64,000 nucleotides of DNA from Methyloversatilis discipulorum (GTDB taxonomy: Bacteria; Pseudomonadota; Gammaproteobacteria; Burkholderiales; Rhodocyclaceae). The stretch lies in the NCBI RefSeq assembly GCF_000527135.1, contig NZ_AZUP01000001.1:2232001-2296000 (forward strand), in the 5' to 3' direction. A model generated the notes under the pieces. The model was not told the origin of the DNA. It made no database searches and saw only the letters and a list, made by a program, of their open reading frames with translations. Positions 1 to 64,000 of the stretch are shown here, piece by piece. Position 1 is the stretch's first letter. Every line of letters begins with the position of its first letter. The position numbers and the translations under genes were made by a program.

Positions 1-688
1 GGTTGCTGGTGAGCACCCGGGCTTGCGCGTCATACAGCACCACGGCCTCTGACAGCGCGCCGAGCAGCACGCGGAAACGTTCTTCGCTCGCGGCCAGCGA
101 GCGTTCCGCCTGCTTATGTCCCGTGATGTCGTGACAGATGACCAGCAGCGCCGGCTGCCCCTGATGGGACAGCGGACGGGTTGCCGCCGACACCCAGCGC
201 ACAGAGCCGTCGTGACGGCGCAACGGCAGTTCCACATCGTCGGTGCCACGGCCCTGCGCCAGCACCTCGACCACACGTGACCGGTCTTCGGCGGTCTGGC
301 AGAACTCGGCAATGCTGCGACCACGCAGCGCATCGGGGCTCTCGTTGGCCATCGTGGCCAGGGCGGCATTGAGCACGCGCATGCCACCGTCCGGCAGTGA
401 ACAGATGCAGGCGGGCATCGGCAACTCGTGCAGAAGCGCCGCGGTATCGTCGGCCGGCGGAGGCGACGGCACGATCGCTTGCGACGTCGACCCGCTGCGT
501 AACAGCCAGATGCCGCAGGCCACGCACCAGCCCAGCCAGCCTGCCTGTGCCGCCCACGGTTGGTCGATCAGGACGAGGGCGCCGGGTGCCCAGAGCGCCG
601 CCACGCCAAGCGCCAGGCGCGCACGGGAGCGATCGGGTGTGCGGAGCGGGCCGAAAAAACCGGACAGGAGGCCTTTCAACAAGGTCAT
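1..688 (-). CDS. PAS-domain sensor protein, N-terminal part (runs off the left edge)
   Basis: The reading frame starts at an ATG whose complement is 686-688, 7-8 nt after a GGAG ribosome site, and stays open to the window edge, giving about 229 residues with no stop. The start reads MTLLKGLLSGFFGPLRTPD. Two short hydrophobic stretches follow (about residues 25-60). A PAS domain comes next, with MPACICSLPDGGMRVLNAAL and the typical PAC end RHDGSVRWVSAATRPL and LLVICHDITGHKQAE, and a second PAS may begin at the edge (SEERFRVLLGAL). It is divergent from narX, so it may sense redox state or an electron acceptor. The output domain (histidine kinase or GGDEF/EAL) lies outside the window and cannot be named. 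Confidence 0.75.
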   Translation of the reverse strand, partial: MTLLKGLLSGFFGPLRTPDRSRARLALGVAALWAPGALVLIDQPWAAQAGWLGWCVACGIWLLRSGSTSQAIVPSPPPADDTAALLHELPMPACICSLPDGGMRVLNAALATMANESPDALRGRSIAEFCQTAEDRSRVVEVLAQGRGTDDVELPLRRHDGSVRWVSAATRPLSHQGQPALLVICHDITGHKQAERSLAASEERFRVLLGALSEAVVLYDAQARVLTSN

Positions 689-856
689 CCATTTCTCCAG
701 GAGCGAAACGACGAGCGGGATTCTGGCTCGGGGCCGGCGTGCGGCGGCGCTGCTGCACGCACCGGAAGCGGCTGTCTTCGCACCTTCGAGCGGCGGAGGA
801 CGAAGACGTTCCGGTCTCAAGGATAGTACAAGGAAATAAGTGCGCGGCAAGACCGC

Positions 857-870
857 TTGACGTCGATCAC
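857..870 (+). promoter_or_regulatory. FNR/DNR-type box upstream of narX
   Basis: TTGAC-GTCG-ATCAC matches the FNR/ANR/DNR consensus (TTGAT-N4-ATCAA) except for the fifth base of the left half and the last base of the right half. A TAAACT hexamer at 904-909 could be a -10 element and would put transcription start almost at the narX ATG. It lies between narX and the divergent PAS gene and could serve either. Functional use is inferred. Confidence 0.45.
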
Positions 871-916
871 GTCGTAGACCTCGAAATTCGCACGCACAGC
901 CCCTAAACTCGGACAC

Positions 917-2824
917 ATGTCGAAACGAGAACACTGGGGACTGGGCGCCAAGCTGGCTGTCGCTGCGGCGCCGTTCGCCCTGCTCGCGCTGCTGTCGATC
1001 ACGCTCACGCTGTGGATGTCATGGCAGCTCGATGGCGGCGCTGCCGCCGTGAACGAGGCCGGGCGCATGCGCATGCAGGCTTACCGCATGTCGCTGCTGG
1101 TCGCCACCGGCGAACGCGAAGCGCTGCCGCACGCCCGACGCGAATTCGAACGCAGTCTCGAACTGCTGCGTGCCGGCGACCCCGAGCGCCCGCTGTTCAT
1201 GCCGCTGGACAACGACATCCGGCGCAGCTTCGATCAGGTACGCGGCGACTGGCGTACCTACAGCGAGCGCTGGCTCGACGCCGCACCGCGCGGCAGCGAC
1301 GGTCTGCGCGACGACACCGCGCGCTTCACCGGGCGCATCGATGCGCTGGTGGCCGGCATCGAGAACCACATGTCGCACTGGACAGCGCTGCTCAACCTGC
1401 TGCAACTCGCAACGATGGCGCTGGCCGTGATCGGTGCGGTGGTGTTGCTCTACATCGGCTATCTGTTCGTGCTGGAACCGGTGGGTCAGCTCAAGCAGGC
1501 GCTGGAGCGGATTCAGCAGGGCGATCTGGGCGCCCGCGTCGAACGCGGCAGCAGCGACGAATTCGGCACGCTGGCCGACGGCTTCAACGACATGGCGGAA
1601 CAGATACAGGCCATGTACCGCAATCTCGAAGCCAAGGTGACGTCCAAAACGGCCGAGCTGCAGGAAAAGCGCGAGCGACTGGAGGCGCTGTACGAAGTGA
1701 CCTCGCTGATCGCCACCGCCCGCTCGCTGGAAGAACTGGCGCGCGGCTTCGTCGGCTACGTCGCGCGCGCCGTGCACGCCGACGGCGTCGCGCTGCGCTG
1801 GTCCGATGAATCGAACCAGCGCTACCTGATGCTCGCCTCGCAAGGACTGCCGGCCTACATGACCGACGGCGAGCGCTGCCTGAAGGCGGACGAATGCCAT
1901 TGCGGCGCGCCGAACGCCCCGCCCTTCGCGCGCGTCATCCCGATCCGTACGATGGGCGGCGAGGCGCTGCAATACTGCGGCGAGGCCGGCTTCGAAACTC
2001 TGGTGTCGGTGCCGGTTCGCCTGAAGGACAGGCTGATGGGCGAGGTCGACCTGTTCTTCCACGCCAGCGTGGAGCTGTCCGCGCCGGCCCGTTCGCTGCT
2101 CGAAGCGCTGGCGACCCATCTGGCCAGCGGCATGGAGAACCTGCGCCTCAACGCGCTGCAGAACGAAGCCGCGGTATCGCAGGAGCGCAACTTCCTGGCC
2201 AGCGAACTGCACGACTCGATCGCGCAGTCGCTGGCCTTCATGAAGATGCAGGTCGAAATGATGCGTGACGCGCTGGCCGCGCACGACGAGACCGCCGCGC
2301 GTGCGATGCTGGACGAACTCGAAGCCGGCCTGCGCGAAAGTTCGGGCGACGTGCGCGAACTGCTGCTGCACTTCCGCACCCGCGCCAATGCCGAGGACAT
2401 CGAAGCCGCCCTGCTCGCCACGCTGCGCAAGTTCGAACACCAGAGCGGCGTGCGCGCCTCGCTGGCGATGCGCGACCACGGACTGCCGCTGCTGCCGGAC
2501 GTGCAGATCCAGGTGCTGCACATCGTGCAGGAAGCGCTTTCGAACGTACGCAAGCATGCGCGCGCCGGCCATGTCTGGCTCGACGTGCAGCAGCAGCCGC
2601 AATGGCGCTTCGAAGTACGCGACGACGGTCGTGGTTTTTCCACCGACGGCGGCCCGCCGGACGAAACCCATGTCGGACTGCGCATCATGACCGAACGCGC
2701 CGCGCGCATCGGTGCCCGCATCGAGGTGTTCTCGACCCCCGGTCGCGGCACCTCGGTCATCCTGACGTTGCCTGCCAGCGACCCCACACTGCTCGACCTA
2801 CAGCCCATGCAGGCCGCCTCATGA
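917..2824 (+). CDS. narX: nitrate/nitrite sensor histidine kinase NarX
   Basis: Membrane sensor kinase of the Nar two-component system, which would detect nitrate/nitrite in the periplasm and phosphorylate NarL. The 635-residue protein has a first membrane helix at about 11-35, then a periplasmic helical sensor beginning NEAGRMRMQAYRMS, which resembles the ligand-binding P-box of NarX. A second membrane helix lies at about 155-180, followed by a HAMP linker, a GAF-like region with a cysteine cluster (CLKADECHC), the HisKA_3 site ELHDSIAQS with phospho-acceptor His at about 432, and a HATPase with DDGRGF. Length and domain order are normal for NarX/NarQ. It overlaps the next gene by 4 bp (ATGA), so the two are translationally coupled. 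Confidence 0.93.
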   Translation: MSKREHWGLGAKLAVAAAPFALLALLSITLTLWMSWQLDGGAAAVNEAGRMRMQAYRMSLLVATGEREALPHARREFERSLELLRAGDPERPLFMPLDNDIRRSFDQVRGDWRTYSERWLDAAPRGSDGLRDDTARFTGRIDALVAGIENHMSHWTALLNLLQLATMALAVIGAVVLLYIGYLFVLEPVGQLKQALERIQQGDLGARVERGSSDEFGTLADGFNDMAEQIQAMYRNLEAKVTSKTAELQEKRERLEALYEVTSLIATARSLEELARGFVGYVARAVHADGVALRWSDESNQRYLMLASQGLPAYMTDGERCLKADECHCGAPNAPPFARVIPIRTMGGEALQYCGEAGFETLVSVPVRLKDRLMGEVDLFFHASVELSAPARSLLEALATHLASGMENLRLNALQNEAAVSQERNFLASELHDSIAQSLAFMKMQVEMMRDALAAHDETAARAMLDELEAGLRESSGDVRELLLHFRTRANAEDIEAALLATLRKFEHQSGVRASLAMRDHGLPLLPDVQIQVLHIVQEALSNVRKHARAGHVWLDVQQQPQWRFEVRDDGRGFSTDGGPPDETHVGLRIMTERAARIGARIEVFSTPGRGTSVILTLPASDPTLLDLQPMQAAS

Positions 2825-3498
2825 ACAGTACGCACGACGACACACCGATACGCATCCTGCTGGTCGATGACCACACCCTGTTCCGCCGTGGTCTGACCGC
2901 CCTGCTGTCGCGCGACCCGAAGCTGCAGATCGTCGGCGACGCCGCCGACGCGGGAGAGGCGCAGCGGCGCGCCGAGGCACTACAGCCCGACGTCATCCTG
3001 CTCGACAACCACTTGCCCGGCGTCAATGGTGTCGACGCGCTGCCGGCGCTGCGCGAGGCGGCGCCGGGCGCGCGTCTGATCATGCTCACCATCAGCGAGG
3101 ACGGCGAAGATCTGGCCGCCGCGCTGCGCGCCGGCGCCAGCGGCTATCTGCTGAAGACGATGGAGGGCGAAGCGCTGTCGCGGGCCATCCATCGCGCCAT
3201 GCGCGGCGAGCCGGTGGTGGCCGACGAAATGACCGGCAAGCTGGTCGAGGTATTCCGCCAGGCGGCCACCCCGACGCCCGCTGCGGCCGAGACGCCGCCC
3301 CAGAGCGGCGCACTGTCGCCGCGCGAAACCGACATCCTGCGCGGCATCGCCCGCGGCGACAGCAACAAGGTGATCGCCCGCGACCTCGGCATTGCCGAAA
3401 CCACGGTGAAGATCCACGTGCAGCACATCCTGCGCAAGCTGGGCGTCGCCTCGCGCGTACAGGTCGCCGTCATCGCGGTGGAACGCGGCCTGATCTGA
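2821..3498 (+). CDS. narL: nitrate response regulator NarL
   Basis: DNA-binding response regulator of 225 residues that would be phosphorylated by NarX and control nitrate-responsive genes. The receiver domain has the acidic pair VDDH (Asp16-Asp17), the phospho-acceptor Asp62 in LLDNHLPG, the T/S switch in MLTISEDG and the Lys in GYLLKTMEG. A short Pro/Ala linker leads to a LuxR/FixJ-type helix-turn-helix (LSPRETDILRGIARGDSNKVIARDLG is the recognition region, given here in part). The ATG overlaps the narX stop. The narK1 operon begins 323 bp downstream on the same strand and is the obvious target. Confidence 0.93.
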   Translation: MNSTHDDTPIRILLVDDHTLFRRGLTALLSRDPKLQIVGDAADAGEAQRRAEALQPDVILLDNHLPGVNGVDALPALREAAPGARLIMLTISEDGEDLAAALRAGASGYLLKTMEGEALSRAIHRAMRGEPVVADEMTGKLVEVFRQAATPTPAAAETPPQSGALSPRETDILRGIARGDSNKVIARDLGIAETTVKIHVQHILRKLGVASRVQVAVIAVERGLI

Positions 3499-3583
3499 CA
3501 TCGGCACACCGGTTGCCGGGTTCGTCGAAAGCGTGACAGACGGGCGACAGGCCTGCTCGACCGTGCGCAGCGCCACCGTTGCA

Positions 3584-3632
3584 GTCGCGGCCAAGAGCCG
3601 GTCTTGCGGGAGCAAGCTCTGCTCGCGACGAA
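3584..3632. repeat. degenerate REP palindrome downstream of narL
   Basis: A decayed member of the dispersed REP family seen elsewhere in the window, with core GCGGGAGCAAGCTCTGCTCG followed by CGAC. It lies just after the narL stop, in the usual intergenic position for REPs, and could help form a weak 3' end. Confidence 0.5.
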
Positions 3633-3654
3633 CCCCATGTCGCAGCCGCACTCA

Positions 3655-3668
3655 TTGACCCTGGTCAA
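3655..3668 (+). promoter_or_regulatory. FNR/DNR box upstream of narK1
   Basis: TTGACCCTGGTCAA is a perfect inverted repeat of the FNR/DNR type (TTGAC-N4-GTCAA). A class II position would put transcription start near 3703. A TAAGAT hexamer at 3787-3792 is an alternative -10 element nearer the gene. Oxygen- or NO-dependent control of the narK1K2GHJI operon is inferred from the match and from the known regulation of this operon in other denitrifiers. Confidence 0.65.
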
Positions 3669-3680
3669 CCCTCCTCCATT

Positions 3681-3745
3681 CGGACGATGCAGTAGTTCTT
3701 CGGAACTACCCGAACGTCCGCGTCATCGTTCTTCCGCATCGTCCG
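3681..3745 (+). promoter_or_regulatory. nested inverted repeats in the narK1 leader
   Basis: An outer 10-bp inverted repeat, CGGACGATGC (3681-3690) with GCATCGTCCG (3736-3745), encloses an inner hairpin GTAGTTC-TTCG-GAACTAC (3692-3709). The inner loop is a C(UUCG)G-type tetraloop, very stable in RNA. The element is either a structured leader or a pair of operator sites. The halves do not fit the NarL heptamer TACYNMT. Confidence 0.5.
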
Positions 3746-3821
3746 TGCGCTACCACCGAAGGATGCCGCCGTACTGACCCGCTCCCTAAGATCGCATCAG
3801 TCTTAAAGGGAGGATTCCGTC

Positions 3822-5069
3822 ATGACCAGGAAAGGGCAGGCACTGTCGGTGCTGATCGTCAGCACCCTGGCGTTCACCGTGTGCTTCATGGTGTGGATGA
3901 TGTTCGGCGTGATCGGCATACCGATCAAGAAGGCGCTCGATCTCAACGCCACCCAGTTCGGTCTGCTGACCGCCACGCCGGTGCTCACCGGCTCGCTGGT
4001 GCGGGTGCCGCTGGGCATCTGGACCGACAAGTACGGCGGTCGCATCGTGATGACGCTGCTGATGGCGGCCACCGTGCCGGCGATCTGGATGATGAGCTAT
4101 GCCACCGAGTACTGGCATTTCCTCGTCATCGGCCTGTTCGTCGGCCTGGCCGGCGGTTCGTTCTCGGTCGGCACGCCCTATGTCGCGCGCTGGTTCCCGA
4201 AGGAGCAGCAGGGCTTCGCGATGGGCGTGTATGGCGCTGGCAACTCGGGCGCGGCGGTCAACAAGTTCGTCGCACCGGCCCTGCTGGTCGCTTTCGGCTG
4301 GACCATGGTGCCGCAGGTGTACGCCGCCATCATGCTCGGCACCGTCATCATCTTCTGGCTGTTCAGCCACAGCGACCCGGCCCACCTGGTGCCGAGCAAT
4401 GTGCGCTTCGTCGACCAGCTCAAGGCGCTGAAGGACCCGCGCGTGCTGAAGTACTGCCAGTACTACAGCATCGTGTTCGGCGGTTACGTCGCGCTCAGCC
4501 TGTGGATGGTGCAGTACTACGTCGGCGAGTACGGCCTCGACATCCGTGCCGCCGCGCTGCTGGCCGCCTGTTTCTCGCTGCCCGGCGGCGTGCTTCGCGC
4601 GATCGGCGGCTGGCTGTCCGACAAGTACGGCGCGCACAGCGTCACCTGGTGGGTGCTGTGGGTGAGCTGGATCTGCCTCTTCCTGCTCAGCTACCCGCAG
4701 ACGCAATTCACCGTCGTCACCATCAACGGTGAGCAGACCTTCCATATCGGTCTGAACGTGTATGCCTTCACCGGCCTGATGTTCATCCTCGGCATCGCCT
4801 GGGCCTTCGGCAAGGCCAGCGTGTTCAAGTACATCAGCAACGACTACCCCGCCAACATCGGCACCATCAGCGGCATCGTCGGCCTGGCCGGCGGCCTTGG
4901 CGGCTTCGTGCTGCCCATCATGTTCGGTGCCCTGCTCGATCTGACCGGCATACGCTCCAGCGCCTTCATGTTGATGTACGGCGTGGTGTGGGTGTCGCTG
5001 ATCTGGATGTACTTCACCGAAGTCCGCCGCACCCCGCTGATGGACAGCACGTCCGCAGCCCAGTCCTGA
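3822..5069 (+). CDS. narK1: nitrate/nitrite MFS transporter NarK1
   Basis: Inner-membrane transporter of the NNP family in the major facilitator superfamily, 415 residues with 12 predicted helices. It carries nitrate-signature glycine-rich stretches: GAGNSGAAVNKF near residue 140 in helix 5 and GLAGGLGGFVLPIMFG near residue 354 in helix 11. The MFS loop motif is WTDKYGGRIVM. Short NarK1 proteins of this kind usually act as nitrate/proton symporters that start nitrate uptake, which is family knowledge. A strong ribosome site (GGGAGG) precedes the ATG. It is first in the narK1-narK2-narGHJI gene line, 22 bp before narK2. Confidence 0.92.
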   Translation: MTRKGQALSVLIVSTLAFTVCFMVWMMFGVIGIPIKKALDLNATQFGLLTATPVLTGSLVRVPLGIWTDKYGGRIVMTLLMAATVPAIWMMSYATEYWHFLVIGLFVGLAGGSFSVGTPYVARWFPKEQQGFAMGVYGAGNSGAAVNKFVAPALLVAFGWTMVPQVYAAIMLGTVIIFWLFSHSDPAHLVPSNVRFVDQLKALKDPRVLKYCQYYSIVFGGYVALSLWMVQYYVGEYGLDIRAAALLAACFSLPGGVLRAIGGWLSDKYGAHSVTWWVLWVSWICLFLLSYPQTQFTVVTINGEQTFHIGLNVYAFTGLMFILGIAWAFGKASVFKYISNDYPANIGTISGIVGLAGGLGGFVLPIMFGALLDLTGIRSSAFMLMYGVVWVSLIWMYFTEVRRTPLMDSTSAAQS

Positions 5070-5091
5070 ACCGGACACCACGGAGATCATC

Positions 5092-6750
5092 ATGAACGCA
5101 AGCACACACGCCGGCACCCGTCCGGTACAGGGCGCCCCCCGCGGCCCCGATGTCGAGGACTGGCGGCCGGAGGACGATGCCTTCTGGGAATCGACCGGCA
5201 AGAAGGTGGCCTACCGCAACCTGTGGATCTCGATTCCCGCGCTGCTGTGCGGATTCGCGGTCTGGGGCATGTGGGGCATCATCACCGTGCAGATGCTCAA
5301 CCTGGGCTTTCCCTTCACCCAGGACCAGCTGTTCACGCTGACCGCCATCGCCGGCATCTCCGGCGCCACGATGCGCATCCCGGCCTCCTTCCTGATCCGC
5401 CTGGCCGGTGGCCGCAACACCATCTTCCTGACCACGGCAATGCTGCTGGCGCCGGCCATCGGTACCGGCATCGCGCTGCAGCACACCGACTGGCCGCTGT
5501 GGGTGTTCCAGCTGATGGCGCTGTGGTGCGGCGTCGGCGGCGGCAATTTCGCCAGTTCGATGTCCAACATCAGCACCTTCTTCCCGAAGCGGCTGCAGGG
5601 CACCGCGCTGGGCCTCAACGCCGGCCTCGGCAACTTCGGCGTGACGACGATGCAGATCGTCATCCCGCTGGTGATGACCGTGCCGCTGCTCGGCGCCTTC
5701 GGCGGCGAGCCGATGACGCTGATGAAGGACAGCGGCTGGATCTTCGGCAAGATCGCCGCCGGCACACCGACCTGGATCCAGAACGCCGGCTTCGCCTGGG
5801 TGCTGTCGCTGGTGCCGCTATCCATCCTGTGCTGGTTCGGCATGAACAACCTGAAGGCGGTGTCGCCCGACACCGGCAACCCCATCGTCGCCTTCTCGAA
5901 GATCACCTATCTGTACACGCTGGCCTTCGTACCCGCGATCTTCATGCTCTATCTGTACCTGCCGGCGCCGACCGGTCTGGGCCTGCTGAACATGTGGGTG
6001 GCGATTCCGCTCGACATCATCATGGCGCTGACGGTGATGAAGCTCGCCGCCTTCGGCCCGATGCGCGAAGGCGTGACCCGGCAGTTCAAGATCTTCAGCG
6101 ACAAGCACACATGGTCGATGACCATCCTGTACATCGTCACCTTCGGTTCCTTCATCGGTTTCTCGATGGCGCTGCCGCTGGCGATGAAGGTGATCTTCGG
6201 CGTCAGCCACGTGCCCGATGCCAATGGCGTCATGCAGCACACGCTGCCGAACCCGAACGCGCCCACCGTGCTGGCCTTCGCCTGGATCGGCCCCTTCGTC
6301 GGCGCCGCCGTGCGCCCTCTCGGCGGCTGGATCTCCGACAAGTGGGGCGGCTCCATCGTCACGCAGATCATCTCGCTGGTGATGGTCGTCGCGTCGGTGG
6401 CGGTCGGTTACGTGATGAAGCTGGCCTACAGCTCGGCCACGCCCGAGCAGTACTTCCCGATGTTCCTCGGCCTGTTCATCGTGCTGTTCTTTGCCAGCGG
6501 CATCGGCAACGGTTCGACCTTCCGCACCATCGGCGTCATCTTCGATCGCCAGCAGGCCGGCCCGGTGCTGGGCTGGACGTCCGCGGTCGCCGCCTACGGC
6601 GCCTTCATCGCACCGGTGGTCATCGGTGCGCAGATCAAGGCCGGCACGCCCGAGCTCGCGATGTACGGCTTCGCCGCGTTCTACGCGATCTGCCTGTTCA
6701 TCAACTGGTGGTTCTACCTGCGCCGCAATGCGTACGTGAAGAACCCCTGA
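5092..6750 (+). CDS. narK2: nitrate/nitrite MFS transporter NarK2
   Basis: Second NNP-family transporter, 552 residues, longer than NarK1 because of a hydrophilic N-terminus (about 45 residues) and larger loops. Nitrate-signature stretches are GLNAGLGNFGVTTMQ near residue 174 and, late in the protein, GWTSAVAAYGAFIAPVVIG. The MFS motif GGWISDKWGG is present near residue 410. NarK2-type proteins generally exchange nitrate for nitrite across the inner membrane, which suits the cytoplasm-facing NarG site. Paired NarK1/NarK2 before narG is common in denitrifying proteobacteria. It ends 39 bp before narG. Confidence 0.9.
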   Translation: MNASTHAGTRPVQGAPRGPDVEDWRPEDDAFWESTGKKVAYRNLWISIPALLCGFAVWGMWGIITVQMLNLGFPFTQDQLFTLTAIAGISGATMRIPASFLIRLAGGRNTIFLTTAMLLAPAIGTGIALQHTDWPLWVFQLMALWCGVGGGNFASSMSNISTFFPKRLQGTALGLNAGLGNFGVTTMQIVIPLVMTVPLLGAFGGEPMTLMKDSGWIFGKIAAGTPTWIQNAGFAWVLSLVPLSILCWFGMNNLKAVSPDTGNPIVAFSKITYLYTLAFVPAIFMLYLYLPAPTGLGLLNMWVAIPLDIIMALTVMKLAAFGPMREGVTRQFKIFSDKHTWSMTILYIVTFGSFIGFSMALPLAMKVIFGVSHVPDANGVMQHTLPNPNAPTVLAFAWIGPFVGAAVRPLGGWISDKWGGSIVTQIISLVMVVASVAVGYVMKLAYSSATPEQYFPMFLGLFIVLFFASGIGNGSTFRTIGVIFDRQQAGPVLGWTSAVAAYGAFIAPVVIGAQIKAGTPELAMYGFAAFYAICLFINWWFYLRRNAYVKNP

Positions 6751-6789
6751 CCCCATGCCCCCGCCGAGCCCCGCTACAGGAGAGCACAC

Positions 6790-9700
6790 ATGAGCCACTT
6801 TCTCGACCGACTGACCCACTTCTCCGCCCCGAAGGAGAGCTTCTCGGGCGATCACGGCATCGCCACCGGCGAAGACCGCAGCTGGGAGGATGCCTACCGC
6901 GACCGCTGGGCGCACGACAAGATCGTGCGCTCCACCCACGGCGTGAACTGCACCGGTTCCTGCTCGTGGAAGATCTACGTCAAGGGCGGCATCGTCACCT
7001 GGGAAACCCAGCAGACCGACTACCCGCGCACCCGCTGGGACATGCCCAACCACGAGCCGCGCGGCTGTGCGCGCGGTGCCAGCTACAGCTGGTACCTTTA
7101 CAGCGCCAACCGCGTGAAGTATCCGATGGTGCGCGGCCGCCTGCTCAAGAGCTGGCGCGAGGCGCGCCTGAAGCATGGCCCGGTCGAAGCCTGGGCCTCC
7201 ATCGTCGAGAACGACGCGAAGCGCCGTGACTACCAGCAGGTGCGCGGCCTCGGCGGCTTCGTCCGCTCCAGCTGGGACGAGGTGAACGAGCTGGTCGCCG
7301 CCGCCAACGTCTACACCATCAAGAAGCACGGCCCGGACCGCATCATCGGCTTCTCGCCGATCCCGGCGATGTCGATGGTGAGCTATGCCGCCGGCAGCCG
7401 CTACCTGAGCCTGATCGGTGGCGTCTGCATGAGCTTCTACGACTGGTACTGCGACCTGCCGCCGTCCAGCCCGCAGATCTGGGGCGAACAGACCGACGTG
7501 CCGGAATCGGCCGACTGGTACAACTCGACCTACATCATCGCCTGGGGCTCCAACGTGCCGCAGACGCGCACGCCGGACGCCCACTTCTTCACCGAGGTCC
7601 GCTACAAGGGCGCGAAGACCGTCGCCGTCACGCCCGACTACGCCGAGATCAGCAAGCTGGCCGACCTCTGGCTGCACCCGAAACAGGGCACCGACGCCGC
7701 GGTGGCGATGGCCATGGGCCACGTCATCCTGAAGGAGTTCTACTTTGGCAGCGCCGCAGAGCGCCGGGCCGCCCCAAGCGAGGCGGACCCCCTCGGGGGG
7801 CGGGCGCCGCGCAGCGGCGACCTGGGGGCCGGAAGATCTGCGTACTTCGATGATTACGCGCGCCGCTACACCGATCTGCCCATGCTGGTGCTGCTGAAGG
7901 AACACACCCTGCCCAACGGCAAGACGGTGATGGTGCCGGACCGCTACGTGCGCGCCAGCGACTTCAACGGAAAGCTGGGGCAGGCCAACAATCCTGACTG
8001 GAAAACGGTCGCCTTCGACGAGAACGGCCGCGTCGTACTGCCCAACGGCGCCATCGGCTTCCGCTGGGGCCCGGACGGCCGCGCCGACGCTGGCCAGTGG
8101 AACCTCGAAGCGAAGGAAGCGCGCCACGGCGGCGACGTGAAGCTGAAACTGTCGGTGCTCGAAGGCGATACCACCCCGGTCGAGCACACGCAGGTCGCCT
8201 TCCCCTACTTCGGCGGCATCGAGCACGAACACTTCCCGAACAGCCCGCAGGGCGGCGGCGACGTGCTGCTGCGCACGGTGCCGGTGCAGCGCATCGCGCT
8301 CGGCAAGGCAGGCGACAAGCGCGACGCACTGGTGGCCACCGTGTTCGACCTGCAGGTCGCGAACTACGGCGTCGGCCGCGGTCTTCCCGGCGACACCGGT
8401 GCGAGCAGCTACGATCAGGACATCGCCTACACGCCCGCCTGGCAGGAGAAGATCACCGGCGTGCCGCGCGACCAGATCATCACGGTTGCCCGCCAGTTCG
8501 CCGACAACGCCGACAAGACCCGCGGTAAGTCCATGGTCATCATCGGCGCGGCGATGAACCACTGGTACCACTGCGACATGAACTACCGCGGCATCATCAA
8601 CATGCTGATGATGTGCGGTTGCATCGGCCAGAGCGGCGGCGGCTGGGCGCACTACGTCGGGCAGGAGAAGCTGCGCCCGCAGACCGGCTGGACCGCGCTC
8701 GCCTTCGCACTCGACTGGATACGCCCGCCGCGGCAGCAGAACTCGACCAGCTTCTTCTACGCGCACACCGACCAGTGGCGCTACGAAAAGCTCGGCGTCG
8801 AGGAAGTGCTGTCCCCGCTCGCCGACAAGTCGCTGTTCGGCGGCAGCATGATCGACTACAACGTGCGCGCCGAGCGCATGGGCTGGCTGCCCAGCGCGCC
8901 GCAGCTGAAGACCAACCCGATCCAGGTGGTGCGCGACGCCAACGCGGCGGGCGTCGATCCGAAGGACTACGCGGTCGGCGCGCTGAAGAACGGCCAGCTC
9001 GAACTGAGCTGCGAGGACCCGGACGCGCCGCAGAACTGGCCGCGCAACATGTTCGTGTGGCGCTCCAACATCCTCGGTTCCAGCGGCAAGGGCCACGAGT
9101 ACTTCCTGAAGCACCTGCTGGGCACCAGCAACGGCGTGCAGGGCAAGGACCTCGGCTCGGACGACGCCAAGCCGCAGGAAGTGAAGTGGCACACGGAAGC
9201 GCCCGAAGGCAAGCTCGACCTGCTGGTGACGCTCGATTTCCGCATGAGCACCACCTGCCTGTATTCGGACATCGTGCTGCCGACCGCCACCTGGTACGAG
9301 AAGAACGACCTCAATACCAGCGACATGCACCCCTTCATCCACCCGCTGTCGACCGCGGTCGACCCGGCCTGGCAGTCGAAGAGCGACTGGGACATCTACA
9401 AGGGCTTCGCCAAGAAGTTCAGCGAAGTGTGCGTCGGCCACCTCGGCGTCGAACGCGAACTGGTGCTGACGCCGCTGATGCACGACAGCCCGGCCGAACT
9501 GGCCCAGCCCTTCGGCGTCGCCGACTGGAAGCGCGGCGAGTGCGATCTGATCCCGGGCAAGACGGCGCCGCAGATGACGGTGGTCGAGCGCGACTACCCG
9601 AACGTCTACAAGCGCTTCACCGCGGTCGGCCCGCTGCTGACCAAGGTGGGCAACGGCGGCAAGGGCATCGCCTGGAACACGCAGGACGAGGTGCGCCAGC

Positions 9701-10662
9701 TTGGCGAACTGAACGGTCTGGTGACCGATGAGGGCGCGACCAAGGGCATGCCGAAGATCGACAGCGACATCGACGCCTGCGAAGTGGTGATGATGCTGGC
9801 GCCGGAAACCAACGGCCAGGTCGCGGTGAAGGCGTGGAAGGCGCTGGGCAAGCAGACCGGGCGCGATCACGAGCACCTGGCCATCTATCGCGAGGACGAG
9901 AAGATCCGCTTCCGCGACATCCAGGCGCAGCCGCGCAAGATCATCTCGTCGCCGACGTGGTCCGGACTGGAGAGCGAGAAGGTGTCGTACAACGCCGGCT
10001 ATACCAATGTGCATGAACTGATCCCATGGCGCACGCTGACCGGCCGTCAGCAGTTCTACCAGGACCATCCGTGGATGCGCGCCTTCGGCGAAGGCTTCGT
10101 CAGCTACCGCCCGCCGGTGGACCTGAAGACCACGGCGGCGATCGCTGGCATCAAGAGCAACGGCAATCCGGAGATCCAGCTCAACTTCATCACGCCGCAC
10201 CAGAAGTGGGGCATCCACTCGACCTACAGCGACAACCTGCACATGCTGACGCTGAACCGCGGCGGCCCGGTGATCTGGCTGTCCGAGGACGACGCGAAGA
10301 AGGCCGGCATCGTCGATAACGACTGGGTCGAACTGTTCAACGTGAATGGCGCGATCACCGCGCGCGCCGTGGTGAGCCAGCGGGTCAATCCGGGCATGGT
10401 GCTGATGTACCACGCACAGGAAAAGATCATCAACACGCCGGGGTCGGAGATCACCGGTGCGCGCGGCGGCATCCACAACTCGGTCACCCGCATCGTGCTG
10501 AAGCCGACGCACATGATCGGCGGCTATGCCCAGCTGAGCTACGGCTTCAACTACTACGGAACCATCGGCACCAACCGCGACGAGTTCGTCGTCGTGCGCA
10601 AGATGAAGCGCATCGACTGGCTCGACGGCGAAGCCGCTGCCACCGATACCGCCCACGCCTAA
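6790..10662 (+). CDS. narG: respiratory nitrate reductase alpha subunit NarG
   Basis: Catalytic subunit that reduces nitrate to nitrite at a molybdenum bis-MGD site on the cytoplasmic side of the membrane, using electrons from NarH/NarI. The N-terminal FS0 [4Fe-4S] site is HGVNCTGSC (His50, Cys54, Cys58) plus a Cys in PRGCARGAS. The Asp in SFYDWYCDLPP (about residue 218) should correspond to the Mo ligand of E. coli NarG. At 1290 residues it is longer than E. coli NarG (1247). Most of the excess is a 32-residue low-complexity block at about residues 320-351, rich in Arg/Ala/Gly/Pro, which replaces the short linker before YFDDYARRYTDLPMLV and is encoded by a palindromic repeat. The rest of the protein looks intact. 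RBS AGGAG precedes the ATG. Confidence 0.96.
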   Translation: MSHFLDRLTHFSAPKESFSGDHGIATGEDRSWEDAYRDRWAHDKIVRSTHGVNCTGSCSWKIYVKGGIVTWETQQTDYPRTRWDMPNHEPRGCARGASYSWYLYSANRVKYPMVRGRLLKSWREARLKHGPVEAWASIVENDAKRRDYQQVRGLGGFVRSSWDEVNELVAAANVYTIKKHGPDRIIGFSPIPAMSMVSYAAGSRYLSLIGGVCMSFYDWYCDLPPSSPQIWGEQTDVPESADWYNSTYIIAWGSNVPQTRTPDAHFFTEVRYKGAKTVAVTPDYAEISKLADLWLHPKQGTDAAVAMAMGHVILKEFYFGSAAERRAAPSEADPLGGRAPRSGDLGAGRSAYFDDYARRYTDLPMLVLLKEHTLPNGKTVMVPDRYVRASDFNGKLGQANNPDWKTVAFDENGRVVLPNGAIGFRWGPDGRADAGQWNLEAKEARHGGDVKLKLSVLEGDTTPVEHTQVAFPYFGGIEHEHFPNSPQGGGDVLLRTVPVQRIALGKAGDKRDALVATVFDLQVANYGVGRGLPGDTGASSYDQDIAYTPAWQEKITGVPRDQIITVARQFADNADKTRGKSMVIIGAAMNHWYHCDMNYRGIINMLMMCGCIGQSGGGWAHYVGQEKLRPQTGWTALAFALDWIRPPRQQNSTSFFYAHTDQWRYEKLGVEEVLSPLADKSLFGGSMIDYNVRAERMGWLPSAPQLKTNPIQVVRDANAAGVDPKDYAVGALKNGQLELSCEDPDAPQNWPRNMFVWRSNILGSSGKGHEYFLKHLLGTSNGVQGKDLGSDDAKPQEVKWHTEAPEGKLDLLVTLDFRMSTTCLYSDIVLPTATWYEKNDLNTSDMHPFIHPLSTAVDPAWQSKSDWDIYKGFAKKFSEVCVGHLGVERELVLTPLMHDSPAELAQPFGVADWKRGECDLIPGKTAPQMTVVERDYPNVYKRFTAVGPLLTKVGNGGKGIAWNTQDEVRQLGELNGLVTDEGATKGMPKIDSDIDACEVVMMLAPETNGQVAVKAWKALGKQTGRDHEHLAIYREDEKIRFRDIQAQPRKIISSPTWSGLESEKVSYNAGYTNVHELIPWRTLTGRQQFYQDHPWMRAFGEGFVSYRPPVDLKTTAAIAGIKSNGNPEIQLNFITPHQKWGIHSTYSDNLHMLTLNRGGPVIWLSEDDAKKAGIVDNDWVELFNVNGAITARAVVSQRVNPGMVLMYHAQEKIINTPGSEITGARGGIHNSVTRIVLKPTHMIGGYAQLSYGFNYYGTIGTNRDEFVVVRKMKRIDWLDGEAAATDTAHA
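7747..7842 (+). repeat. palindromic repeat inserted in frame inside narG
   Basis: A 96-nt stretch with strong dyad symmetry interrupts narG without breaking the frame. It includes the hairpin CCCCCTCGGGGGG, GCGCCGCGCAGCGGCG, and outer arms of the type GCCGCCCCAAG and CTGGGGGCC. Its base composition and translated composition are unlike the surrounding conserved NarG sequence. From memory it resembles the GC-rich intergenic palindromes common in Comamonadaceae and other Burkholderiales. No second copy occurs in this window. Confidence 0.7.
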
Positions 10663-10673
10663 GGAGACATGAC

Positions 10674-12197
10674 ATGAAAATACGCGCTCAAATCGGCATG
10701 GTGCTCAACCTCGACAAGTGCATCGGTTGCCACACCTGCTCGGTCACCTGCAAGAACGTGTGGACCAGCCGTCCCGGCATGGAATACGCGTGGTTCAACA
10801 ACGTCGAAACCAAGCCCGGCATCGGTTACCCGAAGGAATGGGAGAACCAGGACAAGTGGCAGGGTGGCTGGATGCGCAAGAGCGACGGCTCGATCGCGCC
10901 GCGCCAGGGCGGCAAGTGGCAGCTTCTGATGAAGATCTTCGCCAACCCGCATCTGCCGGAAATCGACGACTACTACGAGCCCTTCACCTTCGACTACGAC
11001 CACCTGCAGTCGGCGCCCGAAATGAAGGCGGCGCCGACCGCGCGGCCGCGCAGCCTGATCACCGGCCAGCGCATGGAAAAGATTGAATGGGGCCCGAACT
11101 GGGAGGAGATTCTCGGCGGCGAATTCTCGAAGCGCTCGAAGGACAAGAACTTCGACGAGGTGCAGAAGGACATCTACGGCCAGTTCGAGAACACCTTCAT
11201 GATGTACCTGCCGCGGCTGTGCGAGCACTGCCTGAACCCGGCCTGCGTCGCCAGCTGCCCGTCCGGCTCGATCTACAAGCGCGAAGAGGACGGCATCGTG
11301 CTGATCGACCAGGACAAGTGCCGCGGCTGGCGCATGTGCGTGTCCGGCTGTCCGTACAAGAAGATCTACTACAACTGGCAATCGGGGAAAGCAGAGAAGT
11401 GCATCTTCTGCTACCCGCGCATCGAAGCCGGCCAGCCCACCGTGTGCTCGGAAACCTGCGTCGGCCGCATCCGCTACCTCGGCGTGCTGCTGTATGACGC
11501 CGACCGCATCCAGGAAGCGGCTTCGGTCGAACATGACCGCGACCTCTACCAGGCCCAGCTCGACATCTTCCTCGACCCGAACGATCCGAAGGTGATCGAA
11601 CAGGCCCGTGCCGACGGCATCCCCGATTCGTGGATGGAAGCCGCCCGCCGCAGCCCGGTCTACAAGATGGCGGTGGAGTGGAAGGTGGCGCTGCCGCTGC
11701 ACCCGGAATACCGCACGCTGCCCATGGTGTGGTACGTGCCACCGCTGTCGCCGATCACCGCCGCCGCCAACGCCGGCCAGGTCGGTGTCAATGGCGAGAT
11801 TCCGGACGTGAACCAGCTGCGCATTCCGGTCAAATACCTCGCCAACCTGCTTACCGCCGGCGACACGCAACCGGTCGTGCGCGCACTCGAACGCATGCTG
11901 GCGATGCGCGCCTACCAGCGCGAGAAGCACGTCGATGGTCGCATCAATACCGCGGCATTGACCCAGGTCGGCATCAGCCAGGCCGCGGTCGAGGACATGT
12001 ACCACGTGATGGCGATCGCCAACTACGAGGACCGCTTCGTCATTCCGTCGGCCCACCGCGAGTACGCGGAGAACGCCTTCGACGTGCGCGGCGGCTGCGG
12101 CTTCTCATTCGGTAACGGCTGCTCGGAAGGCAGTTCCGACAGCAGCCTGTTCGGCGGCAACAAGCGCCGGACCATCCCGATCAAGGCGGTGGTATGA
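10674..12197 (+). CDS. narH: respiratory nitrate reductase beta subunit NarH
   Basis: Electron-transfer subunit of 507 residues (E. coli NarH is 512) that passes electrons from NarI heme to NarG through four iron-sulfur clusters. The cysteine groups are CIGCHTCSVTCKN near the N-terminus, CEHCLNPACVASCP near residue 184, CRGWRMCVSGCPY (the Trp in place of a Cys marks the [3Fe-4S] cluster) and CIFCYPRIEAGQPTVCSETC. The ATG follows AAGGAGACATGAC, 11 bp after narG, and the gene overlaps narJ by 4 bp. All cluster ligands appear to be present. Confidence 0.96.
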   Translation: MKIRAQIGMVLNLDKCIGCHTCSVTCKNVWTSRPGMEYAWFNNVETKPGIGYPKEWENQDKWQGGWMRKSDGSIAPRQGGKWQLLMKIFANPHLPEIDDYYEPFTFDYDHLQSAPEMKAAPTARPRSLITGQRMEKIEWGPNWEEILGGEFSKRSKDKNFDEVQKDIYGQFENTFMMYLPRLCEHCLNPACVASCPSGSIYKREEDGIVLIDQDKCRGWRMCVSGCPYKKIYYNWQSGKAEKCIFCYPRIEAGQPTVCSETCVGRIRYLGVLLYDADRIQEAASVEHDRDLYQAQLDIFLDPNDPKVIEQARADGIPDSWMEAARRSPVYKMAVEWKVALPLHPEYRTLPMVWYVPPLSPITAAANAGQVGVNGEIPDVNQLRIPVKYLANLLTAGDTQPVVRALERMLAMRAYQREKHVDGRINTAALTQVGISQAAVEDMYHVMAIANYEDRFVIPSAHREYAENAFDVRGGCGFSFGNGCSEGSSDSSLFGGNKRRTIPIKAVV

Positions 12198-12889
12198 CCA
12201 TTTTTACGACACCGAAGAAAATGACCCACACGCTGCGCGCCTGCGCGCTGCTGATCGGCTACCCGGACGCCAGCCTGCGCGGACTGCTGCCCGACCTGCG
12301 CCTGGCGCTGCACGACGAGGCGGCGCTGTCGGCCTCCCGTCTGGCCGAGCTGGATGCGCTGATCGACACGCTGCAGCAGCAGCCCGCGCTCGATGGCGAA
12401 GCCGCCTACGTCGAACTGTTCGACCGCGGCCGTTCGACCTCGCTGCACCTGTTCGAACACGTGCATGGCGATTCGCGCGACCGCGGGCCGGCGATGATCG
12501 ATCTGGCGCAGACCTACGAGAAAGCCGGCCTCTTCCTGTCCGCCGGCGAACTGCCGGATTACCTGCCGGTGGTGCTCGAATTCGCCTCGACCCAGCCGCC
12601 GAAGGAGGCGCGCGCCTTCCTCGCCGAAATGACGCACATCCTGAATGCGTTGTTCACGGCGCTGGTCAAGCGCGAAAGCCGCTACGCGAGCGTGGTCGGC
12701 GCGCTGATCGAACTGGCCGGCGAACGCGCCCACGCGGTGAAGATCCAGCCCGACGAAGCGCTCGACGACAGCTGGGCCGAACCACTCGCCTTCGACGGCT
12801 GCTCCTCGCACGGCCAGGCCAAGCCCGGCACACCGCAGCCCATCAACCTCGTCCGCAAGTCCTCCGCCACTCAAGGAGTACAACCATGA
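12194..12889 (+). CDS. narJ: nitrate reductase assembly chaperone NarJ
   Basis: Cytoplasmic chaperone of the TorD/NarJ family, 231 residues, required for cofactor loading and membrane attachment of NarGH but not part of the final enzyme. It is an all-helical protein. The family stretch VELFDRGRSTSLHLFEHVHGDSRDRGPAMIDL lies near residues 75-105 (shown in part: LHLFEHVHGDSRDRG). Start and stop overlap narH and narI by 4 bp each (ATGA), consistent with coupled translation at fixed stoichiometry. The C-terminal 40 residues are less conserved in appearance. Confidence 0.94.
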   Translation: MTIFTTPKKMTHTLRACALLIGYPDASLRGLLPDLRLALHDEAALSASRLAELDALIDTLQQQPALDGEAAYVELFDRGRSTSLHLFEHVHGDSRDRGPAMIDLAQTYEKAGLFLSAGELPDYLPVVLEFASTQPPKEARAFLAEMTHILNALFTALVKRESRYASVVGALIELAGERAHAVKIQPDEALDDSWAEPLAFDGCSSHGQAKPGTPQPINLVRKSSATQGVQP

Positions 12890-13623
12890 CTTCCTGGCTC
12901 GACAACCTGCTGTTCGGTTACTACCCCTACATCTGCCTCGCCGTATTCTTCATCGGCAGTCTGCTGCGCTTCGACCGCGACCAGTACACCTGGAAGAGCG
13001 ATTCGTCGCAGCTGCTGCGCCGCGGCCAGCTCAGGCTGGGCAGCAATCTGTTCCACATCGGCGTGCTCTTCCTGTTCTTCGGGCACTTCTTCGGCATGCT
13101 GACGCCGCACGTCGTCTATGAGCATTTCATCGGCGCCGGCGCCAAGCAGCTGGTCGCGATGGTGACCGGCGGCATCGCCGGTCTGCTCGGCTTCATCGGC
13201 CTGACGCTGCTGCTGCACCGCCGGCTGACCGAGCCGCGCATCCGCGCCACGTCGAAAACCAGCGACATCGTCATCGCCGTGCTGCTGTGGGTGCAGCTGC
13301 TGCTCGGTCTGGCCACCATCCCGCTGTCGGCACAGCATCTGGACGGCAGCATGATGATGCTGCTCGCCGAGTGGGCGCAGCGCATCGTCACCTTCCGCGC
13401 CGGCGCGCCGGAACTGCTGGCCGAAGCCGGCTGGGTGTTCAAGACCCACATGTTCCTCGGCATGACCATCTTCCTGGTGTTCCCCTTCACCCGTCTGGTG
13501 CACGTGTGGAGCGGCTTCGCCTCGGTGCTGTACGTGTTCCGCCCCTACCAGGTGGTGCGCGCACGCCGGCTCAACCTGCCGGCCGGACACAATCAGCCGC
13601 GCCAGCCGGGCGCCGGTGTCTGA
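12886..13623 (+). CDS. narI: respiratory nitrate reductase gamma subunit NarI
   Basis: Membrane cytochrome b of 245 residues with five helices that oxidises ubiquinol on the periplasmic side and passes electrons to NarH. Likely heme ligands are two His in NLFHIGVLFLFFGHFFGM (helix 2) and two in THMFLGMTIFLVF and LVHVWSGF (helix 5), the usual bis-His pattern for bD and bP. Length is normal (E. coli 225). It overlaps narJ by 4 bp and is followed by a hairpin and a PpiC gene. Confidence 0.95.
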   Translation: MTSWLDNLLFGYYPYICLAVFFIGSLLRFDRDQYTWKSDSSQLLRRGQLRLGSNLFHIGVLFLFFGHFFGMLTPHVVYEHFIGAGAKQLVAMVTGGIAGLLGFIGLTLLLHRRLTEPRIRATSKTSDIVIAVLLWVQLLLGLATIPLSAQHLDGSMMMLLAEWAQRIVTFRAGAPELLAEAGWVFKTHMFLGMTIFLVFPFTRLVHVWSGFASVLYVFRPYQVVRARRLNLPAGHNQPRQPGAGV

Positions 13624-13634
13624 GATGATGTGAA

Positions 13635-13662
13635 GGATGCGTCGCCGCTGCGCGGCGCATCC
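13635..13662 (+). other. intercistronic hairpin between narI and ppiC
   Basis: GGATGCG (13635-13641) pairs with CGCATCC (13656-13662), and the pairing extends inwards with one G-U pair to about 11 bp over a 6-nt loop. No T-run follows, so it is more likely an mRNA-stability or processing element, or a weak attenuator, than a full terminator. Confidence 0.45.
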
Positions 13663-13688
13663 ATTCATAAAAGGATCGAGGAGACACC

Positions 13689-14471
13689 ATGCAGTCCACG
13701 CAACAGAGCGGCGGCATCGCCCGCGTCAACGGCATCGCGATCAACGGTGCGGACGAGGACGTTACGCCGGACGAACTGCGCAACCGCGCCTGCACCGAAC
13801 TGCTGCGCCAGGCCGCCCAGAAGGCCGGCCTGCTTGCGGCCAGCGACGAACAGTCGGCCGACGGCCTGATTTCGGAAGAGGCCGCTACCGCCATCGACAC
13901 GCTGATCGGTCAGGCGGTGCAGGTGCCGGAGCCATCCGAAGAGGCTTGCCGCCGCCATTACAGTGCCCACCTCGGCCGCTACACCGTGGGCCAGCGCGCA
14001 CGCATGCGCCACATCCTGTTCGCGGTGACGCCGGGTGTGGACGTCAATGCACTGCGCGGTCGGGCCGAAGCGGTGCTGATCGACGTACGTGCGCACGCCG
14101 ACGGCGAAGACCCCTTCCCCGACGCCGCCCGGCAGAATTCGAACTGCCCGAGCAGCGAACGCGGCGGCGACCTCGGCTGGCTGGCGCCGGAAGAAGTGGT
14201 GCCTGAATTTGCCCGCGCCATCTTCGGCCAGCACGACATCGGTGTACTGCCGCGCCTGGTGCACAGCCGCTTCGGTTTCCACGTGATCGACGTGCAGGAG
14301 CGCGAAGCGGGCACCGTGCAGCCCTTCGAGGAAGTGCGCGGCACCGTCGCCGCCTCGCTGCGCCAGCAGAGCTTCGCCACCGCGCTGCGCCAGTACGTCG
14401 CGCTGCTGGCCGGTCAGGCCGTGCTCGAAGGCGTGGACATGGACATCGCCGACACGCCGCTGGTGCAGTGA
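13689..14471 (+). CDS. PpiC/parvulin-type peptidyl-prolyl isomerase of the nar operon
   Basis: A 260-residue protein with a parvulin rotamase domain at about residues 105-210 (ARMRHILFAV at its start, GGDLGWLAPEEVVPEFARAIF in the middle, VHSRFGFHVIDVQERE at its end). A helical NifM/SurA-like N-terminal part precedes it. No signal peptide is visible, so it should work in the cytoplasm, perhaps on NarGH folding. Genes of this kind often follow narI in betaproteobacteria and pseudomonads. Its start has a GAGGAG ribosome site, and the gene is 65 bp after narI on the same strand. The exact client is unknown. Confidence 0.85.
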   Translation: MQSTQQSGGIARVNGIAINGADEDVTPDELRNRACTELLRQAAQKAGLLAASDEQSADGLISEEAATAIDTLIGQAVQVPEPSEEACRRHYSAHLGRYTVGQRARMRHILFAVTPGVDVNALRGRAEAVLIDVRAHADGEDPFPDAARQNSNCPSSERGGDLGWLAPEEVVPEFARAIFGQHDIGVLPRLVHSRFGFHVIDVQEREAGTVQPFEEVRGTVAASLRQQSFATALRQYVALLAGQAVLEGVDMDIADTPLVQ

Positions 14472-14478
14472 CTCAAAT

Positions 14479-14530
14479 CGCGCGGCGCCGTGTGCAACCG
14501 GTCTGACCCGGATCAACACGGCGCCGCGCG
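14479..14530 (+). terminator. 15-bp perfect inverted repeat after ppiC (probable nar operon terminator)
   Basis: CGCGCGGCGCCGTGT (14479-14493) is perfectly complementary to ACACGGCGCCGCGCG (14516-14530), with a 22-nt loop. It sits 7 bp after the ppiC stop. There is no T-tract, so termination efficiency is uncertain. The loop contains the FNR-like box of the next operon. Confidence 0.55.
14503..14516 (+). promoter_or_regulatory. FNR/DNR-type box upstream of ubiU
   Basis: CTGAC-CCGG-ATCAA has a perfect right half and a TTGAC-like left half with one mismatch. It lies 59 bp before the ubiU ATG, so a class II start at about 14551 would leave a 25-nt leader. E. coli ubiUV is known to be FNR-controlled, which supports the call. 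Confidence 0.5.
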
Positions 14531-14575
14531 CGATGCCCACACTGGGCGGCGCCCGCAGTTCCGGACCTTTCCGAC

Positions 14576-15613
14576 ATGCAAACATCCCGCACCGCCCACG
14601 CAACGCTCCCCCGAAAACCCGCCCTGGTCTGCCCGGCCGGCTCGCTGCGCGCGCTGACGCTGGCCATCGACGCCGGCGCCGACGCCGTCTACATGGGCCT
14701 GAAGGACGCCACCAACGCGCGCAACTTCGCCGGTCTGAACTTCGACCTCGCGCAGGCACGCGACGGCATCGCCTACGCCCGCAGCCGCGGTCGCGAAGTG
14801 CTGATGGCGCTCAACACCTTCGCCGACGCGCGTGCGCCCGAACGCTGGTTCGCCGCGGTCGATGCCGCCGCCGGCCTCGGCATCGACGCGCTGATCTGCG
14901 CCGACACCGCAGTGCTCGCCTACGCGCGCGATCACCACCCCGATCTGCGTCTGCACCTGTCCGTGCAGGCTTCGGCCACCACCTGGGAAGCGATCGATTT
15001 CTACCGCGAGCGCTACGGCATCCGTCGCGCCGTGCTGCCGCGCGTGCTGACGCTGCCGCAGGTCGAACAGGTGTGCCGGCAGAGCAGCGCAGAGATCGAG
15101 GTGTTCGGCTTCGGCAGCCTGTGCGTCATGGTCGAGGGCCGCTGTGCGCTGTCGTCCTACGCGACGGGCCAGTCGCCGAACACGGCCGGTGTCTGCTCGC
15201 CGCCGTCGGCCGTGCGCTGGGAGGACGGCGCCGACGGCGTATCGGCCCGGCTCAATGGCGTGCTGATCGACCGCTACGCGCCGGACGAACCGCGCGGCTA
15301 TCCGACGCTGTGCAAGGGCCGCTTCGACGTCGACGGCGCGCGCGACTACGCGCTGGAAGAACCGACCAGCCTGAACACGCTGGCGCTGCTGCCGCAGCTG
15401 ATGGACATGGGCATTGCCGCGATCAAGATCGAGGGGCGACAACGCAGCCCGGCCTATGTCGAACAGGTCACCCGCGTCTGGCGTGCCGCCATCGACGACT
15501 GCGCCGCGCAGCCGGCGCGCTTCGGCGTACAGCCGCAATGGACCGCCGCGCTCGGCCGCTGGGCCGAAGGCCAGCAGCACACGCTGGGCGCCTACGACCG
15601 GCCGTGGCGGTGA
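14576..15613 (+). CDS. ubiU: oxygen-independent ubiquinone biosynthesis protein UbiU (U32 peptidase family)
   Basis: U32-family protein of 345 residues that, with UbiV, hydroxylates ubiquinone precursors without O2, using prephenate as oxygen donor in E. coli (family knowledge). The fold starts PALVCPAGSLRALTLAIDAGADAVYMG (in part: DAGADAVYMGLKDATNARNF). Four cysteines expected to hold a [4Fe-4S] cluster are seen in LCVMVEGRCALSS, TAGVCSPP and TLCKGRF. The block is placed directly after the nitrate reductase genes and runs into ubiV and ubiT, so it would supply ubiquinone for NarI during anoxic growth. Confidence 0.9.
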   Translation: MQTSRTAHATLPRKPALVCPAGSLRALTLAIDAGADAVYMGLKDATNARNFAGLNFDLAQARDGIAYARSRGREVLMALNTFADARAPERWFAAVDAAAGLGIDALICADTAVLAYARDHHPDLRLHLSVQASATTWEAIDFYRERYGIRRAVLPRVLTLPQVEQVCRQSSAEIEVFGFGSLCVMVEGRCALSSYATGQSPNTAGVCSPPSAVRWEDGADGVSARLNGVLIDRYAPDEPRGYPTLCKGRFDVDGARDYALEEPTSLNTLALLPQLMDMGIAAIKIEGRQRSPAYVEQVTRVWRAAIDDCAAQPARFGVQPQWTAALGRWAEGQQHTLGAYDRPWR

Positions 15614-15617
15614 ACCG

Positions 15618-16559
15618 ATGAACACACAGATGAACGCCCGCATCGCACTGACCGTCGGCCCGGTGCTGTATTACTGGCCGCGCCGCACGCTGCTCGATTT
15701 CTACGCCGAAGTCGCCGAGTCACCCGCCGACACCGTGGTGCTCGGCGAAGTCGTGTGCAGCCGCCGCCATGAAATGAAGACCGAGGACTGGCTGGCCCTC
15801 GCGCGCGAGCTCGCCACCTGCGGCAAGGAAATCGTGCTGGCCAGTCAGGCATTGCTCGAATCGGCTGCCGACCTGCGCGCACTGCACCGCTGGGCCGACC
15901 AGACCGAATTCCTGGTCGAAGCGGGCGACGCCTCGGCGCTGCGCGCACTGGCTGGCCGACCCTTCGTGCTCGGCCCGCACATCAACGTCTACAGCCAGCC
16001 GGCGCTGCGCGAGCATGCCGCACTCGGCGCCATCCGCTGGGTGGCACCGGTCGAACTTGCGCTGGACGCGCTGGCGCTGATCAATCCGCCGGCCGCACCG
16101 GTGACCGGCGGACCGGCGAACGACACGCCGGTCGCCACCGAGGTATTCGCCTTCGGCCGCCTGCCGCTGGCTTTCTCGGCACGCTGCTTCACTGCGCGCC
16201 ATTTCCACCTGAGCAAGGACCAGTGCGGCTTCCGCTGCATCGAGCATCCGGACGGCCTGCTGCTCGATACCACCGAACAGCAGCACTTCCTCGCCTTGAA
16301 TGGCATACAGACGCAGTCGGCGGCGCAGCACTGCCTGATCGCCGACGCGCCGGCACTGCGCGCCGCTGGCGTCACGCGCGCACGGCTGTCACCGACCTCG
16401 CGCGACTTCGCCACCGTGCTCGACCTGTTCGAACGCACTTACAACGGCCAGGCCGACGCCGCTGAAGCCGCCGCTGCGCTCGAAGCGCTGAGCCTGCCCG
16501 GCGGCCTGGTCAATGGTTACGCCCACCGCCGCCCCGGACTGGAAAGGATGCCCGCATGA
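15618..16559 (+). CDS. ubiV: oxygen-independent ubiquinone biosynthesis protein UbiV (U32 peptidase family)
   Basis: Partner of UbiU, 313 residues from the ATG four bases after the ubiU stop. The start TVGPVLYYWPRRTLLDFYAEVA is typical of UbiV. Cysteines expected to bind the [4Fe-4S] cluster are in VVCSRRHEM, SARCFTARHF and KDQCGFRC. The UbiUV pair forms a heterodimer in known cases. It overlaps ubiT by 4 bp. A longer upstream extension is open but runs through ubiU in another frame and is not credible. Confidence 0.9.
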   Translation: MNTQMNARIALTVGPVLYYWPRRTLLDFYAEVAESPADTVVLGEVVCSRRHEMKTEDWLALARELATCGKEIVLASQALLESAADLRALHRWADQTEFLVEAGDASALRALAGRPFVLGPHINVYSQPALREHAALGAIRWVAPVELALDALALINPPAAPVTGGPANDTPVATEVFAFGRLPLAFSARCFTARHFHLSKDQCGFRCIEHPDGLLLDTTEQQHFLALNGIQTQSAAQHCLIADAPALRAAGVTRARLSPTSRDFATVLDLFERTYNGQADAAEAAAALEALSLPGGLVNGYAHRRPGLERMPA

Positions 16560-16996
16560 ACACCTCGTTCCCGATCAGGCTGCCGGCACTGCCGCCGCCG
16601 CCCGCCGCACTGCGCAGGCTGATCGCCCGCCTGCCGATACAGCCACCCTCGCTGCTGCTCGCCGCGGCACTGAACCGCGTGCTGCGTCCGCGCCTGCCGG
16701 CCGACGCGGCGCTCGAACTTGCCGACCACACGGTGGAGATCGAGGTACGCGACTTCGGTCTGCGCTGCCGCCTCGCGCTGCGCGACGGCCGCTTCCGCAG
16801 CGCGCCCGATCACGGCCCGGTCGCGCTGCGCATCGCCGCTGACAGCGCCAGCTACCTGCGCCTGCTGCGCGGCGACGACGACGCCGACCGCCTGTTCTTC
16901 GAACGCGCGCTGGTGATGGAGGGCGACACCGAGTACGGCCTGCTGCTGAAGAACACGCTGGACGCCATCGGCCCGCTGCTGCACCGCGCCGTCTGA
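16556..16996 (+). CDS. ubiT: SCP2-domain lipid-binding accessory protein UbiT
   Basis: A 146-residue protein with a sterol-carrier (SCP2) domain in its C-terminal two thirds. LADHTVEIEVRDFGLRCRLAL opens the domain, and ALVMEGDTEYGLLLKNTLD near the end is the typical UbiT/UbiJ stretch (in part: GDTEYGLLLKNTLD). UbiT is thought to bind the hydrophobic quinone intermediates for the anaerobic pathway. It overlaps ubiV by 4 bp (ATGA) and completes the ubiUVT set. Confidence 0.88.
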   Translation: MNTSFPIRLPALPPPPAALRRLIARLPIQPPSLLLAAALNRVLRPRLPADAALELADHTVEIEVRDFGLRCRLALRDGRFRSAPDHGPVALRIAADSASYLRLLRGDDDADRLFFERALVMEGDTEYGLLLKNTLDAIGPLLHRAV

Positions 16997-17012
16997 ACCG
17001 GAGGACATCGCC

Positions 17013-17708
17013 ATGCCCGACGAACTGCTCGCCCGCCTGCGCCGCTTCCACGAGCACACCTTTCCCGGCGTGCAGGAACAGTTCCAGGATCTGGTGCGCG
17101 ACGGCCAGCACCCGACCATCCTGTTCATCGGCTGCTCCGATTCGCGCCTGGTGCCCTATCTGCTGACCGGCACCGGTCCGGGTGAGCTGTTCATCGTGCG
17201 CAACGTCGGCGCCTTCGTACCGCCCTACGACGGCGGCACGCAGCGCGGCGAACTGGCCGGCTTCCACGGCACGGCCGCAGCGATCGAGTACGCGGTGCTC
17301 AATCTGAAGGTCGCCCACATCGTCGTCTGCGGCCACAGCCACTGCGGCGGCGTGCGCGCGCTGTACGAAGGCGTCGGGCCGGACGCGCCCAATCTGAACG
17401 CCTGGCTGGACCTCGGGCGCGAAGCGGTGCTGCCAGTGCAGCTCACCGACGAGGCGCTGCGCCGTACCGAACAGCGCGCCGTCGTGCTGCAGCTCGAAAG
17501 GCTGATGGACTACCCCATGGTGCGTCGTCAGGTCGACGCCGGGCAGCTCGCGCTGCACGGCTGGCACTATGTGATCGAGGAAGGCGAGGTGCATGTGTTC
17601 GACGTGCACCGCGGCGCCTTCGTACCGGCGTCGAGCGCCGACCACAGCGGCACCGGTCCCTTCCTGCCCTTCGCCAGCGACGACATCAGCCCGGTGGATG
17701 CGTGGTGA
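17013..17708 (+). CDS. can: beta-class carbonic anhydrase
   Basis: Zinc enzyme of 231 residues interconverting CO2 and bicarbonate. The zinc ligands and active-site dyad are visible: Cys-Ser-Asp-Ser-Arg in FIGCSDSRLVPYLL, and His and Cys in VCGHSHCGGVRALYE. The RNVGAFVPPYDGG segment is also typical. A GGAGG site precedes the ATG, and the gene follows ubiT by 16 bp, so it may be co-transcribed. It could supply bicarbonate for carboxylation during growth on C1 or C2 compounds, which is inference. Confidence 0.93.
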   Translation: MPDELLARLRRFHEHTFPGVQEQFQDLVRDGQHPTILFIGCSDSRLVPYLLTGTGPGELFIVRNVGAFVPPYDGGTQRGELAGFHGTAAAIEYAVLNLKVAHIVVCGHSHCGGVRALYEGVGPDAPNLNAWLDLGREAVLPVQLTDEALRRTEQRAVVLQLERLMDYPMVRRQVDAGQLALHGWHYVIEEGEVHVFDVHRGAFVPASSADHSGTGPFLPFASDDISPVDAW

Positions 17709-17722
17709 GTCATACTCGTGCC

Positions 17723-18109
17723 ATGCCCACGCACGACCTGCCCCACGACTTCGCGCCGAGCAACCGCCGCGATTTTCCCGGCCGCCGCTGGCTGCTGGTT
17801 GCGCTGCGCTCGCTGCATCTGGTCGGCGTCGTGCTGGTGGGCAGCGCACTGCTGACCGGCCACGACGAATACCGCCGCGGCGCCGCCGCGCTGATGCTGG
17901 CGACCGGCCTCGGCCTCTATGGCATCGAGGTGTGGAGCAAGCCGCGCCACGCAGTCGAACTGGCCGGGCTGTTCATTCCGCTCAAACTGCTCGGCGTCGC
18001 CGCAATGATCACGCTGCCGCAGTTCGCCGCCGGCCTGTTCTGGGTGCTGCTGATCGCCTCGTCGGTCGTATCGCACGCGCCGGCGCACTTCCGCCACCTG
18101 CGTTTCTGA
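17723..18109 (+). CDS. small four-helix membrane protein, function unknown
   Basis: A 128-residue hydrophobic protein starting MPTHDLPHDFAPSNRRDF, with an Arg-rich pre-helix segment and about four membrane helices (WLLVALRSLHLVGVVLVG, AALMLATGLGLYGIEVW, LFIPLKLLGVAAMITL, LFWVLLIASSVVS). The C-terminus HAPAHFRHLRF is His-rich. A GTG start at 17705 overlapping the carbonic anhydrase stop (GTGA) is also possible and would suit coupled translation. I do not recognise a named family. The layout and conserved His residues recall small cytochrome-b-like proteins, but this is weak. Confidence 0.65.
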   Translation: MPTHDLPHDFAPSNRRDFPGRRWLLVALRSLHLVGVVLVGSALLTGHDEYRRGAAALMLATGLGLYGIEVWSKPRHAVELAGLFIPLKLLGVAAMITLPQFAAGLFWVLLIASSVVSHAPAHFRHLRF

Positions 18110-18244
18110 CACCGGCCGCTTCGCGAGCAGACCACCCGGCTTCCGGTGGGAGGCCGATCGCGACTGGCGGACCGTGCCTGAGCGTGGGTCACGCCAGCCC
18201 CCCCTGCACGACCTGTCCAGCGCTGAGACGTCGCACGCCCGCGC

Positions 18245-18258
18245 GAGACACCCGTCTC
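18245..18258 (+). promoter_or_regulatory. palindrome GAGAC-N4-GTCTC, candidate enhancer site for a sigma-54 activator
   Basis: GAGACACCCGTCTC is a perfect 5+5 inverted repeat centred about 92 bp before the GG of the -24 element. A further GAGAC half-site lies 20 bp upstream, at 18225. The same palindrome occurs upstream of the second PQQ dehydrogenase operon at 42625-42638. Confidence 0.6.
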
Positions 18259-18341
18259 CGTTGCGACCCCGAAAAGCGGTACACCCGTATCCCGCTGGCG
18301 ATTATCCCGGACCATGCCGGGCGCATTTCCCGGGTTTCCAT

Positions 18342-18356
18342 CGGCACCGATCTTGC
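18342..18356 (+). promoter_or_regulatory. sigma-54 (RpoN) -24/-12 promoter
   Basis: CGGCACCGATCTTGC fits the consensus TGGCAC-N5-TTGC at every defined position except the first, with the required GG-N10-GC spacing. It is 78 bp before the dehydrogenase ATG. Confidence 0.65.
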
Positions 18357-18433
18357 GTCGTCCTGGCACGCAGCGGCAGACCGCCGTTGCGTTCCACAGA
18401 CGAACACAACGAACTCGATTGGAGAGAGGAAAC

Positions 18434-20425
18434 ATGGCGATGCTGAATTCCGCGGGCGCTTTTCCCCGCGCAGCCAGGAAGACACTGTGGCTGTCCATCA
18501 TGCTCGGCGCAGCCCCGCTGGCGATGGCCGCTGCGGGCGACGGCAACTGGACCGAGTACAACGGCGACAAGGCCGGCTCGCGCTATCTGGCCGGCGGCAA
18601 GGTGAACGCACAGAGCGTGAAGTCGATGAAGGTGGCCTGGCGCTGGGCCATGCCGGACAACAAGATATGGCAGGACAACGCCGAACTGCGCACCTGGGTG
18701 AACCAGTCGACGCCGCTGGCGATCGACGGCGTGCTGTACTCCAGCTCGCCGATGGCGATGGTGTCGGCGATCGACGGCAAAACCGGCAAGACCTTGTGGA
18801 CCTACGACCCCAAGGCCTATATCGAAGGCACGCCGCCCAATCTGGGCTTCATCAGCCGCGGCCTGTCCTACTGGGCGAACGGTGAGGACAAGCGCATCCT
18901 GGTCGGCACCGGCGACGGCTACCTGATCGCGCTCAACGCGAAGACCGGCAAGCCGATCGAGTCCTGGGGCGACAAGGGCCGCATCGACATGACCAAGGGC
19001 CTGCGTCGCTTCGTCGACCGTTCGCTCGTTGCCCTCACTTCGCCACCCATCGTGTGCGGCAACACCATCGTGCCCAGTCTGGCTGTGCTCGATTCCTTCG
19101 CCGTCGGTCGCGCGCCGATGAAGAACCATCCGCCGGGCGACATCCAGGCCTTCGACATCCGCAGCGGCAAGCGTGTGTGGCATTTCGAACAGCCGCCGCA
19201 GGAAGGCCAGCCGGGCAACGAAACCTGGGAAGACGGTTCGTGGAAAACCACCGGCTCGGCAAACATGTGGGCGCGCCCGAGCTGCGACGAGGAACTGGGC
19301 CTGGTCTATCTGCCCTTCTCGACGCCGACCAATGACTTCTACGGCGGCCACCGCAAGGGCAACGGCCTGTTCGGCGAGTCGGTGGTGGCGCTCAACGCGA
19401 AGACCGGCAAGATCGCCTGGTACCAGCAGATCGTCCACCACGGCCTGTGGGACTACGACCTGCCGACCGCGCCGAACCTGATGGACCTCACCGTCAACGG
19501 CAAGAAGGTGAAGGCGCTGGCGCAGGTGACCAAACAGGGCTTCGTGTTCACATTCGACCGCAGCACCGGTGCGCCGGTATGGCCGATCACCGAAAAGCCG
19601 GTGCCGCAATCTACGGTGCCGGGCGAACGGTCCTCGCTCACGCAACCTTTCCCCAGCCTGCCCGCGCCCTTCGTGCAGCAGGGCGTCACCGAGGACGACC
19701 TGATCGACCTGACGCCGCAACTGAAGGAAGAGGCGAAGAAAATCCTGTCGCGCTACAACTACGGCCCGCTGTACACGCCGCCGACCATCGACAAGGCCGG
19801 CACGCTGCAGGTGCCGGGCGTACTTGGCGGCGCCAGCTGGGCCGGTGCCGCGCACAACCCGAAGACCAATGTGCTGTACGTGCCGTCCTTCACCATTCCC
19901 TTCGGAATCAAGCTGAAGAAGGAGAACGAAGGCGTGTACGACTACACCGGCACCTGGGCCGGCGTCGGCGGTCCGCAAGGTCTGCCGCTGTTCAAGCCCC
20001 CCTTCTCCACCGTCACCGCGATCGACATGAACACCGGCAAGCACCTGTGGCGCGTGCCGGCCGGCAAGGGCCCGGTCGATCACCCGGCGATCAAGGACCT
20101 GAAGCTGGATCGCGTCGGCGTGCCGCGCGAGAGCTTCATCGCGCTGACCGACGACGTGCTCTTTCTGGCACCGGAAGGTACGAACTCGGTGATCGGCCTG
20201 TCGTCGCGCGGCAATGCGCTGATCACGCAGGCGACCGCGGAAGAGAAGGAACCCTTCCTGTACGCGCACGACGCGCGCACCGGTGACGTGCTCGGCGAAG
20301 TGAAGCTGCCGGGTGCCGCCTTCGGCGCGCTGATGACCTATCGCGCCGGCGGCAAGCAGTACGTCGTGGTGCCGATCGGTGGCGCCGGCCTGCCGGCCGA
20401 GCTGGTGGCCGTCCAGGTCGATTGA
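18434..20425 (+). CDS. periplasmic PQQ-dependent dehydrogenase (glucose-dehydrogenase-like group, soluble)
   Basis: Quinoprotein of 663 residues with a signal peptide (about residues 1-33, ending PLAMAAAG) and an eight-bladed PQQ propeller, without the N-terminal membrane domain of Gcd. The start NWTEYNGDKAGSRYL is typical of the family. HHGLWDYDLPTAPNL (about residue 340) corresponds to the catalytic-Asp stretch HHDLWDMD of membrane glucose dehydrogenase. There is no adjacent Cys-Cys pair of the methanol dehydrogenase type. Substrate cannot be read from sequence; sugar, alcohol or aldehyde oxidation is possible. Electrons should go to the cytochrome c encoded next. RBS GGAGAGAGG precedes the ATG. 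Probably sigma-54 controlled. Confidence 0.85.
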   Translation: MAMLNSAGAFPRAARKTLWLSIMLGAAPLAMAAAGDGNWTEYNGDKAGSRYLAGGKVNAQSVKSMKVAWRWAMPDNKIWQDNAELRTWVNQSTPLAIDGVLYSSSPMAMVSAIDGKTGKTLWTYDPKAYIEGTPPNLGFISRGLSYWANGEDKRILVGTGDGYLIALNAKTGKPIESWGDKGRIDMTKGLRRFVDRSLVALTSPPIVCGNTIVPSLAVLDSFAVGRAPMKNHPPGDIQAFDIRSGKRVWHFEQPPQEGQPGNETWEDGSWKTTGSANMWARPSCDEELGLVYLPFSTPTNDFYGGHRKGNGLFGESVVALNAKTGKIAWYQQIVHHGLWDYDLPTAPNLMDLTVNGKKVKALAQVTKQGFVFTFDRSTGAPVWPITEKPVPQSTVPGERSSLTQPFPSLPAPFVQQGVTEDDLIDLTPQLKEEAKKILSRYNYGPLYTPPTIDKAGTLQVPGVLGGASWAGAAHNPKTNVLYVPSFTIPFGIKLKKENEGVYDYTGTWAGVGGPQGLPLFKPPFSTVTAIDMNTGKHLWRVPAGKGPVDHPAIKDLKLDRVGVPRESFIALTDDVLFLAPEGTNSVIGLSSRGNALITQATAEEKEPFLYAHDARTGDVLGEVKLPGAAFGALMTYRAGGKQYVVVPIGGAGLPAELVAVQVD

Positions 20426-20451
20426 GGCAGGACGCGGCAAGCCTGCGTCCG

Positions 20452-20481
20452 GACCGTGCCGCGCCGACGCGCGGCACGGTC
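20452..20481 (+). other. 13-bp perfect hairpin between dehydrogenase and cytochrome genes
   Basis: GACCGTGCCGCGC and GCGCGGCACGGTC flank a 4-nt loop (CGAC). It lies 26 bp after the dehydrogenase stop and 31 bp before the cytochrome ATG, with no T-run. It could stabilise the upstream mRNA or lower read-through to the cytochrome gene. Confidence 0.55.
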
Positions 20482-20512
20482 ATCAAGAACACGCACTACC
20501 CGGAACGGATCA

Positions 20513-20881
20513 ATGGATATACGGAAACTCACCTTCGCAGCCCTGATGAGCTGCATGGCTTCGGCGATGGCCTTCAACGCCGTACTGCCGGACAAGGCCG
20601 CGGAAGGCGCGGCACCCGCCGGCCCCGCCCCCTTCGACCTCGCCGACCCGGCCCGCATCAAGGCCGGCCAGGGCCGCTTCCAGTCCACCTGCGCCGACTA
20701 CTGCCACGGCCACAAGCCGGCGCTGTTTGTCGACCGCGAGGGGCTGGAAGCGGAATACGTATTCAACACCATCCGCGACGGCGGCAAGGGCGCAACGCCG
20801 ATGCCGCCCTGGGGCGAAGTGTTCACGCAGGAAGAGATCTGGGAACTGGTGGCCTACATCAAGTCCATCGGCAAGTGGTAG
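20513..20881 (+). CDS. monoheme cytochrome c with a CX3CH heme motif
   Basis: A 122-residue exported protein with a signal peptide ending at MASAMAFNA. It has a class I cytochrome fold (DPARIKAGQGRFQSTC at the heme, then the late helix EEIWELVAYIKSIGKW). The heme-binding site reads C-A-D-Y-C-H-G, so three residues, not two, separate the cysteines. The codons are tgc gcc gac tac tgc cac, so this is not a frame error. A Met axial ligand is offered by GATPMPPWG. It is probably the electron acceptor of the PQQ dehydrogenase upstream. Maturation by the standard Ccm system of a CX3CH site is not certain. Confidence 0.85.
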   Translation: MDIRKLTFAALMSCMASAMAFNAVLPDKAAEGAAPAGPAPFDLADPARIKAGQGRFQSTCADYCHGHKPALFVDREGLEAEYVFNTIRDGGKGATPMPPWGEVFTQEEIWELVAYIKSIGKW

Positions 20882-20900
20882 ACCGCCGTCCCCGGGTGCT

Positions 20901-21698
20901 TCAGGCGCGGCGACGGGCCGCCGCCGCGATCACGCCGAGGCCGGCCAGCATCAGCACGACCGCCGACGGCTCCGGCACCGCCGGCAGCGGCGGCAGCTCG
21001 CCGACCTGATCGCCGTCGAGCTCGATGTCGTACAGCCGGATCGACGCCACGCGGCCGTCGGCGAATTCGCCCTGACCGCCGCCCACGAGGTTGTCGGCGA
21101 AGAAGTGGATCAGGCGCGACGGGTTGGCTGCCGCGTAGGCGCTGAAATTCATCGAGGTCGAACTCAGCGTGAACTGGAAGATGCCGTCCATATAGCCGGT
21201 CACCGTGTCGTTGCCGTTGTTGGTCAGCGTGACGCGGTGGTATTCGCCATAGGTGAAGGGCGTCGGGCCGTCGCCGCTGGGCCACACCTCCAGGCGCTGG
21301 CCCGGATCGATGTAGAGCGCGTTGTCGCTCTGCCGGTTGGACACGCCGAAAATGTTCTCCCAGCTCGCCGTGTCGGCTTCGAACTGGAACACGATGTCGA
21401 CGGAATAGGCGTCGTCGGCATCGAGCAGCCCGCTGCTGTCGACGAACAGGCCGGCCTGCTGGCTGGGCGTGGCGTTGCCGTCGAAGCGGTACACCCAGCG
21501 CGATTCGCCGAATACGGTGTCCATCATGAAACCGCTGGTCGCCAGCGGATCGATGACGGACAGTGCAGGCTTTCCGGCTTCATCGGCGGCCAGCGTGTTG
21601 TTGAAGTTCCAGGTCGCCACCGCGGTCGGTGCAGCGGCCTGGGCCAGCGATGCCGCGCTCAGCAGCACGGTCGTCGCGGTCAGGGCAAGCAGTCTCAT
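20901..21698 (-). CDS. PEP-CTERM sorted protein with LamG-like domain
   Basis: Exported protein of 265 residues with an N-terminal signal peptide (MRLLALTATTVLLSAASLAQA). A concanavalin-like LamG/Laminin-G jelly-roll domain follows (ATWNFNNTLAADEAGKPAL, then RLYDIELDGDQVGELP). The C-terminal PEP-CTERM signal is VPEPSAVVLMLAGLG, then a hydrophobic helix and RRRA. PEP-CTERM proteins are cut by an exosortase and linked to exopolysaccharide/floc matrix. The start at MRLL is chosen because AAAGG lies 9 nt upstream; an in-frame upstream Met at 21725 lacks this. It is convergent with the cytochrome gene, 19 bp away. Confidence 0.82.
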   Translation of the reverse strand: MRLLALTATTVLLSAASLAQAAAPTAVATWNFNNTLAADEAGKPALSVIDPLATSGFMMDTVFGESRWVYRFDGNATPSQQAGLFVDSSGLLDADDAYSVDIVFQFEADTASWENIFGVSNRQSDNALYIDPGQRLEVWPSGDGPTPFTYGEYHRVTLTNNGNDTVTGYMDGIFQFTLSSTSMNFSAYAAANPSRLIHFFADNLVGGGQGEFADGRVASIRLYDIELDGDQVGELPPLPAVPEPSAVVLMLAGLGVIAAAARRRA

Positions 21699-21741
21699 TT
21701 CGTCAGCCTTTCGGATATCGGTCACTCGACAGCGGCTGACA

Positions 21742-21756
21742 GCAAAATCGGGGCCA
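21742..21756 (-). promoter_or_regulatory. sigma-54 -24/-12 element upstream of the LamG PEP-CTERM gene
   Basis: On the minus strand the site reads TGGCCCCGATTTTGC, with one mismatch to TGGCAC-N5-TTGC and exact GG-N10-GC spacing. Its GC is 44 bp before the start codon. RpoN control of PEP-CTERM genes with PrsK/PrsR is known in Zoogloea. Confidence 0.6.
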
Positions 21757-21834
21757 TCCAGACAGATCCTTGTTTCTTCGAGGAAATGACAGGCGGGCGT
21801 TGCCGCGGTGTCAGATATGCCGACAGGCAGGCCG

Positions 21835-23292
21835 TCAGGCGTGGTCGAGCAGGCGCGGCGGCGGCGGACATCCGCCCAGCACCCGCTCGATCGCCACGCA
21901 GGTCACCAGCAGCGCTTCGTCCTGCCAGCGTCGGCCGACGCACTGCAAGCCGACCGGCAGGCCGTCCTCGACACCGGCGGGCAGCACGACCACCGGACTG
22001 CCGGTCAGCGAAAACGGCGTCACCATGCCGATGGCACCCTCGACGAAGGGCAGGTGGGCGTCGTCGACCGGAATGTCGGGCGGGCGGCGCCACCACACCA
22101 GTTCGGACTGCGGATAGGCGGTGGTCGGCGCGACCGGGCACAGCCAGATGTCCCAGCTGTCGAGGAAGCTTTCAAGCGCGTGAACCATGCGGTCGCGCCG
22201 GTTCAGCGCACGGTTGTATCGCTGCGCGTCCAGCGCCAGCCCCTGCACGAAGGCGTGCGCGATCGGCTGGTCGCGCGTGACGAAGCGGCCCATCACGGCG
22301 ATCAGCCGACGTGCCAGCGCCGGCATGCCGAGCCCGATCTCGGTGCCGGCGAGCCAGCCGTAGGCCTGCCAGGCCTTGATCACGTCGAAACCTTCCGGGC
22401 AGCGCCGCTCGACGACGCAGCCGGCGGCTTGAAGCGCCGTCACCGTTTGCGCCAGTGCGGCACGCGTGCGGCGGCACAGCGGCAGGCCGCCGAACTCGTC
22501 CCACCACGCGATGCGCAGCGGCCGGGTCAGCGGCGGCGCCGGCTGTATCGGCAGGCGCGGCACTTCGACATCGAGCCCGTCCGGGCCGGCCAGCACCGCC
22601 AGCGCGGTCTGCAGGTCGGCGACTGACGGCGCCAGCGCGCCGAAGGACAGCAGGTGGCGCACGCTGCGCCGTCCGCCCGGCAGATGCGGAATGTGGCCAC
22701 TGCGCGGAATTCGGTTCTCGGTCGCCTTCAGCCCGGCCACGCCGCAGCAGGCAGCGGGTAGGCGGATCGAGCCGCCGATGTCGCTGCCCGGATCGATGTA
22801 CGAAAAGCCCATCGCCACGGCGGCCGCGCTGCCACCGGAACTGCCGCCTGGAGTGAGCGCCAGGTCCCAGGGATTACGCGTGGGGCCGAACAGAGGGCTC
22901 CAGCACTGCGGCGTAGCCGCCAGTTCCGGCAGATTGGTCTTGCCGACCAGCACCGCGCCGGCCGCCTTCAGCCGCGCGACGACGGTCGCGTCGGTCGCGG
23001 GCACGTGCTGCGCCAGCGGCGGATGGCTGGCGGTGGTGCGCAAGCCGGCGGTCTCGAATGCATCCTTCACCGTCATCGGCACGCCGAGCAGCGGCGGCAG
23101 CTCGCCACCTGCCGCACGCCGCGCATCGGCGGCGCGCGCAGCGGCGTATGCGCCGGCCTCGTCCAGTGTGACCACCGCATTGATGTCAGCGTTGTGCCGA
23201 CGGATGCGCGCGAGGCAGACCTCCAGCTCGTCGACGGCCGTGCTGTCGCCGCGTGCGATGCGGGCAGCGACGTCGAGTGCGGAGTCGGTCAT
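21835..23292 (-). CDS. amidase-signature family enzyme
   Basis: Serine hydrolase of 485 residues of the amidase signature family (AmiC/GatA relatives), cleaving amide bonds of small substrates. The Ser-cisSer-Lys triad can be seen: Lys in VLVGKTNLPELA, cis-Ser in GGSSGGSAAAVA and nucleophile Ser in DIGGSIRLPAACCG. The extra Cys pair after the nucleophile and the lack of a gatB/gatC neighbour argue against glutamyl-tRNA amidotransferase. The substrate is unknown. No signal peptide is seen. Confidence 0.88.
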   Translation of the reverse strand: MTDSALDVAARIARGDSTAVDELEVCLARIRRHNADINAVVTLDEAGAYAAARAADARRAAGGELPPLLGVPMTVKDAFETAGLRTTASHPPLAQHVPATDATVVARLKAAGAVLVGKTNLPELAATPQCWSPLFGPTRNPWDLALTPGGSSGGSAAAVAMGFSYIDPGSDIGGSIRLPAACCGVAGLKATENRIPRSGHIPHLPGGRRSVRHLLSFGALAPSVADLQTALAVLAGPDGLDVEVPRLPIQPAPPLTRPLRIAWWDEFGGLPLCRRTRAALAQTVTALQAAGCVVERRCPEGFDVIKAWQAYGWLAGTEIGLGMPALARRLIAVMGRFVTRDQPIAHAFVQGLALDAQRYNRALNRRDRMVHALESFLDSWDIWLCPVAPTTAYPQSELVWWRRPPDIPVDDAHLPFVEGAIGMVTPFSLTGSPVVVLPAGVEDGLPVGLQCVGRRWQDEALLVTCVAIERVLGGCPPPPRLLDHA

Positions 23293-23304
23293 GGCAGGGC
23301 CTGG

Positions 23305-24057
23305 TCAGCGCGCATTCGCGTACGCGATCACATCGCCGACCGAGCGTGCATCCGGCGCGTAGACGCTCATCGCGAAACCGGTCACGCCGAGGAAGAACGC
23401 CGTCAGTGCAAAGGGCAACGCCGTGCGCCGGCAGGCCGTCGCCAGCCAGTGCGGGCGATCGGTCGCCTTCAGGTGACGGTACAACGAGCAGGCGAGCACA
23501 CCATCGAGCAGCAGTTCGGCAAACAGCACCGGCGCGGCATACACGATGTACAGCGACGCCAGCGCCATGCCCAGCAGCAAGGCCAGCACGACGAGCGGAA
23601 TCGCCAGTTCGTCTGCGTCGACGGACGAGCCGGCTTCACGCACGACCGAGGGCAGCGCGTCGTTGTCGATGAGGCTTGACGACGACGCGTCGTCGAAGGA
23701 TCCGCCCGCGCCGCCTCCGCCGAACTTGCCACCGTTGCCGCTGAAACTGGCACCGTCACCGGAACAGGACGATGCGCCGGACAGGTCGGGCACGTCGACA
23801 TAGTCCTCCGTTCGCGTGTGCAGCCACAGCCAGAGCAGCCCCAGAAACACCAGATAGGCAAAGCCGAGCGCCAGCGGATAGCGCAGCGCCATGCTGTCGA
23901 CCCCGGCACGCAACAGCGCAAAGGACGCCACCAGACCGGCCCCATCCGTAAACGCCACGATCACCATCATCTGCAGGCGCGGCCAGGACTCGCTTTCGAT
24001 GCGGTGCTTCAGTCGCGCCAGCAGGACGGAACGGGAGTCGGAGAACTTATGGCGCAT
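23305..24057 (-). CDS. membrane protein with a Gly/Ser-rich central loop, function unknown
   Basis: A 250-residue protein starting MRHKFSDSRSVLLARLKHR, with two membrane helices near the N-terminus, a hydrophilic loop rich in Gly, Ser and Asp (about residues 100-140, with FSGNGGKFGGGGAGGSFDD), then three or four more helices. The loop resembles the GGGG-containing spacer of TPM/YgcG-like proteins, but no family can be named. An alternative Met lies 14 codons upstream (24099); neither start has a clear ribosome site. The gene follows the amidase start by 12 bp on the same strand and may be upstream of it in one transcript. Confidence 0.6.
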   Translation of the reverse strand: MRHKFSDSRSVLLARLKHRIESESWPRLQMMVIVAFTDGAGLVASFALLRAGVDSMALRYPLALGFAYLVFLGLLWLWLHTRTEDYVDVPDLSGASSCSGDGASFSGNGGKFGGGGAGGSFDDASSSSLIDNDALPSVVREAGSSVDADELAIPLVVLALLLGMALASLYIVYAAPVLFAELLLDGVLACSLYRHLKATDRPHWLATACRRTALPFALTAFFLGVTGFAMSVYAPDARSVGDVIAYANAR

Positions 24058-24159
24058 GGCGAAGGTGAAGGCGGGACAGATGCCGTGACGATAGCGCATC
24101 CGGATGGATGATTCCGGAATGGCCGTCGGCCGCCGTGCAGGACGATGTGACCGGCGCCA

Positions 24160-24173
24160 TTGACACCGATCAA
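24160..24173 (+). promoter_or_regulatory. FNR/ANR box upstream of the dksA/traR-like gene
   Basis: TTGACACCGATCAA is a near-perfect FNR/ANR site (TTGAC-N4-ATCAA). Its centre is 41.5 bp before position 24208, the class II spacing, and the gene starts at 24223 behind AAGGAGGA, so the leader would be very short. It lies between divergent genes and might also affect the membrane-protein gene. Confidence 0.55.
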
Positions 24174-24222
24174 CGCCGCGCGCGCGCGCCGGTGACAGCA
24201 TGGATGCAAGGAGGACGACACC

Positions 24223-24612
24223 ATGAGCACCCCGCTTACCCAGGCCGACCGCGAACAGCTGGAACGCCGTCTGCGCGCGCGCCACGACGCACTGACCGCC
24301 CACATCCAGGCACAGCTTGCCGGCCGCACACGGGCCGAACACGCGCGCGAAGTACTGCTGCAGGACGGCGACGACGCGCCACAGCGCAGCGCCGACCGTG
24401 AGATCGATCTGGCGATGACCGATCTCGAAACGGTCGAACTGGCCGCGCTCGACGCCGCGCTGCAGCGTCTGGACGACGGTCACTACGGTACGTGCGCCGA
24501 ATGCGGCACCGACATCCCACTCGCCCGGCTGCAGGCGGAACCGCAGGCCGCGCTGTGCGTCGGCTGTCAGGGCGCCCGCGAACGGGGGCGCCCGCACGCG
24601 GCCAGCCTCTGA
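24223..24612 (+). CDS. DksA/TraR C4 zinc finger family protein
   Basis: Small cytoplasmic regulator-like protein of 129 residues: an N-terminal helical hairpin (REQLERRLRARHDALTAHIQ) and a C-terminal C4 zinc finger (CAEC at about 92-95 and CVGC at about 113-116), with GHYGTCAECGTDIPLARLQA between. DksA/TraR proteins enter the RNA polymerase secondary channel. This one is shorter than DksA, and the hairpin tip has Asp residues (QDGDDAP and IDLAMTDLET), so it is a paralogue rather than housekeeping DksA. A strong Shine-Dalgarno and an FNR-like box precede it, suggesting induction at low oxygen. Confidence 0.85.
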   Translation: MSTPLTQADREQLERRLRARHDALTAHIQAQLAGRTRAEHAREVLLQDGDDAPQRSADREIDLAMTDLETVELAALDAALQRLDDGHYGTCAECGTDIPLARLQAEPQAALCVGCQGARERGRPHAASL

Positions 24613-25079
24613 GGCGCACGCTCTGACCGATGACGGCCGCCCCGTGCGAGCGGCCCTGTCCGCGACGCCGCCGCACGCGCTTCGACGCAGGCGGCCGGCC
24701 TTGATCAAGGCCGCTGTCGGGGTCAGAAGACCCCTCCCACAGAGTCCTGATTCAGGCCCAGGCGCGGACCGAGCGCATCCCCCTGTGGGAGCGGTCTTCT
24801 GACCGCGACGCGGCCTCCGCTGTCCGCGGGCTCCGATACCGGCCATTGTCGGGGTCAGCGGCCCCCTCCCACAGAGTCCTGATTCAGACCCAGGTCGCGG
24901 ATCGGGCGCATCCCCTTGTGGGAGCGGTCTTCTGACCGCGACGCGGCCGCCGCAGCCCACCGGCTTCGATACAGGCCGCGGTCGGGGGCTGAAGTCCCTT
25001 CCCACAGAAGCACCTCCGGACTTGGATTCACCGGCGCCAACCCCATCTGACCGTCGACATCCTTCCGGGGAGCAACACC
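24613..25079. other. gene-free region filled by REP elements
   Basis: No gene is supported in this 467-bp interval. It starts with a 16-bp palindrome GGCCTTGATCAAGGCC (24697-24712), continues with the tandem REP array at 24712-25012, and ends in the trxC leader with the ribosome site GGGGAG. Confidence 0.6.
24712..25012. repeat. tandem array of REP-pair units (about 132-bp period)
   Basis: Two full units and a third cut short repeat with a period of 132-133 bp: TCGGGGTCAG begins at 24717 and 24849, and TCGGGGGCTG at 24982. Each full unit holds two REPs in opposite orientation: TCGGGGTCAGAAGACCCC-TCCCACAG, then about 40 bp later TGTGGGAGCGGTCTTCTGAC-CGCGACGCGG. REP pairs of this layout (REPINs) are spread by RAYT transposases in other genera; no RAYT gene is in this window. 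Confidence 0.8.
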
Positions 25080-25505
25080 ATGCATGTCGTCTGTCCGCAG
25101 TGCAGCGCCACCAACCGCATTCCCGACGAGCGCCTGGGCGACGGCCCGGTCTGCGCGCGCTGCAAGGCGCCGCTGCTCGAAGCTGAGCCATTCGCGCTCG
25201 GCGACGCGAACTTCGACGCCTATGTCGGCCGCACCGAATTGCCGGTCGTTGTCGATTTCTGGGCCGACTGGTGCGGCCCCTGCCGCATGATGGCGCCACA
25301 GTTCGAAGCCGCCGCACGCCAGTTGCCGCAGGTGCGCTTTGCCAAGGTGGATACCGAAGCCGCGCGGCAGACCGCCGCGCGTTTTGCCATCCGCAGCATT
25401 CCGACGCTGATGCTGTTCCGCGACGGCGTCGAAGTCGCCCGACAGGCGGGCGCGATGAGCGCCGCCGACATCGTGCGCTGGGTGCAGTCGCACGCACGCG
25501 GCTAG
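25080..25505 (+). CDS. trxC: thioredoxin 2 (TrxC)
   Basis: Cytoplasmic disulfide reductase of 141 residues with the extra N-terminal zinc-binding part of TrxC: CPQC (about residues 5-8) and CARC (about 25-28). A thioredoxin domain follows with the active site WADWCGPCRMMAP and the cis-Pro stretch RSIPTLMLF. Length matches E. coli TrxC (139). In other bacteria TrxC is linked to oxidative stress. The ATG follows GGGGAGCAACACC. It stands alone between two REP clusters. Confidence 0.95.
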   Translation: MHVVCPQCSATNRIPDERLGDGPVCARCKAPLLEAEPFALGDANFDAYVGRTELPVVVDFWADWCGPCRMMAPQFEAAARQLPQVRFAKVDTEAARQTAARFAIRSIPTLMLFRDGVEVARQAGAMSAADIVRWVQSHARG

Positions 25506-25561
25506 AAGATCACCCGCTCCGGTGCCCGCCTTCCTAAAGGAACGGCGGTCAGGGACTCCGA

Positions 25562-25661
25562 TTCAGGCCGCTATCGCGAGCAAGCTTGCTCCCACAAAGT
25601 GCTCGCTTACTGCCGCCGGGGAGGCGCCGTTTTGTGGGAGCAAGCTTGGTCGCGATGCGGC
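25562..25661. repeat. inverted REP pair (REPIN) downstream of trxC
   Basis: Two REPs face each other: TCGCGAGCAAGCTTGCTCCC-ACAAA (25573-25597) and TTTTGTGGGAGCAAGCTTGG-TCGCGATGCGG (25630-25660). The stem sequence differs from the 24.7-kb array (GCAAGC instead of GCGGTC), but the flanks GTGGGAG and CGCGA are the same. Confidence 0.75.
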
Positions 25662-25730
25662 ATTGGCTGGCCGTCGCTTTCGATCCGGGACGGGATCGCG
25701 AGCACGCTCACTCCGACAACGACACAGCCC

Positions 25731-26180
25731 TCAGCCGTCCACGCGACGCATCGGCAGCATGTCCGACGCGACGAAACCATGTCGCGCGTAGAAGCGCTGC
25801 GCATCGGCATTGACGCGGTCGGTCAGCAGGGTGATGCGCGGACAGCGCTGGACGCGTGCAAAGTCGATCGCGACGGTCAGCAGCGCACTGCCCACACCGG
25901 CGCCGCGCGCGGACGGCGCGACCACCATGTCCTCCAGCAGCACGACGCGTTCACCGAGCGCGGTCGATACGGTGAACAGCAGATTCACCATGCCGACGAT
26001 TTCGCCGTCGCGTCGCGCGACCAGCACGCTGCCGACGCGCGGGTCGCTGACGATCATCGCCAGCCCGCGCGCCTGGGCGGTGGTGTCCGGCGTGAATTCG
26101 GCTTCCTGCGCGAACAGCGCGGACAGCAGTCCGCACAGTGCGGGTATGTCGGCGGGTGTAGCGGTATCGATCTGCATCAT
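25731..26180 (-). CDS. GNAT-family N-acetyltransferase
   Basis: A 149-residue acetyl-CoA-dependent transferase with the GNAT core: VVLLEDMVVAPSARGAGVGSALL carries the acetyl-CoA P-loop (APSARGAGVGSALL), followed by ARVQRCPRITLLTDRVNADA and the late motif AQRFYARHGFV. The acceptor is unknown. The protein starts at two consecutive Met codons. The start codons and part of the ribosome site lie inside a 13-bp inverted repeat, described separately. Confidence 0.85.
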   Translation of the reverse strand: MMQIDTATPADIPALCGLLSALFAQEAEFTPDTTAQARGLAMIVSDPRVGSVLVARRDGEIVGMVNLLFTVSTALGERVVLLEDMVVAPSARGAGVGSALLTVAIDFARVQRCPRITLLTDRVNADAQRFYARHGFVASDMLPMRRVDG

Positions 26181-26210
26181 GCGGGCTCCTGGAATACAGC
26201 CCGCATGATG
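26175..26210 (-). promoter_or_regulatory. hairpin covering the acetyltransferase start codon
   Basis: CATCATGCGGGCT (26175-26187) is a perfect inverted repeat of AGCCCGCATGATG (26198-26210) with a 10-nt loop. In the minus-strand mRNA both candidate ATG codons lie in the 3' arm, and the CAGGAG ribosome site straddles the loop and stem. Pairing would hide the start of translation. Confidence 0.5.
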
Positions 26211-26231
26211 ACCGGATTCCGGCCGGACGAT

Positions 26232-26465
26232 CTAGTCCGGCAGCCGCTCGAACCGCAGCTGCGGCACGCCGTCGATCTCGACCAGCCCGACAAACATGTC
26301 ATACGGCCTCACCCACAGGCCGGAATCGTTGTACAGCGGCCGGTACAGCACCATGGGCTCCAGCGTTTCGCTGTGGCGGACGACGCCGACGACTTCGTAC
26401 TCGCCGCCCTTGTAGTGGCGGTAGCGGCCGGACGCGATGGTCGGGAGCGGCGACAGATCACTCAT
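26232..26465 (-). CDS. DUF1653-family small protein
   Basis: A 77-residue protein matching the DUF1653 pattern: GRYRHYKGGEYEVVGVVRHS at the N-terminus, MVLYRPLYNDSGLWVRPYDMF in the middle (in part: YRPLYNDSGLWVRPYDMF) and a hydrophobic end with RFERL. The family is a small all-beta fold of unknown function, common in proteobacteria. It lies upstream of the acetyltransferase on the same strand, separated by the hairpin region. Confidence 0.85.
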   Translation of the reverse strand: MSDLSPLPTIASGRYRHYKGGEYEVVGVVRHSETLEPMVLYRPLYNDSGLWVRPYDMFVGLVEIDGVPQLRFERLPD

Positions 26466-26596
26466 CGTATTGGGCCGACCTGAGTCGATTTGGAGGTGAC
26501 GGGCGGGATACTACTGCGACGCGCAGGCGGGCATCCAGGCGGTGCATACGCCGGATGCACCGCCCGTTTCTCCATCCAGATCGTGCGTTTCCCGGC

Positions 26597-27574
26597 TCAG
26601 CCGCGCCGGCGACGGCGCGCGGCCAGACCCGTGAGACCAAGTCCGGCGAGCAGCATCGCGTACGAAGACGGTTCAGGCACCGCCAGCACGGCCACGCCGC
26701 GCACCTGCGACGGGCTGAACGGCTGCTCGGGATCATAGATTTCCTGCGCGCGCAGGATTTCCGCCGCGCCGCTGCCATCCAGCCCCATGCTGAAGATGCG
26801 GCCCGCGCCCAGGGTCTGCGTGCCACCGGGCAGCGTGGTCACACCATTGAGCGCTGACACGTAGATGGTGTCGTCGGTCACGTCGATGCCATTCAGGAAA
26901 CCGAGGCCGCTGGCCAGCGTGGTCAGACCGCTGCCGTCGAGGTTGGCGCGCTTGACGAAGCCGTCGGTCGTGGTCAGGTAGATGTAGCCACCGGTGACTT
27001 CGAAGTCGTAGGAATTCACGCCAGTGAGCAGCGTCTGCGCGCCCGAGCCATCGAGATTCGAGCGCATCAGGCGGTTCGACGTGCCGACCTGGCTCCAGAA
27101 CACGCTGTCGGCCGTCACGTCGATCGCGAATGGCGAGCTCAGGCCGCTGAGCACGGTCGCCGCCGGCGGAAAGTTCAGCGACAGATCCAGCCTCAGGATG
27201 TCGCCCGAGTTCTGCCGCGTCACATAGAGCATGCCACCCTGCACATCGACGTCGTAGGCGCCGGCGATGTTGTAGGTCTTGAATTCGGTGCCGTCCGGCA
27301 GCATGGACACGACGCGGTTCAGCTGCTGGTCCGGCCACCACAGGCGACCACCGACGAACTCGACGCCATTCGGCCCCTTCACGCGGGTCTGGTCGGTCAC
27401 CAGCGCGCTCGACGCGCCACCCGGCACGGTCGCGGTATTGATCGAACCGACGAAAGTAAAGGCCGGCGTGAAACGTTGAAAGGTTTCCGACCACACCAGC
27501 GGGTCGGCCGCGACGGCGGCGAAGCTGCTACAGGACAGCGCAAACGCGAGGAGGTGACGACCCCGTTTTTTCAT
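26597..27574 (-). CDS. PEP-CTERM sorted protein with an NHL/beta-propeller-like repeat domain
   Basis: Exported protein of 325 residues: signal peptide MKKRGRHLLAFALSCSSFAAVAA, then six or so propeller-like repeats of the pattern hxWPDQQLNRVVSMLPDGT, LYVTRQNSGDILRLDL, VFWSQVGTSNRLMRSNLDGS and IYLTTTDGFVKRANLDGSG. The C-terminal PEP-CTERM signal is VPEPSSYAMLLAGLGLTG followed by LAARRRRRG. The repeats resemble LDL-receptor YWTD/DUF5050-type propellers. It is probably matrix- or surface-associated. Start chosen at the ATG 8 nt after GGAGATCACC; a longer upstream frame has no signal peptide. Confidence 0.82.
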   Translation of the reverse strand: MKKRGRHLLAFALSCSSFAAVAADPLVWSETFQRFTPAFTFVGSINTATVPGGASSALVTDQTRVKGPNGVEFVGGRLWWPDQQLNRVVSMLPDGTEFKTYNIAGAYDVDVQGGMLYVTRQNSGDILRLDLSLNFPPAATVLSGLSSPFAIDVTADSVFWSQVGTSNRLMRSNLDGSGAQTLLTGVNSYDFEVTGGYIYLTTTDGFVKRANLDGSGLTTLASGLGFLNGIDVTDDTIYVSALNGVTTLPGGTQTLGAGRIFSMGLDGSGAAEILRAQEIYDPEQPFSPSQVRGVAVLAVPEPSSYAMLLAGLGLTGLAARRRRRG

Positions 27575-27628
27575 TTTTGGTGATCTCCGGATCAGTGCGG
27601 CGAAGGATTCTTCGCCCGGCGAGTCGGA

Positions 27629-27643
27629 GCAAAAGACATTCCT
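27629..27643 (-). promoter_or_regulatory. weaker sigma-54 -24/-12 element upstream of the propeller PEP-CTERM gene
   Basis: The minus strand reads AGGAATGTCTTTTGC: GG-N10-GC and the TTGC block are present, but the CAC after GG is AAT. It is 55 bp before the start codon, close to the spacing at the other two PEP-CTERM genes. Confidence 0.4.
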
Positions 27644-27933
27644 TCGCGCATGAAGCGCCGAAGGGGTGGTGGTGGCAGGCAGAAAGGCCGCAAATCGCAG
27701 GAGACGGCGCAGAGACCGGCCAGAGCACAAGACACCTTTCCGCTCAGCCACTTGGCGCCGCCGGACATAGGCTCTCAGCCGCCCGCCCATGCATTGCGCG
27801 TAGATCGCTATCGAACCGGCGTCGAGAAATCTGCCCGGTCGTGCGCCGGGCGCCAGACGCCCTTGCACGCCGACGGTGCCAGGTGCAAAGAAATCCGACA
27901 GGGGATGGACAAGAGCCCCGGTCGGGACTAACT

Positions 27934-27958
27934 TGATTGAAAGTGATTGGGAGTGATT
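27934..27958 (+). promoter_or_regulatory. phased TGATT repeats, probable antitoxin operator
   Basis: TGATT occurs three times at exact 10-bp steps (27934, 27944, 27954), the last one touching the antitoxin ATG at 27960. Helically phased half-sites are what ribbon-helix-helix antitoxins bind for autoregulation. Confidence 0.55.
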
Positions 27959-27959
27959 C

Positions 27960-28229
27960 ATGGCTTCAGCAGACACCCGAGTGATGACCGCTCACCTGCC
28001 GGTTGCGCTGGCGGAGCAGGTGGACGAATTGGCGGCGCGACTTGAGCGTTCGCGCGGCTGGGTGGTGAAGCAGGCCCTTGCCGCCTACGTCGAGCGCGAA
28101 ACGGAGCGCTACCGCCTGACGCTGGAAGCGATGGCAGACGTGGATGCGGGGAACGCAGTAAGCCACGACGACGTGAAGGCCTGGGCGGCGACCCTCGGCA
28201 CGGATCTGTCCGGAAAACTGCCTGAATGA
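27960..28229 (+). CDS. type II antitoxin, ribbon-helix-helix (ParD/CopG-like)
   Basis: An 89-residue protein with an N-terminal ribbon-helix-helix: VMTAHLPVALAEQVDELAAR and then LERSRGWVVKQALAAYVERE. A disordered C-terminal tail (DAGNAVSHDDVKAWAATLGT) is the usual toxin-wrapping part. It should bind its own promoter and neutralise the toxin encoded next, with which it overlaps by 4 bp (ATGA). It resembles the RHH antitoxins paired with RelE/ParE toxins. Confidence 0.85.
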   Translation: MASADTRVMTAHLPVALAEQVDELAARLERSRGWVVKQALAAYVERETERYRLTLEAMADVDAGNAVSHDDVKAWAATLGTDLSGKLPE

Positions 28230-28504
28230 CCCTCAGATGGACGCGCGCAGCGCTCGGTGATCTGCAACGGCTGCACGCTTTCCTTCGGCCAGTGAATCCG
28301 GAGGCCGCGGCCCGCGTGATTCAGCGTCTGAGCGCGGGTCCGGACCTGCTTCAGACCCAGCCGCGCATCGGCACGAAGCTGCCCGAATTTGAACCGCGCG
28401 AAGTACGCTACATCCTCATCGGCGACTACGAACTGCGCTATGAAATCACTGCCGATCAGACAGTCTGGATATTGCGCGTATGGCACACGCGCGAGTTTCG
28501 TTGA
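28226..28504 (+). CDS. type II toxin of the RelE/ParE superfamily
   Basis: A 92-residue toxin-fold protein: LRWTRAALGDLQRLHAFLRP (N-terminal strand and helices), a central GPDLLQTQPRIGTKLPEF and the typical end VRYILIGDYELRYEITADQT followed by VWILRVWHTREFR. The strand IRVLRVxHxRR-like end and the WTxxAxxDL start place it in the ParE/RelE family. ParE members poison gyrase and RelE members cut mRNA; sequence alone does not decide between them. Confidence 0.87.
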   Translation: MTLRWTRAALGDLQRLHAFLRPVNPEAAARVIQRLSAGPDLLQTQPRIGTKLPEFEPREVRYILIGDYELRYEITADQTVWILRVWHTREFR

Positions 28505-28677
28505 CGTACAGCCTGTCGTTGGCGTGATCGCAACCCGCCGATAACCAGATTGGACGAAGCGCAAGCCTGGCAATCGTCGGGACGGCTCGCACAATCCCTC
28601 AACACAGCGCCTGATTGATCAGCAGGAATGACGGGCGCCAACGGAAGGTCCAGCCTCCGCTCGGGCAAAGACAGACC

Positions 28678-29553
28678 TCATCCGCCCACCCGCTCCAGCA
28701 ACACCTCGAACCCCGGCCACCCCTCCTTCGTCAGCGCGAACTTGCTGGTCGACTTGCGACCCTTGCGGTTGTCCTTGTCGCCCGACTTGAGCCCGTCGAT
28801 GAAGGCTGCGCGGTCCTCGACCCAGCTGCCGCCGAGCAGCGTGACGCCGCGGGCGAACAGGGCGTCGGGCAGGCAGCCGGCGCTGGGGCCGACCATGGCG
28901 AACCAGCGGGCGGCGCGGCAGTGGGCGAGCATGCGGTCCAGCGTGTCGTTGAGCAGCAGCGTGCTGGTGGACAGCACCTTGCCGCAGTTTTCGAGCGCCG
29001 CCGCGTCGGTGGTGACGCGCCAGCCCTCTCGCTCGCCGACCGCACTTTCGTCGAGTTCGACCACGGTGAGCCGGGCGCCAGCGGCGACGATGCGCTCCAC
29101 CAGCGGGCCGAACAGGCCGATCATGCCGATGGTCTCCCCCGGATGCGGGTCCATCTGGCCGATCGAATCGCTGCTGCCGTCCGGCCGGTAGCCGGCGCGA
29201 TCGAACAGGCAGCGCGTGATCGCGTTGGCGCAGACGAAGCCCAGCGTGCGATCGACGCCCTGCCCGCTCACGTAACGGCGTGCCAGTGCCAGCGCGTCGG
29301 CGCCCTTCAGGTCATCGAGGCCGGGGCCGCTGCGCAGGCGCTCAAGTGTGTCGTCGAGCAGCACGTATGAGAGGCCGATGCTGCCGTCCTCCAGTTCGAG
29401 CGCGCAGAACTCGCCCCGTGCGTGGCCGCTCTGGCCGTCGCGACAGGGTTCGTCCGGCCGAGACGGCGGCAGGTGCAGCGCGCGCACGCGTGGCAGCGGC
29501 ATGCGCTCGGCGATGCGTTCGATCTGGGCGAGGTAGTCGGTGGCGAAGCTCAT
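28678..29553 (-). CDS. DUF364-domain protein (putative metal-chelation fold)
   Basis: A 291-residue cytoplasmic protein. The N-terminal part has a DUF4213-like start (CALELEDGSIGLSYVLLDD). The C-terminal part, from about residue 130, matches the DUF364 putative heavy-metal chelation domain: GMIGLFGPLVERIVAAGARL, LTVVELDESAVGEREGWRVT and STSTLLLNDTLDRMLAHCR. It overlaps viaA by 4 bp and is last in the long minus-strand operon that begins at nnrS. Relatives are often near molybdenum/nitrogenase or metal-cofactor genes. The exact role is unknown. Confidence 0.75.
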   Translation of the reverse strand: MSFATDYLAQIERIAERMPLPRVRALHLPPSRPDEPCRDGQSGHARGEFCALELEDGSIGLSYVLLDDTLERLRSGPGLDDLKGADALALARRYVSGQGVDRTLGFVCANAITRCLFDRAGYRPDGSSDSIGQMDPHPGETIGMIGLFGPLVERIVAAGARLTVVELDESAVGEREGWRVTTDAAALENCGKVLSTSTLLLNDTLDRMLAHCRAARWFAMVGPSAGCLPDALFARGVTLLGGSWVEDRAAFIDGLKSGDKDNRKGRKSTSKFALTKEGWPGFEVLLERVGG

Positions 29554-31160
29554 GATGTCGGGTCGTCGGACGAAGGTTCGGGTGGCAACAGGTCGGCCGG
29601 CAGCGGCTGGCCGCGTCGCAGGCCGGCGCGCACGGCGGCCGACGCGATTTCGCCGCTGACCGTGGCGTCGCGGTTCTCGGCGGTGCGCAGCGCGCCCGGA
29701 AAGTAGAGCGCGGTGAGGCGGTGGGTATGCACCGGCGAATCGCCGCCACGCGCGCCGTCGCCGTAGCGGCGCCAGTCGCGCACCGGGTGGATGTGGTCGG
29801 CCACTTCGAGGAAGCCTATCGTTTCGCGGTCGCCGATCAGCACGCCCTGCACGCGCAGGCCGAGCGCGCGCTTGGCGTCGTCGAGCCGGGCAACCAGCTC
29901 GGGCGTGGCGCCGAATTCGCCGTCGGAGGCGATCAGCAGGTCGGCCATCTGCCAGGCCGCCTGTTCGAGGCAGGCGATGGATTTTTCCAGCGGGCCGCAG
30001 ATGTCGGTGCCGCCCTTAAAGCCCTGGCCGAGGAAGTGGATGAGCCGGCCGATGCCGTCGGCGTCGACGCCGATCTGCATGTCCACCACCTCACCCGCAC
30101 CGCCGAAGGCGAACACGTGGCAGGCGCGGCCCTGCGTGTGCGCCGTGCGCACCGCTTCGAGCACGACGGCCTTGGCGACTTCGCCGGCGCCACCCTGCAT
30201 CGAGCCGGAAGTGTCGACGCAGACCAGCAACGGCCCCATTTCCAGCCGCCGGTCCGGCTGAGGATCGGGCCGCGGCCGCAGCACCGGCGCGTCGATGTGG
30301 CGCACCTCGGTCATGCGGTCGTCGTCCTCGTAGCACAGCAGCGTGCGCTCGGCGCGGCGGGCGTGCCACACCAGGCGCAGCGCCGGATGGCCGAGCAGCA
30401 CCGATTCGGCCGGCAGCATGCGGGCGATGCGGTCGGCGCGATGCACGCCGCGCGTCTCGCCCGGCATGTCGGGCACGCGCACGGTGCGCTGTTCGGTTCG
30501 GCGCGCGATCGCGCTGTCCATCACCTCGACCTGACTGCGACTGGCGTCGTCGCGTTCTTCGGATGGCCGCGCGCGGCCGAGCCGGCGTATGCATTCGGCC
30601 AGTTCGGGCAGCCGTTCGAGCAGGCGGCGGATGCGCAGCACCTCGCGCCAGCCTTCGGATTTCAGCAGCCCGGGCAGCAGGTCCCAGCGCGCGTTCTTGC
30701 CGTCGTCCGGCAGCTTGCCGAACACCTCCATCAATTCGTCCATCTGCCCGCGACGGTTCTGCCAGTCGGAACCGAAAGCCTCGATCGCCATCCGCGCGGC
30801 GCGCGCGTCGGTCGCGCCGCGGTCGCGGTAATCGGGGATGAAGTCGAGATGGAACAGCAGGCTCTGCACGACCACGTCGCTCAGTTCCTGGCGGCCGGTG
30901 CAGTAGGCCGGCAGATCGAGTTCGGCGAAGGTTTCGCACAGTGCGGCAACCAGTTCGGGCGTCGGCCAGCACCAATCGACGGCCGGCGGCACGCGGCCGC
31001 CGATCAGCGCGCTGCGCAGCGCCACCAGCGCCGCCAGTCGCGGTTCAAGCCTCCCCTGCGCCTGCGTAAGCGCCCCCAGCCACAGCGTGCGCGGCAGCGC
31101 GTCGAGTGCGGCCAGCCGCGCTTCGCGCGACTGGAACAGCAGCGGCGTCTGCGTGCTCAC
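29550..31160 (-). CDS. viaA: VWA-domain protein ViaA-like, partner of RavA
   Basis: A 536-residue cytoplasmic protein with a helical N-terminal half and a C-terminal von Willebrand A domain, with the MIDAS motif VCVDTSGSMQGG (about residue 330) and the later GGTDICGP and LLIASDGEFG. ViaA is the partner of the MoxR ATPase RavA, and in E. coli the pair acts on anaerobic respiratory complexes. Start chosen at a GTG that overlaps the ravA stop (GTGA). Upstream in-frame sequence belongs to ravA in another frame and has shadow composition. Confidence 0.85.
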   Translation of the reverse strand: MSTQTPLLFQSREARLAALDALPRTLWLGALTQAQGRLEPRLAALVALRSALIGGRVPPAVDWCWPTPELVAALCETFAELDLPAYCTGRQELSDVVVQSLLFHLDFIPDYRDRGATDARAARMAIEAFGSDWQNRRGQMDELMEVFGKLPDDGKNARWDLLPGLLKSEGWREVLRIRRLLERLPELAECIRRLGRARPSEERDDASRSQVEVMDSAIARRTEQRTVRVPDMPGETRGVHRADRIARMLPAESVLLGHPALRLVWHARRAERTLLCYEDDDRMTEVRHIDAPVLRPRPDPQPDRRLEMGPLLVCVDTSGSMQGGAGEVAKAVVLEAVRTAHTQGRACHVFAFGGAGEVVDMQIGVDADGIGRLIHFLGQGFKGGTDICGPLEKSIACLEQAAWQMADLLIASDGEFGATPELVARLDDAKRALGLRVQGVLIGDRETIGFLEVADHIHPVRDWRRYGDGARGGDSPVHTHRLTALYFPGALRTAENRDATVSGEIASAAVRAGLRRGQPLPADLLPPEPSSDDPTS

Positions 31161-32608
31161 ACCAGCGGCTCGTGCGTGACCGGCTCCGGCACGTCGGCGT
31201 AGCGCGCCGCCTCGTCGGCCGACAGCCGCGGCAGGTTCTCGAAACCGCGGCGCGCGTCGCGCGCACGCTCGGCCAGTTCGGCGATCAGCGCAGCGGTCGC
31301 CGCAAGATGGGCATCGACGCGGGCAAGCAGCGCTTCGTCCAGCCACAGCGTGCGGGCGCGGGTGGCGGCGAGACTGGCGCGTTCGGCCGCCAGTTCTTCC
31401 GCGTAAGCGGCGATGCGCGCGAGCAGATCGTCGATCTGCGCGGTGCGCGCGGCGATGTGCGCCGGGCCGTAGCGACGGCGGCGGCTGTAGCTCATGCGCA
31501 GCGCTCCCGCGCCGCCCTTGGCGTCGCCGATCTCGCCCGCCAGCTCCTCGGCCTTCTCGGTACCGGCTTCCGACGGCGAAAAACGCAGCCGGCCGGATTC
31601 GTCGTAGTCGAGGTCATTGGCGTTCTGCTCGGTTTCGAGCTGGGCCTGGAAGGCCTGCACGACGCGTGTGAGCCGCGGTGGCGCGAAGGCTTCGCGCACA
31701 CCGAGACGCGCGTGCAGCCAGTCGGCGACCTCGGCCTGGCGTTCTGCGTCGGGCGCGACGCAGGCGGGCAGCAGCAGCAGGTCCCACAGTCCGACTTCGG
31801 CACGGCCTTCGGCGGCGGCGGCCACACGCAGCAGCCACACCGTCTTCACCCAGCGGCGGTCCGATACGTAAGTGCCCTGCTCCACCATCTGCGCGCGCAG
31901 GTCGGCCAGCACGCCGACCACGCGCTGCGGCAGCACGATCTCGTGCGCGGCCAGCGACACCGCGCCGAGATCCTCGTCGCCGAGCGTCAGCGCTTCCTCG
32001 GGCGGCGTCCATTCGTCGGCGCAGCCCGCTTCGAGCAGCGCGGCGAAGCCGTCGGCGCTGACGCGGCCGACCGGCACACGCAGCAGGAAGCGGTCGAAGA
32101 AGGCTTCGCCCACCTCGTCGTCCGGCACTTCGTTGGTGGCGCCGATCACGCTGACCAGCGGACACAGCTGGCGGCCGGCGCCGTTATCAAACTCGCGCTC
32201 GTTCAGCAGTGTCAGCAGCGCGTTCAGGATGGCGCTGTTGGCCTTGAACACCTCGTCGATGAAGGCGATGGTGGCGTCCGGCAGGAAACCGTCGGTGTGG
32301 CGCTCGTAGCGGTCCTCCTCGAGCGCGCGGATGGACAGCGGGCCGAACAGTTCTTCCGGCACCGAAAAGCGGGTGAGCAGGCGCTCGAAGTAGCGGGCGT
32401 CGCGGAAGGCGCGGTGCAGCCGGCGCGCCAGTTCGCTCTTGGCCGTGCCCGGCGGGCCGATCAGCAGCGTGTGCTCGCCGGCCAGCGCGGCCAGCAGCGC
32501 GAGCCGCACGACGTGGCGGCGCTCGACCAGACCGTGTTCGAGGGTGGCGAGCAGTTCAGCCAGACGCGACACGAAGGGCGAGTCAGCGGCGACAGCAGGG
32601 GCAGACAT
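31157..32608 (-). CDS. ravA: MoxR-family AAA+ ATPase RavA
   Basis: A 483-residue ATPase (E. coli RavA 498) with Walker A GPPGTAKSELARRL, then RFSVPEELFGPLSIRALEED and GFLPDATIAFIDEVFKANSA (Walker B FIDE), sensor 1 IGATNEVPDDE, and a longer C-terminal region in place of the LARA domain. The segment around TRFSVPEELFGPLS matches E. coli RavA closely. It forms an ATP-driven unit with the next gene. Start chosen at MSAPAVAADSPFVSRL, 19 bp after the 5-FCL stop; a longer frame to 32674 runs into the upstream gene. Confidence 0.88.
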   Translation of the reverse strand: MSAPAVAADSPFVSRLAELLATLEHGLVERRHVVRLALLAALAGEHTLLIGPPGTAKSELARRLHRAFRDARYFERLLTRFSVPEELFGPLSIRALEEDRYERHTDGFLPDATIAFIDEVFKANSAILNALLTLLNEREFDNGAGRQLCPLVSVIGATNEVPDDEVGEAFFDRFLLRVPVGRVSADGFAALLEAGCADEWTPPEEALTLGDEDLGAVSLAAHEIVLPQRVVGVLADLRAQMVEQGTYVSDRRWVKTVWLLRVAAAAEGRAEVGLWDLLLLPACVAPDAERQAEVADWLHARLGVREAFAPPRLTRVVQAFQAQLETEQNANDLDYDESGRLRFSPSEAGTEKAEELAGEIGDAKGGAGALRMSYSRRRRYGPAHIAARTAQIDDLLARIAAYAEELAAERASLAATRARTLWLDEALLARVDAHLAATAALIAELAERARDARRGFENLPRLSADEAARYADVPEPVTHEPLV

Positions 32609-32627
32609 CGGTGTAGGTCTCCGTTGT

Positions 32628-33284
32628 TCAGCGCAGGATGCGACTGGCGACCAGCGCGTGCGCGCGCTGTGCACAGGCTTCGACGTCGATCTCGTGCAGA
32701 CCGTCGTCGCCGACTTCGAAAATGCCCGCTTCGGTCACGATGAAATCCATCGGTATGTCGTGCGGCTGCGGATGGATGGTGGGCATGCGTGACAGTTCGA
32801 AGGCCACACCTATCTTCAGCGGCTGCACGGTGCAGGCGGCCAGCGTGCGGTCGAAGAAGCCGCCGCCGTAGCCGAGGCGGTAGCCGCGCGCGTCGAAGCC
32901 GACCGGCGGAATCAGCAGCGCGTGCGGCTGCACGACATTGGTGTCGTCCGGCACCGGCAGGTCGTACACGCCGGGCGTCGTCGCCACGCCGGGCCACCAT
33001 TCGCGGAACACCAGTGGCGTCTTCGGCTCCACCACTTCGGGCAGCGCACCGCGTGCGCCCTGCACACGCAGCGAACGCAGCAGATGGCGCGAATCGAATT
33101 CGCCGCGGAAGGGCCAGCAGAAGCCGACCGTCATGTGCTGCAGCAGCGGAAAGCCGGCTTCGAGATAGCCGGTGATTTCGACATTGCGCGCCATGCGCTG
33201 TGCCGGATCGACCGCCTCGCGCTCGGCCAGCAAGCGCTGCCGCTCGGCACGCCGCCAGGCGGCCAGGTTGTCCGGGGTGCTCAT
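32628..33284 (-). CDS. 5-formyltetrahydrofolate cyclo-ligase family protein
   Basis: A 218-residue cytoplasmic enzyme that would convert 5-formyl-THF to 5,10-methenyl-THF with ATP. The substrate/ATP motifs are weakly but clearly present: the N-terminal Lys/Arg-rich AWRRAERQRLLAERE, TVGFCWPFRGEFDSRHLL and the signature LIPPVGFDARGYRLGYGGGFFDRTLA. It overlaps the NnrS-like gene by 4 bp (ATGA). It is longer than E. coli YgfA (182) at both ends. In an organism oxidising C1 substrates it would feed the folate pool. Confidence 0.85.
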   Translation of the reverse strand: MSTPDNLAAWRRAERQRLLAEREAVDPAQRMARNVEITGYLEAGFPLLQHMTVGFCWPFRGEFDSRHLLRSLRVQGARGALPEVVEPKTPLVFREWWPGVATTPGVYDLPVPDDTNVVQPHALLIPPVGFDARGYRLGYGGGFFDRTLAACTVQPLKIGVAFELSRMPTIHPQPHDIPMDFIVTEAGIFEVGDDGLHEIDVEACAQRAHALVASRILR

Positions 33285-34363
33285 GCAGGCATCTCCTTCC
33301 TGTGTGAAGCTGCGCTCACCGCGCGCAGCATGACGACGGCAAACAGCAGGATGGCCAGCGCGTGACCGGCGCCGGCGACCATCAGTGCATCATGCCGCCC
33401 GACGCCCACCGCGACAATGCGCAACGCCAGACTGGCCGCAAGCAGCCACAGCGGCAGGCGCGCCAGACCGCTGTAGGCCGGGCGCAGCCGCAACAGCGCC
33501 GGCAGGATGATGGGCGCGTGACCGAACACCATGGCGAACACGAAACCGAGCAGCACCGCGTGCAGTCCGGTCGCGGCGACCGCAGCGGCGTCAACCGACA
33601 GTTCCCCGTACAGCCCGAGCAGCGCGCCCACCAGCAGCCACAGATAACCTACAGTCAGGCACTGGGCCGTATGACCCGGCCAGCCGGCGGCGCGCCAGGC
33701 GCGCGGCGCGATGTCCCAGCCCAGCAGCCAGACAGCCAGCAGCGCGCAGCCCGTCCACAGCGAGAAGGGCAGCAATCCGCTGACACCGAGCGCAATCAGC
33801 AGCACTGCGGCGACGAACAGCCGGCGCGCCAGCGGCGGCAGGCGCACCATCTGCGTCAGCTCACGGCGCTCGCCAGCGATGGTGAGCACGAGGAAGCCGA
33901 CGCCACCGCGGGTCAGCGCGCCGAGGTCGCCGTGCAGCATCCACAGCAGCAGACCGATCAGCCAGCATGCAGCGCCGCCCGCTTCGACCAGCAGATGCAG
34001 CGACCAGGCACGGGTGACGCCCGCATAGATATAGAGGGCGACAAGGCCGGCCGCGGCGGCTGCCCAGCAGACCTGGGCCAGCGGCAGCAGCACCGGCACC
34101 TGCGCCAGCACGCCACCGATGCCTGCCAGCAGCGGCGCCAGCAGGCCGGCCAGTCGCTGCAGCGCCACCGCGCGTTCGAGCGCGATCAGCGTGCCGAAGA
34201 AAGCGCACACCATCAGCGCGCCATGCACCGGCGCCGGCATCAGAGGCAGCGGCAATCCGAGGCGCGCCAGCCCGCCGGTCATGCCGGACAACAAGGCGAA
34301 CGCAGCCAGCAGCGCGCAGGCGGCGACCGCCCTGCCCCGCAGCGGCGAGCGCACTGACGTCAT
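33281..34363 (-). CDS. polytopic membrane protein, NnrS-like
   Basis: A 360-residue protein with about ten to twelve membrane helices and very few charged segments. Conserved-looking membrane His residues occur in PAPVHGALMVCAFFGTLIALE, in LHLLVEAGG, in TGLHAVLLGFVFAMVFGHAP and in GRHDALMVAGAGHALA. These resemble the heme/copper-binding His of NnrS, and the gene is in an operon with true nnrS and nsrR. It overlaps both neighbours by 4 bp. The NnrS link is an inference from layout and context; overall sequence is divergent. Confidence 0.6.
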   Translation of the reverse strand: MTSVRSPLRGRAVAACALLAAFALLSGMTGGLARLGLPLPLMPAPVHGALMVCAFFGTLIALERAVALQRLAGLLAPLLAGIGGVLAQVPVLLPLAQVCWAAAAAGLVALYIYAGVTRAWSLHLLVEAGGAACWLIGLLLWMLHGDLGALTRGGVGFLVLTIAGERRELTQMVRLPPLARRLFVAAVLLIALGVSGLLPFSLWTGCALLAVWLLGWDIAPRAWRAAGWPGHTAQCLTVGYLWLLVGALLGLYGELSVDAAAVAATGLHAVLLGFVFAMVFGHAPIILPALLRLRPAYSGLARLPLWLLAASLALRIVAVGVGRHDALMVAGAGHALAILLFAVVMLRAVSAASHRKEMPA

Positions 34364-34764
34364 CCCAGCCGCACCGCCCGGCCGTGGCGGTCTATCGGCA
34401 TCAGGCCATCGAGCCGGCCGGCCTTGACCGATTCGACCATGCGGTCGAGTGCGCGATCGACGTCGGCACTGGCCGGCGGCTGACCGCCGCGTCCGGACAG
34501 CGCGGCGACGAAGGCGATGGCCCAGTCGGGCGCGAACAGGCGCGACTCCTCGACCAGCGCGGCGAAGTCCTGCAGTTCGTGCGGCGACTTGTCGACGCAG
34601 ACCTGGGGCACCAGCGCGCCGCCCTGCCCCGCCTCGAAGCGGGCGCGCTCGGTGGCGGTGGCGCCGTCCGGCAGTTCGGCGCGGGCAAACACCAGCAGCA
34701 GGCGCTGCGGCTCGGCTTGCTGGCGGGCGGCGGCGAGCAGGTCATCGAAGGTGGCAATCTGCAT
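34360..34764 (-). CDS. conserved hypothetical protein of the NO-response operon
   Basis: A 134-residue soluble protein beginning MQIATFDDLLAAARQQAEPQ, with a core QRLLLVFARAELPDGATATER and a Cys-containing VPQVCVDKSPHELQDFAALV. The middle FAPDWAIAFVAALSGRGGQP may be a second structural part. Similar small proteins appear near nnrS in denitrifiers and are sometimes labelled as ribonucleotide reductase subunit alpha, but it has none of the expected catalytic motifs. It overlaps the NnrS-like gene and lies 30 bp after the DUF59 gene. Function unknown. Confidence 0.7.
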   Translation of the reverse strand: MQIATFDDLLAAARQQAEPQRLLLVFARAELPDGATATERARFEAGQGGALVPQVCVDKSPHELQDFAALVEESRLFAPDWAIAFVAALSGRGGQPPASADVDRALDRMVESVKAGRLDGLMPIDRHGRAVRLG

Positions 34765-34794
34765 GCGGAAGGCTCCGTGAATGTTGGCTGTCGG

Positions 34795-35106
34795 TTACCA
34801 GCCGAAGCGTAGCTGCAATGCCGGACTCATGCGGCCCGGATGCCACTCGGTGTCCCAGTCGAACTCAACGTGCACCACCCAGCCGGGCGGGCAGGCGGCG
34901 CGCAGCGCGGCGGTTGCGTCCTCGATCAGCACCTCGCCCATCGGGCAGGTGGCGCTGGTCGGAATGAGCACGACGTCCACGCGGCCGTCACCGATGTCGA
35001 TGTGCTTGAGCAGACCGAGATCGACGATGCTCTCCGCCAGCTCCGGGTCGGGCACGGTGTGCAGCGCGGCTCGCAGTGCGTCTATGGTCGGAATGTTCGA
35101 TGTCAT
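34795..35106 (-). CDS. DUF59/MIP18-family iron-sulfur assembly factor (PaaD/SufT-like)
   Basis: A 103-residue protein of the metal-sulfur cluster assembly family: LRAALHTVPDPELAESIVDLG (in part: VPDPELAESIVDLGLL), DVVLIPTSATCPMGEVL with the family Cys after T-x-x-x, and a C-terminal WDTEWHPGRMSPALQLRFG. Members help insert or repair Fe-S clusters. The position directly after nsrR (ATGA overlap) suggests repair of NO-damaged clusters, or loading the NsrR cluster. Ribosome site AGGAGG lies 7 nt before the ATG. Confidence 0.85.
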   Translation of the reverse strand: MTSNIPTIDALRAALHTVPDPELAESIVDLGLLKHIDIGDGRVDVVLIPTSATCPMGEVLIEDATAALRAACPPGWVVHVEFDWDTEWHPGRMSPALQLRFGW

Positions 35107-35543
35107 GACACCCTCCTGAGCGATGCGACGGCAACGGGCGTCTGCGCCAGCAGGTCGGCCAGCGTATGACCGTCGAGATGGGCGAGAAAGGCCTGCAGCG
35201 CACCATCGACGATGGCGGTGAGCCGGCAGCGCCCGTCCAGCGTACAGCCGGTGCGCGGCGTGTCGGTCAGGCACTCGACCAGGCGGAAGTCCGGCTCGAC
35301 GCTGCGCACCACCGCACCGAGGCGGATGTCGGCCGGCGCCTGCGCCAGCCGCATGCCGCCGCCCTTGCCGCGCACCGTATCGAGCCAGCCGGCGAGCGCG
35401 AGCTGGTGCGTCACCTTCATCAGGTGCGCTTCGGAAATGCCGTAGGCCTGCGCCACCTCGGCGATTGTGCACAGCCGCTCCGGATGCTGCCCCACGTGCA
35501 TCAGCAGGCGCAGCGCGTAGTCGGTCATCGTCGTCAGGCGCAT
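35103..35543 (-). CDS. nsrR: Rrf2-family nitric-oxide-sensing repressor NsrR
   Basis: A 146-residue Rrf2-family regulator: MRLTTMTDYALRLLMHVGQH is the classic NsrR start, followed by the winged helix AEVAQAYGISEAHLMKVTHQ and the wing RGKGGGMRLAQAP. Three Cys expected to hold the [4Fe-4S] or [2Fe-2S] cluster appear in VECLTDTPRTGCTLDGRC. NO would destroy the cluster and relieve repression. It starts 2 bp after the nnrS stop and overlaps the DUF59 gene, so it is autoregulated with its operon if nnrS is its target. Confidence 0.93.
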   Translation of the reverse strand: MRLTTMTDYALRLLMHVGQHPERLCTIAEVAQAYGISEAHLMKVTHQLALAGWLDTVRGKGGGMRLAQAPADIRLGAVVRSVEPDFRLVECLTDTPRTGCTLDGRCRLTAIVDGALQAFLAHLDGHTLADLLAQTPVAVASLRRVS

Positions 35544-35545
35544 GT

Positions 35546-36781
35546 TCAGCTCCGGCGCGGCGTGATGGAGACCGCCTGAACCGCCGGCCCGGCGCGGTCC
35601 GGCCGCGGCCGGATCATCATCGGGAAGAAGCGCCACAGGTAGAGCGCGAAGGCGAGCGCCCATGCTGTCGCGGCCAGGTGCAGCAGGTGCACCGACGCGG
35701 CCGACGGCTGCAGTGCGGCCAGGCGCAGCACGACTGCGGCGATCACCAGCGCATAGGCCGCGACCATGCTGCGGTCGGTGTCCAGCGGCCGGCCGAGGTG
35801 ACCGAGCGCGGTGCGCGTGATCATGCCGATGATGAGCACCGAAAAACCACCCATCGCGATCACATGCACGTGCAGTGCAGCCGGCGCCGGGCTGCCTGCG
35901 GCGTGCGCCGCCGCCAGCAGCAGACCGGCACCGAGCGATACGTAGCCGACGTACAGAATCCACAGCAACGGCTTGTGCAGTACGCGCCACGGCTTCCAGC
36001 TCGCCCACTGCACGAGCGTAATGCCACCGGCCGCCGCGAGCGCGGCGGCCTGCACCAGCGGCCAGCCGGCGAGCAGACCGAGCACCGCCAGCGCACTGGC
36101 GATCAACTGCGCCATGCCGCTTTTCAGATGAGTGGGCACGGTCAGGCCGGGCACTGCGCGCATGGCGAAGAAAGGAATGACGCGTCGTGCGACCAGCAGC
36201 GTGAGCAGCGCCATCACCAGCAGACCGGCATTGAAATGCTGCATCAGCGTCGCGTAGTCGCCGGCACGGGTGGCCATCAGGAAGGCGGCGTCGGTCATGC
36301 CAAGCGCCAGCAGCATGAAGGGCACGGCGTAGTTGCGGGTGTTGCGCGACAGCAGCACCGAGCGCCCGAGTGCCGCTGCGGCCAGCGCGAAGAAGGCGAC
36401 GTCGGCCAGCGCACCGACCAGGAAGGCGGCGTCGCCCGGCAGCAGGAAGGCGGCGCGCGCCACCATCCAGGGCAGGCAGAGCGCGGCCAGCGCACGCCCT
36501 TCGATCGGGTTGATGCCAGTCCAGGCGCCGCCGGCGGTCATCAGGAAGCCGACCGCTATGGTGGCGACGAAGCCCCACAGCATTTCATGCGCGTGCCAGG
36601 CCAGGCCGCCCAACGTGCCACCCGCCCACTGCGGCGCGAATATCCACAACGCCACGGCAAGCAGTGCCCACAGCGCACCGGCCAGGTAGAGCGGGCGGAA
36701 GCCCATTTCGAGGAAGGCGTCGGCCGAAGGCGCGTGCGCCGGGCCGGTCGCCGGTTCGTCGATGGAAAGCAGGATGGCCAT
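35546..36781 (-). CDS. nnrS: NnrS heme/copper membrane protein
   Basis: A 411-residue protein with twelve predicted membrane helices. The NnrS pattern is clear: AFLEMGFRPLYLAGALWALL at the start, WHAHEMLWGFVATIAVGFLM, MTAGGAWTGINPIEGR and later HVHVIAMGGFSVLIIGMITR (His-rich). NnrS binds heme and copper in Rhodobacter and protects cells from NO damage. It is first in the minus-strand operon nnrS-nsrR-DUF59-(134 aa)-NnrS-like-5-FCL-ravA-viaA-DUF364, whose genes mostly overlap. An FNR/DNR-like site lies upstream. Confidence 0.92.
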   Translation of the reverse strand: MAILLSIDEPATGPAHAPSADAFLEMGFRPLYLAGALWALLAVALWIFAPQWAGGTLGGLAWHAHEMLWGFVATIAVGFLMTAGGAWTGINPIEGRALAALCLPWMVARAAFLLPGDAAFLVGALADVAFFALAAAALGRSVLLSRNTRNYAVPFMLLALGMTDAAFLMATRAGDYATLMQHFNAGLLVMALLTLLVARRVIPFFAMRAVPGLTVPTHLKSGMAQLIASALAVLGLLAGWPLVQAAALAAAGGITLVQWASWKPWRVLHKPLLWILYVGYVSLGAGLLLAAAHAAGSPAPAALHVHVIAMGGFSVLIIGMITRTALGHLGRPLDTDRSMVAAYALVIAAVVLRLAALQPSAASVHLLHLAATAWALAFALYLWRFFPMMIRPRPDRAGPAVQAVSITPRRS

Positions 36782-36838
36782 GTTCGCGGTCCGTCAGGTT
36801 GACGGCAGCAAACATATATCTTCGAGGAATCTTAAAAC

Positions 36839-36852
36839 TTGATACAGGACAA
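36839..36852 (-). promoter_or_regulatory. FNR/DNR-type box upstream of nnrS
   Basis: The minus strand reads TTGTC-CTGT-ATCAA: right half perfect, left half one mismatch from TTGAC. Class II spacing gives a start near 36804. TATATG at 36813-36818 is a fitting -10 element. An A/T-rich AAGAT...AAGATATAT stretch (36816-36833) overlaps the -10 and is a loose candidate for NsrR binding. Confidence 0.5.
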
Positions 36853-36876
36853 GCCGGGCGTTGTCGCCCACCGGAA

Positions 36877-37206
36877 TCAGCGGCTGGCGGAATCCTGTTC
36901 GCTGCGGATGACCTCACCCTCGATGATGCGACCGCCGCTCGCCGGCACGTCGCCGAAGGGCGTCTGCATAGGATTGTCCATCTGTTCGCGCATGCGCCGG
37001 CGCAGTTCCCGCGTCTTCCACCACATGAAGCCCCAGAACAGCAGGCCGCCGACCACCGCCACCGCGACGATCACCACCGAGAACATGAGCCCGAGCACCA
37101 GCAGGCCGCCCGCGGCAATAAGCGCGAACAGCTTGCCGAAGAAGCCCTTGGGCTGGAGGTGGATCTGACGGCCGTGCAGGCGCCGGGAGGATGGATCGGT
37201 GTACAT
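36877..37206 (-). CDS. small membrane protein, function unknown
   Basis: A 109-residue protein: basic N-terminus (MYTDPSSRRLHGRQIHLQPK), two closely spaced hydrophobic helices (FALIAAGGLLVLGLMFSVVI and VAVVGGLLFWGFMWW), then a hydrophilic tail with RRRMREQMDNPMQTPFGD and IIEGEVIRSEQ. The tail ending in a GRIIEGEVI-type stretch is seen in many small betaproteobacterial inner-membrane proteins. No name can be given. It is upstream of nnrS on the same strand but separated by the nnrS promoter region. Confidence 0.7.
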   Translation of the reverse strand: MYTDPSSRRLHGRQIHLQPKGFFGKLFALIAAGGLLVLGLMFSVVIVAVAVVGGLLFWGFMWWKTRELRRRMREQMDNPMQTPFGDVPASGGRIIEGEVIRSEQDSASR

Positions 37207-37304
37207 GCGTGGGCGCCCCTGTCTGTGCGAACTGTCGATATGGGGCTGACCGCAGGCGCTTGCAAGGGTTCGCCGCGATGGCCCGAGGCGCGGGGTCAGA
37301 GGTC

Positions 37305-37475
37305 CTGCTGTGGGAGGGGTCTTCTGGCCCCGACAGCGGCCTGTATTGAAGCCCGCGGACTGCAGACGCCGCGTCGCGGTCAGAAGACCGCTCCCACAGG
37401 GGTGGGCGCGCGATCCACGATCTGAGCCTGGGGCCGGGGTTCTGTGGGAGGGGTCTTCTGACCCCGACAGCGGCC
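37305..37475. repeat. cluster of three REP elements
   Basis: Three REPs in alternating orientation: CTGTGGGAGGGGTCTTCTGG-CCCCGACAGCGG (37308-37338), GTCGCGGTCAGAAGACCGCT-CCCACAGG (37372-37399, inverted) and CTGTGGGAGGGGTCTTCTGA-CCCCGACAGCGG (37442-37473). Stems are GGGGTC/GACCCC (or GGCCCC) and GCGGTC/GACCGC. They fill the gap between the small membrane protein and the PilZ gene. Confidence 0.75.
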
Positions 37476-37506
37476 GGGACCAGAACCTGCAGCCGGAGGG
37501 CTGCGA

Positions 37507-38226
37507 CTACAGCCGCCGGTGCGGCTGCTCCACCAGGTTCTGATAGACGTAGCTCTTCAGGAACACCGAGGTCTGCGCGTTGATGTCGTCGAACTCGACG
37601 CCATAAGCAGGTTCGCCGGTGTCGGGGATCTCGTGACGGTTGCGGATATGGCCTCCGACGACGACACGGGTGCGCACCTTGTGGATGTCCAGTATCAGCT
37701 CCAGCGACACTTTGTCGCCCACCTCGCGCCCCGGCTGCCACACGCGCACTTCGGCGCCGGTGGCACTGAGGTTGGTGACCACGGTGGGCACCGGCTCGTC
37801 GGCGTCCATCACGCGCGCCGTGATCGACGTGGCGATGCGCTCGGCATTGCGGATCTGCCGCATCGAAATGCGGCGCGGGAATTCGAGATGCAGGTATTCG
37901 AAGGGGCGCACCGAACGTTTGCCGACGACGGTGCTGAAACCATAGGCGTGGCGACCGGAGAAGGCGCGCACGCTGATGGTGTCACCTTCGATCGGGGGGC
38001 CGGCCCAGGGACGCGTATCCGGCATCGTCACCAGCACGCTCAGCTCGTTCACCCAGCCGATCAGCTTGACCACGCCCGGCTGGTCGCCGAGCTTGGCCGG
38101 CGGTTCGATCACCATGCGGTCACCGACCTTGAGGCCGATGTCCTTGAACAGCACATCCTGCAGCGTGGTCGCGGCGTCGCCGGTCTTGACGGCGTCTTCG
38201 ATGGGGCTGGTGGCTCTGGTGTTCAT
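37507..38226 (-). CDS. YcgR-like flagellar brake protein with PilZ domain
   Basis: A 239-residue cytoplasmic protein with an N-terminal YcgR/PilZN domain (DIGLKVGDRMVIEPPAKLGD and VVGKRSVRPFEYLHLEFPRR) and a C-terminal PilZ domain. The c-di-GMP-binding parts are the Arg-rich start RRISMRQIRNAERI and TNLSATGAEV, which matches D/NxSxxG. YcgR proteins slow the flagellar motor when c-di-GMP rises. Other flagellar genes are not in the window. A clear ribosome site is not seen at the chosen ATG. Confidence 0.85.
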   Translation of the reverse strand: MNTRATSPIEDAVKTGDAATTLQDVLFKDIGLKVGDRMVIEPPAKLGDQPGVVKLIGWVNELSVLVTMPDTRPWAGPPIEGDTISVRAFSGRHAYGFSTVVGKRSVRPFEYLHLEFPRRISMRQIRNAERIATSITARVMDADEPVPTVVTNLSATGAEVRVWQPGREVGDKVSLELILDIHKVRTRVVVGGHIRNRHEIPDTGEPAYGVEFDDINAQTSVFLKSYVYQNLVEQPHRRL

Positions 38227-38362
38227 TGTTGTTCCGACACGGCATGAGGCGTTGATCGGCTACCCGAAACGGTCTTAACGATTCATCCGCGTGGAACTGA
38301 AGGGGCCGGAGGCCGCCGGCGCAAAAAAAATTTACATTTCACGCACCGGCGGGCCAGCGCCT

Positions 38363-38833
38363 TCAGAGCAGGTGCTTCGCCGCCTCCAGACCCTTCTGCG
38401 CGCACTCCTCGTCCTCCGCCTCGCTGCCACCGCTGACGCCGACGCCACCGATGTGCGCGCCCTTCGACGTCATGATGGGCAGGCCACCGATGATGGAAGT
38501 GGTGCGCGGCAGCACTTCCGCGCCCGGAATGCCCTTGGCCAGATCGCGGAACTGACGGGTGGACACCGGCAGGCTGGCCGAGGTGTCGGCCTTCAGTCGC
38601 GCGACCTGCACGCTGATCAGGATGCTGCCGTCCATCCGGCTGAAGTACTTCGGGTTGCCGGCGCTGTCATGCACCGCGGTGATCATGCGCCAGCCCTTGC
38701 CGGCGGCGTACTTCTCGCAGCCCTCGGCAATGGCCTTGGCGGTGGCCAGGTCGAGCGCCGGCTGCGCGGTCTGTGCGTATGCGCAGCCGGCCGCGAGGGC
38801 AAGGGCGAGCGCTGCGGTGATGCGTGCTTTCAT
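38363..38833 (-). CDS. GlcG/HbpS-family exported heme-binding-like protein
   Basis: A 156-residue protein with a signal peptide (MKARITAALALALAAGCAYA) and a GlcG/HbpS fold: LDLATAKAIAEGCEKYAAGK, MITAVHDSAGNPKYFSRMDG, TSIIGGLPIMTSKGAHIGGV and GVSGGSEAEDEECAQKGLEA. Members are found in operons of PQQ alcohol dehydrogenases and glycolate use. HbpS itself binds heme. It is the last gene of the PQQ dehydrogenase operon, 31 bp after a cytochrome gene. Its role, possibly cofactor or redox sensing in the periplasm, is unproven. Confidence 0.85.
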   Translation of the reverse strand: MKARITAALALALAAGCAYAQTAQPALDLATAKAIAEGCEKYAAGKGWRMITAVHDSAGNPKYFSRMDGSILISVQVARLKADTSASLPVSTRQFRDLAKGIPGAEVLPRTTSIIGGLPIMTSKGAHIGGVGVSGGSEAEDEECAQKGLEAAKHLL

Positions 38834-38864
38834 ATCGTGTTCTCCTTGTTGTGGTGTGACAGGC

Positions 38865-39296
38865 TCAGAACCAGTTTTCGTCGTCGGCCGCGTCGGCCTT
38901 CTTGTCGGCGATCTGCACGCGCTTCGCCTCCTCGCGCAGGAAAGCGATGATCTGGCGGATCTCTTCCGGCTTGAGCGCCGGGCCGAAGCCGCCCATCTGG
39001 GTGTTTGGCCGGCCTTCGGAAATGATCTTGAACATGTAGTCGTCGCTGTTCGCGCCACCCGGGCCCCAGGCGCCCTTGACCAGTTGCGGGCCCTTGCCGC
39101 CCTTGCCGCGCGAGTTGTGGCACTGCTGGCAGTTGCGACCGAACAGCTCCTCGCCTGCGCTGGCGTCGCTGGCGGCCGGCGTATTGCCGCCGCCGGGACC
39201 GCCCGGACCGAAGGCCGAAACCTGGGTGACGCCGAGCGTCAGCATGAGGGCCGCAACGCCGCGCGCGACCCTGCGTATCAGGGGGTAGGTCATCAA
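38865..39296 (-). CDS. periplasmic monoheme cytochrome c (first of a near-duplicate pair)
   Basis: A 143-residue exported protein with signal peptide (RRVARGVAALMLTLGVTQVSA), a Gly/Pro-rich linker, a heme site CQQCH in ELFGRNCQQCHNSRGKGGKG and a Met ligand in GRPNTQMGGFGP. The last helix is EEIRQIIAFLREEAKRVQ and the tail is rich in Asp/Glu and aromatic residues (DDENWF). The neighbour encoded at 39356-39775 shares an identical core of over 35 residues around the heme. Likely an electron acceptor of the PQQ dehydrogenase of this operon. ATG at 39293 is an alternative start. Confidence 0.88.
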   Translation of the reverse strand: MMTYPLIRRVARGVAALMLTLGVTQVSAFGPGGPGGGNTPAASDASAGEELFGRNCQQCHNSRGKGGKGPQLVKGAWGPGGANSDDYMFKIISEGRPNTQMGGFGPALKPEEIRQIIAFLREEAKRVQIADKKADAADDENWF

Positions 39297-39355
39297 ATGT
39301 GCTCCATCAGAAATGCGTGAAATCCGGCCGCACCGAACGCCAGCCGGACGCTGGA

Positions 39356-39775
39356 TCAGAACCAGAGATCGTCCTCGGCACCGGCCTTCGATTTCTCGGC
39401 CGCCTTGACGCGTTTCGCTTCCTCGCGCAGGAAGGCGACGATCTGCCAGATTTCCTGCTGCGTCAGCGCCGGGCCGAAGCCGCCCATCTGCGTGTTCGGG
39501 CGCCCGTTGGCAATGATTCCGAACATGTAGCCGTCACTGTTGGCACCGCCCGGCCCCCAGGCGCCCTTGACCAGCTGCGGGCCCTTGCCGCCCTTGCCGC
39601 GCGAGTTGTGACACTGCTGGCAGTTGCGGCCGAACAGCTCTTCGCCCGCTTTCGCAGCTTCCGGGTCGTTGGTCAGCGGATTGGTGGCCGGTATGGCGTC
39701 GTCGGCCTGCGCTCCGGCGATCAGGCCAGCGAGCAGCAGGCTCGCTGCGATGACACGAAACATCTGCAACTCCAT
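39356..39775 (-). CDS. periplasmic monoheme cytochrome c (second of a near-duplicate pair)
   Basis: A 139-residue protein with signal peptide (MELQMFRVIAASLLLAGLIAGAQA), heme site CQQCH, Met ligand in GRPNTQMGGFGPALTQQEIW and acidic aromatic tail (AEDDLWF). Its core around the heme is nearly identical to the adjacent cytochrome, also at the DNA level, while the signal peptides and linkers differ. This points to tandem duplication with a conserved core. It lies 42 bp after the binding-protein gene and 60 bp before the other cytochrome gene. Confidence 0.88.
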   Translation of the reverse strand: MELQMFRVIAASLLLAGLIAGAQADDAIPATNPLTNDPEAAKAGEELFGRNCQQCHNSRGKGGKGPQLVKGAWGPGGANSDGYMFGIIANGRPNTQMGGFGPALTQQEIWQIVAFLREEAKRVKAAEKSKAGAEDDLWF

Positions 39776-39818
39776 TCGAATGCGGTGGCGCCAGCGACGA
39801 GCCGCCAGCGCCGGTGAA

Positions 39819-40577
39819 TCACGGGAAGCCGGCCCGACGGGCGGCGGCGTCCAGCGTGCCGTCGGCCTTGAGCGCCGCCAGCGCCTGGTTCACGGCGCTG
39901 CCGAGCGCCGCATCGGCGCGCCGGCTGGCGATGACGAAGCGGGTGGTCAGCGACGGTTCGTTCAGCACCTGGCGTACGCCGATGCCGTCCGGCGGCGGAG
40001 CGTCAGCCAGGCGGCCGGCCCACACCAGTGCGCCAGCGATCTCGCCGCGCGCGAGCGCGTCCATCAACTGCCGGTGATTGCCGTAGGGCGTGCGGTTGTA
40101 GCCACCGGCCAGCAGGTGCAGGTCGGCCGGCGTGGCGGTGACGGCACCGACCTTGGCCTTGCCCAGATCGGACAGCGACTTCACCTTGCCGGCGACCGGC
40201 GCGACCAGCACGTAGCCGACCGACAGATAGGGCGTGGAGGCAACCAGGCCGCGTTCGGCCAGGTCCTCACCGCCGCCCTCGGTTTCCGGCAGGCCGACGA
40301 ACAGATCGCAGGTGCCGGCCTGTATCGACTGCTTGAGCGCGCGCCCCATGCCGCCGCGCGACGGCACGACGATCCAGTTCAGTTTCGCTTCGCGGCCGAG
40401 CTTCGCCGCCAGCGCCTGCACGACGTCGACGTCGAGGCCACGGGCGCCATCACTGCTGGACGAGAACGGTTCGTTGCCGTCGACCACGCAGGCGGTGAGC
40501 GGCGCTGCCGACACGAGTGAAGAAAGCGCCAGTGCGAGCGCGCAGGCGACGGTGCGGATTGCGGAGGACTTCGTCAT
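39819..40577 (-). CDS. periplasmic solute-binding-like protein of the MoxJ/XoxJ type
   Basis: A 252-residue protein with signal peptide (TVACALALALSSLVSA) and a family 3 extracellular solute-binding fold: LTACVVDGNEPFSSSSDGAR, LDVDVVQALAAKLGREAKLN and LFVGLPETEGGGEDLAERGL. In methylotroph operons such proteins (MxaJ, XoxJ) sit next to the dehydrogenase and cytochrome and help assembly or activation of the enzyme. This is the order seen here, so an XoxJ-like role is preferred over a transport role; no ABC permease or ATPase is nearby. Confidence 0.8.
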   Translation of the reverse strand: MTKSSAIRTVACALALALSSLVSAAPLTACVVDGNEPFSSSSDGARGLDVDVVQALAAKLGREAKLNWIVVPSRGGMGRALKQSIQAGTCDLFVGLPETEGGGEDLAERGLVASTPYLSVGYVLVAPVAGKVKSLSDLGKAKVGAVTATPADLHLLAGGYNRTPYGNHRQLMDALARGEIAGALVWAGRLADAPPPDGIGVRQVLNEPSLTTRFVIASRRADAALGSAVNQALAALKADGTLDAAARRAGFP

Positions 40578-40614
40578 GACGATGCGGGGCGCCCTTGCGG
40601 GCGCCCCGGCTCCA

Positions 40615-42378
40615 TTACTCGGCGAGGCCGAAGATCATCATGCCGCCGCCGCGGTTCTGGTGCTTGAACAGCTCGTCATACACCAGCGGCCACAGGCTGC
40701 CGCCGCCCGGGCCGTACACGATGGCCACGTACTGCTTGCCGTCGACGGTGAAGGTGGTCGGGTTGCCGTGAATGCCGGTACCGACGTTGAAGCGCCACAG
40801 CGCCTCGCCGGTGTCGTCGCGCATCGCATGGAACCAGCCCTCGGCGTCGCCTGCAAACACCACGCCGCCCGCGGTCGCCAGCATGCCGCTGGTCGCCGGC
40901 GTGCTCTGCGGGCGCTGCCACACCAGTTCGCCCGTGGTGGCGTTGAAGGCCTTGATGCCGCCGGTGTAGGGGTTGGCCTTCAGCACCTTGGACGACAGGA
41001 ACCACTCGCCGCGCTTCCATTCCATCTTCTTGGCCTGCACGTCCATCGAGCTGTCAATGTAGGGCACGTAGAGCAGCTTGGTCTGCGGACTGTAGGCCGC
41101 GGGGTGCCATTCCTTGCCACCATCGAGAATCGGGGCAATGTCCTTCACCACCTTGTCGTAGCCCGGCACCTTGTCCGGATTGACGATCGGACGGCAGTTG
41201 TCGCCCCAGCTCTTGACCCAGTTCACGCGTGCGATCGGCACCACCCAGTTGCACTTGCCGGTGGTGCGGTCGATCGAGTACAGGTGACCGTTGCGATCGC
41301 CGTGCAGCCACACCTTGCGGCCCTTCTCGTCGTCCACCAGGATGGTTTCGTTGTTGCCGTCGTAGTCCCAGGCATCGTTCGGCGTGTACTGGAAGTGGTT
41401 CTTGATCTTGCCGGTACGCGCATCCATGATCAGCGTGGAGTTGGTGTACAGGTTGTCGCCCTTGCGCACGCTGGGATCGAAGTCCGGCGCCGGATTGCCC
41501 ACACCCCAGTAGATGGTGTTGGTCTTCGCTTCGTAATTGCCGGTCAGCCAGGCCGAGCCGCCACCGGTGCGCCACGAGTCGTTGGCCCAGGTCTTGGCGT
41601 TCGGATCGTTGGCGTCGATCGGCCGGGTGGTCGTCTGCCACACGATTTCGCCAGTGTCCGGATCGAGCGCGGTGATCTTGCCGACGTTGGCGCCGACGTC
41701 ACCACCCGAGTTGCCGACCACGATCTTGCCGTCGGCCACCAGCGGCATCGAGGTGTAGATCTCTCCGCTCGTGTAGTCGCCCAGCTTCTTCTCCCACACC
41801 ACCTTGCCGGTCGTGTTGTTCAGCGCGACGACGTGGGTATCCAGCGTCGCCATGTAGACCATGTCCTTGTACACGGCCACGCCGCGGTTCACCGCCTCGC
41901 AGCACAGGCGCGGGCCGAGGTCGCCCGGCAGCGAGCGCTCGTACTTCCAGATCATGCGGCCGGTCAGGCCGTCGATCGAGAACACCTTGTTCTGGCTGGC
42001 AGTCACGTAGATGCGGCCATTCACCACCGTGGTCTGGCTGTCCTGCGCATCATTGACGCCGAAGGACAGGTTCCACTTCGGCACCAGCTTCTTCACGTTG
42101 TCCTGGGTCACCTGACGCAGCTGCGAGAAGCGCGTGGCCTGGTAGTCCTTGCCGTAGTGCAGCCAGTTGTTGGCGTCCTTGTCGGCGTGGATGAGCATGT
42201 CGTCGCTGACGTAGTTCGGCCGCCACTTGAAGGTGGCTTCGAGTACGTTGATGCCGAGCGGGGGTTCCGGATCCTCGGCGTGAACGACCATCGGGGCGAG
42301 CAGCAGCGCTGCCAGCAGACTCCCTGCAACCGAACTCAATGCGCCGGGCCGCAGTGCGCGGCCGTTGTGCTTGTTCAT
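40615..42378 (-). CDS. PQQ-dependent methanol/ethanol dehydrogenase, lanthanide-type active site
   Basis: A 587-residue periplasmic quinoprotein with signal peptide (LLAALLLAPMVVHAE) and an eight-bladed propeller. PQQ-ring residues are present: the adjacent cysteine pair and Glu in RLCCEAVNRGVAV, and the catalytic Asp in PNDAWDYDGNNETI. In that motif the Asp two residues after the catalytic Asp (D-Y-D) is the mark of lanthanide-dependent XoxF/ExaF/PedH enzymes; calcium enzymes have Ala or Ser there. The substrate may be methanol, ethanol or other short alcohols. GGAGGAAGCC precedes the ATG. It is first in an operon with an XoxJ-like protein, two cytochromes and a GlcG-like protein. Confidence 0.9.
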   Translation of the reverse strand: MNKHNGRALRPGALSSVAGSLLAALLLAPMVVHAEDPEPPLGINVLEATFKWRPNYVSDDMLIHADKDANNWLHYGKDYQATRFSQLRQVTQDNVKKLVPKWNLSFGVNDAQDSQTTVVNGRIYVTASQNKVFSIDGLTGRMIWKYERSLPGDLGPRLCCEAVNRGVAVYKDMVYMATLDTHVVALNNTTGKVVWEKKLGDYTSGEIYTSMPLVADGKIVVGNSGGDVGANVGKITALDPDTGEIVWQTTTRPIDANDPNAKTWANDSWRTGGGSAWLTGNYEAKTNTIYWGVGNPAPDFDPSVRKGDNLYTNSTLIMDARTGKIKNHFQYTPNDAWDYDGNNETILVDDEKGRKVWLHGDRNGHLYSIDRTTGKCNWVVPIARVNWVKSWGDNCRPIVNPDKVPGYDKVVKDIAPILDGGKEWHPAAYSPQTKLLYVPYIDSSMDVQAKKMEWKRGEWFLSSKVLKANPYTGGIKAFNATTGELVWQRPQSTPATSGMLATAGGVVFAGDAEGWFHAMRDDTGEALWRFNVGTGIHGNPTTFTVDGKQYVAIVYGPGGGSLWPLVYDELFKHQNRGGGMMIFGLAE

Positions 42379-42488
42379 CAGGCTTCCTCCGTTGTTGTGG
42401 ATGCGCATGCCCGGTCACCGGCCCGGTTTTTATCGGCCGGTACCTGCGGAACTTCCTGCGTTCCGATGACACACGCAGGCATACGCCT

Positions 42489-42503
42489 GCAGCATTCGTG
42501 CCA
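42489..42503 (-). promoter_or_regulatory. sigma-54 -24/-12 promoter of the PQQ alcohol dehydrogenase operon
   Basis: The minus strand reads TGGCACGAATGCTGC. All six bases of the -24 block match TGGCAC, the GG-N10-GC spacing is exact, and the -12 block is CTGC instead of TTGC. The GC is about 110 bp before the ATG. Confidence 0.7.
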
Positions 42504-42624
42504 CGGATGCGGTGTCGGATCGGTTGCAGAGGAAATCCGGGAACAGGCGGCGCTATCCGGCGGAAGGGATGCCGACCCGCCGTTTGCAGGAGGTCGTCCC
42601 TGAGACAGTCGGAGGCGGTTGGAT

Positions 42625-42638
42625 GAGACAGCTGTCTC
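42625..42638 (-). promoter_or_regulatory. palindrome GAGAC-N4-GTCTC, candidate enhancer site
   Basis: GAGACAGCTGTCTC is a perfect 14-bp palindrome about 130 bp upstream of the -24 GG, a normal distance for a bacterial enhancer-binding protein. The same 5+5 arms are upstream of the other PQQ dehydrogenase gene at 18245-18258. Confidence 0.65.
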
Positions 42639-42730
42639 GAAAAAAATGCGCTACAAATGTCGCAACAAGGAAATCTTGAGAGGCATCGACCCGCGCCCTC
42701 GATGGCGCGCGGCGCCCCCGACGCGTGTCT

Positions 42731-43540
42731 TCAGCGCCCCTCGAACTTCGGCGTGCGCCGTGCGATGAAAGCGGTCACCGCCTCGGCGAAATCCTGGGTC
42801 GCGGCGCAGCGGCCGAAGGCGGCGGCTTCGTCAGCCAGTTGCTGCGCCAGCGGCTGACCCGACATATTGAGAAGTCGCTTTATTTCCGCCCAGCCGTGGC
42901 GCGGACCGCTCGCCAGACGCTCGACCTCGGCTTCGACCGCATCGTCAAACTCAGCCACCGTCACGACGCGCTCGACCAGTCCCAGCGCCTTCGCCTCGTG
43001 CGCGTCGAAGCGGCGTGCACTCCACATCAGTTCGCGCGCCCGCCGCTCGCCCAGCGCGCGCACCAGGAAGTGCGACTGACCGCCGGCACCCGGCTGCGCG
43101 AGTCCGATGCCGGCGGTACTGAACACCGCGTCGTCGGCCGCGATGGCGATGTCGGATGCCAGCATCAGCGACAGTCCATAGCCGACACAGTCGCCGCGCA
43201 CCGCGGCCACCACCGGCTGGTGCGCGTGACGCAACGCCAGGATGACCGGATTGACCCAGTTCTCGACCAGGGCACGAAAGGTCGCCAGACGCGCCGGCGC
43301 ATCCAGCGGCAGGCTCTGCGAAAACTCGTGCACGTCGCCGCCGGCACTGAAGCTCGCGCCGTCACCGCGCAGCAGCAGCACGCGGCACTCGGGGTCGGGC
43401 AGCGCCCGCTCCACCGCTTCGCGCAATGACTGCATCATCGCCGTCGTATAGGCATTGCGCCGCGACGGGCGCGACATGGTGAGCGTGGCGACGCCACGTT
43501 CGAGCGTGCTCAGGATGTGGCCGGAATCGTTCGATTTCAT
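42731..43540 (-). CDS. enoyl-CoA hydratase/isomerase family protein
   Basis: A 269-residue crotonase-fold enzyme, likely hydrating 2-enoyl-CoA. It has the oxyanion-hole parts LLRGDGASFSAGGDVHEFSQ and AAVRGDCVGYGLSLMLASDI, and the C-terminal helices with FIARRTPKFEGR. The general acid Glu positions of mitochondrial crotonase are replaced in part (AGIGLAQPGAGGQS), so it may be an isomerase or use a different acyl-CoA. It is the most downstream member of the beta-oxidation island, separated from the thiolase by REP elements, so it may have its own promoter. Confidence 0.85.
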   Translation of the reverse strand: MKSNDSGHILSTLERGVATLTMSRPSRRNAYTTAMMQSLREAVERALPDPECRVLLLRGDGASFSAGGDVHEFSQSLPLDAPARLATFRALVENWVNPVILALRHAHQPVVAAVRGDCVGYGLSLMLASDIAIAADDAVFSTAGIGLAQPGAGGQSHFLVRALGERRARELMWSARRFDAHEAKALGLVERVVTVAEFDDAVEAEVERLASGPRHGWAEIKRLLNMSGQPLAQQLADEAAAFGRCAATQDFAEAVTAFIARRTPKFEGR

Positions 43541-43617
43541 CTGCTGGACAGTCTCAAGGACGAAGGCGCGAGCTTATACCGCCGGCGGAAGCCTGAACTG
43601 AAGCCGGCGGTCCGCCA

Positions 43618-43832
43618 CAGCCGCATCGCGACCAAGGCCGCTCCCACAATAGAGCAGTCACCGCCCACCGCCGGAGCCGCGGTCCTGTGGGAGCGAGCTT
43701 GCTCGCGATGGCGACCTGAACCGAAGCCCGCGGCCTGCCAGCGCTGCGTCGCGGCCAAGGCCGCTCCCACAGGAGGCCTCGGCAACGACCAGAGCGGATG
43801 ATTCTGTGGGAGCGGCCTTGGTCGCGACCGGG
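43618..43832. repeat. cluster of four REP elements
   Basis: Four REPs in alternating orientation: CGCGACCAAGGCCGCTCCCA-CA (43627-43648), CTGTGGGAGCGAGCTTGCTC-GCGA (43685-43708), TCGCGGCCAAGGCCGCTCCC-ACAGG (43749-43773) and CTGTGGGAGCGGCCTTGGTC-GCGACC (43804-43829). They occupy the 323-bp gap between the hydratase and the thiolase. No gene is supported here. Confidence 0.75.
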
Positions 43833-43863
43833 CCTTCACACCGGCGCGCCGTCGACGTTCCGC

Positions 43864-45060
43864 TCACACCTTCTCGAATATTCCCGCCGCACCCATGCCG
43901 GTGCCGATGCACATGGTCACCATGCCGGTACGCGCTTCGCCGCGCTGCATGGCAGCGATGACGGTGGCGGTGCGGATGGCGCCGGTGGCGCCCAGCGGAT
44001 GGCCGAGCGCGATGGCGCCGCCCAGCGGGTTCACCTTCGCCGGATCGAGATCCAGCGTGCGCATGACGGCCAGCGCCTGCGCGGCGAAGGCCTCGTTCAG
44101 CTCTATCCAGTCGAGGTCGGCCTGCGTGATGCCGGCCTGCCTCAGCGCGCGCGGGATCGCTTCGACCGGGCCGATGCCCATGATCTCCGGCGGCACGCCG
44201 GCCACCGCGAAACTGCGGAAGCGCGCGATCGGCGTCGCACCGGTGCGCTGCACCGCCGCGTCCGACATCAGCAGCACCGCCGCCGCGCCGTCCGACATCT
44301 GCGAACTGTTGCCGGCGGTGACCGAGCCGCACGCGGCGAACACCGGCCGCAGCTTCGCCAGGCCTTCGGCGCTGGAATCGGCCCGCGGGCCTTCGTCGGT
44401 ATCGAACACGCGTTCGACGATGCGCACCGTATTGCTCGCCAGATCGGGCAGATGGCTGCGCACCGTGTAGGGCAGGATTTCACCGGCGAAGCGGCCGGCA
44501 GCGATCGCCGCCAGCGCGCGCCGATGGGATTCGAGCGCGAAGGCGTCCTGGTCCTCGCGCGACACGGCATACTTGTGCGCCACCTTCTCTGCCGTCAGGC
44601 CCATGCCGTAGGCGATGGCCACGTTCTCCGGTGACTCGAAGGCGCGCGGATTCACCGTCACCTTGTTGCCCATCATGGTCGGCATCACCGTCATCGATTC
44701 GGTGCCCGCGCCGATGGCGATGTCGCACTGGCCGGTCATGATCTTCAGCGCCGCATCGGCTACCGCGTTGAGCCCGCTGGCGCAGAAGCGGTTCACCGTG
44801 ACGCCCGGCACCGACACCGGGAAACCGGCCAGCAACAGACCGATGCGGGCGACATTCATGCCCTGCTCGGCTTCCGGCATCGCGCAGCCGACGACCACGT
44901 CGCCGATGTCGTTCAGGTCGAATTCGGGCACCGCGTCGACCACGCCGCGCAGCGCGTGCGCCAGCATGTCGTCCGGCCGCACGTGGCGGAAGGCACCGCC
45001 CTTCTTCGCCACCGGCGTGCGTTTGGCGGCGACGATGTAGGCATCCTGTATCTGTTTCAT
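43864..45060 (-). CDS. acetyl-CoA C-acyltransferase (thiolase), FadA type
   Basis: A 398-residue thiolase cleaving 3-ketoacyl-CoA to acetyl-CoA and a shortened acyl-CoA. Catalytic residues are seen: nucleophile Cys in NRFCASGLNAV (about residue 90), His in GGAIALGHPLGATGA and Cys in TMCIGTGMGAAG near the end. It is encoded 13 bp after the FadB-like gene on the same strand, and the two would form a beta-oxidation complex. Length and motifs are typical. Confidence 0.92.
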   Translation of the reverse strand: MKQIQDAYIVAAKRTPVAKKGGAFRHVRPDDMLAHALRGVVDAVPEFDLNDIGDVVVGCAMPEAEQGMNVARIGLLLAGFPVSVPGVTVNRFCASGLNAVADAALKIMTGQCDIAIGAGTESMTVMPTMMGNKVTVNPRAFESPENVAIAYGMGLTAEKVAHKYAVSREDQDAFALESHRRALAAIAAGRFAGEILPYTVRSHLPDLASNTVRIVERVFDTDEGPRADSSAEGLAKLRPVFAACGSVTAGNSSQMSDGAAAVLLMSDAAVQRTGATPIARFRSFAVAGVPPEIMGIGPVEAIPRALRQAGITQADLDWIELNEAFAAQALAVMRTLDLDPAKVNPLGGAIALGHPLGATGAIRTATVIAAMQRGEARTGMVTMCIGTGMGAAGIFEKV

Positions 45061-45073
45061 CGCGAATCTCCCG

Positions 45074-47455
45074 TCAGTTCCGCAGCGGCTTGCCGGTGTC
45101 CATCATGTGCGCGATACGCGCCTGCGTTTCCTTCGTCTTCAGCAGATCGACGAACAGCGCGCGCTCGACTTCGAGCAGCCACTGTTCGTTCACCCGCGCG
45201 CCGGTTTCGATGTCGCCGCCGCACAGCGCGGTCGCCGACGCGTGCGCGACGCGGTAGTCGTGCGCCGAAATCAGGCCGCCCTCGCGCATGTTCACCAGCA
45301 TCATGTCCAGCGTCGCGATGCCGCTTCGGCCGGCCACCGGAATATCGACCGCCGGCAGCGGCGGCCGCCAGGCGCTGTCGGCCATCGCCACCGCGTTGCG
45401 ACGGGCGACGTGCAGCAGTTCGCTGGCGTGCATGACGACAACGTCCTCCTGCTTCAGCAGACCCAGTTCCTGCGCGTGGCGTGCGCTCTTCGATACGTTC
45501 GCCATGGCGATGGTCTGGAACACCGACTGCAGGAAATTCATCGGGTCCTTCGTCGCCGACGCCTCGGCCGCACGGGCGGCGCGGATCGCAAATTCCTTGC
45601 AGCCACCGCCAGCCGGAATCAGACCCACGCCCGCTTCAACCAGACCGATATAGCTTTCAAGCGCCACCACCGCGCGCGGCGAGTGCATGACGAATTCGCA
45701 GCCGCCGCCGAGCGCCATGTTCTGCACCGCGGTGATCACCGGCACCTGGGCGTACTTGATCGCCATCGACGCCTGCTGGAAGTCGTTGATCACGCGCTCA
45801 AGCCGCACGAAGTCACCCGCTTCGAGTACCGGACGGATCTGCTTCAGGTTGGCGCCGACCGAGAACGGCCCTTGCGGCTGCCAGATCACCAGACCGTCGA
45901 AATCGCGCTCGGCGCGCGCGATCGCCTCGCGGATGCCATCGAGCACCTTCGGGCCGACGCAGGACATGCGGCTCTTGAAGGACAGCACCGGCACCCGCTC
46001 GCCGTCGGCGTCGTCCAGCGTCCACAGCCGCACCTCCTCGCCTTCCCACACGGTGTGCGTCGCGCGCGGCACTTCGGCCAGCACGCGCTCGGGGAAGAGC
46101 TGGCGCGGCGATACGCTGCGAGGCTCCAGCTTCGCGGCCGAGGCCGACCATGAACCAGCCGCGTCGTGCACGCCGTGCCGTTCGAACACCCAGGCCGGCA
46201 GCGGTGCGTCCGACATCGTGCGGCCGGCGGCGATGTCCTCGCGCAGCCATCCGGCGACCTGCTGCCAGCCGGCGCCCTGCCAGGTTTCGAACGGGCCAGC
46301 GCTCCAGCCGAAGCCCCAGCGCATCGCGAAGTCGACGTCGCGCGCGTTGTGCGCAATGTCGCCGAGATGCACGGCGACGTAATGGAACACGTCGCGGAAG
46401 ATGGACCACAGGAACTGCGCCTGCGGATGTTCGCTGGCACGCAGCGCAGCCAGCTTCATGGCCGGATCGCGCTCGGCGAGGATGGCCTGCACCTCGTCGG
46501 CAATGGCGCCGGCGGCGTCGCGGTAGTCCTGCTGCGCGAGGTCGAGCACCTTGATCGCCTTGCCGTCCTTGCGATAGACGCCGGCCTTGGTCTTCTGGCC
46601 GAGCGCGCCGCGCTCGACCAGTGCAGCGAGCCAGGCCGGCGCGACGTAGTGGCGATGCCAGGGGTCGCCCTGCAGGTTGTCGGTCATGGTCTTGACGACA
46701 TGCAGCAGCGTGTCGAGGCCGACCACGTCGGCGGTACGGTAGGTGGCCGATTTCGGTCGGCCGATCGCCGGGCCGGTCAGCGCGTCGACCTCGTCGAAGC
46801 CCAGGCCCAGCCGGGTGGTGTGGTGCATGGCCGCCAGCATCGAGAACACCCCGATGCGGTTGGCGACGAAGTTGGGCGTGTCGAGCGCGCGCACCACGTT
46901 CTTGCCCAGCGTGGTGGTGAGGAAATCTTCGAGGCGGTCGAGCAGCGCGGCGTCGGTGCCGCGCGCCGGAATCAGTTCGACCAGCGCCATGTAGCGCGGC
47001 GGATTGAAGAAATGCACGCCGCAGAAACGGCTGCGCATCGCTTCCGGGCAACCGTCGGCCAACGCGTTGATCGACAGGCCGGAGGTATTGGTGGCGAAGA
47101 TCGCGTCACCGCGAAGATGCGGCGCCACCTTGGCGTACAGGCCATGCTTCCAGTCCATGCGCTCGGCGATGGCTTCGATCACCAGATCGCAGTCGGCGAG
47201 CCGGTGCGCGTCGCGGTCGTAGTTCGCCACTTCGATATGGGCGGCGCGGTCGGCGGTGGCCAGCGGCGCCGGTTCGAGCTTCTTCAGGCCGGCGATGGCG
47301 CGCTTGACGATGGCGTCGGGGTCACCCTCCTTCGCGGCGAGGTCGAACAGGATGACGGGAACGTTCGCGTTGGCGCAGTGGGCGGCGATCTGCGCGCCCA
47401 TCACGCCGGCGCCCAGTACGGCGACGCGACGGATGCGGAATCTGGAGGATGTCAC
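45074..47455 (-). CDS. bifunctional 3-hydroxyacyl-CoA dehydrogenase/enoyl-CoA hydratase, FadN-like order
   Basis: A 793-residue beta-oxidation enzyme with the NAD-binding dehydrogenase first (VAVLGAGVMGAQIAAHCANA at about residues 9-28, then FFNPPRYMALVELIP) and a crotonase domain in the C-terminal third (MALGGGCEFVMHSPRAVVAL). This is the reverse of FadB/FadJ order and resembles FadN/YusL. The chosen start is a GTG, VTSSRFRIRRVAVLGAG, with GGGAG upstream; sequence before it is not FadN-like and overlaps the porin promoter region. It sits between the FadL-type porin and the thiolase. Confidence 0.88.
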   Translation of the reverse strand: MTSSRFRIRRVAVLGAGVMGAQIAAHCANANVPVILFDLAAKEGDPDAIVKRAIAGLKKLEPAPLATADRAAHIEVANYDRDAHRLADCDLVIEAIAERMDWKHGLYAKVAPHLRGDAIFATNTSGLSINALADGCPEAMRSRFCGVHFFNPPRYMALVELIPARGTDAALLDRLEDFLTTTLGKNVVRALDTPNFVANRIGVFSMLAAMHHTTRLGLGFDEVDALTGPAIGRPKSATYRTADVVGLDTLLHVVKTMTDNLQGDPWHRHYVAPAWLAALVERGALGQKTKAGVYRKDGKAIKVLDLAQQDYRDAAGAIADEVQAILAERDPAMKLAALRASEHPQAQFLWSIFRDVFHYVAVHLGDIAHNARDVDFAMRWGFGWSAGPFETWQGAGWQQVAGWLREDIAAGRTMSDAPLPAWVFERHGVHDAAGSWSASAAKLEPRSVSPRQLFPERVLAEVPRATHTVWEGEEVRLWTLDDADGERVPVLSFKSRMSCVGPKVLDGIREAIARAERDFDGLVIWQPQGPFSVGANLKQIRPVLEAGDFVRLERVINDFQQASMAIKYAQVPVITAVQNMALGGGCEFVMHSPRAVVALESYIGLVEAGVGLIPAGGGCKEFAIRAARAAEASATKDPMNFLQSVFQTIAMANVSKSARHAQELGLLKQEDVVVMHASELLHVARRNAVAMADSAWRPPLPAVDIPVAGRSGIATLDMMLVNMREGGLISAHDYRVAHASATALCGGDIETGARVNEQWLLEVERALFVDLLKTKETQARIAHMMDTGKPLRN

Positions 47456-47525
47456 GATGCGGACTCCCGGGAGAGGCGGTCCGGCCGCGCACGGCGACCG
47501 GACCGGGTACGACAGGAAGGACGGA

Positions 47526-48842
47526 TCAGAAGCGGGTCGAGTACTGCACGCCGAGGATGTCGACCGAGTTTTCGTACTCGCCGACCAGCGTGCCCTTGGC
47601 CAGTGCATTGCCGCCGTTGGTATTGATCTTCGCGTCCTTGACGAACAGATGGGCGTAGCCCACGTCGACCGCGGAGGTCGCGTCCGGGCGCCACTGCAGG
47701 CCGAAGGAAAGCCAGACGCGGTCCTCGTCGGGCACGCGTGGCAGGCGCGTGGTGTCGCGCACTGGCGTCTGGTCCCAGGCCAGGCCGAACTTCAGGCTCA
47801 GGGCATCGGTGTAGGCATAGGTGCCGCCGAAGGCGACGCGCCAGGTGTCGCGCCACTTCAGTTCCTCGGTCGTCACGTTGACGCCATCGACCCGGTCCAC
47901 CGCCAGTTCCTGGAGCGTCGACCAGCCGGTCCAGCTGATGTCACCGAGCATGGTCCAGCGGTCGGAAATCTTCTGCATCACACTGAAGGTGGCCGTATCG
48001 GGCAACTCGACATCGGCGGTCACATCGCCACCGCGCAGCGCGTTGAGCGTCGGTGCAGCGGCCGCGCCGGCTGCATTCAATCCGCTGAAACGTGCGGTGC
48101 CTTCGAGCTTGTAATCGACCTTGGAACGATAGGTCGCGCCGAGACGCGTGTCCGGCGACAGCTGGAACATGGCGCCGATGTTCCAGCCCCAGGCCGTGTC
48201 GTCGCCGCGTATGCGTCCCAGTGCAGTGGCGCCGGCGCCGGCGATGGCCGCCGCGTTCACCGCATTGGTCAGATCGGCATCGATACGCTGGAAGTTCACG
48301 CCCAGGCCGATCGAGAACACGTCATTGACCTTGAAAGCGATGGACGGGTTGATATTGACCGTCTTGAGTTCGGACTTGATCGCGTGAAACCGTCCGGCCC
48401 AGTCGTTGTTGTACTGCGTCTTGAGCCCGAAAGGTGCCCCCACACCGAGACCTGCGAACAGACGGTCGGTCAGTTGCCAGGTCATGTAGCCGGCCGGAAT
48501 CGCGGCCCAGTCGCCGGCATCGCCGCCATTGCCACCCGGACCCTGGGCGAAGGCGTTGGTGGACCCGCCGTTCGAGAACTCGGCCTGCGGCCGTACCAGG
48601 TCAACCGAAAAGGCGAGGTTGCGACCGGGCAGCAGCGTCATGCCGGCCGGATTGAAGAACACCGTGCTGGCGTCTTCGGCGACTGCCGCACTGCCGGCGT
48701 AGGCGTTGCCCAGGCCGCTCGCGTTGCCTTCGAGCAGCTGGAAGGCCGCTGCGTGGCTGGCGGTCGAGCCGACCGCGCCGATCGCCACGGCCAGAACTTT
48801 TATCGTGGCACCGTGGCTGCGGCGCTGTTTCGTCTTCGTCAT
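47526..48842 (-). CDS. fadL: FadL/OmpP1-family outer-membrane long-chain fatty acid porin
   Basis: A 438-residue outer-membrane beta-barrel with signal peptide (ATIKVLAVAIGAVGSTASHA). The FadL N-terminus follows: AAFQLLEGNASGLGNAYAGS and AEDASTVFFNPAGMTLLPGR. The NPA motif and the amphipathic strands to the terminal aromatic QYSTRF are typical for the family. It brings long-chain fatty acids or similar hydrophobic molecules across the outer membrane. RBS GGAGGAG precedes the ATG. It lies directly upstream of the FadN-like and thiolase genes, so the three may be one operon. Confidence 0.92.
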   Translation of the reverse strand: MTKTKQRRSHGATIKVLAVAIGAVGSTASHAAAFQLLEGNASGLGNAYAGSAAVAEDASTVFFNPAGMTLLPGRNLAFSVDLVRPQAEFSNGGSTNAFAQGPGGNGGDAGDWAAIPAGYMTWQLTDRLFAGLGVGAPFGLKTQYNNDWAGRFHAIKSELKTVNINPSIAFKVNDVFSIGLGVNFQRIDADLTNAVNAAAIAGAGATALGRIRGDDTAWGWNIGAMFQLSPDTRLGATYRSKVDYKLEGTARFSGLNAAGAAAAPTLNALRGGDVTADVELPDTATFSVMQKISDRWTMLGDISWTGWSTLQELAVDRVDGVNVTTEELKWRDTWRVAFGGTYAYTDALSLKFGLAWDQTPVRDTTRLPRVPDEDRVWLSFGLQWRPDATSAVDVGYAHLFVKDAKINTNGGNALAKGTLVGEYENSVDILGVQYSTRF

Positions 48843-48914
48843 GACTCCTCCTCTGTGCGTCGTAAAGGTTGCTGCGTTCACGGCGTGTCCCTGCACAGGG
48901 CACACCGAATACTG

Positions 48915-49316
48915 TCAGGACTGTTCCGGTGCGATCAGTCGCTTGCTGCCGTCCTCGTTCACCGCGACATAGGTGAGCTGTGCCGAGGCGACCTTAAGGA
49001 TTTTCACGTTGTCATAGCCGGTTTCCGCGTAGACGTCGACATCGACCGTGATCGACGTGGTGCCGACACGCGCGACGCGCGAGTAGAAGGACACGAGGTA
49101 CTGCGTGGTGATCGGCTGCAGGAAAACGAATGAATTGACCGCCACCGTCACGACGCGGCAGCGCGTACGGCGCATCGCGGCGATCGATCCGGCGACGTCG
49201 ACCTGCGACATGACCCAGCCACCGAAGATGTCGCCGGCCGCGTTGATGTCGCGCGGCATGGGCAGCATGCGCAGCGCGGGTTGTTCTTCAGGAAGGTGTT
49301 CTATGTTCTGGCTCAT
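48915..49316 (-). CDS. acyl-CoA thioesterase, YciA/hotdog family
   Basis: A 133-residue hotdog-fold acyl-CoA hydrolase: MLPMPRDINAAGDIFGGWVM contains the family Asn and Asp active-site region (DINAAGDIFGGW), followed by CRVVTVAVNSFVFLQPITTQ. YciA-type enzymes hydrolyse a broad range of acyl-CoAs and could release CoA during beta-oxidation overload. It overlaps the FadJ-like gene by 4 bp, so it belongs to the fadI-fadJ operon rather than to fadL downstream. Confidence 0.9.
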   Translation of the reverse strand: MSQNIEHLPEEQPALRMLPMPRDINAAGDIFGGWVMSQVDVAGSIAAMRRTRCRVVTVAVNSFVFLQPITTQYLVSFYSRVARVGTTSITVDVDVYAETGYDNVKILKVASAQLTYVAVNEDGSKRLIAPEQS

Positions 49317-51277
49317 TTACGACTCTGATGTTGCATTGCGGAAACCGCATGATAGTGCAGCGGTCCGCCGGTATAGGGAGCGAAGCCGGCGCCGAAGATG
49401 AGGCCGGCGTCGGCCAGGTCGGCGTCGGCCACCACGCCCTGCTCGACGCAGCGGCGCGTAACCCGGATCAGCGGCTCGACCAGCCGCGCCGCCAGTCCTT
49501 CCGGCACGGCAGCGGCGCCGGTGCGCACCGGTCGGCCATCCTTCCAGACGTAGAAACCCTGCCCGCTCTTGCAACCGAGGTGCCCGGCATCAATCCGCTG
49601 CTGCAGACAGACCGGCGCTGTCGCACCGCCCGTCAGGCGGGCGCCCGCCGCCATTGCGATGTCGAGGCCGACGGTGTCCACCAGTTCGATCGGGCCCATC
49701 GCCATGCCGAAGTCGAGCGCGGCGCGATCGACCACTTCGGGCGACACGCCTTCGTCGACGCACTTCATCGCTTCGAGCATGTAGGGTCCGAGCACCGCGT
49801 TGACCAGAAAGCCTGGCGCGCTGGCCACCGGCAGCGGCAGCTTGTCGAGCGCACCGACGAAGGCGGCCGCCCGCTGCACTGCCTGTTCGAAGCTGTCGGC
49901 GCCGCGCACCACTTCGACCAGAGGCATCTTCGCCACGGGATTGAAGAAATGGATGCCGACCAGTCGGCCGGGCACGTGCAGCGCCTGCGCGATGTCCTCG
50001 ATGCGCAGGCTGGATGTATTGGTGGCGAGCAGCGCGTCGGGGCGGGCGCGCCGCTCGACCTCGCGCATCAGCGCACGCTTGGCGTCGAGGTCCTCGAAGA
50101 TCGCTTCGATGATCAGGTCGGCACCGGCGACACCGGCGCCGGTCGGGTCCGGAATCAGCCGGTCGAGCGCGTCGCGCTGCGCCTGGCGGTCGCGGCGAAA
50201 CTTGCGCGCGAAGGCCTTCGCCGCCCGCTGCATCGCCGGCGCGATGCGCGCCAGGCCGTTGTCCTGCAAGGTCACATGGAAGCCGCGCAGCGCGCACCAG
50301 GCGGCGATGTCGCCGCCCATGACACCGGCGCCGACGACGTGCACACGGCGGACGGGCGGCAAGCCGACGTCGCTTTTCGCGTAGCCGCGCAGCCGCTCGC
50401 GCAGGTGATAGACGCGCTGCAGATTGGGCGTGGTCGGGTGGGCCACCAGCGCGGCCATCGACGACGGGTGATCGGCCGGCACCGCCAGCGCATTGCCGCC
50501 GAAGTCACGCCACATTTCTACGATGGCGTAAGGCGCCGGGTAATGCTCACGGCGTGCCTTTTTCGCCACACCTTCGAGTGCCTTCTTCGCCACCACGCCG
50601 CGCAGCGGACCGAGCAGCAGGCGCTGTCCCGGCGACAGCGGGCGGCGCGGCGGGTCGGCCAGCACGCGGGCGCGGGCGTGCTCGCGCATCAGTCGCGCCG
50701 GCGCGATTTCGTCGACCAGGCCGGCCGCCTTCGCCCGCTTCGCGTCGAGTGCGCGGCCAGTGAGCATCATGTCCAGCGCGGCCGGTGCGCCGATGCGCTG
50801 CGGCAGACGCAGCATGCCGCCCCAGCCCGGGACGATGCCGAGCAGCACTTCGGGCAGCGCGAAGCGGGTGCCCGGTTCATCGACCGCGACGATGTGGCGG
50901 CAGGCCAGCGACAGTTCGGTGCCGCCGCCGACGCAGAAGCCGCGCACCAGCGCGCAGGTCGGGTAAGGCACGGCGGCCAGCCGGTTGAACAGGTTCCAGC
51001 CGCGACCGACGATGTCGCGCGCGCCGGCTTCGTCCTTCACCGCGCCGAACTCGCCGATATCGGCACCGGCGATGAAGCCGGTCGTCTTGCCAGACAGGAT
51101 GACCAGCGCGCGCGGCGGTGCGGCGTCGAAGGCGTCGAGCACCAGGCCCAGTTCGCGCATCGCCTCACCGGACAGCGTATTCACGTGCTCGCCGGCGCGG
51201 TCGAACACGAGCCAGACGAGGTTGTCTTCGTCACGCTCGATGCGCCAGTGCTTCAGATCGCTTGCGTGCACGCTCAT
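49313..51277 (-). CDS. FadJ/FadB-type multifunctional enoyl-CoA hydratase/3-hydroxyacyl-CoA dehydrogenase
   Basis: A 654-residue enzyme with N-terminal crotonase domain (ILSGKTTGFIAGADIGEFGA and RGFCVGGGTELSLACRHIVA, with Glu in PEVLLGIVPGWGGMLRLP) and C-terminal dehydrogenase (VRRVHVVGAGVMGGDIAAWC at about residue 290, FFNPVAKMPLVEVVRG). This is normal FadB/FadJ order but shorter (FadJ 714). It overlaps its thiolase partner by 4 bp and the thioesterase by 4 bp. It is a second, separate beta-oxidation module beside the FadN-like one. Confidence 0.92.
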   Translation of the reverse strand: MSVHASDLKHWRIERDEDNLVWLVFDRAGEHVNTLSGEAMRELGLVLDAFDAAPPRALVILSGKTTGFIAGADIGEFGAVKDEAGARDIVGRGWNLFNRLAAVPYPTCALVRGFCVGGGTELSLACRHIVAVDEPGTRFALPEVLLGIVPGWGGMLRLPQRIGAPAALDMMLTGRALDAKRAKAAGLVDEIAPARLMREHARARVLADPPRRPLSPGQRLLLGPLRGVVAKKALEGVAKKARREHYPAPYAIVEMWRDFGGNALAVPADHPSSMAALVAHPTTPNLQRVYHLRERLRGYAKSDVGLPPVRRVHVVGAGVMGGDIAAWCALRGFHVTLQDNGLARIAPAMQRAAKAFARKFRRDRQAQRDALDRLIPDPTGAGVAGADLIIEAIFEDLDAKRALMREVERRARPDALLATNTSSLRIEDIAQALHVPGRLVGIHFFNPVAKMPLVEVVRGADSFEQAVQRAAAFVGALDKLPLPVASAPGFLVNAVLGPYMLEAMKCVDEGVSPEVVDRAALDFGMAMGPIELVDTVGLDIAMAAGARLTGGATAPVCLQQRIDAGHLGCKSGQGFYVWKDGRPVRTGAAAVPEGLAARLVEPLIRVTRRCVEQGVVADADLADAGLIFGAGFAPYTGGPLHYHAVSAMQHQSRK

Positions 51278-52557
51278 GCGCTTTCCACCAGCATCGCACC
51301 ACCCTGTCCGCCGCCGATGCAGATCGACGCCATGCCGCGGCCACCGCCACGGCGCTTCAGCACGTGCAGCAGGTGCAGCACGATGCGGGCACCACTGGCG
51401 CCGACCGGATGGCCGATCGCGATCGCGCCGCCGTCGACGTTGAGGCGTCGTTCGTCCAGCGTACCGAGCGCGTGTGACAGTCCGAGCTGTTCGCGGCAGT
51501 AGCTGTCGCTCTTCCACGCCTCGACGCAGGCGATGACCTGGGCGGCGAAAGCTTCGTTGATCTCCCAGGCGTCGAGGTCGTTCAGCCCGAGGCCGTGGCG
51601 CTGCAGGATGGGCGTCGCCGCATGCACCGGCCCCAACCCCATCTGCGCCGGATCGAGCGCCGCCCACTGCACGTCGAGGATGCGGCCGAGCGGCTTCAGG
51701 CCGTACTGGTCGACGGCCTTCTGCGAAGCGAGCAGCAGCCAGCTCGCGCCGTCGGTCACCTGCGAACTGTTGCCGGCGGTGATGTGGCCGTGCTTGCGGT
51801 CGAATACCGGCCGCAGCTTTGCCAGCCGCTCGACCGACGAATCGCGACGCATGCCGTCGTCTTCGGCGTACAGCTTTCCGTCGCGGTCGGTCAGCGGCAC
51901 GATTTCGCCAAAGCAGCCTTCGTCGAGCGCGCGTGCCGTGCGCTGGTGCGAACGCATGGCGTAGAAATCCATCTGCGTGCGGCTGATGCCGAACTTCGCC
52001 GCGAGGTTCTCGGCGGTCTGACCCATGTTCAGGCCGATCACCGGATCGGTCAGTCCCTTGATCAGGCCGATCACCGGCGCCAGCATCGCCGGCCTGAACT
52101 TCGTGATCAGCGCGGCGCGCTGACCCAAGGTCTTCGCCGCGTACCACTGCGACAGCCAGCGCACCATGGCGTCGGAGAACAGCAAGTGGGCGCGCGACAG
52201 CGCGTCGACGCCACCGGCGAGCACCAGGTCGGCGCGGCCGCGCTGGATGTTGGCGAGGCCCGAATCGAGCGCCTGCATGCCGCTGGCGCAGTTGCGCATC
52301 ACCGTCCAGCCCGGCACACGGTCGCCGCAGCCCATGCGCAGCGCGGCGATGCGGCCAATGTTCGCTTCGTCGGCAGACGGCGCGGCGCAGCCGAGGATGA
52401 CTTCGTCGAGCTGATCCGGCCGGAAAGGCTGGCGCGCCAGCAGCGCGTTGCCGGCCGCCACGGCGAGGTCGGCCGCGGCGAACGGACCGGGCGCGTTGCG
52501 CGACTTCAGGAAGGGGGTGCGCGCCCCATCGACGACGAATACTTCAGGCAAGGACAT
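51274..52557 (-). CDS. acetyl-CoA C-acyltransferase (thiolase), FadI type
   Basis: A 427-residue thiolase with catalytic Cys in VMRNCASGMQALDSG (about residue 95), His in GGAIAIGHPVGASGARIV and Cys in ASICIGGGQGGAML. The extra insert around YAAKTLGQRAALITKFRPAM is typical of FadI-like trifunctional beta subunits. Start chosen at the ATG 5 nt after GGAG; a GTG two codons earlier is also in frame. It lies 9 bp after the fadE stop and overlaps the FadJ-like gene, so fadE-fadI-fadJ-thioesterase look like one operon. Confidence 0.92.
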   Translation of the reverse strand: MSLPEVFVVDGARTPFLKSRNAPGPFAAADLAVAAGNALLARQPFRPDQLDEVILGCAAPSADEANIGRIAALRMGCGDRVPGWTVMRNCASGMQALDSGLANIQRGRADLVLAGGVDALSRAHLLFSDAMVRWLSQWYAAKTLGQRAALITKFRPAMLAPVIGLIKGLTDPVIGLNMGQTAENLAAKFGISRTQMDFYAMRSHQRTARALDEGCFGEIVPLTDRDGKLYAEDDGMRRDSSVERLAKLRPVFDRKHGHITAGNSSQVTDGASWLLLASQKAVDQYGLKPLGRILDVQWAALDPAQMGLGPVHAATPILQRHGLGLNDLDAWEINEAFAAQVIACVEAWKSDSYCREQLGLSHALGTLDERRLNVDGGAIAIGHPVGASGARIVLHLLHVLKRRGGGRGMASICIGGGQGGAMLVESA

Positions 52558-52566
52558 GAACACTCC

Positions 52567-55047
52567 TCAGGCGGCGAGCGCGGTCACGTTGCGCGCCTCG
52601 GCCGGCGTCGCGGGCACGGCGTCGGCGCCGAAGTCCTGCGCGAAATCGTCCACCTTGACCACGCGGTCGCGCAGTTCGTCGCGCCGGGTGACCAGCGCGA
52701 ATTCCTGCGCGTCGATGACGCCGGCTTCGAAGGCGGCACGCATCATGCCCGGCCCGCGCGCCTTCAGTTCGCCGCGCTTCTGTGCCGCGCGCACCTTGGC
52801 TTCGATCGCCTCGGCGGCCACCGTCGCCTGCAGCGCATGTTCGATGGCGCCGACCGCATCGTGCTCGTCCTGCGGCACGTACATGTCGGCGGTCAGCCGG
52901 TCGCGCGTCGCCGAAGGCTCGATCAGCAGCTTTGCCACCTCGCCGCCGAGGCGGTCCGATGGCACCACGTAGGGCCGGCCGAGCGGGAAGATGAGGCGGC
53001 GCAGCAGCATGCCGATCAGCCGGTTCGGGAAGTTGGAAATGACGCCTTCGAATGCGGTCTGCGCATGGAACATGGCGTCCCACATCGCCCAGTGCATCAG
53101 CGGCGCGTCGGCGGCCTGGCGCCCTTCGGCTTCGTAGCGCTTCAGCGTGGCCGAGCACAGATACATCAGCGACAGGATGTCGCCCAGCCGCGCCGACAGC
53201 TTTTCCTTGCGCTTGAGGTCGCCGCCCATGGTCAGCATGGCGGCGTCGGCGATGAAGGCGAAGGCGGTCGAGAAGCGGGTGAGCTGCTGGTAGTAGCGGC
53301 GCGTCTCCGGCGCCAGATCGCCCGGCACGCCGACCCAGTGCGAACCGGTCAGGCCGGTGATCAGCGTGCGCACTGCGTTGCTCGCGGTGTAGCCGATGTG
53401 GGCGAACAGCGCGTCGTCGAACTCGGTGAGTGCTTCCGGCGTGTCGTCTGCCAGCGCGGCGCGCATTTCGCGCAGCACGTAGGGATGGCAGCGGATGGCG
53501 CCCTGGCCAAAGATGATGAGGCTGCGCGTCAGGATGTTCGCGCCTTCGACCGTGATGCCGATCGGGATCTGCTGGTAGGCGCGGCCGAGGAAGTTCGACG
53601 GGCCAAGGCAGATGCCCTTGCCGCCGAGGATGTCCATGCCGTCATTGACGACGATGCGGGCGCGCTCGGTGATGTGGTACTTGACGATGGCCGACACCAC
53701 CGACGGCTTCTCGCCGAGGTCGATGGCGGACGCGGTCATCCGCCGCGCGGCGTCCATCATGTAGAGGTGGCCGCCGATGCGGGCCAGCGGTTCCTGTATG
53801 CCTTCGAAGCGGCCGATCGCGGTCTTGAACTGGCTGCGCACGCGGGCATAGCCACCGACTGCGCGTGCGGTGAGCTTGGCCATGCCGGTGTTGGAGGCGG
53901 GCAGCGAGATCGAGCGGCCGGCGGCCAGGCACTCCATCAGCATGCGCCAGCCCTGCCCGGCCATCGCCGGCCCACCGATGATCCACTCCAGCGGCATGAA
54001 CACGTCGCGCCCCCAGTTGGGGCCATTCTGGAATACCGCGTTCAGCGGGAAGTGGCGGCGGCCGATCTGCACGCCCGGATGGTCGGTCGGAATCAGCGCG
54101 CAAGTGATGCCGATGTCTTCGGTGTCGCCGAGCAGGTGGTCGGGGTCGTACAGGCGGAAAGCCAGGCCGAGCAGCGTGGCGACCGGACCCAGCGTGATGT
54201 AGCGCTTGTCCCAGGTCACGCGCATGCCCAGCACTTCGCGGCCCTCGTGCATGCCGCGGCAGACGATGCCGTAGTCGGGGATCGACGCCGCGTCCGACCC
54301 CGCCTGCGGACTGGTCAGCGCGAAACACGGAATTTCCAGCCCCTTGGCCAGACGCGGCAGATAGTGATCCTTCTGCGCGTCGGTGCCGTAATGCAGCAGC
54401 AGTTCGGCCGGGCCGAGCGAGTTCGGCACCATCACCGTCACCGCGGAAGCGGAGCAGCGCGTCGACAGCTTGGTCACGATCTGCGAATGCGCCCAGGCGG
54501 AGAACTCCTTGCCGCCGTACTTCTTCGGGATGATGAGGCCGAGGAAGCCCTTGTCCTTGATGTATTGCCAGGTCTCGGGCGGCAGGTCCTTCAGTTCGTG
54601 CGAAATGCGCCAGTCGTCGGACAGGCGGCACAGTTCGTCGACCTCGTTGTCGAGGAAGGACTGTTCTTCGGCGCTCAGTTGCGGTTCCGGGTAGGCGTGC
54701 AACTTTTGCCAGTCGGGATGCCCGCGGAACAGTTCGCCTTCCCACCAGACGGTGCCCGCTTCGAGTGCAATCCGTTCGGTATCCGACATCGGCGGCAGGA
54801 TGTTGCGATACACCACCAGCAGCGGCCGCGAAATCAGTGCGCGGCGCAGCGGCACCAGGTTCAGCAGCAGCGCCGGCACACCGAACAGCACGGCGGCGGC
54901 GACGCAGGCGGCGACCGACCAGTCGAAATGCAGCGCCGCGGCGACCAGCCAGGCGGCCAGTGCCGCGGTGATCAGCAGCAGCGGTACCCGCATATAGGCC
55001 AGTGCGATCAAGCCCAACGGCAACAGCAGAAGAAGCATCCAGGTCAT
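52567..55047 (-). CDS. fadE: acyl-CoA dehydrogenase FadE
   Basis: An 826-residue flavoprotein (E. coli FadE 814) that makes the first oxidation of acyl-CoA. It has N-terminal hydrophobic helices (LLLLLPLGLIALAYMRVPLL and AAVLFGVPALLLNLVPLRRA), then the dehydrogenase core with FALTSPQAGSDAASIPD, TWDKRYITLGPVATLLGLAF and the late segment DGMDILGGKGICLGPSNFLG. The membrane-linked N-terminus and long C-terminal extension are typical for FadE. It is first in its operon, 102 bp after the TetR gene. Confidence 0.93.
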   Translation of the reverse strand: MTWMLLLLLPLGLIALAYMRVPLLLITAALAAWLVAAALHFDWSVAACVAAAVLFGVPALLLNLVPLRRALISRPLLVVYRNILPPMSDTERIALEAGTVWWEGELFRGHPDWQKLHAYPEPQLSAEEQSFLDNEVDELCRLSDDWRISHELKDLPPETWQYIKDKGFLGLIIPKKYGGKEFSAWAHSQIVTKLSTRCSASAVTVMVPNSLGPAELLLHYGTDAQKDHYLPRLAKGLEIPCFALTSPQAGSDAASIPDYGIVCRGMHEGREVLGMRVTWDKRYITLGPVATLLGLAFRLYDPDHLLGDTEDIGITCALIPTDHPGVQIGRRHFPLNAVFQNGPNWGRDVFMPLEWIIGGPAMAGQGWRMLMECLAAGRSISLPASNTGMAKLTARAVGGYARVRSQFKTAIGRFEGIQEPLARIGGHLYMMDAARRMTASAIDLGEKPSVVSAIVKYHITERARIVVNDGMDILGGKGICLGPSNFLGRAYQQIPIGITVEGANILTRSLIIFGQGAIRCHPYVLREMRAALADDTPEALTEFDDALFAHIGYTASNAVRTLITGLTGSHWVGVPGDLAPETRRYYQQLTRFSTAFAFIADAAMLTMGGDLKRKEKLSARLGDILSLMYLCSATLKRYEAEGRQAADAPLMHWAMWDAMFHAQTAFEGVISNFPNRLIGMLLRRLIFPLGRPYVVPSDRLGGEVAKLLIEPSATRDRLTADMYVPQDEHDAVGAIEHALQATVAAEAIEAKVRAAQKRGELKARGPGMMRAAFEAGVIDAQEFALVTRRDELRDRVVKVDDFAQDFGADAVPATPAEARNVTALAA

Positions 55048-55107
55048 TTGAGTCTCCTCGTCCGGTCATGCTGCTGCGATAGGCGCGCAAGGCGCTTCTG
55101 TCCGCAG

Positions 55108-55129
55108 TCTAGTTCCAATCTAGTTGCAA
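55108..55129 (-). repeat. 11-bp direct repeat in the fadE leader
   Basis: TCTAGTTCCAA and TCTAGTTGCAA lie head to tail with one mismatch and no spacer, in the tetR-fadE interval. They may be a regulator site for fadE, or part of its promoter. They do not match the PsrA palindrome. Confidence 0.4.
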
Positions 55130-55149
55130 TCGTCGGTGCTTTCGCCCCA

Positions 55150-55815
55150 TCAGTTCGATTCCGGCAACGGCGCACGCAGGCCGCCGAGCAGGAAACTCAT
55201 CAATCGCGGCACCATGCGCGCCATCGCGTCCGGCTCGTCGATCTGTACGCCGGTCATCACCTGCAGCGTGTCGATGCCGGATACCGCGTAGGACATGGCG
55301 CCGAACATGAAATGCAGGCGCCACACGATGTCCTCGACCGGCACCGCCGGCAGCGCGCGGCTCAGGGCGTCGCGATAGCGGCCGATCACCGGCGCGTACT
55401 CGGTCGCCAGACACTCGCGCACCACCGCCGACGGTTCGGTGAAGGTGCGGCCCAGCAGGCGCATGAATTCGCGACCCTGTTCGCTCTGCGCCGCCAGCGC
55501 GAGCGAGCCGCTGAAGAAGCATTCGACGATCACCCGCGCCTTCACCGGCGCGCCGCCGGCAGCCGCTTCAGCTTCGTCGAGCGCCTGCATGCGCAGCGCA
55601 TTGAGCGGTCGAAGTCCGCGCAGCAGCACTTCCTGCACCAGCACGTCCTTCGATCCGAAGTGATAATTGACGGCCGCCAGATTGACGCTGGCCGTGGTCG
55701 TGATCATCCTCATCGAGGTCGCCTCGAAACCGTGGGCGGCAAACAGCGACTGCGCCGCATCAAGGATGCGGGTGCGCGTTTCGATCACGGAAGGTCGGTT
55801 GCGGCGGGCGTCCAT
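55150..55815 (-). CDS. TetR-family regulator of the beta-oxidation genes
   Basis: A 221-residue repressor-like protein: helix-turn-helix near the start (TRTRILDAAQSLFAAHGFEA, TSMRMITTTASVNLAAVNYH, FGSKDVLVQEVLLRGL) and an all-helical ligand domain. The start chosen (MDARRNRPSVIETRTRILDA) is typical for TetR proteins. It lies upstream of fadE on the same strand. A perfect inverted repeat of the PsrA type precedes the gene, so it probably represses itself and perhaps fad genes, and responds to acyl-CoA or fatty acids. CerR/YbiH-type C-termini are similar. Confidence 0.87.
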   Translation of the reverse strand: MDARRNRPSVIETRTRILDAAQSLFAAHGFEATSMRMITTTASVNLAAVNYHFGSKDVLVQEVLLRGLRPLNALRMQALDEAEAAAGGAPVKARVIVECFFSGSLALAAQSEQGREFMRLLGRTFTEPSAVVRECLATEYAPVIGRYRDALSRALPAVPVEDIVWRLHFMFGAMSYAVSGIDTLQVMTGVQIDEPDAMARMVPRLMSFLLGGLRAPLPESN

Positions 55816-55836
55816 GGCGTGAAGCACGGCCTCATG

Positions 55837-55854
55837 TTCAAACGTTCGTTTGAA
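55837..55854 (-). promoter_or_regulatory. PsrA-type operator upstream of the tetR gene
   Basis: TTCAAACGTTCGTTTGAA is a perfect inverted repeat, TTCAAAC-GTTC-GTTTGAA. It fits the PsrA/FadR-type site (CAAAC-N2-4-GTTTG) known from Pseudomonas and relatives. It is 22 bp before the start codon, where a bound repressor would block transcription. Confidence 0.65.
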
Positions 55855-56043
55855 TCTAGACCCTTGAATGTCGTCTGTCAATCTTGCACCGCCGCATTGA
55901 GGCAGAACGCGCGCAGCTACCTCTTTCGGGGCATTGCCCTGCCCCGCCCCGGCCCGAATAATCCGCTCTCGATATCCGCGCCCGCCCTCGGCACGACATC
56001 GTCCGGGGCGGATCGCGGTGACCGCACATTCAGGAGGCCTCTC

Positions 56044-56412
56044 ATGCCGGACGCACCGGTGAAATATCCGAAAGAGCCCCTGGTCGCCGACGGCGGACCG
56101 GGTGTGCACTGGATCACCCGCCCCGACCCGCAGGGCTGGACCGCGCCGGTGCTGATGGAGTGGGAACTGCGCGGCGAAACGTGGACCGACGAGCACGCGC
56201 ACGACGAATACGCCTACGTGCTCGAAGGCCGGCTGTTCGTCGAATCGGGCGGCGTGACCGTCGAAGCGACCACCGGCGACACCGTCTGCGTGCGCGGCGG
56301 TTCGGTCGGCCGCTATTACGCACCGGAATACGCACGCATCCTCGGCATCTACGGCCCCAACCCCGCGGGCGGCGGCACCCGGCTGCTCGGCTTCGGCAAG
56401 CTGACCGACTGA
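56044..56412 (+). CDS. cupin-domain protein
   Basis: A 122-residue single-domain cupin: WTDEHAHDEYAYVLEGRLFV carries the metal-binding His and Glu of motif 1 (DEHAHDEYAYVLEG), and GDTVCVRGGSVGRYYAPEYA is motif 2. No signal peptide. The function is open, since cupins of this size may bind metal and small organic acids or act as sensors. The ATG follows CAGGAGGCCTCTC. The gene is 41 bp before a MocR-type regulator and is probably in one operon with it. Confidence 0.85.
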   Translation: MPDAPVKYPKEPLVADGGPGVHWITRPDPQGWTAPVLMEWELRGETWTDEHAHDEYAYVLEGRLFVESGGVTVEATTGDTVCVRGGSVGRYYAPEYARILGIYGPNPAGGGTRLLGFGKLTD

Positions 56413-56453
56413 GACACGCCAGGCGGCCGGCGCGCGCCTGATAGCATCGGCGC

Positions 56454-57866
56454 ATGACGCTCTACCAGCACCTCGCCGACCGCACCGCGCAACTGATCGC
56501 CGACGGCGTGCTGCGCCCGGGCGACCGCCTGCCCTCGGTGCGCCATGCCTGCCGCGCGCACGACCTCAGCCCGATCACCGTCACCCAGGCCTACGCGCTG
56601 CTTGAAAGCCGCGGCCTGGTCGAGGCGCGCCCGCGCTCCGGCTATTTCGTGCGCGCCCGCCTCGGCCAACGCCTGCCGGAACCGGCCATGTCGCGGCCGG
56701 GGCAACGCTCGACCGCGCTGCAGGTGAGCGACTTCATCTTCGAAATCCTCGACAGCGTGCGCGACCCGGCTGTCGTGCCGCTGGGTTCCAGCTTTCCGGC
56801 GCCCGAACTGTTCCCGCTCGACCGCCTCGGCCGCTGCCTCGCTGCCGCCGCGCGCCGCATCAAACCGCTGGACACGCTGACCGACCTGCCGCCGGGCCAC
56901 CCCGAACTGCGCCGGCAGATCGCGCTGCGCTACCTCGGCCTCGGCGCCGACGTGTCGCCGGACGACATCATCATCACCAATGGCGCGATGGAGGGGCTGA
57001 ACCTCTGCCTGCAGGCGGTGACCCGGCCGGGCGACCTGATCGCGGTCGAATCTCCCACCTTCTATGCGGGCCTGCAGGCCGCCGAGCGGCTCGGGCTCAA
57101 AGTGGTCGAAGTACCCAGCCACCCGCGCGAGGGCGTGAACCTCGCCGCACTCGAACAGCTCCTTAAGAAGCACCCGGTGCGCGCCTGCCTGTTCATGCTG
57201 AACTACGCCAACCCGACCGGCGCCTGCGTGCCCGACGACGGTCGCCGCCAGCTGATGGCCCTGCTCGACCGCCACGACGTGCCGCTGATCGAGGACGACG
57301 TCTATGCCGAACTGCACCACGGCGAACAGGCGCCCTTGTGCAGCAAGGCGGTCGACCGCGACGGCTGCGTCATGCATGTGTCGTCCTTCTCGAAATGCCT
57401 GGCCCCCGGCTTCCGCGTCGGCTGGGTCGCCGCCGGCCGCTACGCCGACGCGATCCGCCGGCAGAAGCTGTCATTCAGCCTCGCCACCCCGGTCGCGCTG
57501 CAGCACGCGCTCGCCGACTACCTCAAACAGGGCGGCTACGACCGCCACCTGCGCACGCTGCGTAGCACCCTGCGAACACAGATGGCCGCACTGGTCGCCG
57601 ACGTCGAAGCCCATTTCCCCGCCGGCACCCGCATGGCCGAACCGGAGGGCGGCTATTTCCTGTGGCTCGAACTGCCGGAAGGCTGCGACACATTGGCGCT
57701 TCACCGCGAAGCGCTGGCAAGAGGCATCAGCATCGCGCCGGGGCCGATCTTTTCGGCGCAGAGGGAGTTCCGGAATTTCGTGCGGCTGAACTTCGGGCAT
57801 TCTGAGAGTCCATCGCAGCGCGAGGCGCTCGCGGCCTTGGGTCGCTTGATCGCCTCCATGCTCTAA
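56454..57866 (+). CDS. MocR/GntR-family PLP-dependent regulator
   Basis: A 470-residue protein with an N-terminal GntR winged helix (LYQHLADRTAQLIADGVLRP, then SPITVTQAYALLESRGLVEA) and a C-terminal aminotransferase fold (GHPELRRQIALRYLGLGADV, IIITNGAMEGLNLCLQAVTR, MLNYANPTGACVPDDGRRQL). The PLP-binding Lys is in VSSFSKCLAPGFRVGW. MocR proteins are usually transcriptional regulators that bind PLP or an amine adduct. The cupin gene directly upstream is the probable target, or part of the same unit. Confidence 0.9.
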   Translation: MTLYQHLADRTAQLIADGVLRPGDRLPSVRHACRAHDLSPITVTQAYALLESRGLVEARPRSGYFVRARLGQRLPEPAMSRPGQRSTALQVSDFIFEILDSVRDPAVVPLGSSFPAPELFPLDRLGRCLAAAARRIKPLDTLTDLPPGHPELRRQIALRYLGLGADVSPDDIIITNGAMEGLNLCLQAVTRPGDLIAVESPTFYAGLQAAERLGLKVVEVPSHPREGVNLAALEQLLKKHPVRACLFMLNYANPTGACVPDDGRRQLMALLDRHDVPLIEDDVYAELHHGEQAPLCSKAVDRDGCVMHVSSFSKCLAPGFRVGWVAAGRYADAIRRQKLSFSLATPVALQHALADYLKQGGYDRHLRTLRSTLRTQMAALVADVEAHFPAGTRMAEPEGGYFLWLELPEGCDTLALHREALARGISIAPGPIFSAQREFRNFVRLNFGHSESPSQREALAALGRLIASML

Positions 57867-58055
57867 AGCACGGGCGCGACAGCCTAACGACAGCGCAGCG
57901 CTCTGACCGGCGCTGCAGGAGAGCGACATGTCAGGGGGACGAAAGAGCGCACCGCTGGGTATCGGAAAGAGCGCTTCAGGCCGCCGGTTCTGTCAAGCGT
58001 GGGCGTTCTCCTTGCGTCAGAGGGTCGGTCTGACAGCGTTGAAACGGAGTTTCAC

Positions 58056-58586
58056 ATGATCGAAAAGATATTGTCCGCCCCCGGGTCGGCGGCGGACTGG
58101 GCCGCCGTCCTTGTCGGCTTGGCCAACGCCGTCGTCGGCATCTGGATCGCCGTCAGCGTGAGCCGATTGACCAGGACCACCGAAAAGAACCAGAGCCTGC
58201 AGACCATTTACGAACAATGGATGCGCAAGAAGGAACTGAGCATCCAGGTGCCGGCGATTTCCGAACTGGATGCCGCGATGTACAGCCCCGGCAGCGCGTA
58301 CACGCTGAAGGACCAGCAGCAACGCGTCTGGCTGGTGCTCATCATCGACATCCTGTTCAACTGCTATCTCGCTGCCAAAGACGGGCTCTATCCGCAGGAT
58401 GTCTATGAGGAGGACATGGAAGCCCACCTCGGTTCGATGCTGCGTTTCGACAGCACGATGGTGGACGCCCTGATGCGCGAACGGGGCTACTGCGGCAAGG
58501 GTGTGGTGGGCGAATTCTACGAGGAGGTGCAACGGATCAAGCAGCGAATCGAGGCCCGGAACGCCGCCCCACCGGATCAGCCATAA
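58056..58586 (+). CDS. membrane-anchored protein of unknown function
   Basis: A 176-residue protein with one N-terminal membrane helix (WAAVLVGLANAVVGIWIAVS), a helical segment (RLTRTTEKNQSLQTIYEQWM) and a mainly soluble C-terminal part with YLAAKDGLYPQDVYEEDMEA and MVDALMRERGYCGKGVVGEF. The layout resembles small signalling or phage-defence-type membrane proteins, but no family is recognised. ATG chosen 6 nt after GGAG. A weak sigma-54-like site (GGGCGTTCTCCTTGC, 58001-58015) lies about 40 bp upstream. It is convergent with the dioxygenase gene and overlaps it by 10 bp. Confidence 0.6.
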   Translation: MIEKILSAPGSAADWAAVLVGLANAVVGIWIAVSVSRLTRTTEKNQSLQTIYEQWMRKKELSIQVPAISELDAAMYSPGSAYTLKDQQQRVWLVLIIDILFNCYLAAKDGLYPQDVYEEDMEAHLGSMLRFDSTMVDALMRERGYCGKGVVGEFYEEVQRIKQRIEARNAAPPDQP

Positions 58587-59368
58587 GCCCCGGCACACGC
58601 AAATACGGCTTCGAGCATGACGCGGCGATTCATCGCCGAAGGGATGTGCTTGTGCAAGCAACGGCTGTCCCAGATAACCAGCGTGCCGGCCTTGCCGCGC
58701 AGCGGAACCGGTGAGAGCTTGCGCCGGCGCATCAGCAGTTCGGCGCGGTAATGCGTCAGACAACCGGCAAAGTGGTTCTCGATGCGGCCCGATATCGCGT
58801 CATACGACGCCTTTTCGGTGTCCCAGCTTGCAGCGCTGCGCCTTTCCACGCTGTAAAGCTCGTGCGCAAGCGGAACGCGCCAGAATCCCTTGGTGGAGTT
58901 CGGAACCACCACCAGCGTCCCGTCGTCGTGACCGACATCGGTCAGATAGAGGAAGGCCTTGATGCGGTGCTTGAAACTGTCGATGTGAAAGAATTCGTCG
59001 AACGCGCCGCGCGGTCCGTCCGCCAGCCTGACCTGGGCCCAGTCGCGCACCCGTTCAGCGCGCGCCCCCATGATGGTCTCGACCACGTCGCGAATGCGCG
59101 AGTCCTCGAAGAACGGCGCAAAAGCGGCCATCGACGACGCGTCGTGCAGTGAGCGCACCGACGGCGATTGCGGTTCAACCGCGAGCGTAGAGACCTCCGG
59201 TACGGCGGCGCGCATTGCCGCCACCGTATCGCTGTCGTACCAATCGTCGACGACACTGAAACCCTGTTCGACGACCTCGCGCGCCTGCCGGTTGGACAAG
59301 TCTTTCCGCGCCAGACGTGCATAGATACGCTGGATTCGCACGTATTCGAGCAGAAAATTCGCGGTCAT
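58577..59368 (-). CDS. phytanoyl-CoA dioxygenase (PhyH)-like Fe(II)/2-oxoglutarate enzyme
   Basis: A 263-residue protein with the PhyH-type jelly-roll: AREVVEQGFSVVDDWYDSDT at the start, then metal ligands His-x-Asp in DEFFHIDSFKHRIKAFLYLT and the distal His in DSRCLHKHIPSAMNRRVMLE (Arg for 2-oxoglutarate follows). LYLTDVGHDDGTLVVVPNST is typical for the fold. The substrate is unknown. Start at MTANFLLEYVRIQRIYARLA. Its 3' end overlaps the convergent plus-strand gene by 10 bp. Confidence 0.82.
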   Translation of the reverse strand: MTANFLLEYVRIQRIYARLARKDLSNRQAREVVEQGFSVVDDWYDSDTVAAMRAAVPEVSTLAVEPQSPSVRSLHDASSMAAFAPFFEDSRIRDVVETIMGARAERVRDWAQVRLADGPRGAFDEFFHIDSFKHRIKAFLYLTDVGHDDGTLVVVPNSTKGFWRVPLAHELYSVERRSAASWDTEKASYDAISGRIENHFAGCLTHYRAELLMRRRKLSPVPLRGKAGTLVIWDSRCLHKHIPSAMNRRVMLEAVFACAGAYG

Positions 59369-59858
59369 CTGACGCCGCCGAGCAGGGTATCGGTCGCCGA
59401 CACATGAATGCGACGGGCACCAGTATGAACCGATGCAAGGGGACTGGCATCGGCCGAACTTCTGATCCTGAACGCCGGCAAGGACATCCTCTCGATCATC
59501 TGTATGCGGAGTAGCACGGACGACGATGCGGGCTGGACACGATGCATATGTCCGGCGCGGAAGCGCTTCTGAAGAGCGCCGAACTCGACTGCTCCTAGGT
59601 AGCACGAGGTCATGATATATGCACCTATCTCGACGCTTAGGAATACAGGCATGCTGATCGCGGCGGTCAATGCGCGCCCTGATCGCCGGCACAGCATCAA
59701 CAGGTCGCCCACCGCTCCGACGGAAGTGCTGCGGGACGCGCGGCCGCAGCGTTGATGCCCCCGAAGACCGCTTTCTTTTCGTTCAGGCCGCTGGCGACCT
59801 ATTCATACACTGGCCACGAGTCATCTTTCCAGAACGTTTCTCCGACGAGCCATCCTTC
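59369..59858. other. gene-free interval, nothing recognised
   Basis: About 490 bp between the dioxygenase and the monooxygenase-like gene. Composition is a little less GC-rich than the flanks. Short open frames cross it, but none has a ribosome site and a believable protein. No inverted repeat, REP copy or promoter motif stands out. Confidence 0.5.
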
Positions 59859-60182
59859 ATGTACACCTCCACCTTCACCTTCGCCAAACGCCAGTACGAC
59901 GACGACTTCCACGCGCTGGACGCAGTCATCGCCGGGGTCGCCCGCTCCGTTCCCGGCTACCTCGGCGAGGAAGCCTGGGAGAACGCGCAGACCGGGCTCA
60001 TTTCGAATGTCTATTACTGGGATTCGATGGACGCGCTGCAGGCGCTGATGCGGCACCCGGAGCACATCAAGGCCAAGCAGTTGCAGGGGCGCTGGCTAAA
60101 GGGCTATCAGGTGGTGATCGCGCAGGTGGTGCGCACGTACGGCGACAAGGGCATCCCGCATCCGCTCGCGTCGGTGAGCTGA
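59859..60182 (+). CDS. antibiotic biosynthesis monooxygenase (ABM)-like small protein
   Basis: A 107-residue protein with a ferredoxin-like dimeric alpha-beta barrel pattern: MYTSTFTFAKRQYDDDFHAL, VARSVPGYLGEEAWENAQTG, LISNVYYWDSMDALQALMRH and VIAQVVRTYGDKGIPHPLAS. The VYYWDSMDAL element is common in ABM-domain proteins (YdhR/HmoA type), some of which cut or bind heme. The frame is open much further upstream but the ATG used starts the domain. An FNR-like box for ccoG overlaps its stop codon. Confidence 0.75.
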   Translation: MYTSTFTFAKRQYDDDFHALDAVIAGVARSVPGYLGEEAWENAQTGLISNVYYWDSMDALQALMRHPEHIKAKQLQGRWLKGYQVVIAQVVRTYGDKGIPHPLASVS

Positions 60183-60192
60183 TCCGCATCAA
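60179..60192 (+). promoter_or_regulatory. FNR-type box upstream of ccoG
   Basis: CTGAT-CCGC-ATCAA differs from the FNR consensus TTGAT-N4-ATCAA by one base. Class II spacing gives a start near 60227, 73 bp before the ccoG ATG. It overlaps the stop codon of the upstream gene. FNR control of ccoNOPQ-G genes is common. Confidence 0.5.
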
Positions 60193-60299
60193 GGGGCGCG
60201 ACGGATTCCATCTGTACCCATTGTGATTTCACTCGGCTGAATCTGTTCCTGTCCGCCCGCGGCGGGTGTACTGCCGGCATCCCTTTCCGGAGCCTGCAG

Positions 60300-61691
60300 A
60301 TGAACACCGATACGACGCTGGCGGGAGGCGCGGTCCGCGCTGTGCCACTCACTTTCCATCCCCGGCCGGGCACCGTGCATGCGCGTGCAGTGTCCGGCCG
60401 TTTCAACAGCTGGCGCTGGGCCATGGTGTGGCTCACCCAGCTCGTGTTCTACGGCGGCGTGTGGCTCACCTGGCGCGACGGCGACGCGGTGCGGCCGGCG
60501 CTGTGGATGGACATACCGCACGAGCGGCTCTATCTGTTCGATTGGGTGCTGTGGCCGCAGGACGCACTGCTGTTCGCCTTCGTGCTCATCGTCGCGGCGC
60601 TGGCGCTGTTCTTCGTGACCGCGCTGGCCGGACGGCTGTTCTGCGGCTTCGCCTGTCCGCAGACGGTGTACACAATGATGTTCACGTGGATCGAGGCGCG
60701 GCTCGAAGGCAAGCCGGCCGCACGCCGGGCGCTGGACGCAGCAGCCTGGGGCCCGCGCAAGGCGGCGATCAAGGGTGCCAAGCACGCGCTGTGGCTGGCG
60801 CTGGCGGCGTGGACCGCCATCACCTTCGTCGGCTACTTCACGCCGATCCGCGATCTGCTGCCGCGCCTCACCGCCTGGGACGTCGGCATGTGGGAAGGCT
60901 TCTGGCTGCTGTTCTACGCCGCCTTCACCTATCTGCAGGCCGGCTTCGCACGTGAATCGGTGTGCCAGCACATGTGCCCGTACTCGCGCTTCCAGGGCGT
61001 GATGACCGACGCGCACACGCGCCAGGTCGGCTACGACAGACTGCGCGGCGAACCGCGCGCGTCGGCGCGCAGCCGGGGTGCAGGCGACTGCGTGGACTGC
61101 GCGATCTGCGTACAGGTGTGCCCGACCGGCATCGACATCCGCAATGGCGTCCAGTACGCCTGCATCAACTGCGGTCTGTGCGTCGACGCCTGCGACACGG
61201 TGATGGACAAGGTCGGCCGCGCGCGCGGATTGATCCGCTACGCCTCCGAACACGCGCTGTCCGGGCGGGGTGCGACGGCGGTTCAGCCGCGCGTGAAGAT
61301 CTACGCCGCGCTGCTCGTGCTGTTCGCCGCCCTCGGTGTGTGGCAGATGGCGAGCCGCCCTGAAGTGCGACTCGACGTGCTGCGCGACCGCGGCGTGCTG
61401 ATGCGCGAAACTGCGGACGGCCGAATCGAAAACGCCTACCTGCTGAAGGTGGCCAACCTGACGCGCGAAGAGGTCGAGTACGTCGCACAGATCGACGGCG
61501 TGCCGGGTGCCACCATCGTCGGCAACGACCGCCTGCGCGTGGCGGCCAACAGCGTGGCCAGCCTGCGGCTCACCGTGTCCGCACCCGACGACGGCACGCT
61601 GCACGGCGCGCAGCCGCTGGACATCGTGGTCGCCCGACTGGGGCGGCCGGACGAAAGCGCCAGCGAGCGCAGCCGCTTCCTGTTCCGGTAG
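60300..61691 (+). CDS. ccoG: cytochrome c oxidase accessory protein CcoG (FixG/RdxA)
   Basis: A 463-residue membrane iron-sulfur protein: N-terminal membrane helices (WRWAMVWLTQLVFYGGVWLT is the first), a polyferredoxin-like set of Cys (CGFACPQTVYTM, VCQHMCPYSRFQG, CVDCAICVQVCPTGIDIRNG and CINCGLCVDACDTVM) and a C-terminal periplasmic Ig-like domain (LRDRGVLMRETADGRIENAY). CcoG helps copper delivery to cbb3 oxidase CcoN, reducing Cu(II). The ccoNOPQ genes are not in the window. It ends 7 bp before a convergent PEP-CTERM gene. Confidence 0.92.
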   Translation: MNTDTTLAGGAVRAVPLTFHPRPGTVHARAVSGRFNSWRWAMVWLTQLVFYGGVWLTWRDGDAVRPALWMDIPHERLYLFDWVLWPQDALLFAFVLIVAALALFFVTALAGRLFCGFACPQTVYTMMFTWIEARLEGKPAARRALDAAAWGPRKAAIKGAKHALWLALAAWTAITFVGYFTPIRDLLPRLTAWDVGMWEGFWLLFYAAFTYLQAGFARESVCQHMCPYSRFQGVMTDAHTRQVGYDRLRGEPRASARSRGAGDCVDCAICVQVCPTGIDIRNGVQYACINCGLCVDACDTVMDKVGRARGLIRYASEHALSGRGATAVQPRVKIYAALLVLFAALGVWQMASRPEVRLDVLRDRGVLMRETADGRIENAYLLKVANLTREEVEYVAQIDGVPGATIVGNDRLRVAANSVASLRLTVSAPDDGTLHGAQPLDIVVARLGRPDESASERSRFLFR

Positions 61692-61698
61692 CGCCGGT

Positions 61699-62328
61699 TC
61701 AGCGCTCCACGGCGCGCCGGCGCATCGCCAGGAGTGCCAGTCCCGCGCCGAACATCGCCCAGCTTCCCGGTTCAGGCACGGCGACGATCTGGGCGACGAA
61801 ATACGCCGGACCGTTGTAGCCGGCGCTCCAGTCCGCGTAATAGGCCCAGATCGCTTCGGCGTCGGCCGAAATGCCCTGGCGCTGACCCCAGATCTGCAGG
61901 CCGGCATTGGTTCCGAGACTTACCGGTGTCGCACCCGGCGCGCCGAAACCGCTTTCATTGACCGTCCAGTAAGCGGTGCCGGTGCTGAGGGTCTGCCCGC
62001 CGTTGGCGAACCGGAAACCTTCGCCGCTGATCGAGAAATCCCCGATGAACATGGCCGGACCGCTGAACACGTTACGCGCACGAATCAGCAGGTAGTAATC
62101 CTGCCCCGCTGCCAACGCGGCGCCCGAGAACGTCTCGCTGGAACCCCAGAGCGTGGTCTTGTCGCTGATGATTTCACTGGCGTCGGCAAGCAGGTCGGTG
62201 GACAGATAGACGGTTGCGTAATCGTCCGCCGTGTAGGTACCGGACAGGCTTGCCGCCTGCGCCGGCACGGCGGCGACGATGGAGGCCAGCAGTCCCGCGG
62301 CAACGAATACCTTGGTGGTTACGTTCAT
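61699..62328 (-). CDS. PEP-CTERM sorted protein
   Basis: A 209-residue exported protein with signal peptide (MNVTTKVFVAAGLLASIVAA then PAQA). The body is beta-rich without a named domain (GTYTADDYATVYLSTDLLAD, YYLLIRARNVFSGPAMFIGD). The C-terminal signal is VPEPGSWAMFGAGLALLAMR then RRAVER. It is the third PEP-CTERM protein in the window. The exosortase is not in the window. Body parts with repeated Gly/Thr/Ser suggest a matrix or surface role. Confidence 0.83.
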   Translation of the reverse strand: MNVTTKVFVAAGLLASIVAAVPAQAASLSGTYTADDYATVYLSTDLLADASEIISDKTTLWGSSETFSGAALAAGQDYYLLIRARNVFSGPAMFIGDFSISGEGFRFANGGQTLSTGTAYWTVNESGFGAPGATPVSLGTNAGLQIWGQRQGISADAEAIWAYYADWSAGYNGPAYFVAQIVAVPEPGSWAMFGAGLALLAMRRRAVER

Positions 62329-62373
62329 TGATGATGCTCCTCTACCGGAAAGCCACGATGCGATGGACCGCGA

Positions 62374-62388
62374 GCAAGAGCTGCGCCA
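62374..62388 (-). promoter_or_regulatory. sigma-54 -24/-12 element upstream of the third PEP-CTERM gene
   Basis: The minus strand reads TGGCGCAGCTCTTGC: one mismatch to TGGCAC-N5-TTGC, exact GG-N10-GC spacing. The GC is 46 bp before the ATG, close to the 44 bp at the LamG PEP-CTERM gene. Confidence 0.6.
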
Positions 62389-62592
62389 CAGCGTGCGCTG
62401 CCGGCATCACTGTCCCGCAAAAGCAATGGCTTGCGTTCACCAGGCCCCATCAATGCCATTTCTCGGACAGGTCGGTGTAAAAGCCGCCGACACGCAGAGG
62501 CCGCGACATGCTCGTCGTGTCGCCGCTCACCGCCTCTGGCTCCGCCCCGGCGCACCCTGCCCTCCAGCCTCCAGCCCCTAGTCCCCAGCCCC

Positions 62593-63984
62593 TCACATCA
62601 CATTCGCATGCGGATGCACCGGATGTTCCAGCGTGTCGGCGATCAGGCGCAGCGCGATGTCGCAGTCTTCGCGCGACATCGGGCCGCCGAGGCAGACGCG
62701 CACGGCGTCCGGCGGGGTGCCGTCGGTGCTGAAGGCGGCGCTGGCGACGACGGCCACGCCCTGGGCGCGCAGGTGGGAGGCGAACTCGACCATGGACCCG
62801 TCGGAACTGAGCGGCAGCCAGAAGTGGAAGCCTTCCGGTTGTGCACGCAGCGCGTGTCCCGCCAGCATGCGCGCGGCCGAGGCCTGACGCGCCATCGATT
62901 CGGCGCGGATCGCCTGCAGCATGGCTTCGGCGGTGCCATCGGTAATCCAGCGCGTGGCCAGTGCGCTGGTGATCGGCGAGCACATGACCGTGGTCGCGCG
63001 CAGCGCGCCTGCCAGCCGCTCGGCCTGACGCGGGCCCGGCGCGTGCACATAGGCCGCGCGCAATCCCGCGCCGAAACACTTCGACAGACCGCCGATGTAA
63101 TAGGTGAGCGCCGGCGCCAGCACCGCCAGCGGTGGCGGCACCTCGGGCGGCAACATGGCGTAGGCGTCGTCTTCGATGATGGGGATGGCGTAGCGCAGCG
63201 CGACGTCGGCCAGCGCCTCGCGCCGCGCGCGGCTGACGGTGGCGGTGGTCGGGTTCAGCAGCGTCGGATTGCAGTACAGCGCGCGCGGCTTCAGTGTCTT
63301 GCAGGCGTGCTCGAAGGCGTCGGCGCTGGGGCCGTCGTCGTCGAGCGGCAGCGCGTGCAGCTGCACGCCGAGCTGGGCGGCGATGGCCTTGATGCCCGGA
63401 TAGGTCAGCGACTCGACGCAGATCGTTTCGCCCGGCCGCGCCAGCAGCGAAACGAGCGCAGTCAGCGCGCTGTGGATGCCGGGGCACACCAGCACACGCT
63501 CGGCCGCGCACAGCGGCAGCCGCTGGCGCAGCCAGTGCGCGCCGGCCACACGGTCGTCGCGGGTGCCGCCGAAATCCTGGTAGCGCAACAGATCGTTCCA
63601 GTCGGACTGCGCCATCAGCTGTCCTGCGCTGTGGCGCAGGTGGGCGAGCAAGGCGGGGTCCTGTGGCTCGGGCGGCAGGTTCATTGTCATTTCGGCTGCA
63701 CTGCCGCCACGCAGCGCCATGCCCGGCGTCGAGCCGCGGACGAAGGTGCCCATGCCGGCGCGCGCGTCGATCAGCCCGCGCTTACGCGCCTCGGCGTAAC
63801 CACGCGCCACCGTCGTGTAGTTCAGTTCGAGCGCGTCGGCCAGGTCGCGCAGCGCCGGCAGACGGTCGCGCGGGCTCAGCCGTCCACTGCGCACGTCCTC
63901 GGCGATGAGGTCGGCGATCAGCAGATAGGCCGGCTTGTTGCTCGACCGGATGCGCTTGAGCCAGTGCTGCGAAGTCTTGTCCAT
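62593..63984 (-). CDS. MocR/GntR-family PLP-dependent regulator
   Basis: A 463-residue protein with GntR helix-turn-helix (AYLLIADLIAEDVRSGRLSP, ALELNYTTVARGYAEARKRG) and an aminotransferase-fold C-terminal domain. The cofactor Lys is in YYIGGLSKCFGAGLRAAYVH, and the Asn/Asp/Tyr contacts lie in YCNPTLLNPTTATV and IIEDDAYAMLPPEV. A second, unlinked member of the family next to the one at 56454, with different sequence. It starts 16 bp before the right edge. Its target genes are not evident here. Confidence 0.88.
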   Translation of the reverse strand: MDKTSQHWLKRIRSSNKPAYLLIADLIAEDVRSGRLSPRDRLPALRDLADALELNYTTVARGYAEARKRGLIDARAGMGTFVRGSTPGMALRGGSAAEMTMNLPPEPQDPALLAHLRHSAGQLMAQSDWNDLLRYQDFGGTRDDRVAGAHWLRQRLPLCAAERVLVCPGIHSALTALVSLLARPGETICVESLTYPGIKAIAAQLGVQLHALPLDDDGPSADAFEHACKTLKPRALYCNPTLLNPTTATVSRARREALADVALRYAIPIIEDDAYAMLPPEVPPPLAVLAPALTYYIGGLSKCFGAGLRAAYVHAPGPRQAERLAGALRATTVMCSPITSALATRWITDGTAEAMLQAIRAESMARQASAARMLAGHALRAQPEGFHFWLPLSSDGSMVEFASHLRAQGVAVVASAAFSTDGTPPDAVRVCLGGPMSREDCDIALRLIADTLEHPVHPHANVM

Positions 63985-64000
63985 CGGGGCGTTCAGGGCA

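Follow-up and report, generated by a model that had tools for sequence, protein, structure and literature searches.

Several described systems resemble the one reported here in part. In the AcoR/acoXABC regulons of Cupriavidus, Bacillus and Pseudomonas putida, as in our case, the gene for an AcoR-type sigma-54 activator lies beside acoXABC. According to the accessible parts of the respective papers, the AcoR set of P. putida comprises acoABC, bdhA and acoX (PMC10943186), and a sigma-54 AcoR regulon, acoABCL, has been predicted in Clostridium (PMC6615313). For Ralstonia solanacearum, the text available to us reports that rpoN1 is required for growth on ethanol and names an AcoR homologue as the predicted regulator of the acetaldehyde dehydrogenase ExaC; that text, unlike the present analysis, assigns no quinoprotein gene to AcoR and gives no binding palindrome (PMC4676750). 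BmoR of Thauera butanivorans is an alcohol-responsive sigma-54 activator that acts from an inverted repeat and, in the accessible part of the source, drives the butane monooxygenase promoter (PMC8899819); its likeness to our system lies in the type of activator and the inverted repeat. On the enzyme side, PedE and PedH of P. putida oxidise (2S,3S)-2,3-butanediol to acetoin, which acetoin dehydrogenase then cleaves (PMC8427195, available excerpt). Like the operons below, the Pseudomonas ped/exa cluster contains PQQ alcohol dehydrogenases, cytochrome c and a periplasmic binding protein, whereas its local regulators, as far as the excerpt of the source goes, are of the LuxR and two-component types, with no local sigma-54 activator (PMC12997753).

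Compared with the known AcoR regulons, the set predicted here in Methyloversatilis discipulorum adds three quinoprotein operons, of which two are located 1.25 Mb away from acoR, and the bdhA gene of the P. putida set was not seen in the stretch read around acoXABC. The new point would be that several quinoprotein operons, including two distant ones, share one palindrome; a link of AcoR or of the palindrome with quinoproteins was not found in the open-access literature by title or abstract start. Judging from sequence comparison, we consider it likely that the two PQQ dehydrogenase operons analysed below belong to one sigma-54 regulon whose activator is the AcoR-type protein encoded at C1:3527672-3529777.

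The window, that is, the whole stretch of DNA analysed, comprises 64,000 nt (GCF_000527135.1, NZ_AZUP01000001.1, positions 2,232,001-2,296,000). It contains a PQQ dehydrogenase operon from 18434 on the plus strand (op1) and another from 42378 on the minus strand (op2), both given in window coordinates; coordinates on contig C1 of the same genome are used for acoR, for further sites and for op3, a third quinoprotein operon that is preceded by a porin gene and adjoins acoR. Elsewhere in the window, at 3822-13623, the translations, judged by eye, indicate two NarK-like transporters followed by narGHJI-like nitrate reductase genes. Palindromes were compared with the bare core GAGAC-N4-GTCTC or with a refined enhancer motif derived from homologues, TGAGACA-N2-TGTCTCA, and sigma-54-like elements (GG-N10-GC with TGGCACG-N4-TTGCW-like sequence) were scored against 12 consensus letters. 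The features of the two operons are as follows.

18224-18230, plus strand: op1 upstream half-site TGAGACG (TGAGACR conserved in 6/6 aligned genus sequences)
18244-18259, plus strand: op1 putative enhancer palindrome CGAGACACCCGTCTCC, 3 mismatches to TGAGACA-N2-TGTCTCA
18342-18357, plus strand: op1 sigma-54 -24/-12 element CGGCACCGATCTTGCG, 9/12, conserved in the genus alignment
18434-20425, plus strand: op1 PQQ beta-propeller dehydrogenase (Pfam PF01011, 599.5 bits)
20513-20881, plus strand: op1 small c-type cytochrome gene (PF13442)
38865-39296, minus strand: op2 second c-type cytochrome (PF13442, PF00034)
39356-39775, minus strand: op2 c-type cytochrome (PF13442, PF00034)
39819-40577, minus strand: op2 periplasmic binding protein, weakly MoxJ/XoxJ-like (PF00497; TIGR03871 45.1 bits, cut-off 212.15)
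40615-42378, minus strand: op2 PQQ alcohol dehydrogenase of the methanol/ethanol family with WDYD motif (TIGR03075 551 bits, cut-off 480.05)
42488-42503, minus strand: op2 sigma-54 -24/-12 element TGGCACGAATGCTGCA, 11/12
42601-42607, minus strand: op2 half-site of the preliminary description (gene strand: TGTCTCA), not conserved within the genus
42624-42639, minus strand: op2 putative main enhancer palindrome CGAGACAGCTGTCTCA, 1 mismatch; at most 2 mismatches in 11/11 genus orthologues
42649-42664, minus strand: op2 accessory imperfect palindrome TGCGACATTTGTAGCG, 4 mismatches, 25 bp upstream of the main site

The two dehydrogenases belong to different families. The best solved relatives of the op2 enzyme are quinoprotein ethanol dehydrogenases, and its WDYD motif is found likewise in the op1 and op3 dehydrogenases. 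The second Asp in the DYD motif, together with a requirement for lanthanide, marks lanthanide-type PQQ dehydrogenases, and going by the motif the op2 enzyme may be of the lanthanide type. The op1 protein had been labeled as glucose-type; this is loose, because its TIGR03074 score of 388.5 bits falls short of the 832.65 cut-off, with a match that starts at profile position 151. The combination of a TIGR03074 score above cut-off and an N-terminal membrane region, by which a membrane glucose/quinate/shikimate dehydrogenase would be recognised, was not found in it, and by its sequence the op1 enzyme is a divergent relative of this family.

The preliminary description had reported the same layout upstream of both operons, and the elements of this layout were confirmed at the stated coordinates. 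The exact bare core occurs as GAGACACCCGTCTC at 18245-18258 and as GAGACAGCTGTCTC at 42625-42638, and the window holds no other copy even when one mismatch is allowed. The -24/-12 cores with GG-N10-GC spacing are also present before both operons (CGGCACCGATCTTGC at 18342-18356, plus strand; TGGCACGAATGCTGC at 42489-42503, minus strand). No other element in the window scores as high as that of op2, the only one at 11/12, and the op1 element is one of 45 strings that score at least 9/12 on either strand. Both GAGAC half-sites that had been noted (18225 and 42602) exist, and that of op1 is conserved in 6/6 sequences, but that of op2 is not conserved; the conserved partner of the op2 main site is the imperfect palindrome at 42649-42664, on the opposite side.

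The bare core by itself proves little, since its count in the genome and its 1-mismatch count in the window are both at chance. Base composition predicts 0.07 exact copies per 64 kb and 4.4 per genome, and the genome contains four; likewise, two window matches at one mismatch are at chance level (shuffle mean 2.28, with at least two matches in 67 of 100 shuffles). Of the four copies, the two in the window precede sigma-54-like elements, and one is an orphan. PQQ-synthesis genes, whose recurrence the preliminary description had suggested checking, were not noticed beside the sites read. As a motif, the bare core was rejected: it is present in 75 of 101 family genomes, and its count in the organism's own genome equals chance. 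In the family genomes, most bare-core copies among the matches listed are without the A...T extension. With the flanking A/T added (GAGACA-N2-TGTCTC), only 0.12 copies are expected in the genome, and three of the four exact copies fit, the op1 copy being the misfit. The orphan, at C1:2649190-2649205, is intergenic, between lipoprotein-like and plastocyanin-like genes, and occupies the same place in relatives G182 and G226; no sigma-54-like element of at least 8 was detected within 350 bp of it.

One further exact palindrome, TGAGACAGCTGTCTCA at 3529917-3529932, bears on the identity of the activator. It has an AcoR-type activator gene on one side and the divergent acoX-acoA-acoB-acoC-lipA genes on the other, and it is the only zero-mismatch refined site in the genome; the aco and lip names are assigned from domains and the typical gene order. 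Thus, an AcoR/NtrC-type activator gene, which the preliminary description had proposed to look for near other palindromes, adjoins the zero-mismatch copy. The gene, C1:3527672-3529777, encodes a sigma-54 interaction domain and a Fis-type HTH and lies beside acoXABC. AcoR-type activators carry an N-terminal GAF-type sensor domain; residues 1-343 of the protein gave no Pfam domain match. A sigma-54 element scoring 11/12, TGGCACGACAGATGCA, faces acoX. The operator shows 0 mismatches at acoX, 1 at op2 and 3 at op1. Next to acoR, a weaker site pair (3523368 and 3523412), which came from a search for the extended palindrome allowing up to 3 mismatches, with a 9/12 sigma-54 element, TGGCATGAATGCTGCC, downstream of it, lies before the porin gene and the third PQQ dehydrogenase gene, op3. 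The genome has a single rpoN gene (one PF04552 match).

The acoR-linked arrangement is conserved. In 12/12 genus orthologues, the matched region of acoR is preceded, at a distance of 155-171 bp, by a palindrome with zero mismatches, which is accompanied by a weaker, 4-mismatch site 22 bp away, and an 11/12 -24/-12 element faces acoX 147-148 bp from the palindrome. The 13 genus genomes contain no other zero-mismatch site. Zoogloea shows the same arrangement with 0 mismatches and Azoarcus with 2; these two genera have the closest named acoR orthologues among the matches listed (62-64%). More distant acoR-like genes are mostly without it: 3 of 20 loci have a site with at most 4 mismatches within 500 bp upstream, and 3 of 80 a site with at most 2 mismatches anywhere. 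A GATGATT block between the palindrome and the acoX promoter is conserved in 12/12 genus sequences and is possibly a site for a bending protein.

At op2, three blocks ahead of the start region are conserved in the genus alignment, namely the accessory palindrome (3-4 mismatches in 11/11 orthologues), the main palindrome and the -24/-12 element. The main site is also kept, at no more than 2 mismatches, in 4/4 fetched g36 orthologues with their own promoter. In g49 and g60 a porin gene precedes op2, and each of the four porin promoters that were scored carries a site with 3 mismatches. Five genus members that closely resemble one another have both arms of the op2 site altered together to TGAGACGTTCGTCTCA; this paired change is perhaps one event, and it is the pattern expected of a symmetric site. 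The op1 sites are weaker. Each of the nine op1 promoters scored in the genus and g67 has a site within 4 mismatches (three at 2, four at 3 and two at 4), with 3-4 mismatches in 6 of the 7 genus promoters scored, and op1 is the weakest match. The 6/6 aligned genus sequences also share a conserved block, ATNCCGGGNGCATTTCCC, at about 18312-18331, immediately ahead of the op1 -24 element. It should be noted that orthologues are kin and that these conservation counts are not independent of one another.

We then compared sites and elements, pairing a palindrome with a sigma-54-like element 40-260 bp downstream of it and keeping the best-scoring pair, within 420 bp upstream of regulon promoters and 900 bp upstream of control PQQ dehydrogenase genes. 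Before the 45 window elements of at least 9/12, only op2 and op1 have a refined palindrome with at most 4 mismatches (1 and 3, respectively), and the other 43 have 5-8. Among relatives, 42/42 regulon promoters scored have a site of at most 4 mismatches before a sigma-54-like element. This count is without op2 of G194, the op2 fragment of G215, op1 of G275 (where a contig end cuts the porin frame) and of G129 (45% identical), most genus op3 promoters, and 10 of the 12 genus acoX promoters together with those of Zoogloea and Azoarcus, which were scored later and were all consistent. Upstream of other PQQ dehydrogenase genes (13 from the genus and nine more distant; locus L316, where no dehydrogenase was found, was omitted), 0/22 regions have such a site before an element of at least 8, the lowest being 5 mismatches, although in 7/22 the element used is 827-893 bp upstream and perhaps belongs to another gene. 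Two of the 22 have a 4-mismatch match within 700 bp, out of range of any element. A sigma-54 element of 10 or 11 is present within 420 bp in 13 of these controls (the other nine score 6-9), and quinoprotein genes here may thus often be preceded by sigma-54-like promoters. Judged on these comparisons, the refined palindrome is the mark of a subset of quinoprotein genes.

Refined sites also outnumber those of a control genome-wide: at up to 3 mismatches, the organism's own genome has 36 against 20 for the reversed control, and at up to 2 mismatches, the 13 genus genomes have 60 against 11. A regulon made up of every 2-mismatch site was rejected, as coordinate comparison places only 30 of the 60 at named operons: 12 at acoR, 11 at op2, 6 at op3 and 1 at op1, with a possible seventh op3 site in G257. 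Sites that were read and had no operon assignment are C1:2649190, C1:3891948, G005 3147388, G152 2806281 (inside an open frame) and one on C62 of G295. The site at C1:3891948-3891963 has 2 mismatches and lies 65 bp before a gene that we presume, from resemblance, to encode methionine sulfoxide reductase A; similar strings occur in G182, G226 and G283.

Gene linkage adds to this picture. In the genome analysed, 24 kb separate op1 from op2, and acoR is about 1.25 Mb away from both. In g49 and g60, acoR clusters with a porin-op2 operon and an op3 operon in 4/4 genomes read, and within the genus G005 has op2, op3 and acoR within about 13 kb. The g36 genomes G287 and G275 have a porin-op1 series beside acoR; in G094 and G190, op1 was absent from the stretch read around acoR. 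Op1, op2 and acoR were found all together in no genome read. The simplest reading of these gene orders would be that once-clustered operons were later scattered and retained their sites. Presence patterns are as follows: G152, the sole genus member without acoR, is also without op1 and op2, and acoR occurs without op1 in five genus genomes, namely G005, G243, G271 and G283, which have op2, and G257, which has neither. The proposal of one enhancer-binding activator for both operons is therefore supported by the acoR-linked palindrome, by conservation, by its absence from 22/22 controls and by clustering.

It is possible, though we regard it as unlikely, that the enhancer is a real sigma-54 site but that another AcoR-like paralogue (2191782, 1278244, 263511 or 714442) acts on it at op1 and op2, or that more than one does so, their specificities overlapping. 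The genome encodes 26 sigma-54 activator domains, several of them AcoR-like; 1278244 has a 3-mismatch site, TGAGACAGGTGTAGCG, upstream of itself; and op1 in two g67 genomes lies about 9 kb from an activator only 39-41% identical to acoR and from acoA/acoB-like genes. However, a relative of 2191782 (50-52% identity to acoR) is present in only 6 of 13 genus genomes, and the op2 site is retained in six genomes that have no such relative. In addition, 2191782-type loci are without an upstream site of their own (6/6), and the palindrome is missing at the PQQ dehydrogenase genes beside 2191782 and 1278244. Further PQQ alcohol dehydrogenase genes are located at C1:2194760-2196268, 1280518-1282152 and 2377093-2378730; the first two adjoin their own AcoR-like activators, 2191782 and 1278244, respectively, which suggests paired paralogues.

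Binding of a repressor or other DNA-binding protein to the palindrome, with the -24/-12 strings used independently or unused, is very improbable. It would accommodate the orphan copy, and the site is close enough to acoR for autorepression; moreover, acoR is without its own element of at least 9 within 600 bp upstream on the same strand at 10 of 12 genus loci. The tight spacing between palindrome and -24/-12 element (133-136 bp at op2 across the genus, and the nearly fixed 147-148 bp at acoX) argues against it. That a common palindrome stands before weak sigma-54-like strings merely by chance would fit the bare-core statistics (4.4 expected, 4 found; 1-mismatch window count at chance) and yet is hardly credible, being contradicted by conservation in several genera, separation from controls and linkage to acoR.

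Regulation by AcoR thus remains our preferred reading. Points that weigh against it are the weak op1 sites and the 3-mismatch sites of the g49/g60 porin promoters, the roughly 30 of 60 genus sites outside the named operons, the orphan copy, the AcoR-like paralogues, and the genus genomes in which acoR occurs without op1 or, in one case, without op2 as well. The putative enhancer, TGAGACA-N2-TGTCTCA, usually pairs a main site with a weaker one at a distance of 20-44 bp and lies about 70-180 bp ahead of the -24/-12 element. AcoR would presumably occupy the paired sites in oligomeric form, reach sigma-54 polymerase by looping and use ATP to open the promoter. Its predicted targets are acoXABC (acetoin dehydrogenase), the porin and quinoprotein operon beside acoR, op1 and op2. 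The quinoproteins would oxidise alcohols in the periplasm, and our guess is that these might include 2,3-butanediol, yielding acetoin, that AcoABC would cleave the oxidation product, and that the inducer could be acetoin or a related carbonyl compound. By analogy, the quinoproteins might replace BdhA here; ethanol or other alcohols are equally possible substrates.

The occurrence of the same site before two alcohol-oxidation operons and acoR suggests that one regulator probably couples periplasmic alcohol oxidation and acetoin breakdown. More tentatively, and with less than even confidence, we propose that an acetoin- or carbonyl-sensing AcoR may be a master switch for three quinoprotein operons of two enzyme families and for acetoin dehydrogenase, so that the product of alcohol oxidation would feed forward on its own periplasmic production, the regulon having stayed intact after the once-clustered operons were scattered. 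If true, the AcoR/sigma-54 route would explain how periplasmic alcohol oxidation is coupled to acetoin breakdown in this bacterial family, the 14-letter palindrome would allow the regulon to be predicted in other genomes, and quinoprotein enzymes of unknown substrate would gain an inducer hypothesis.
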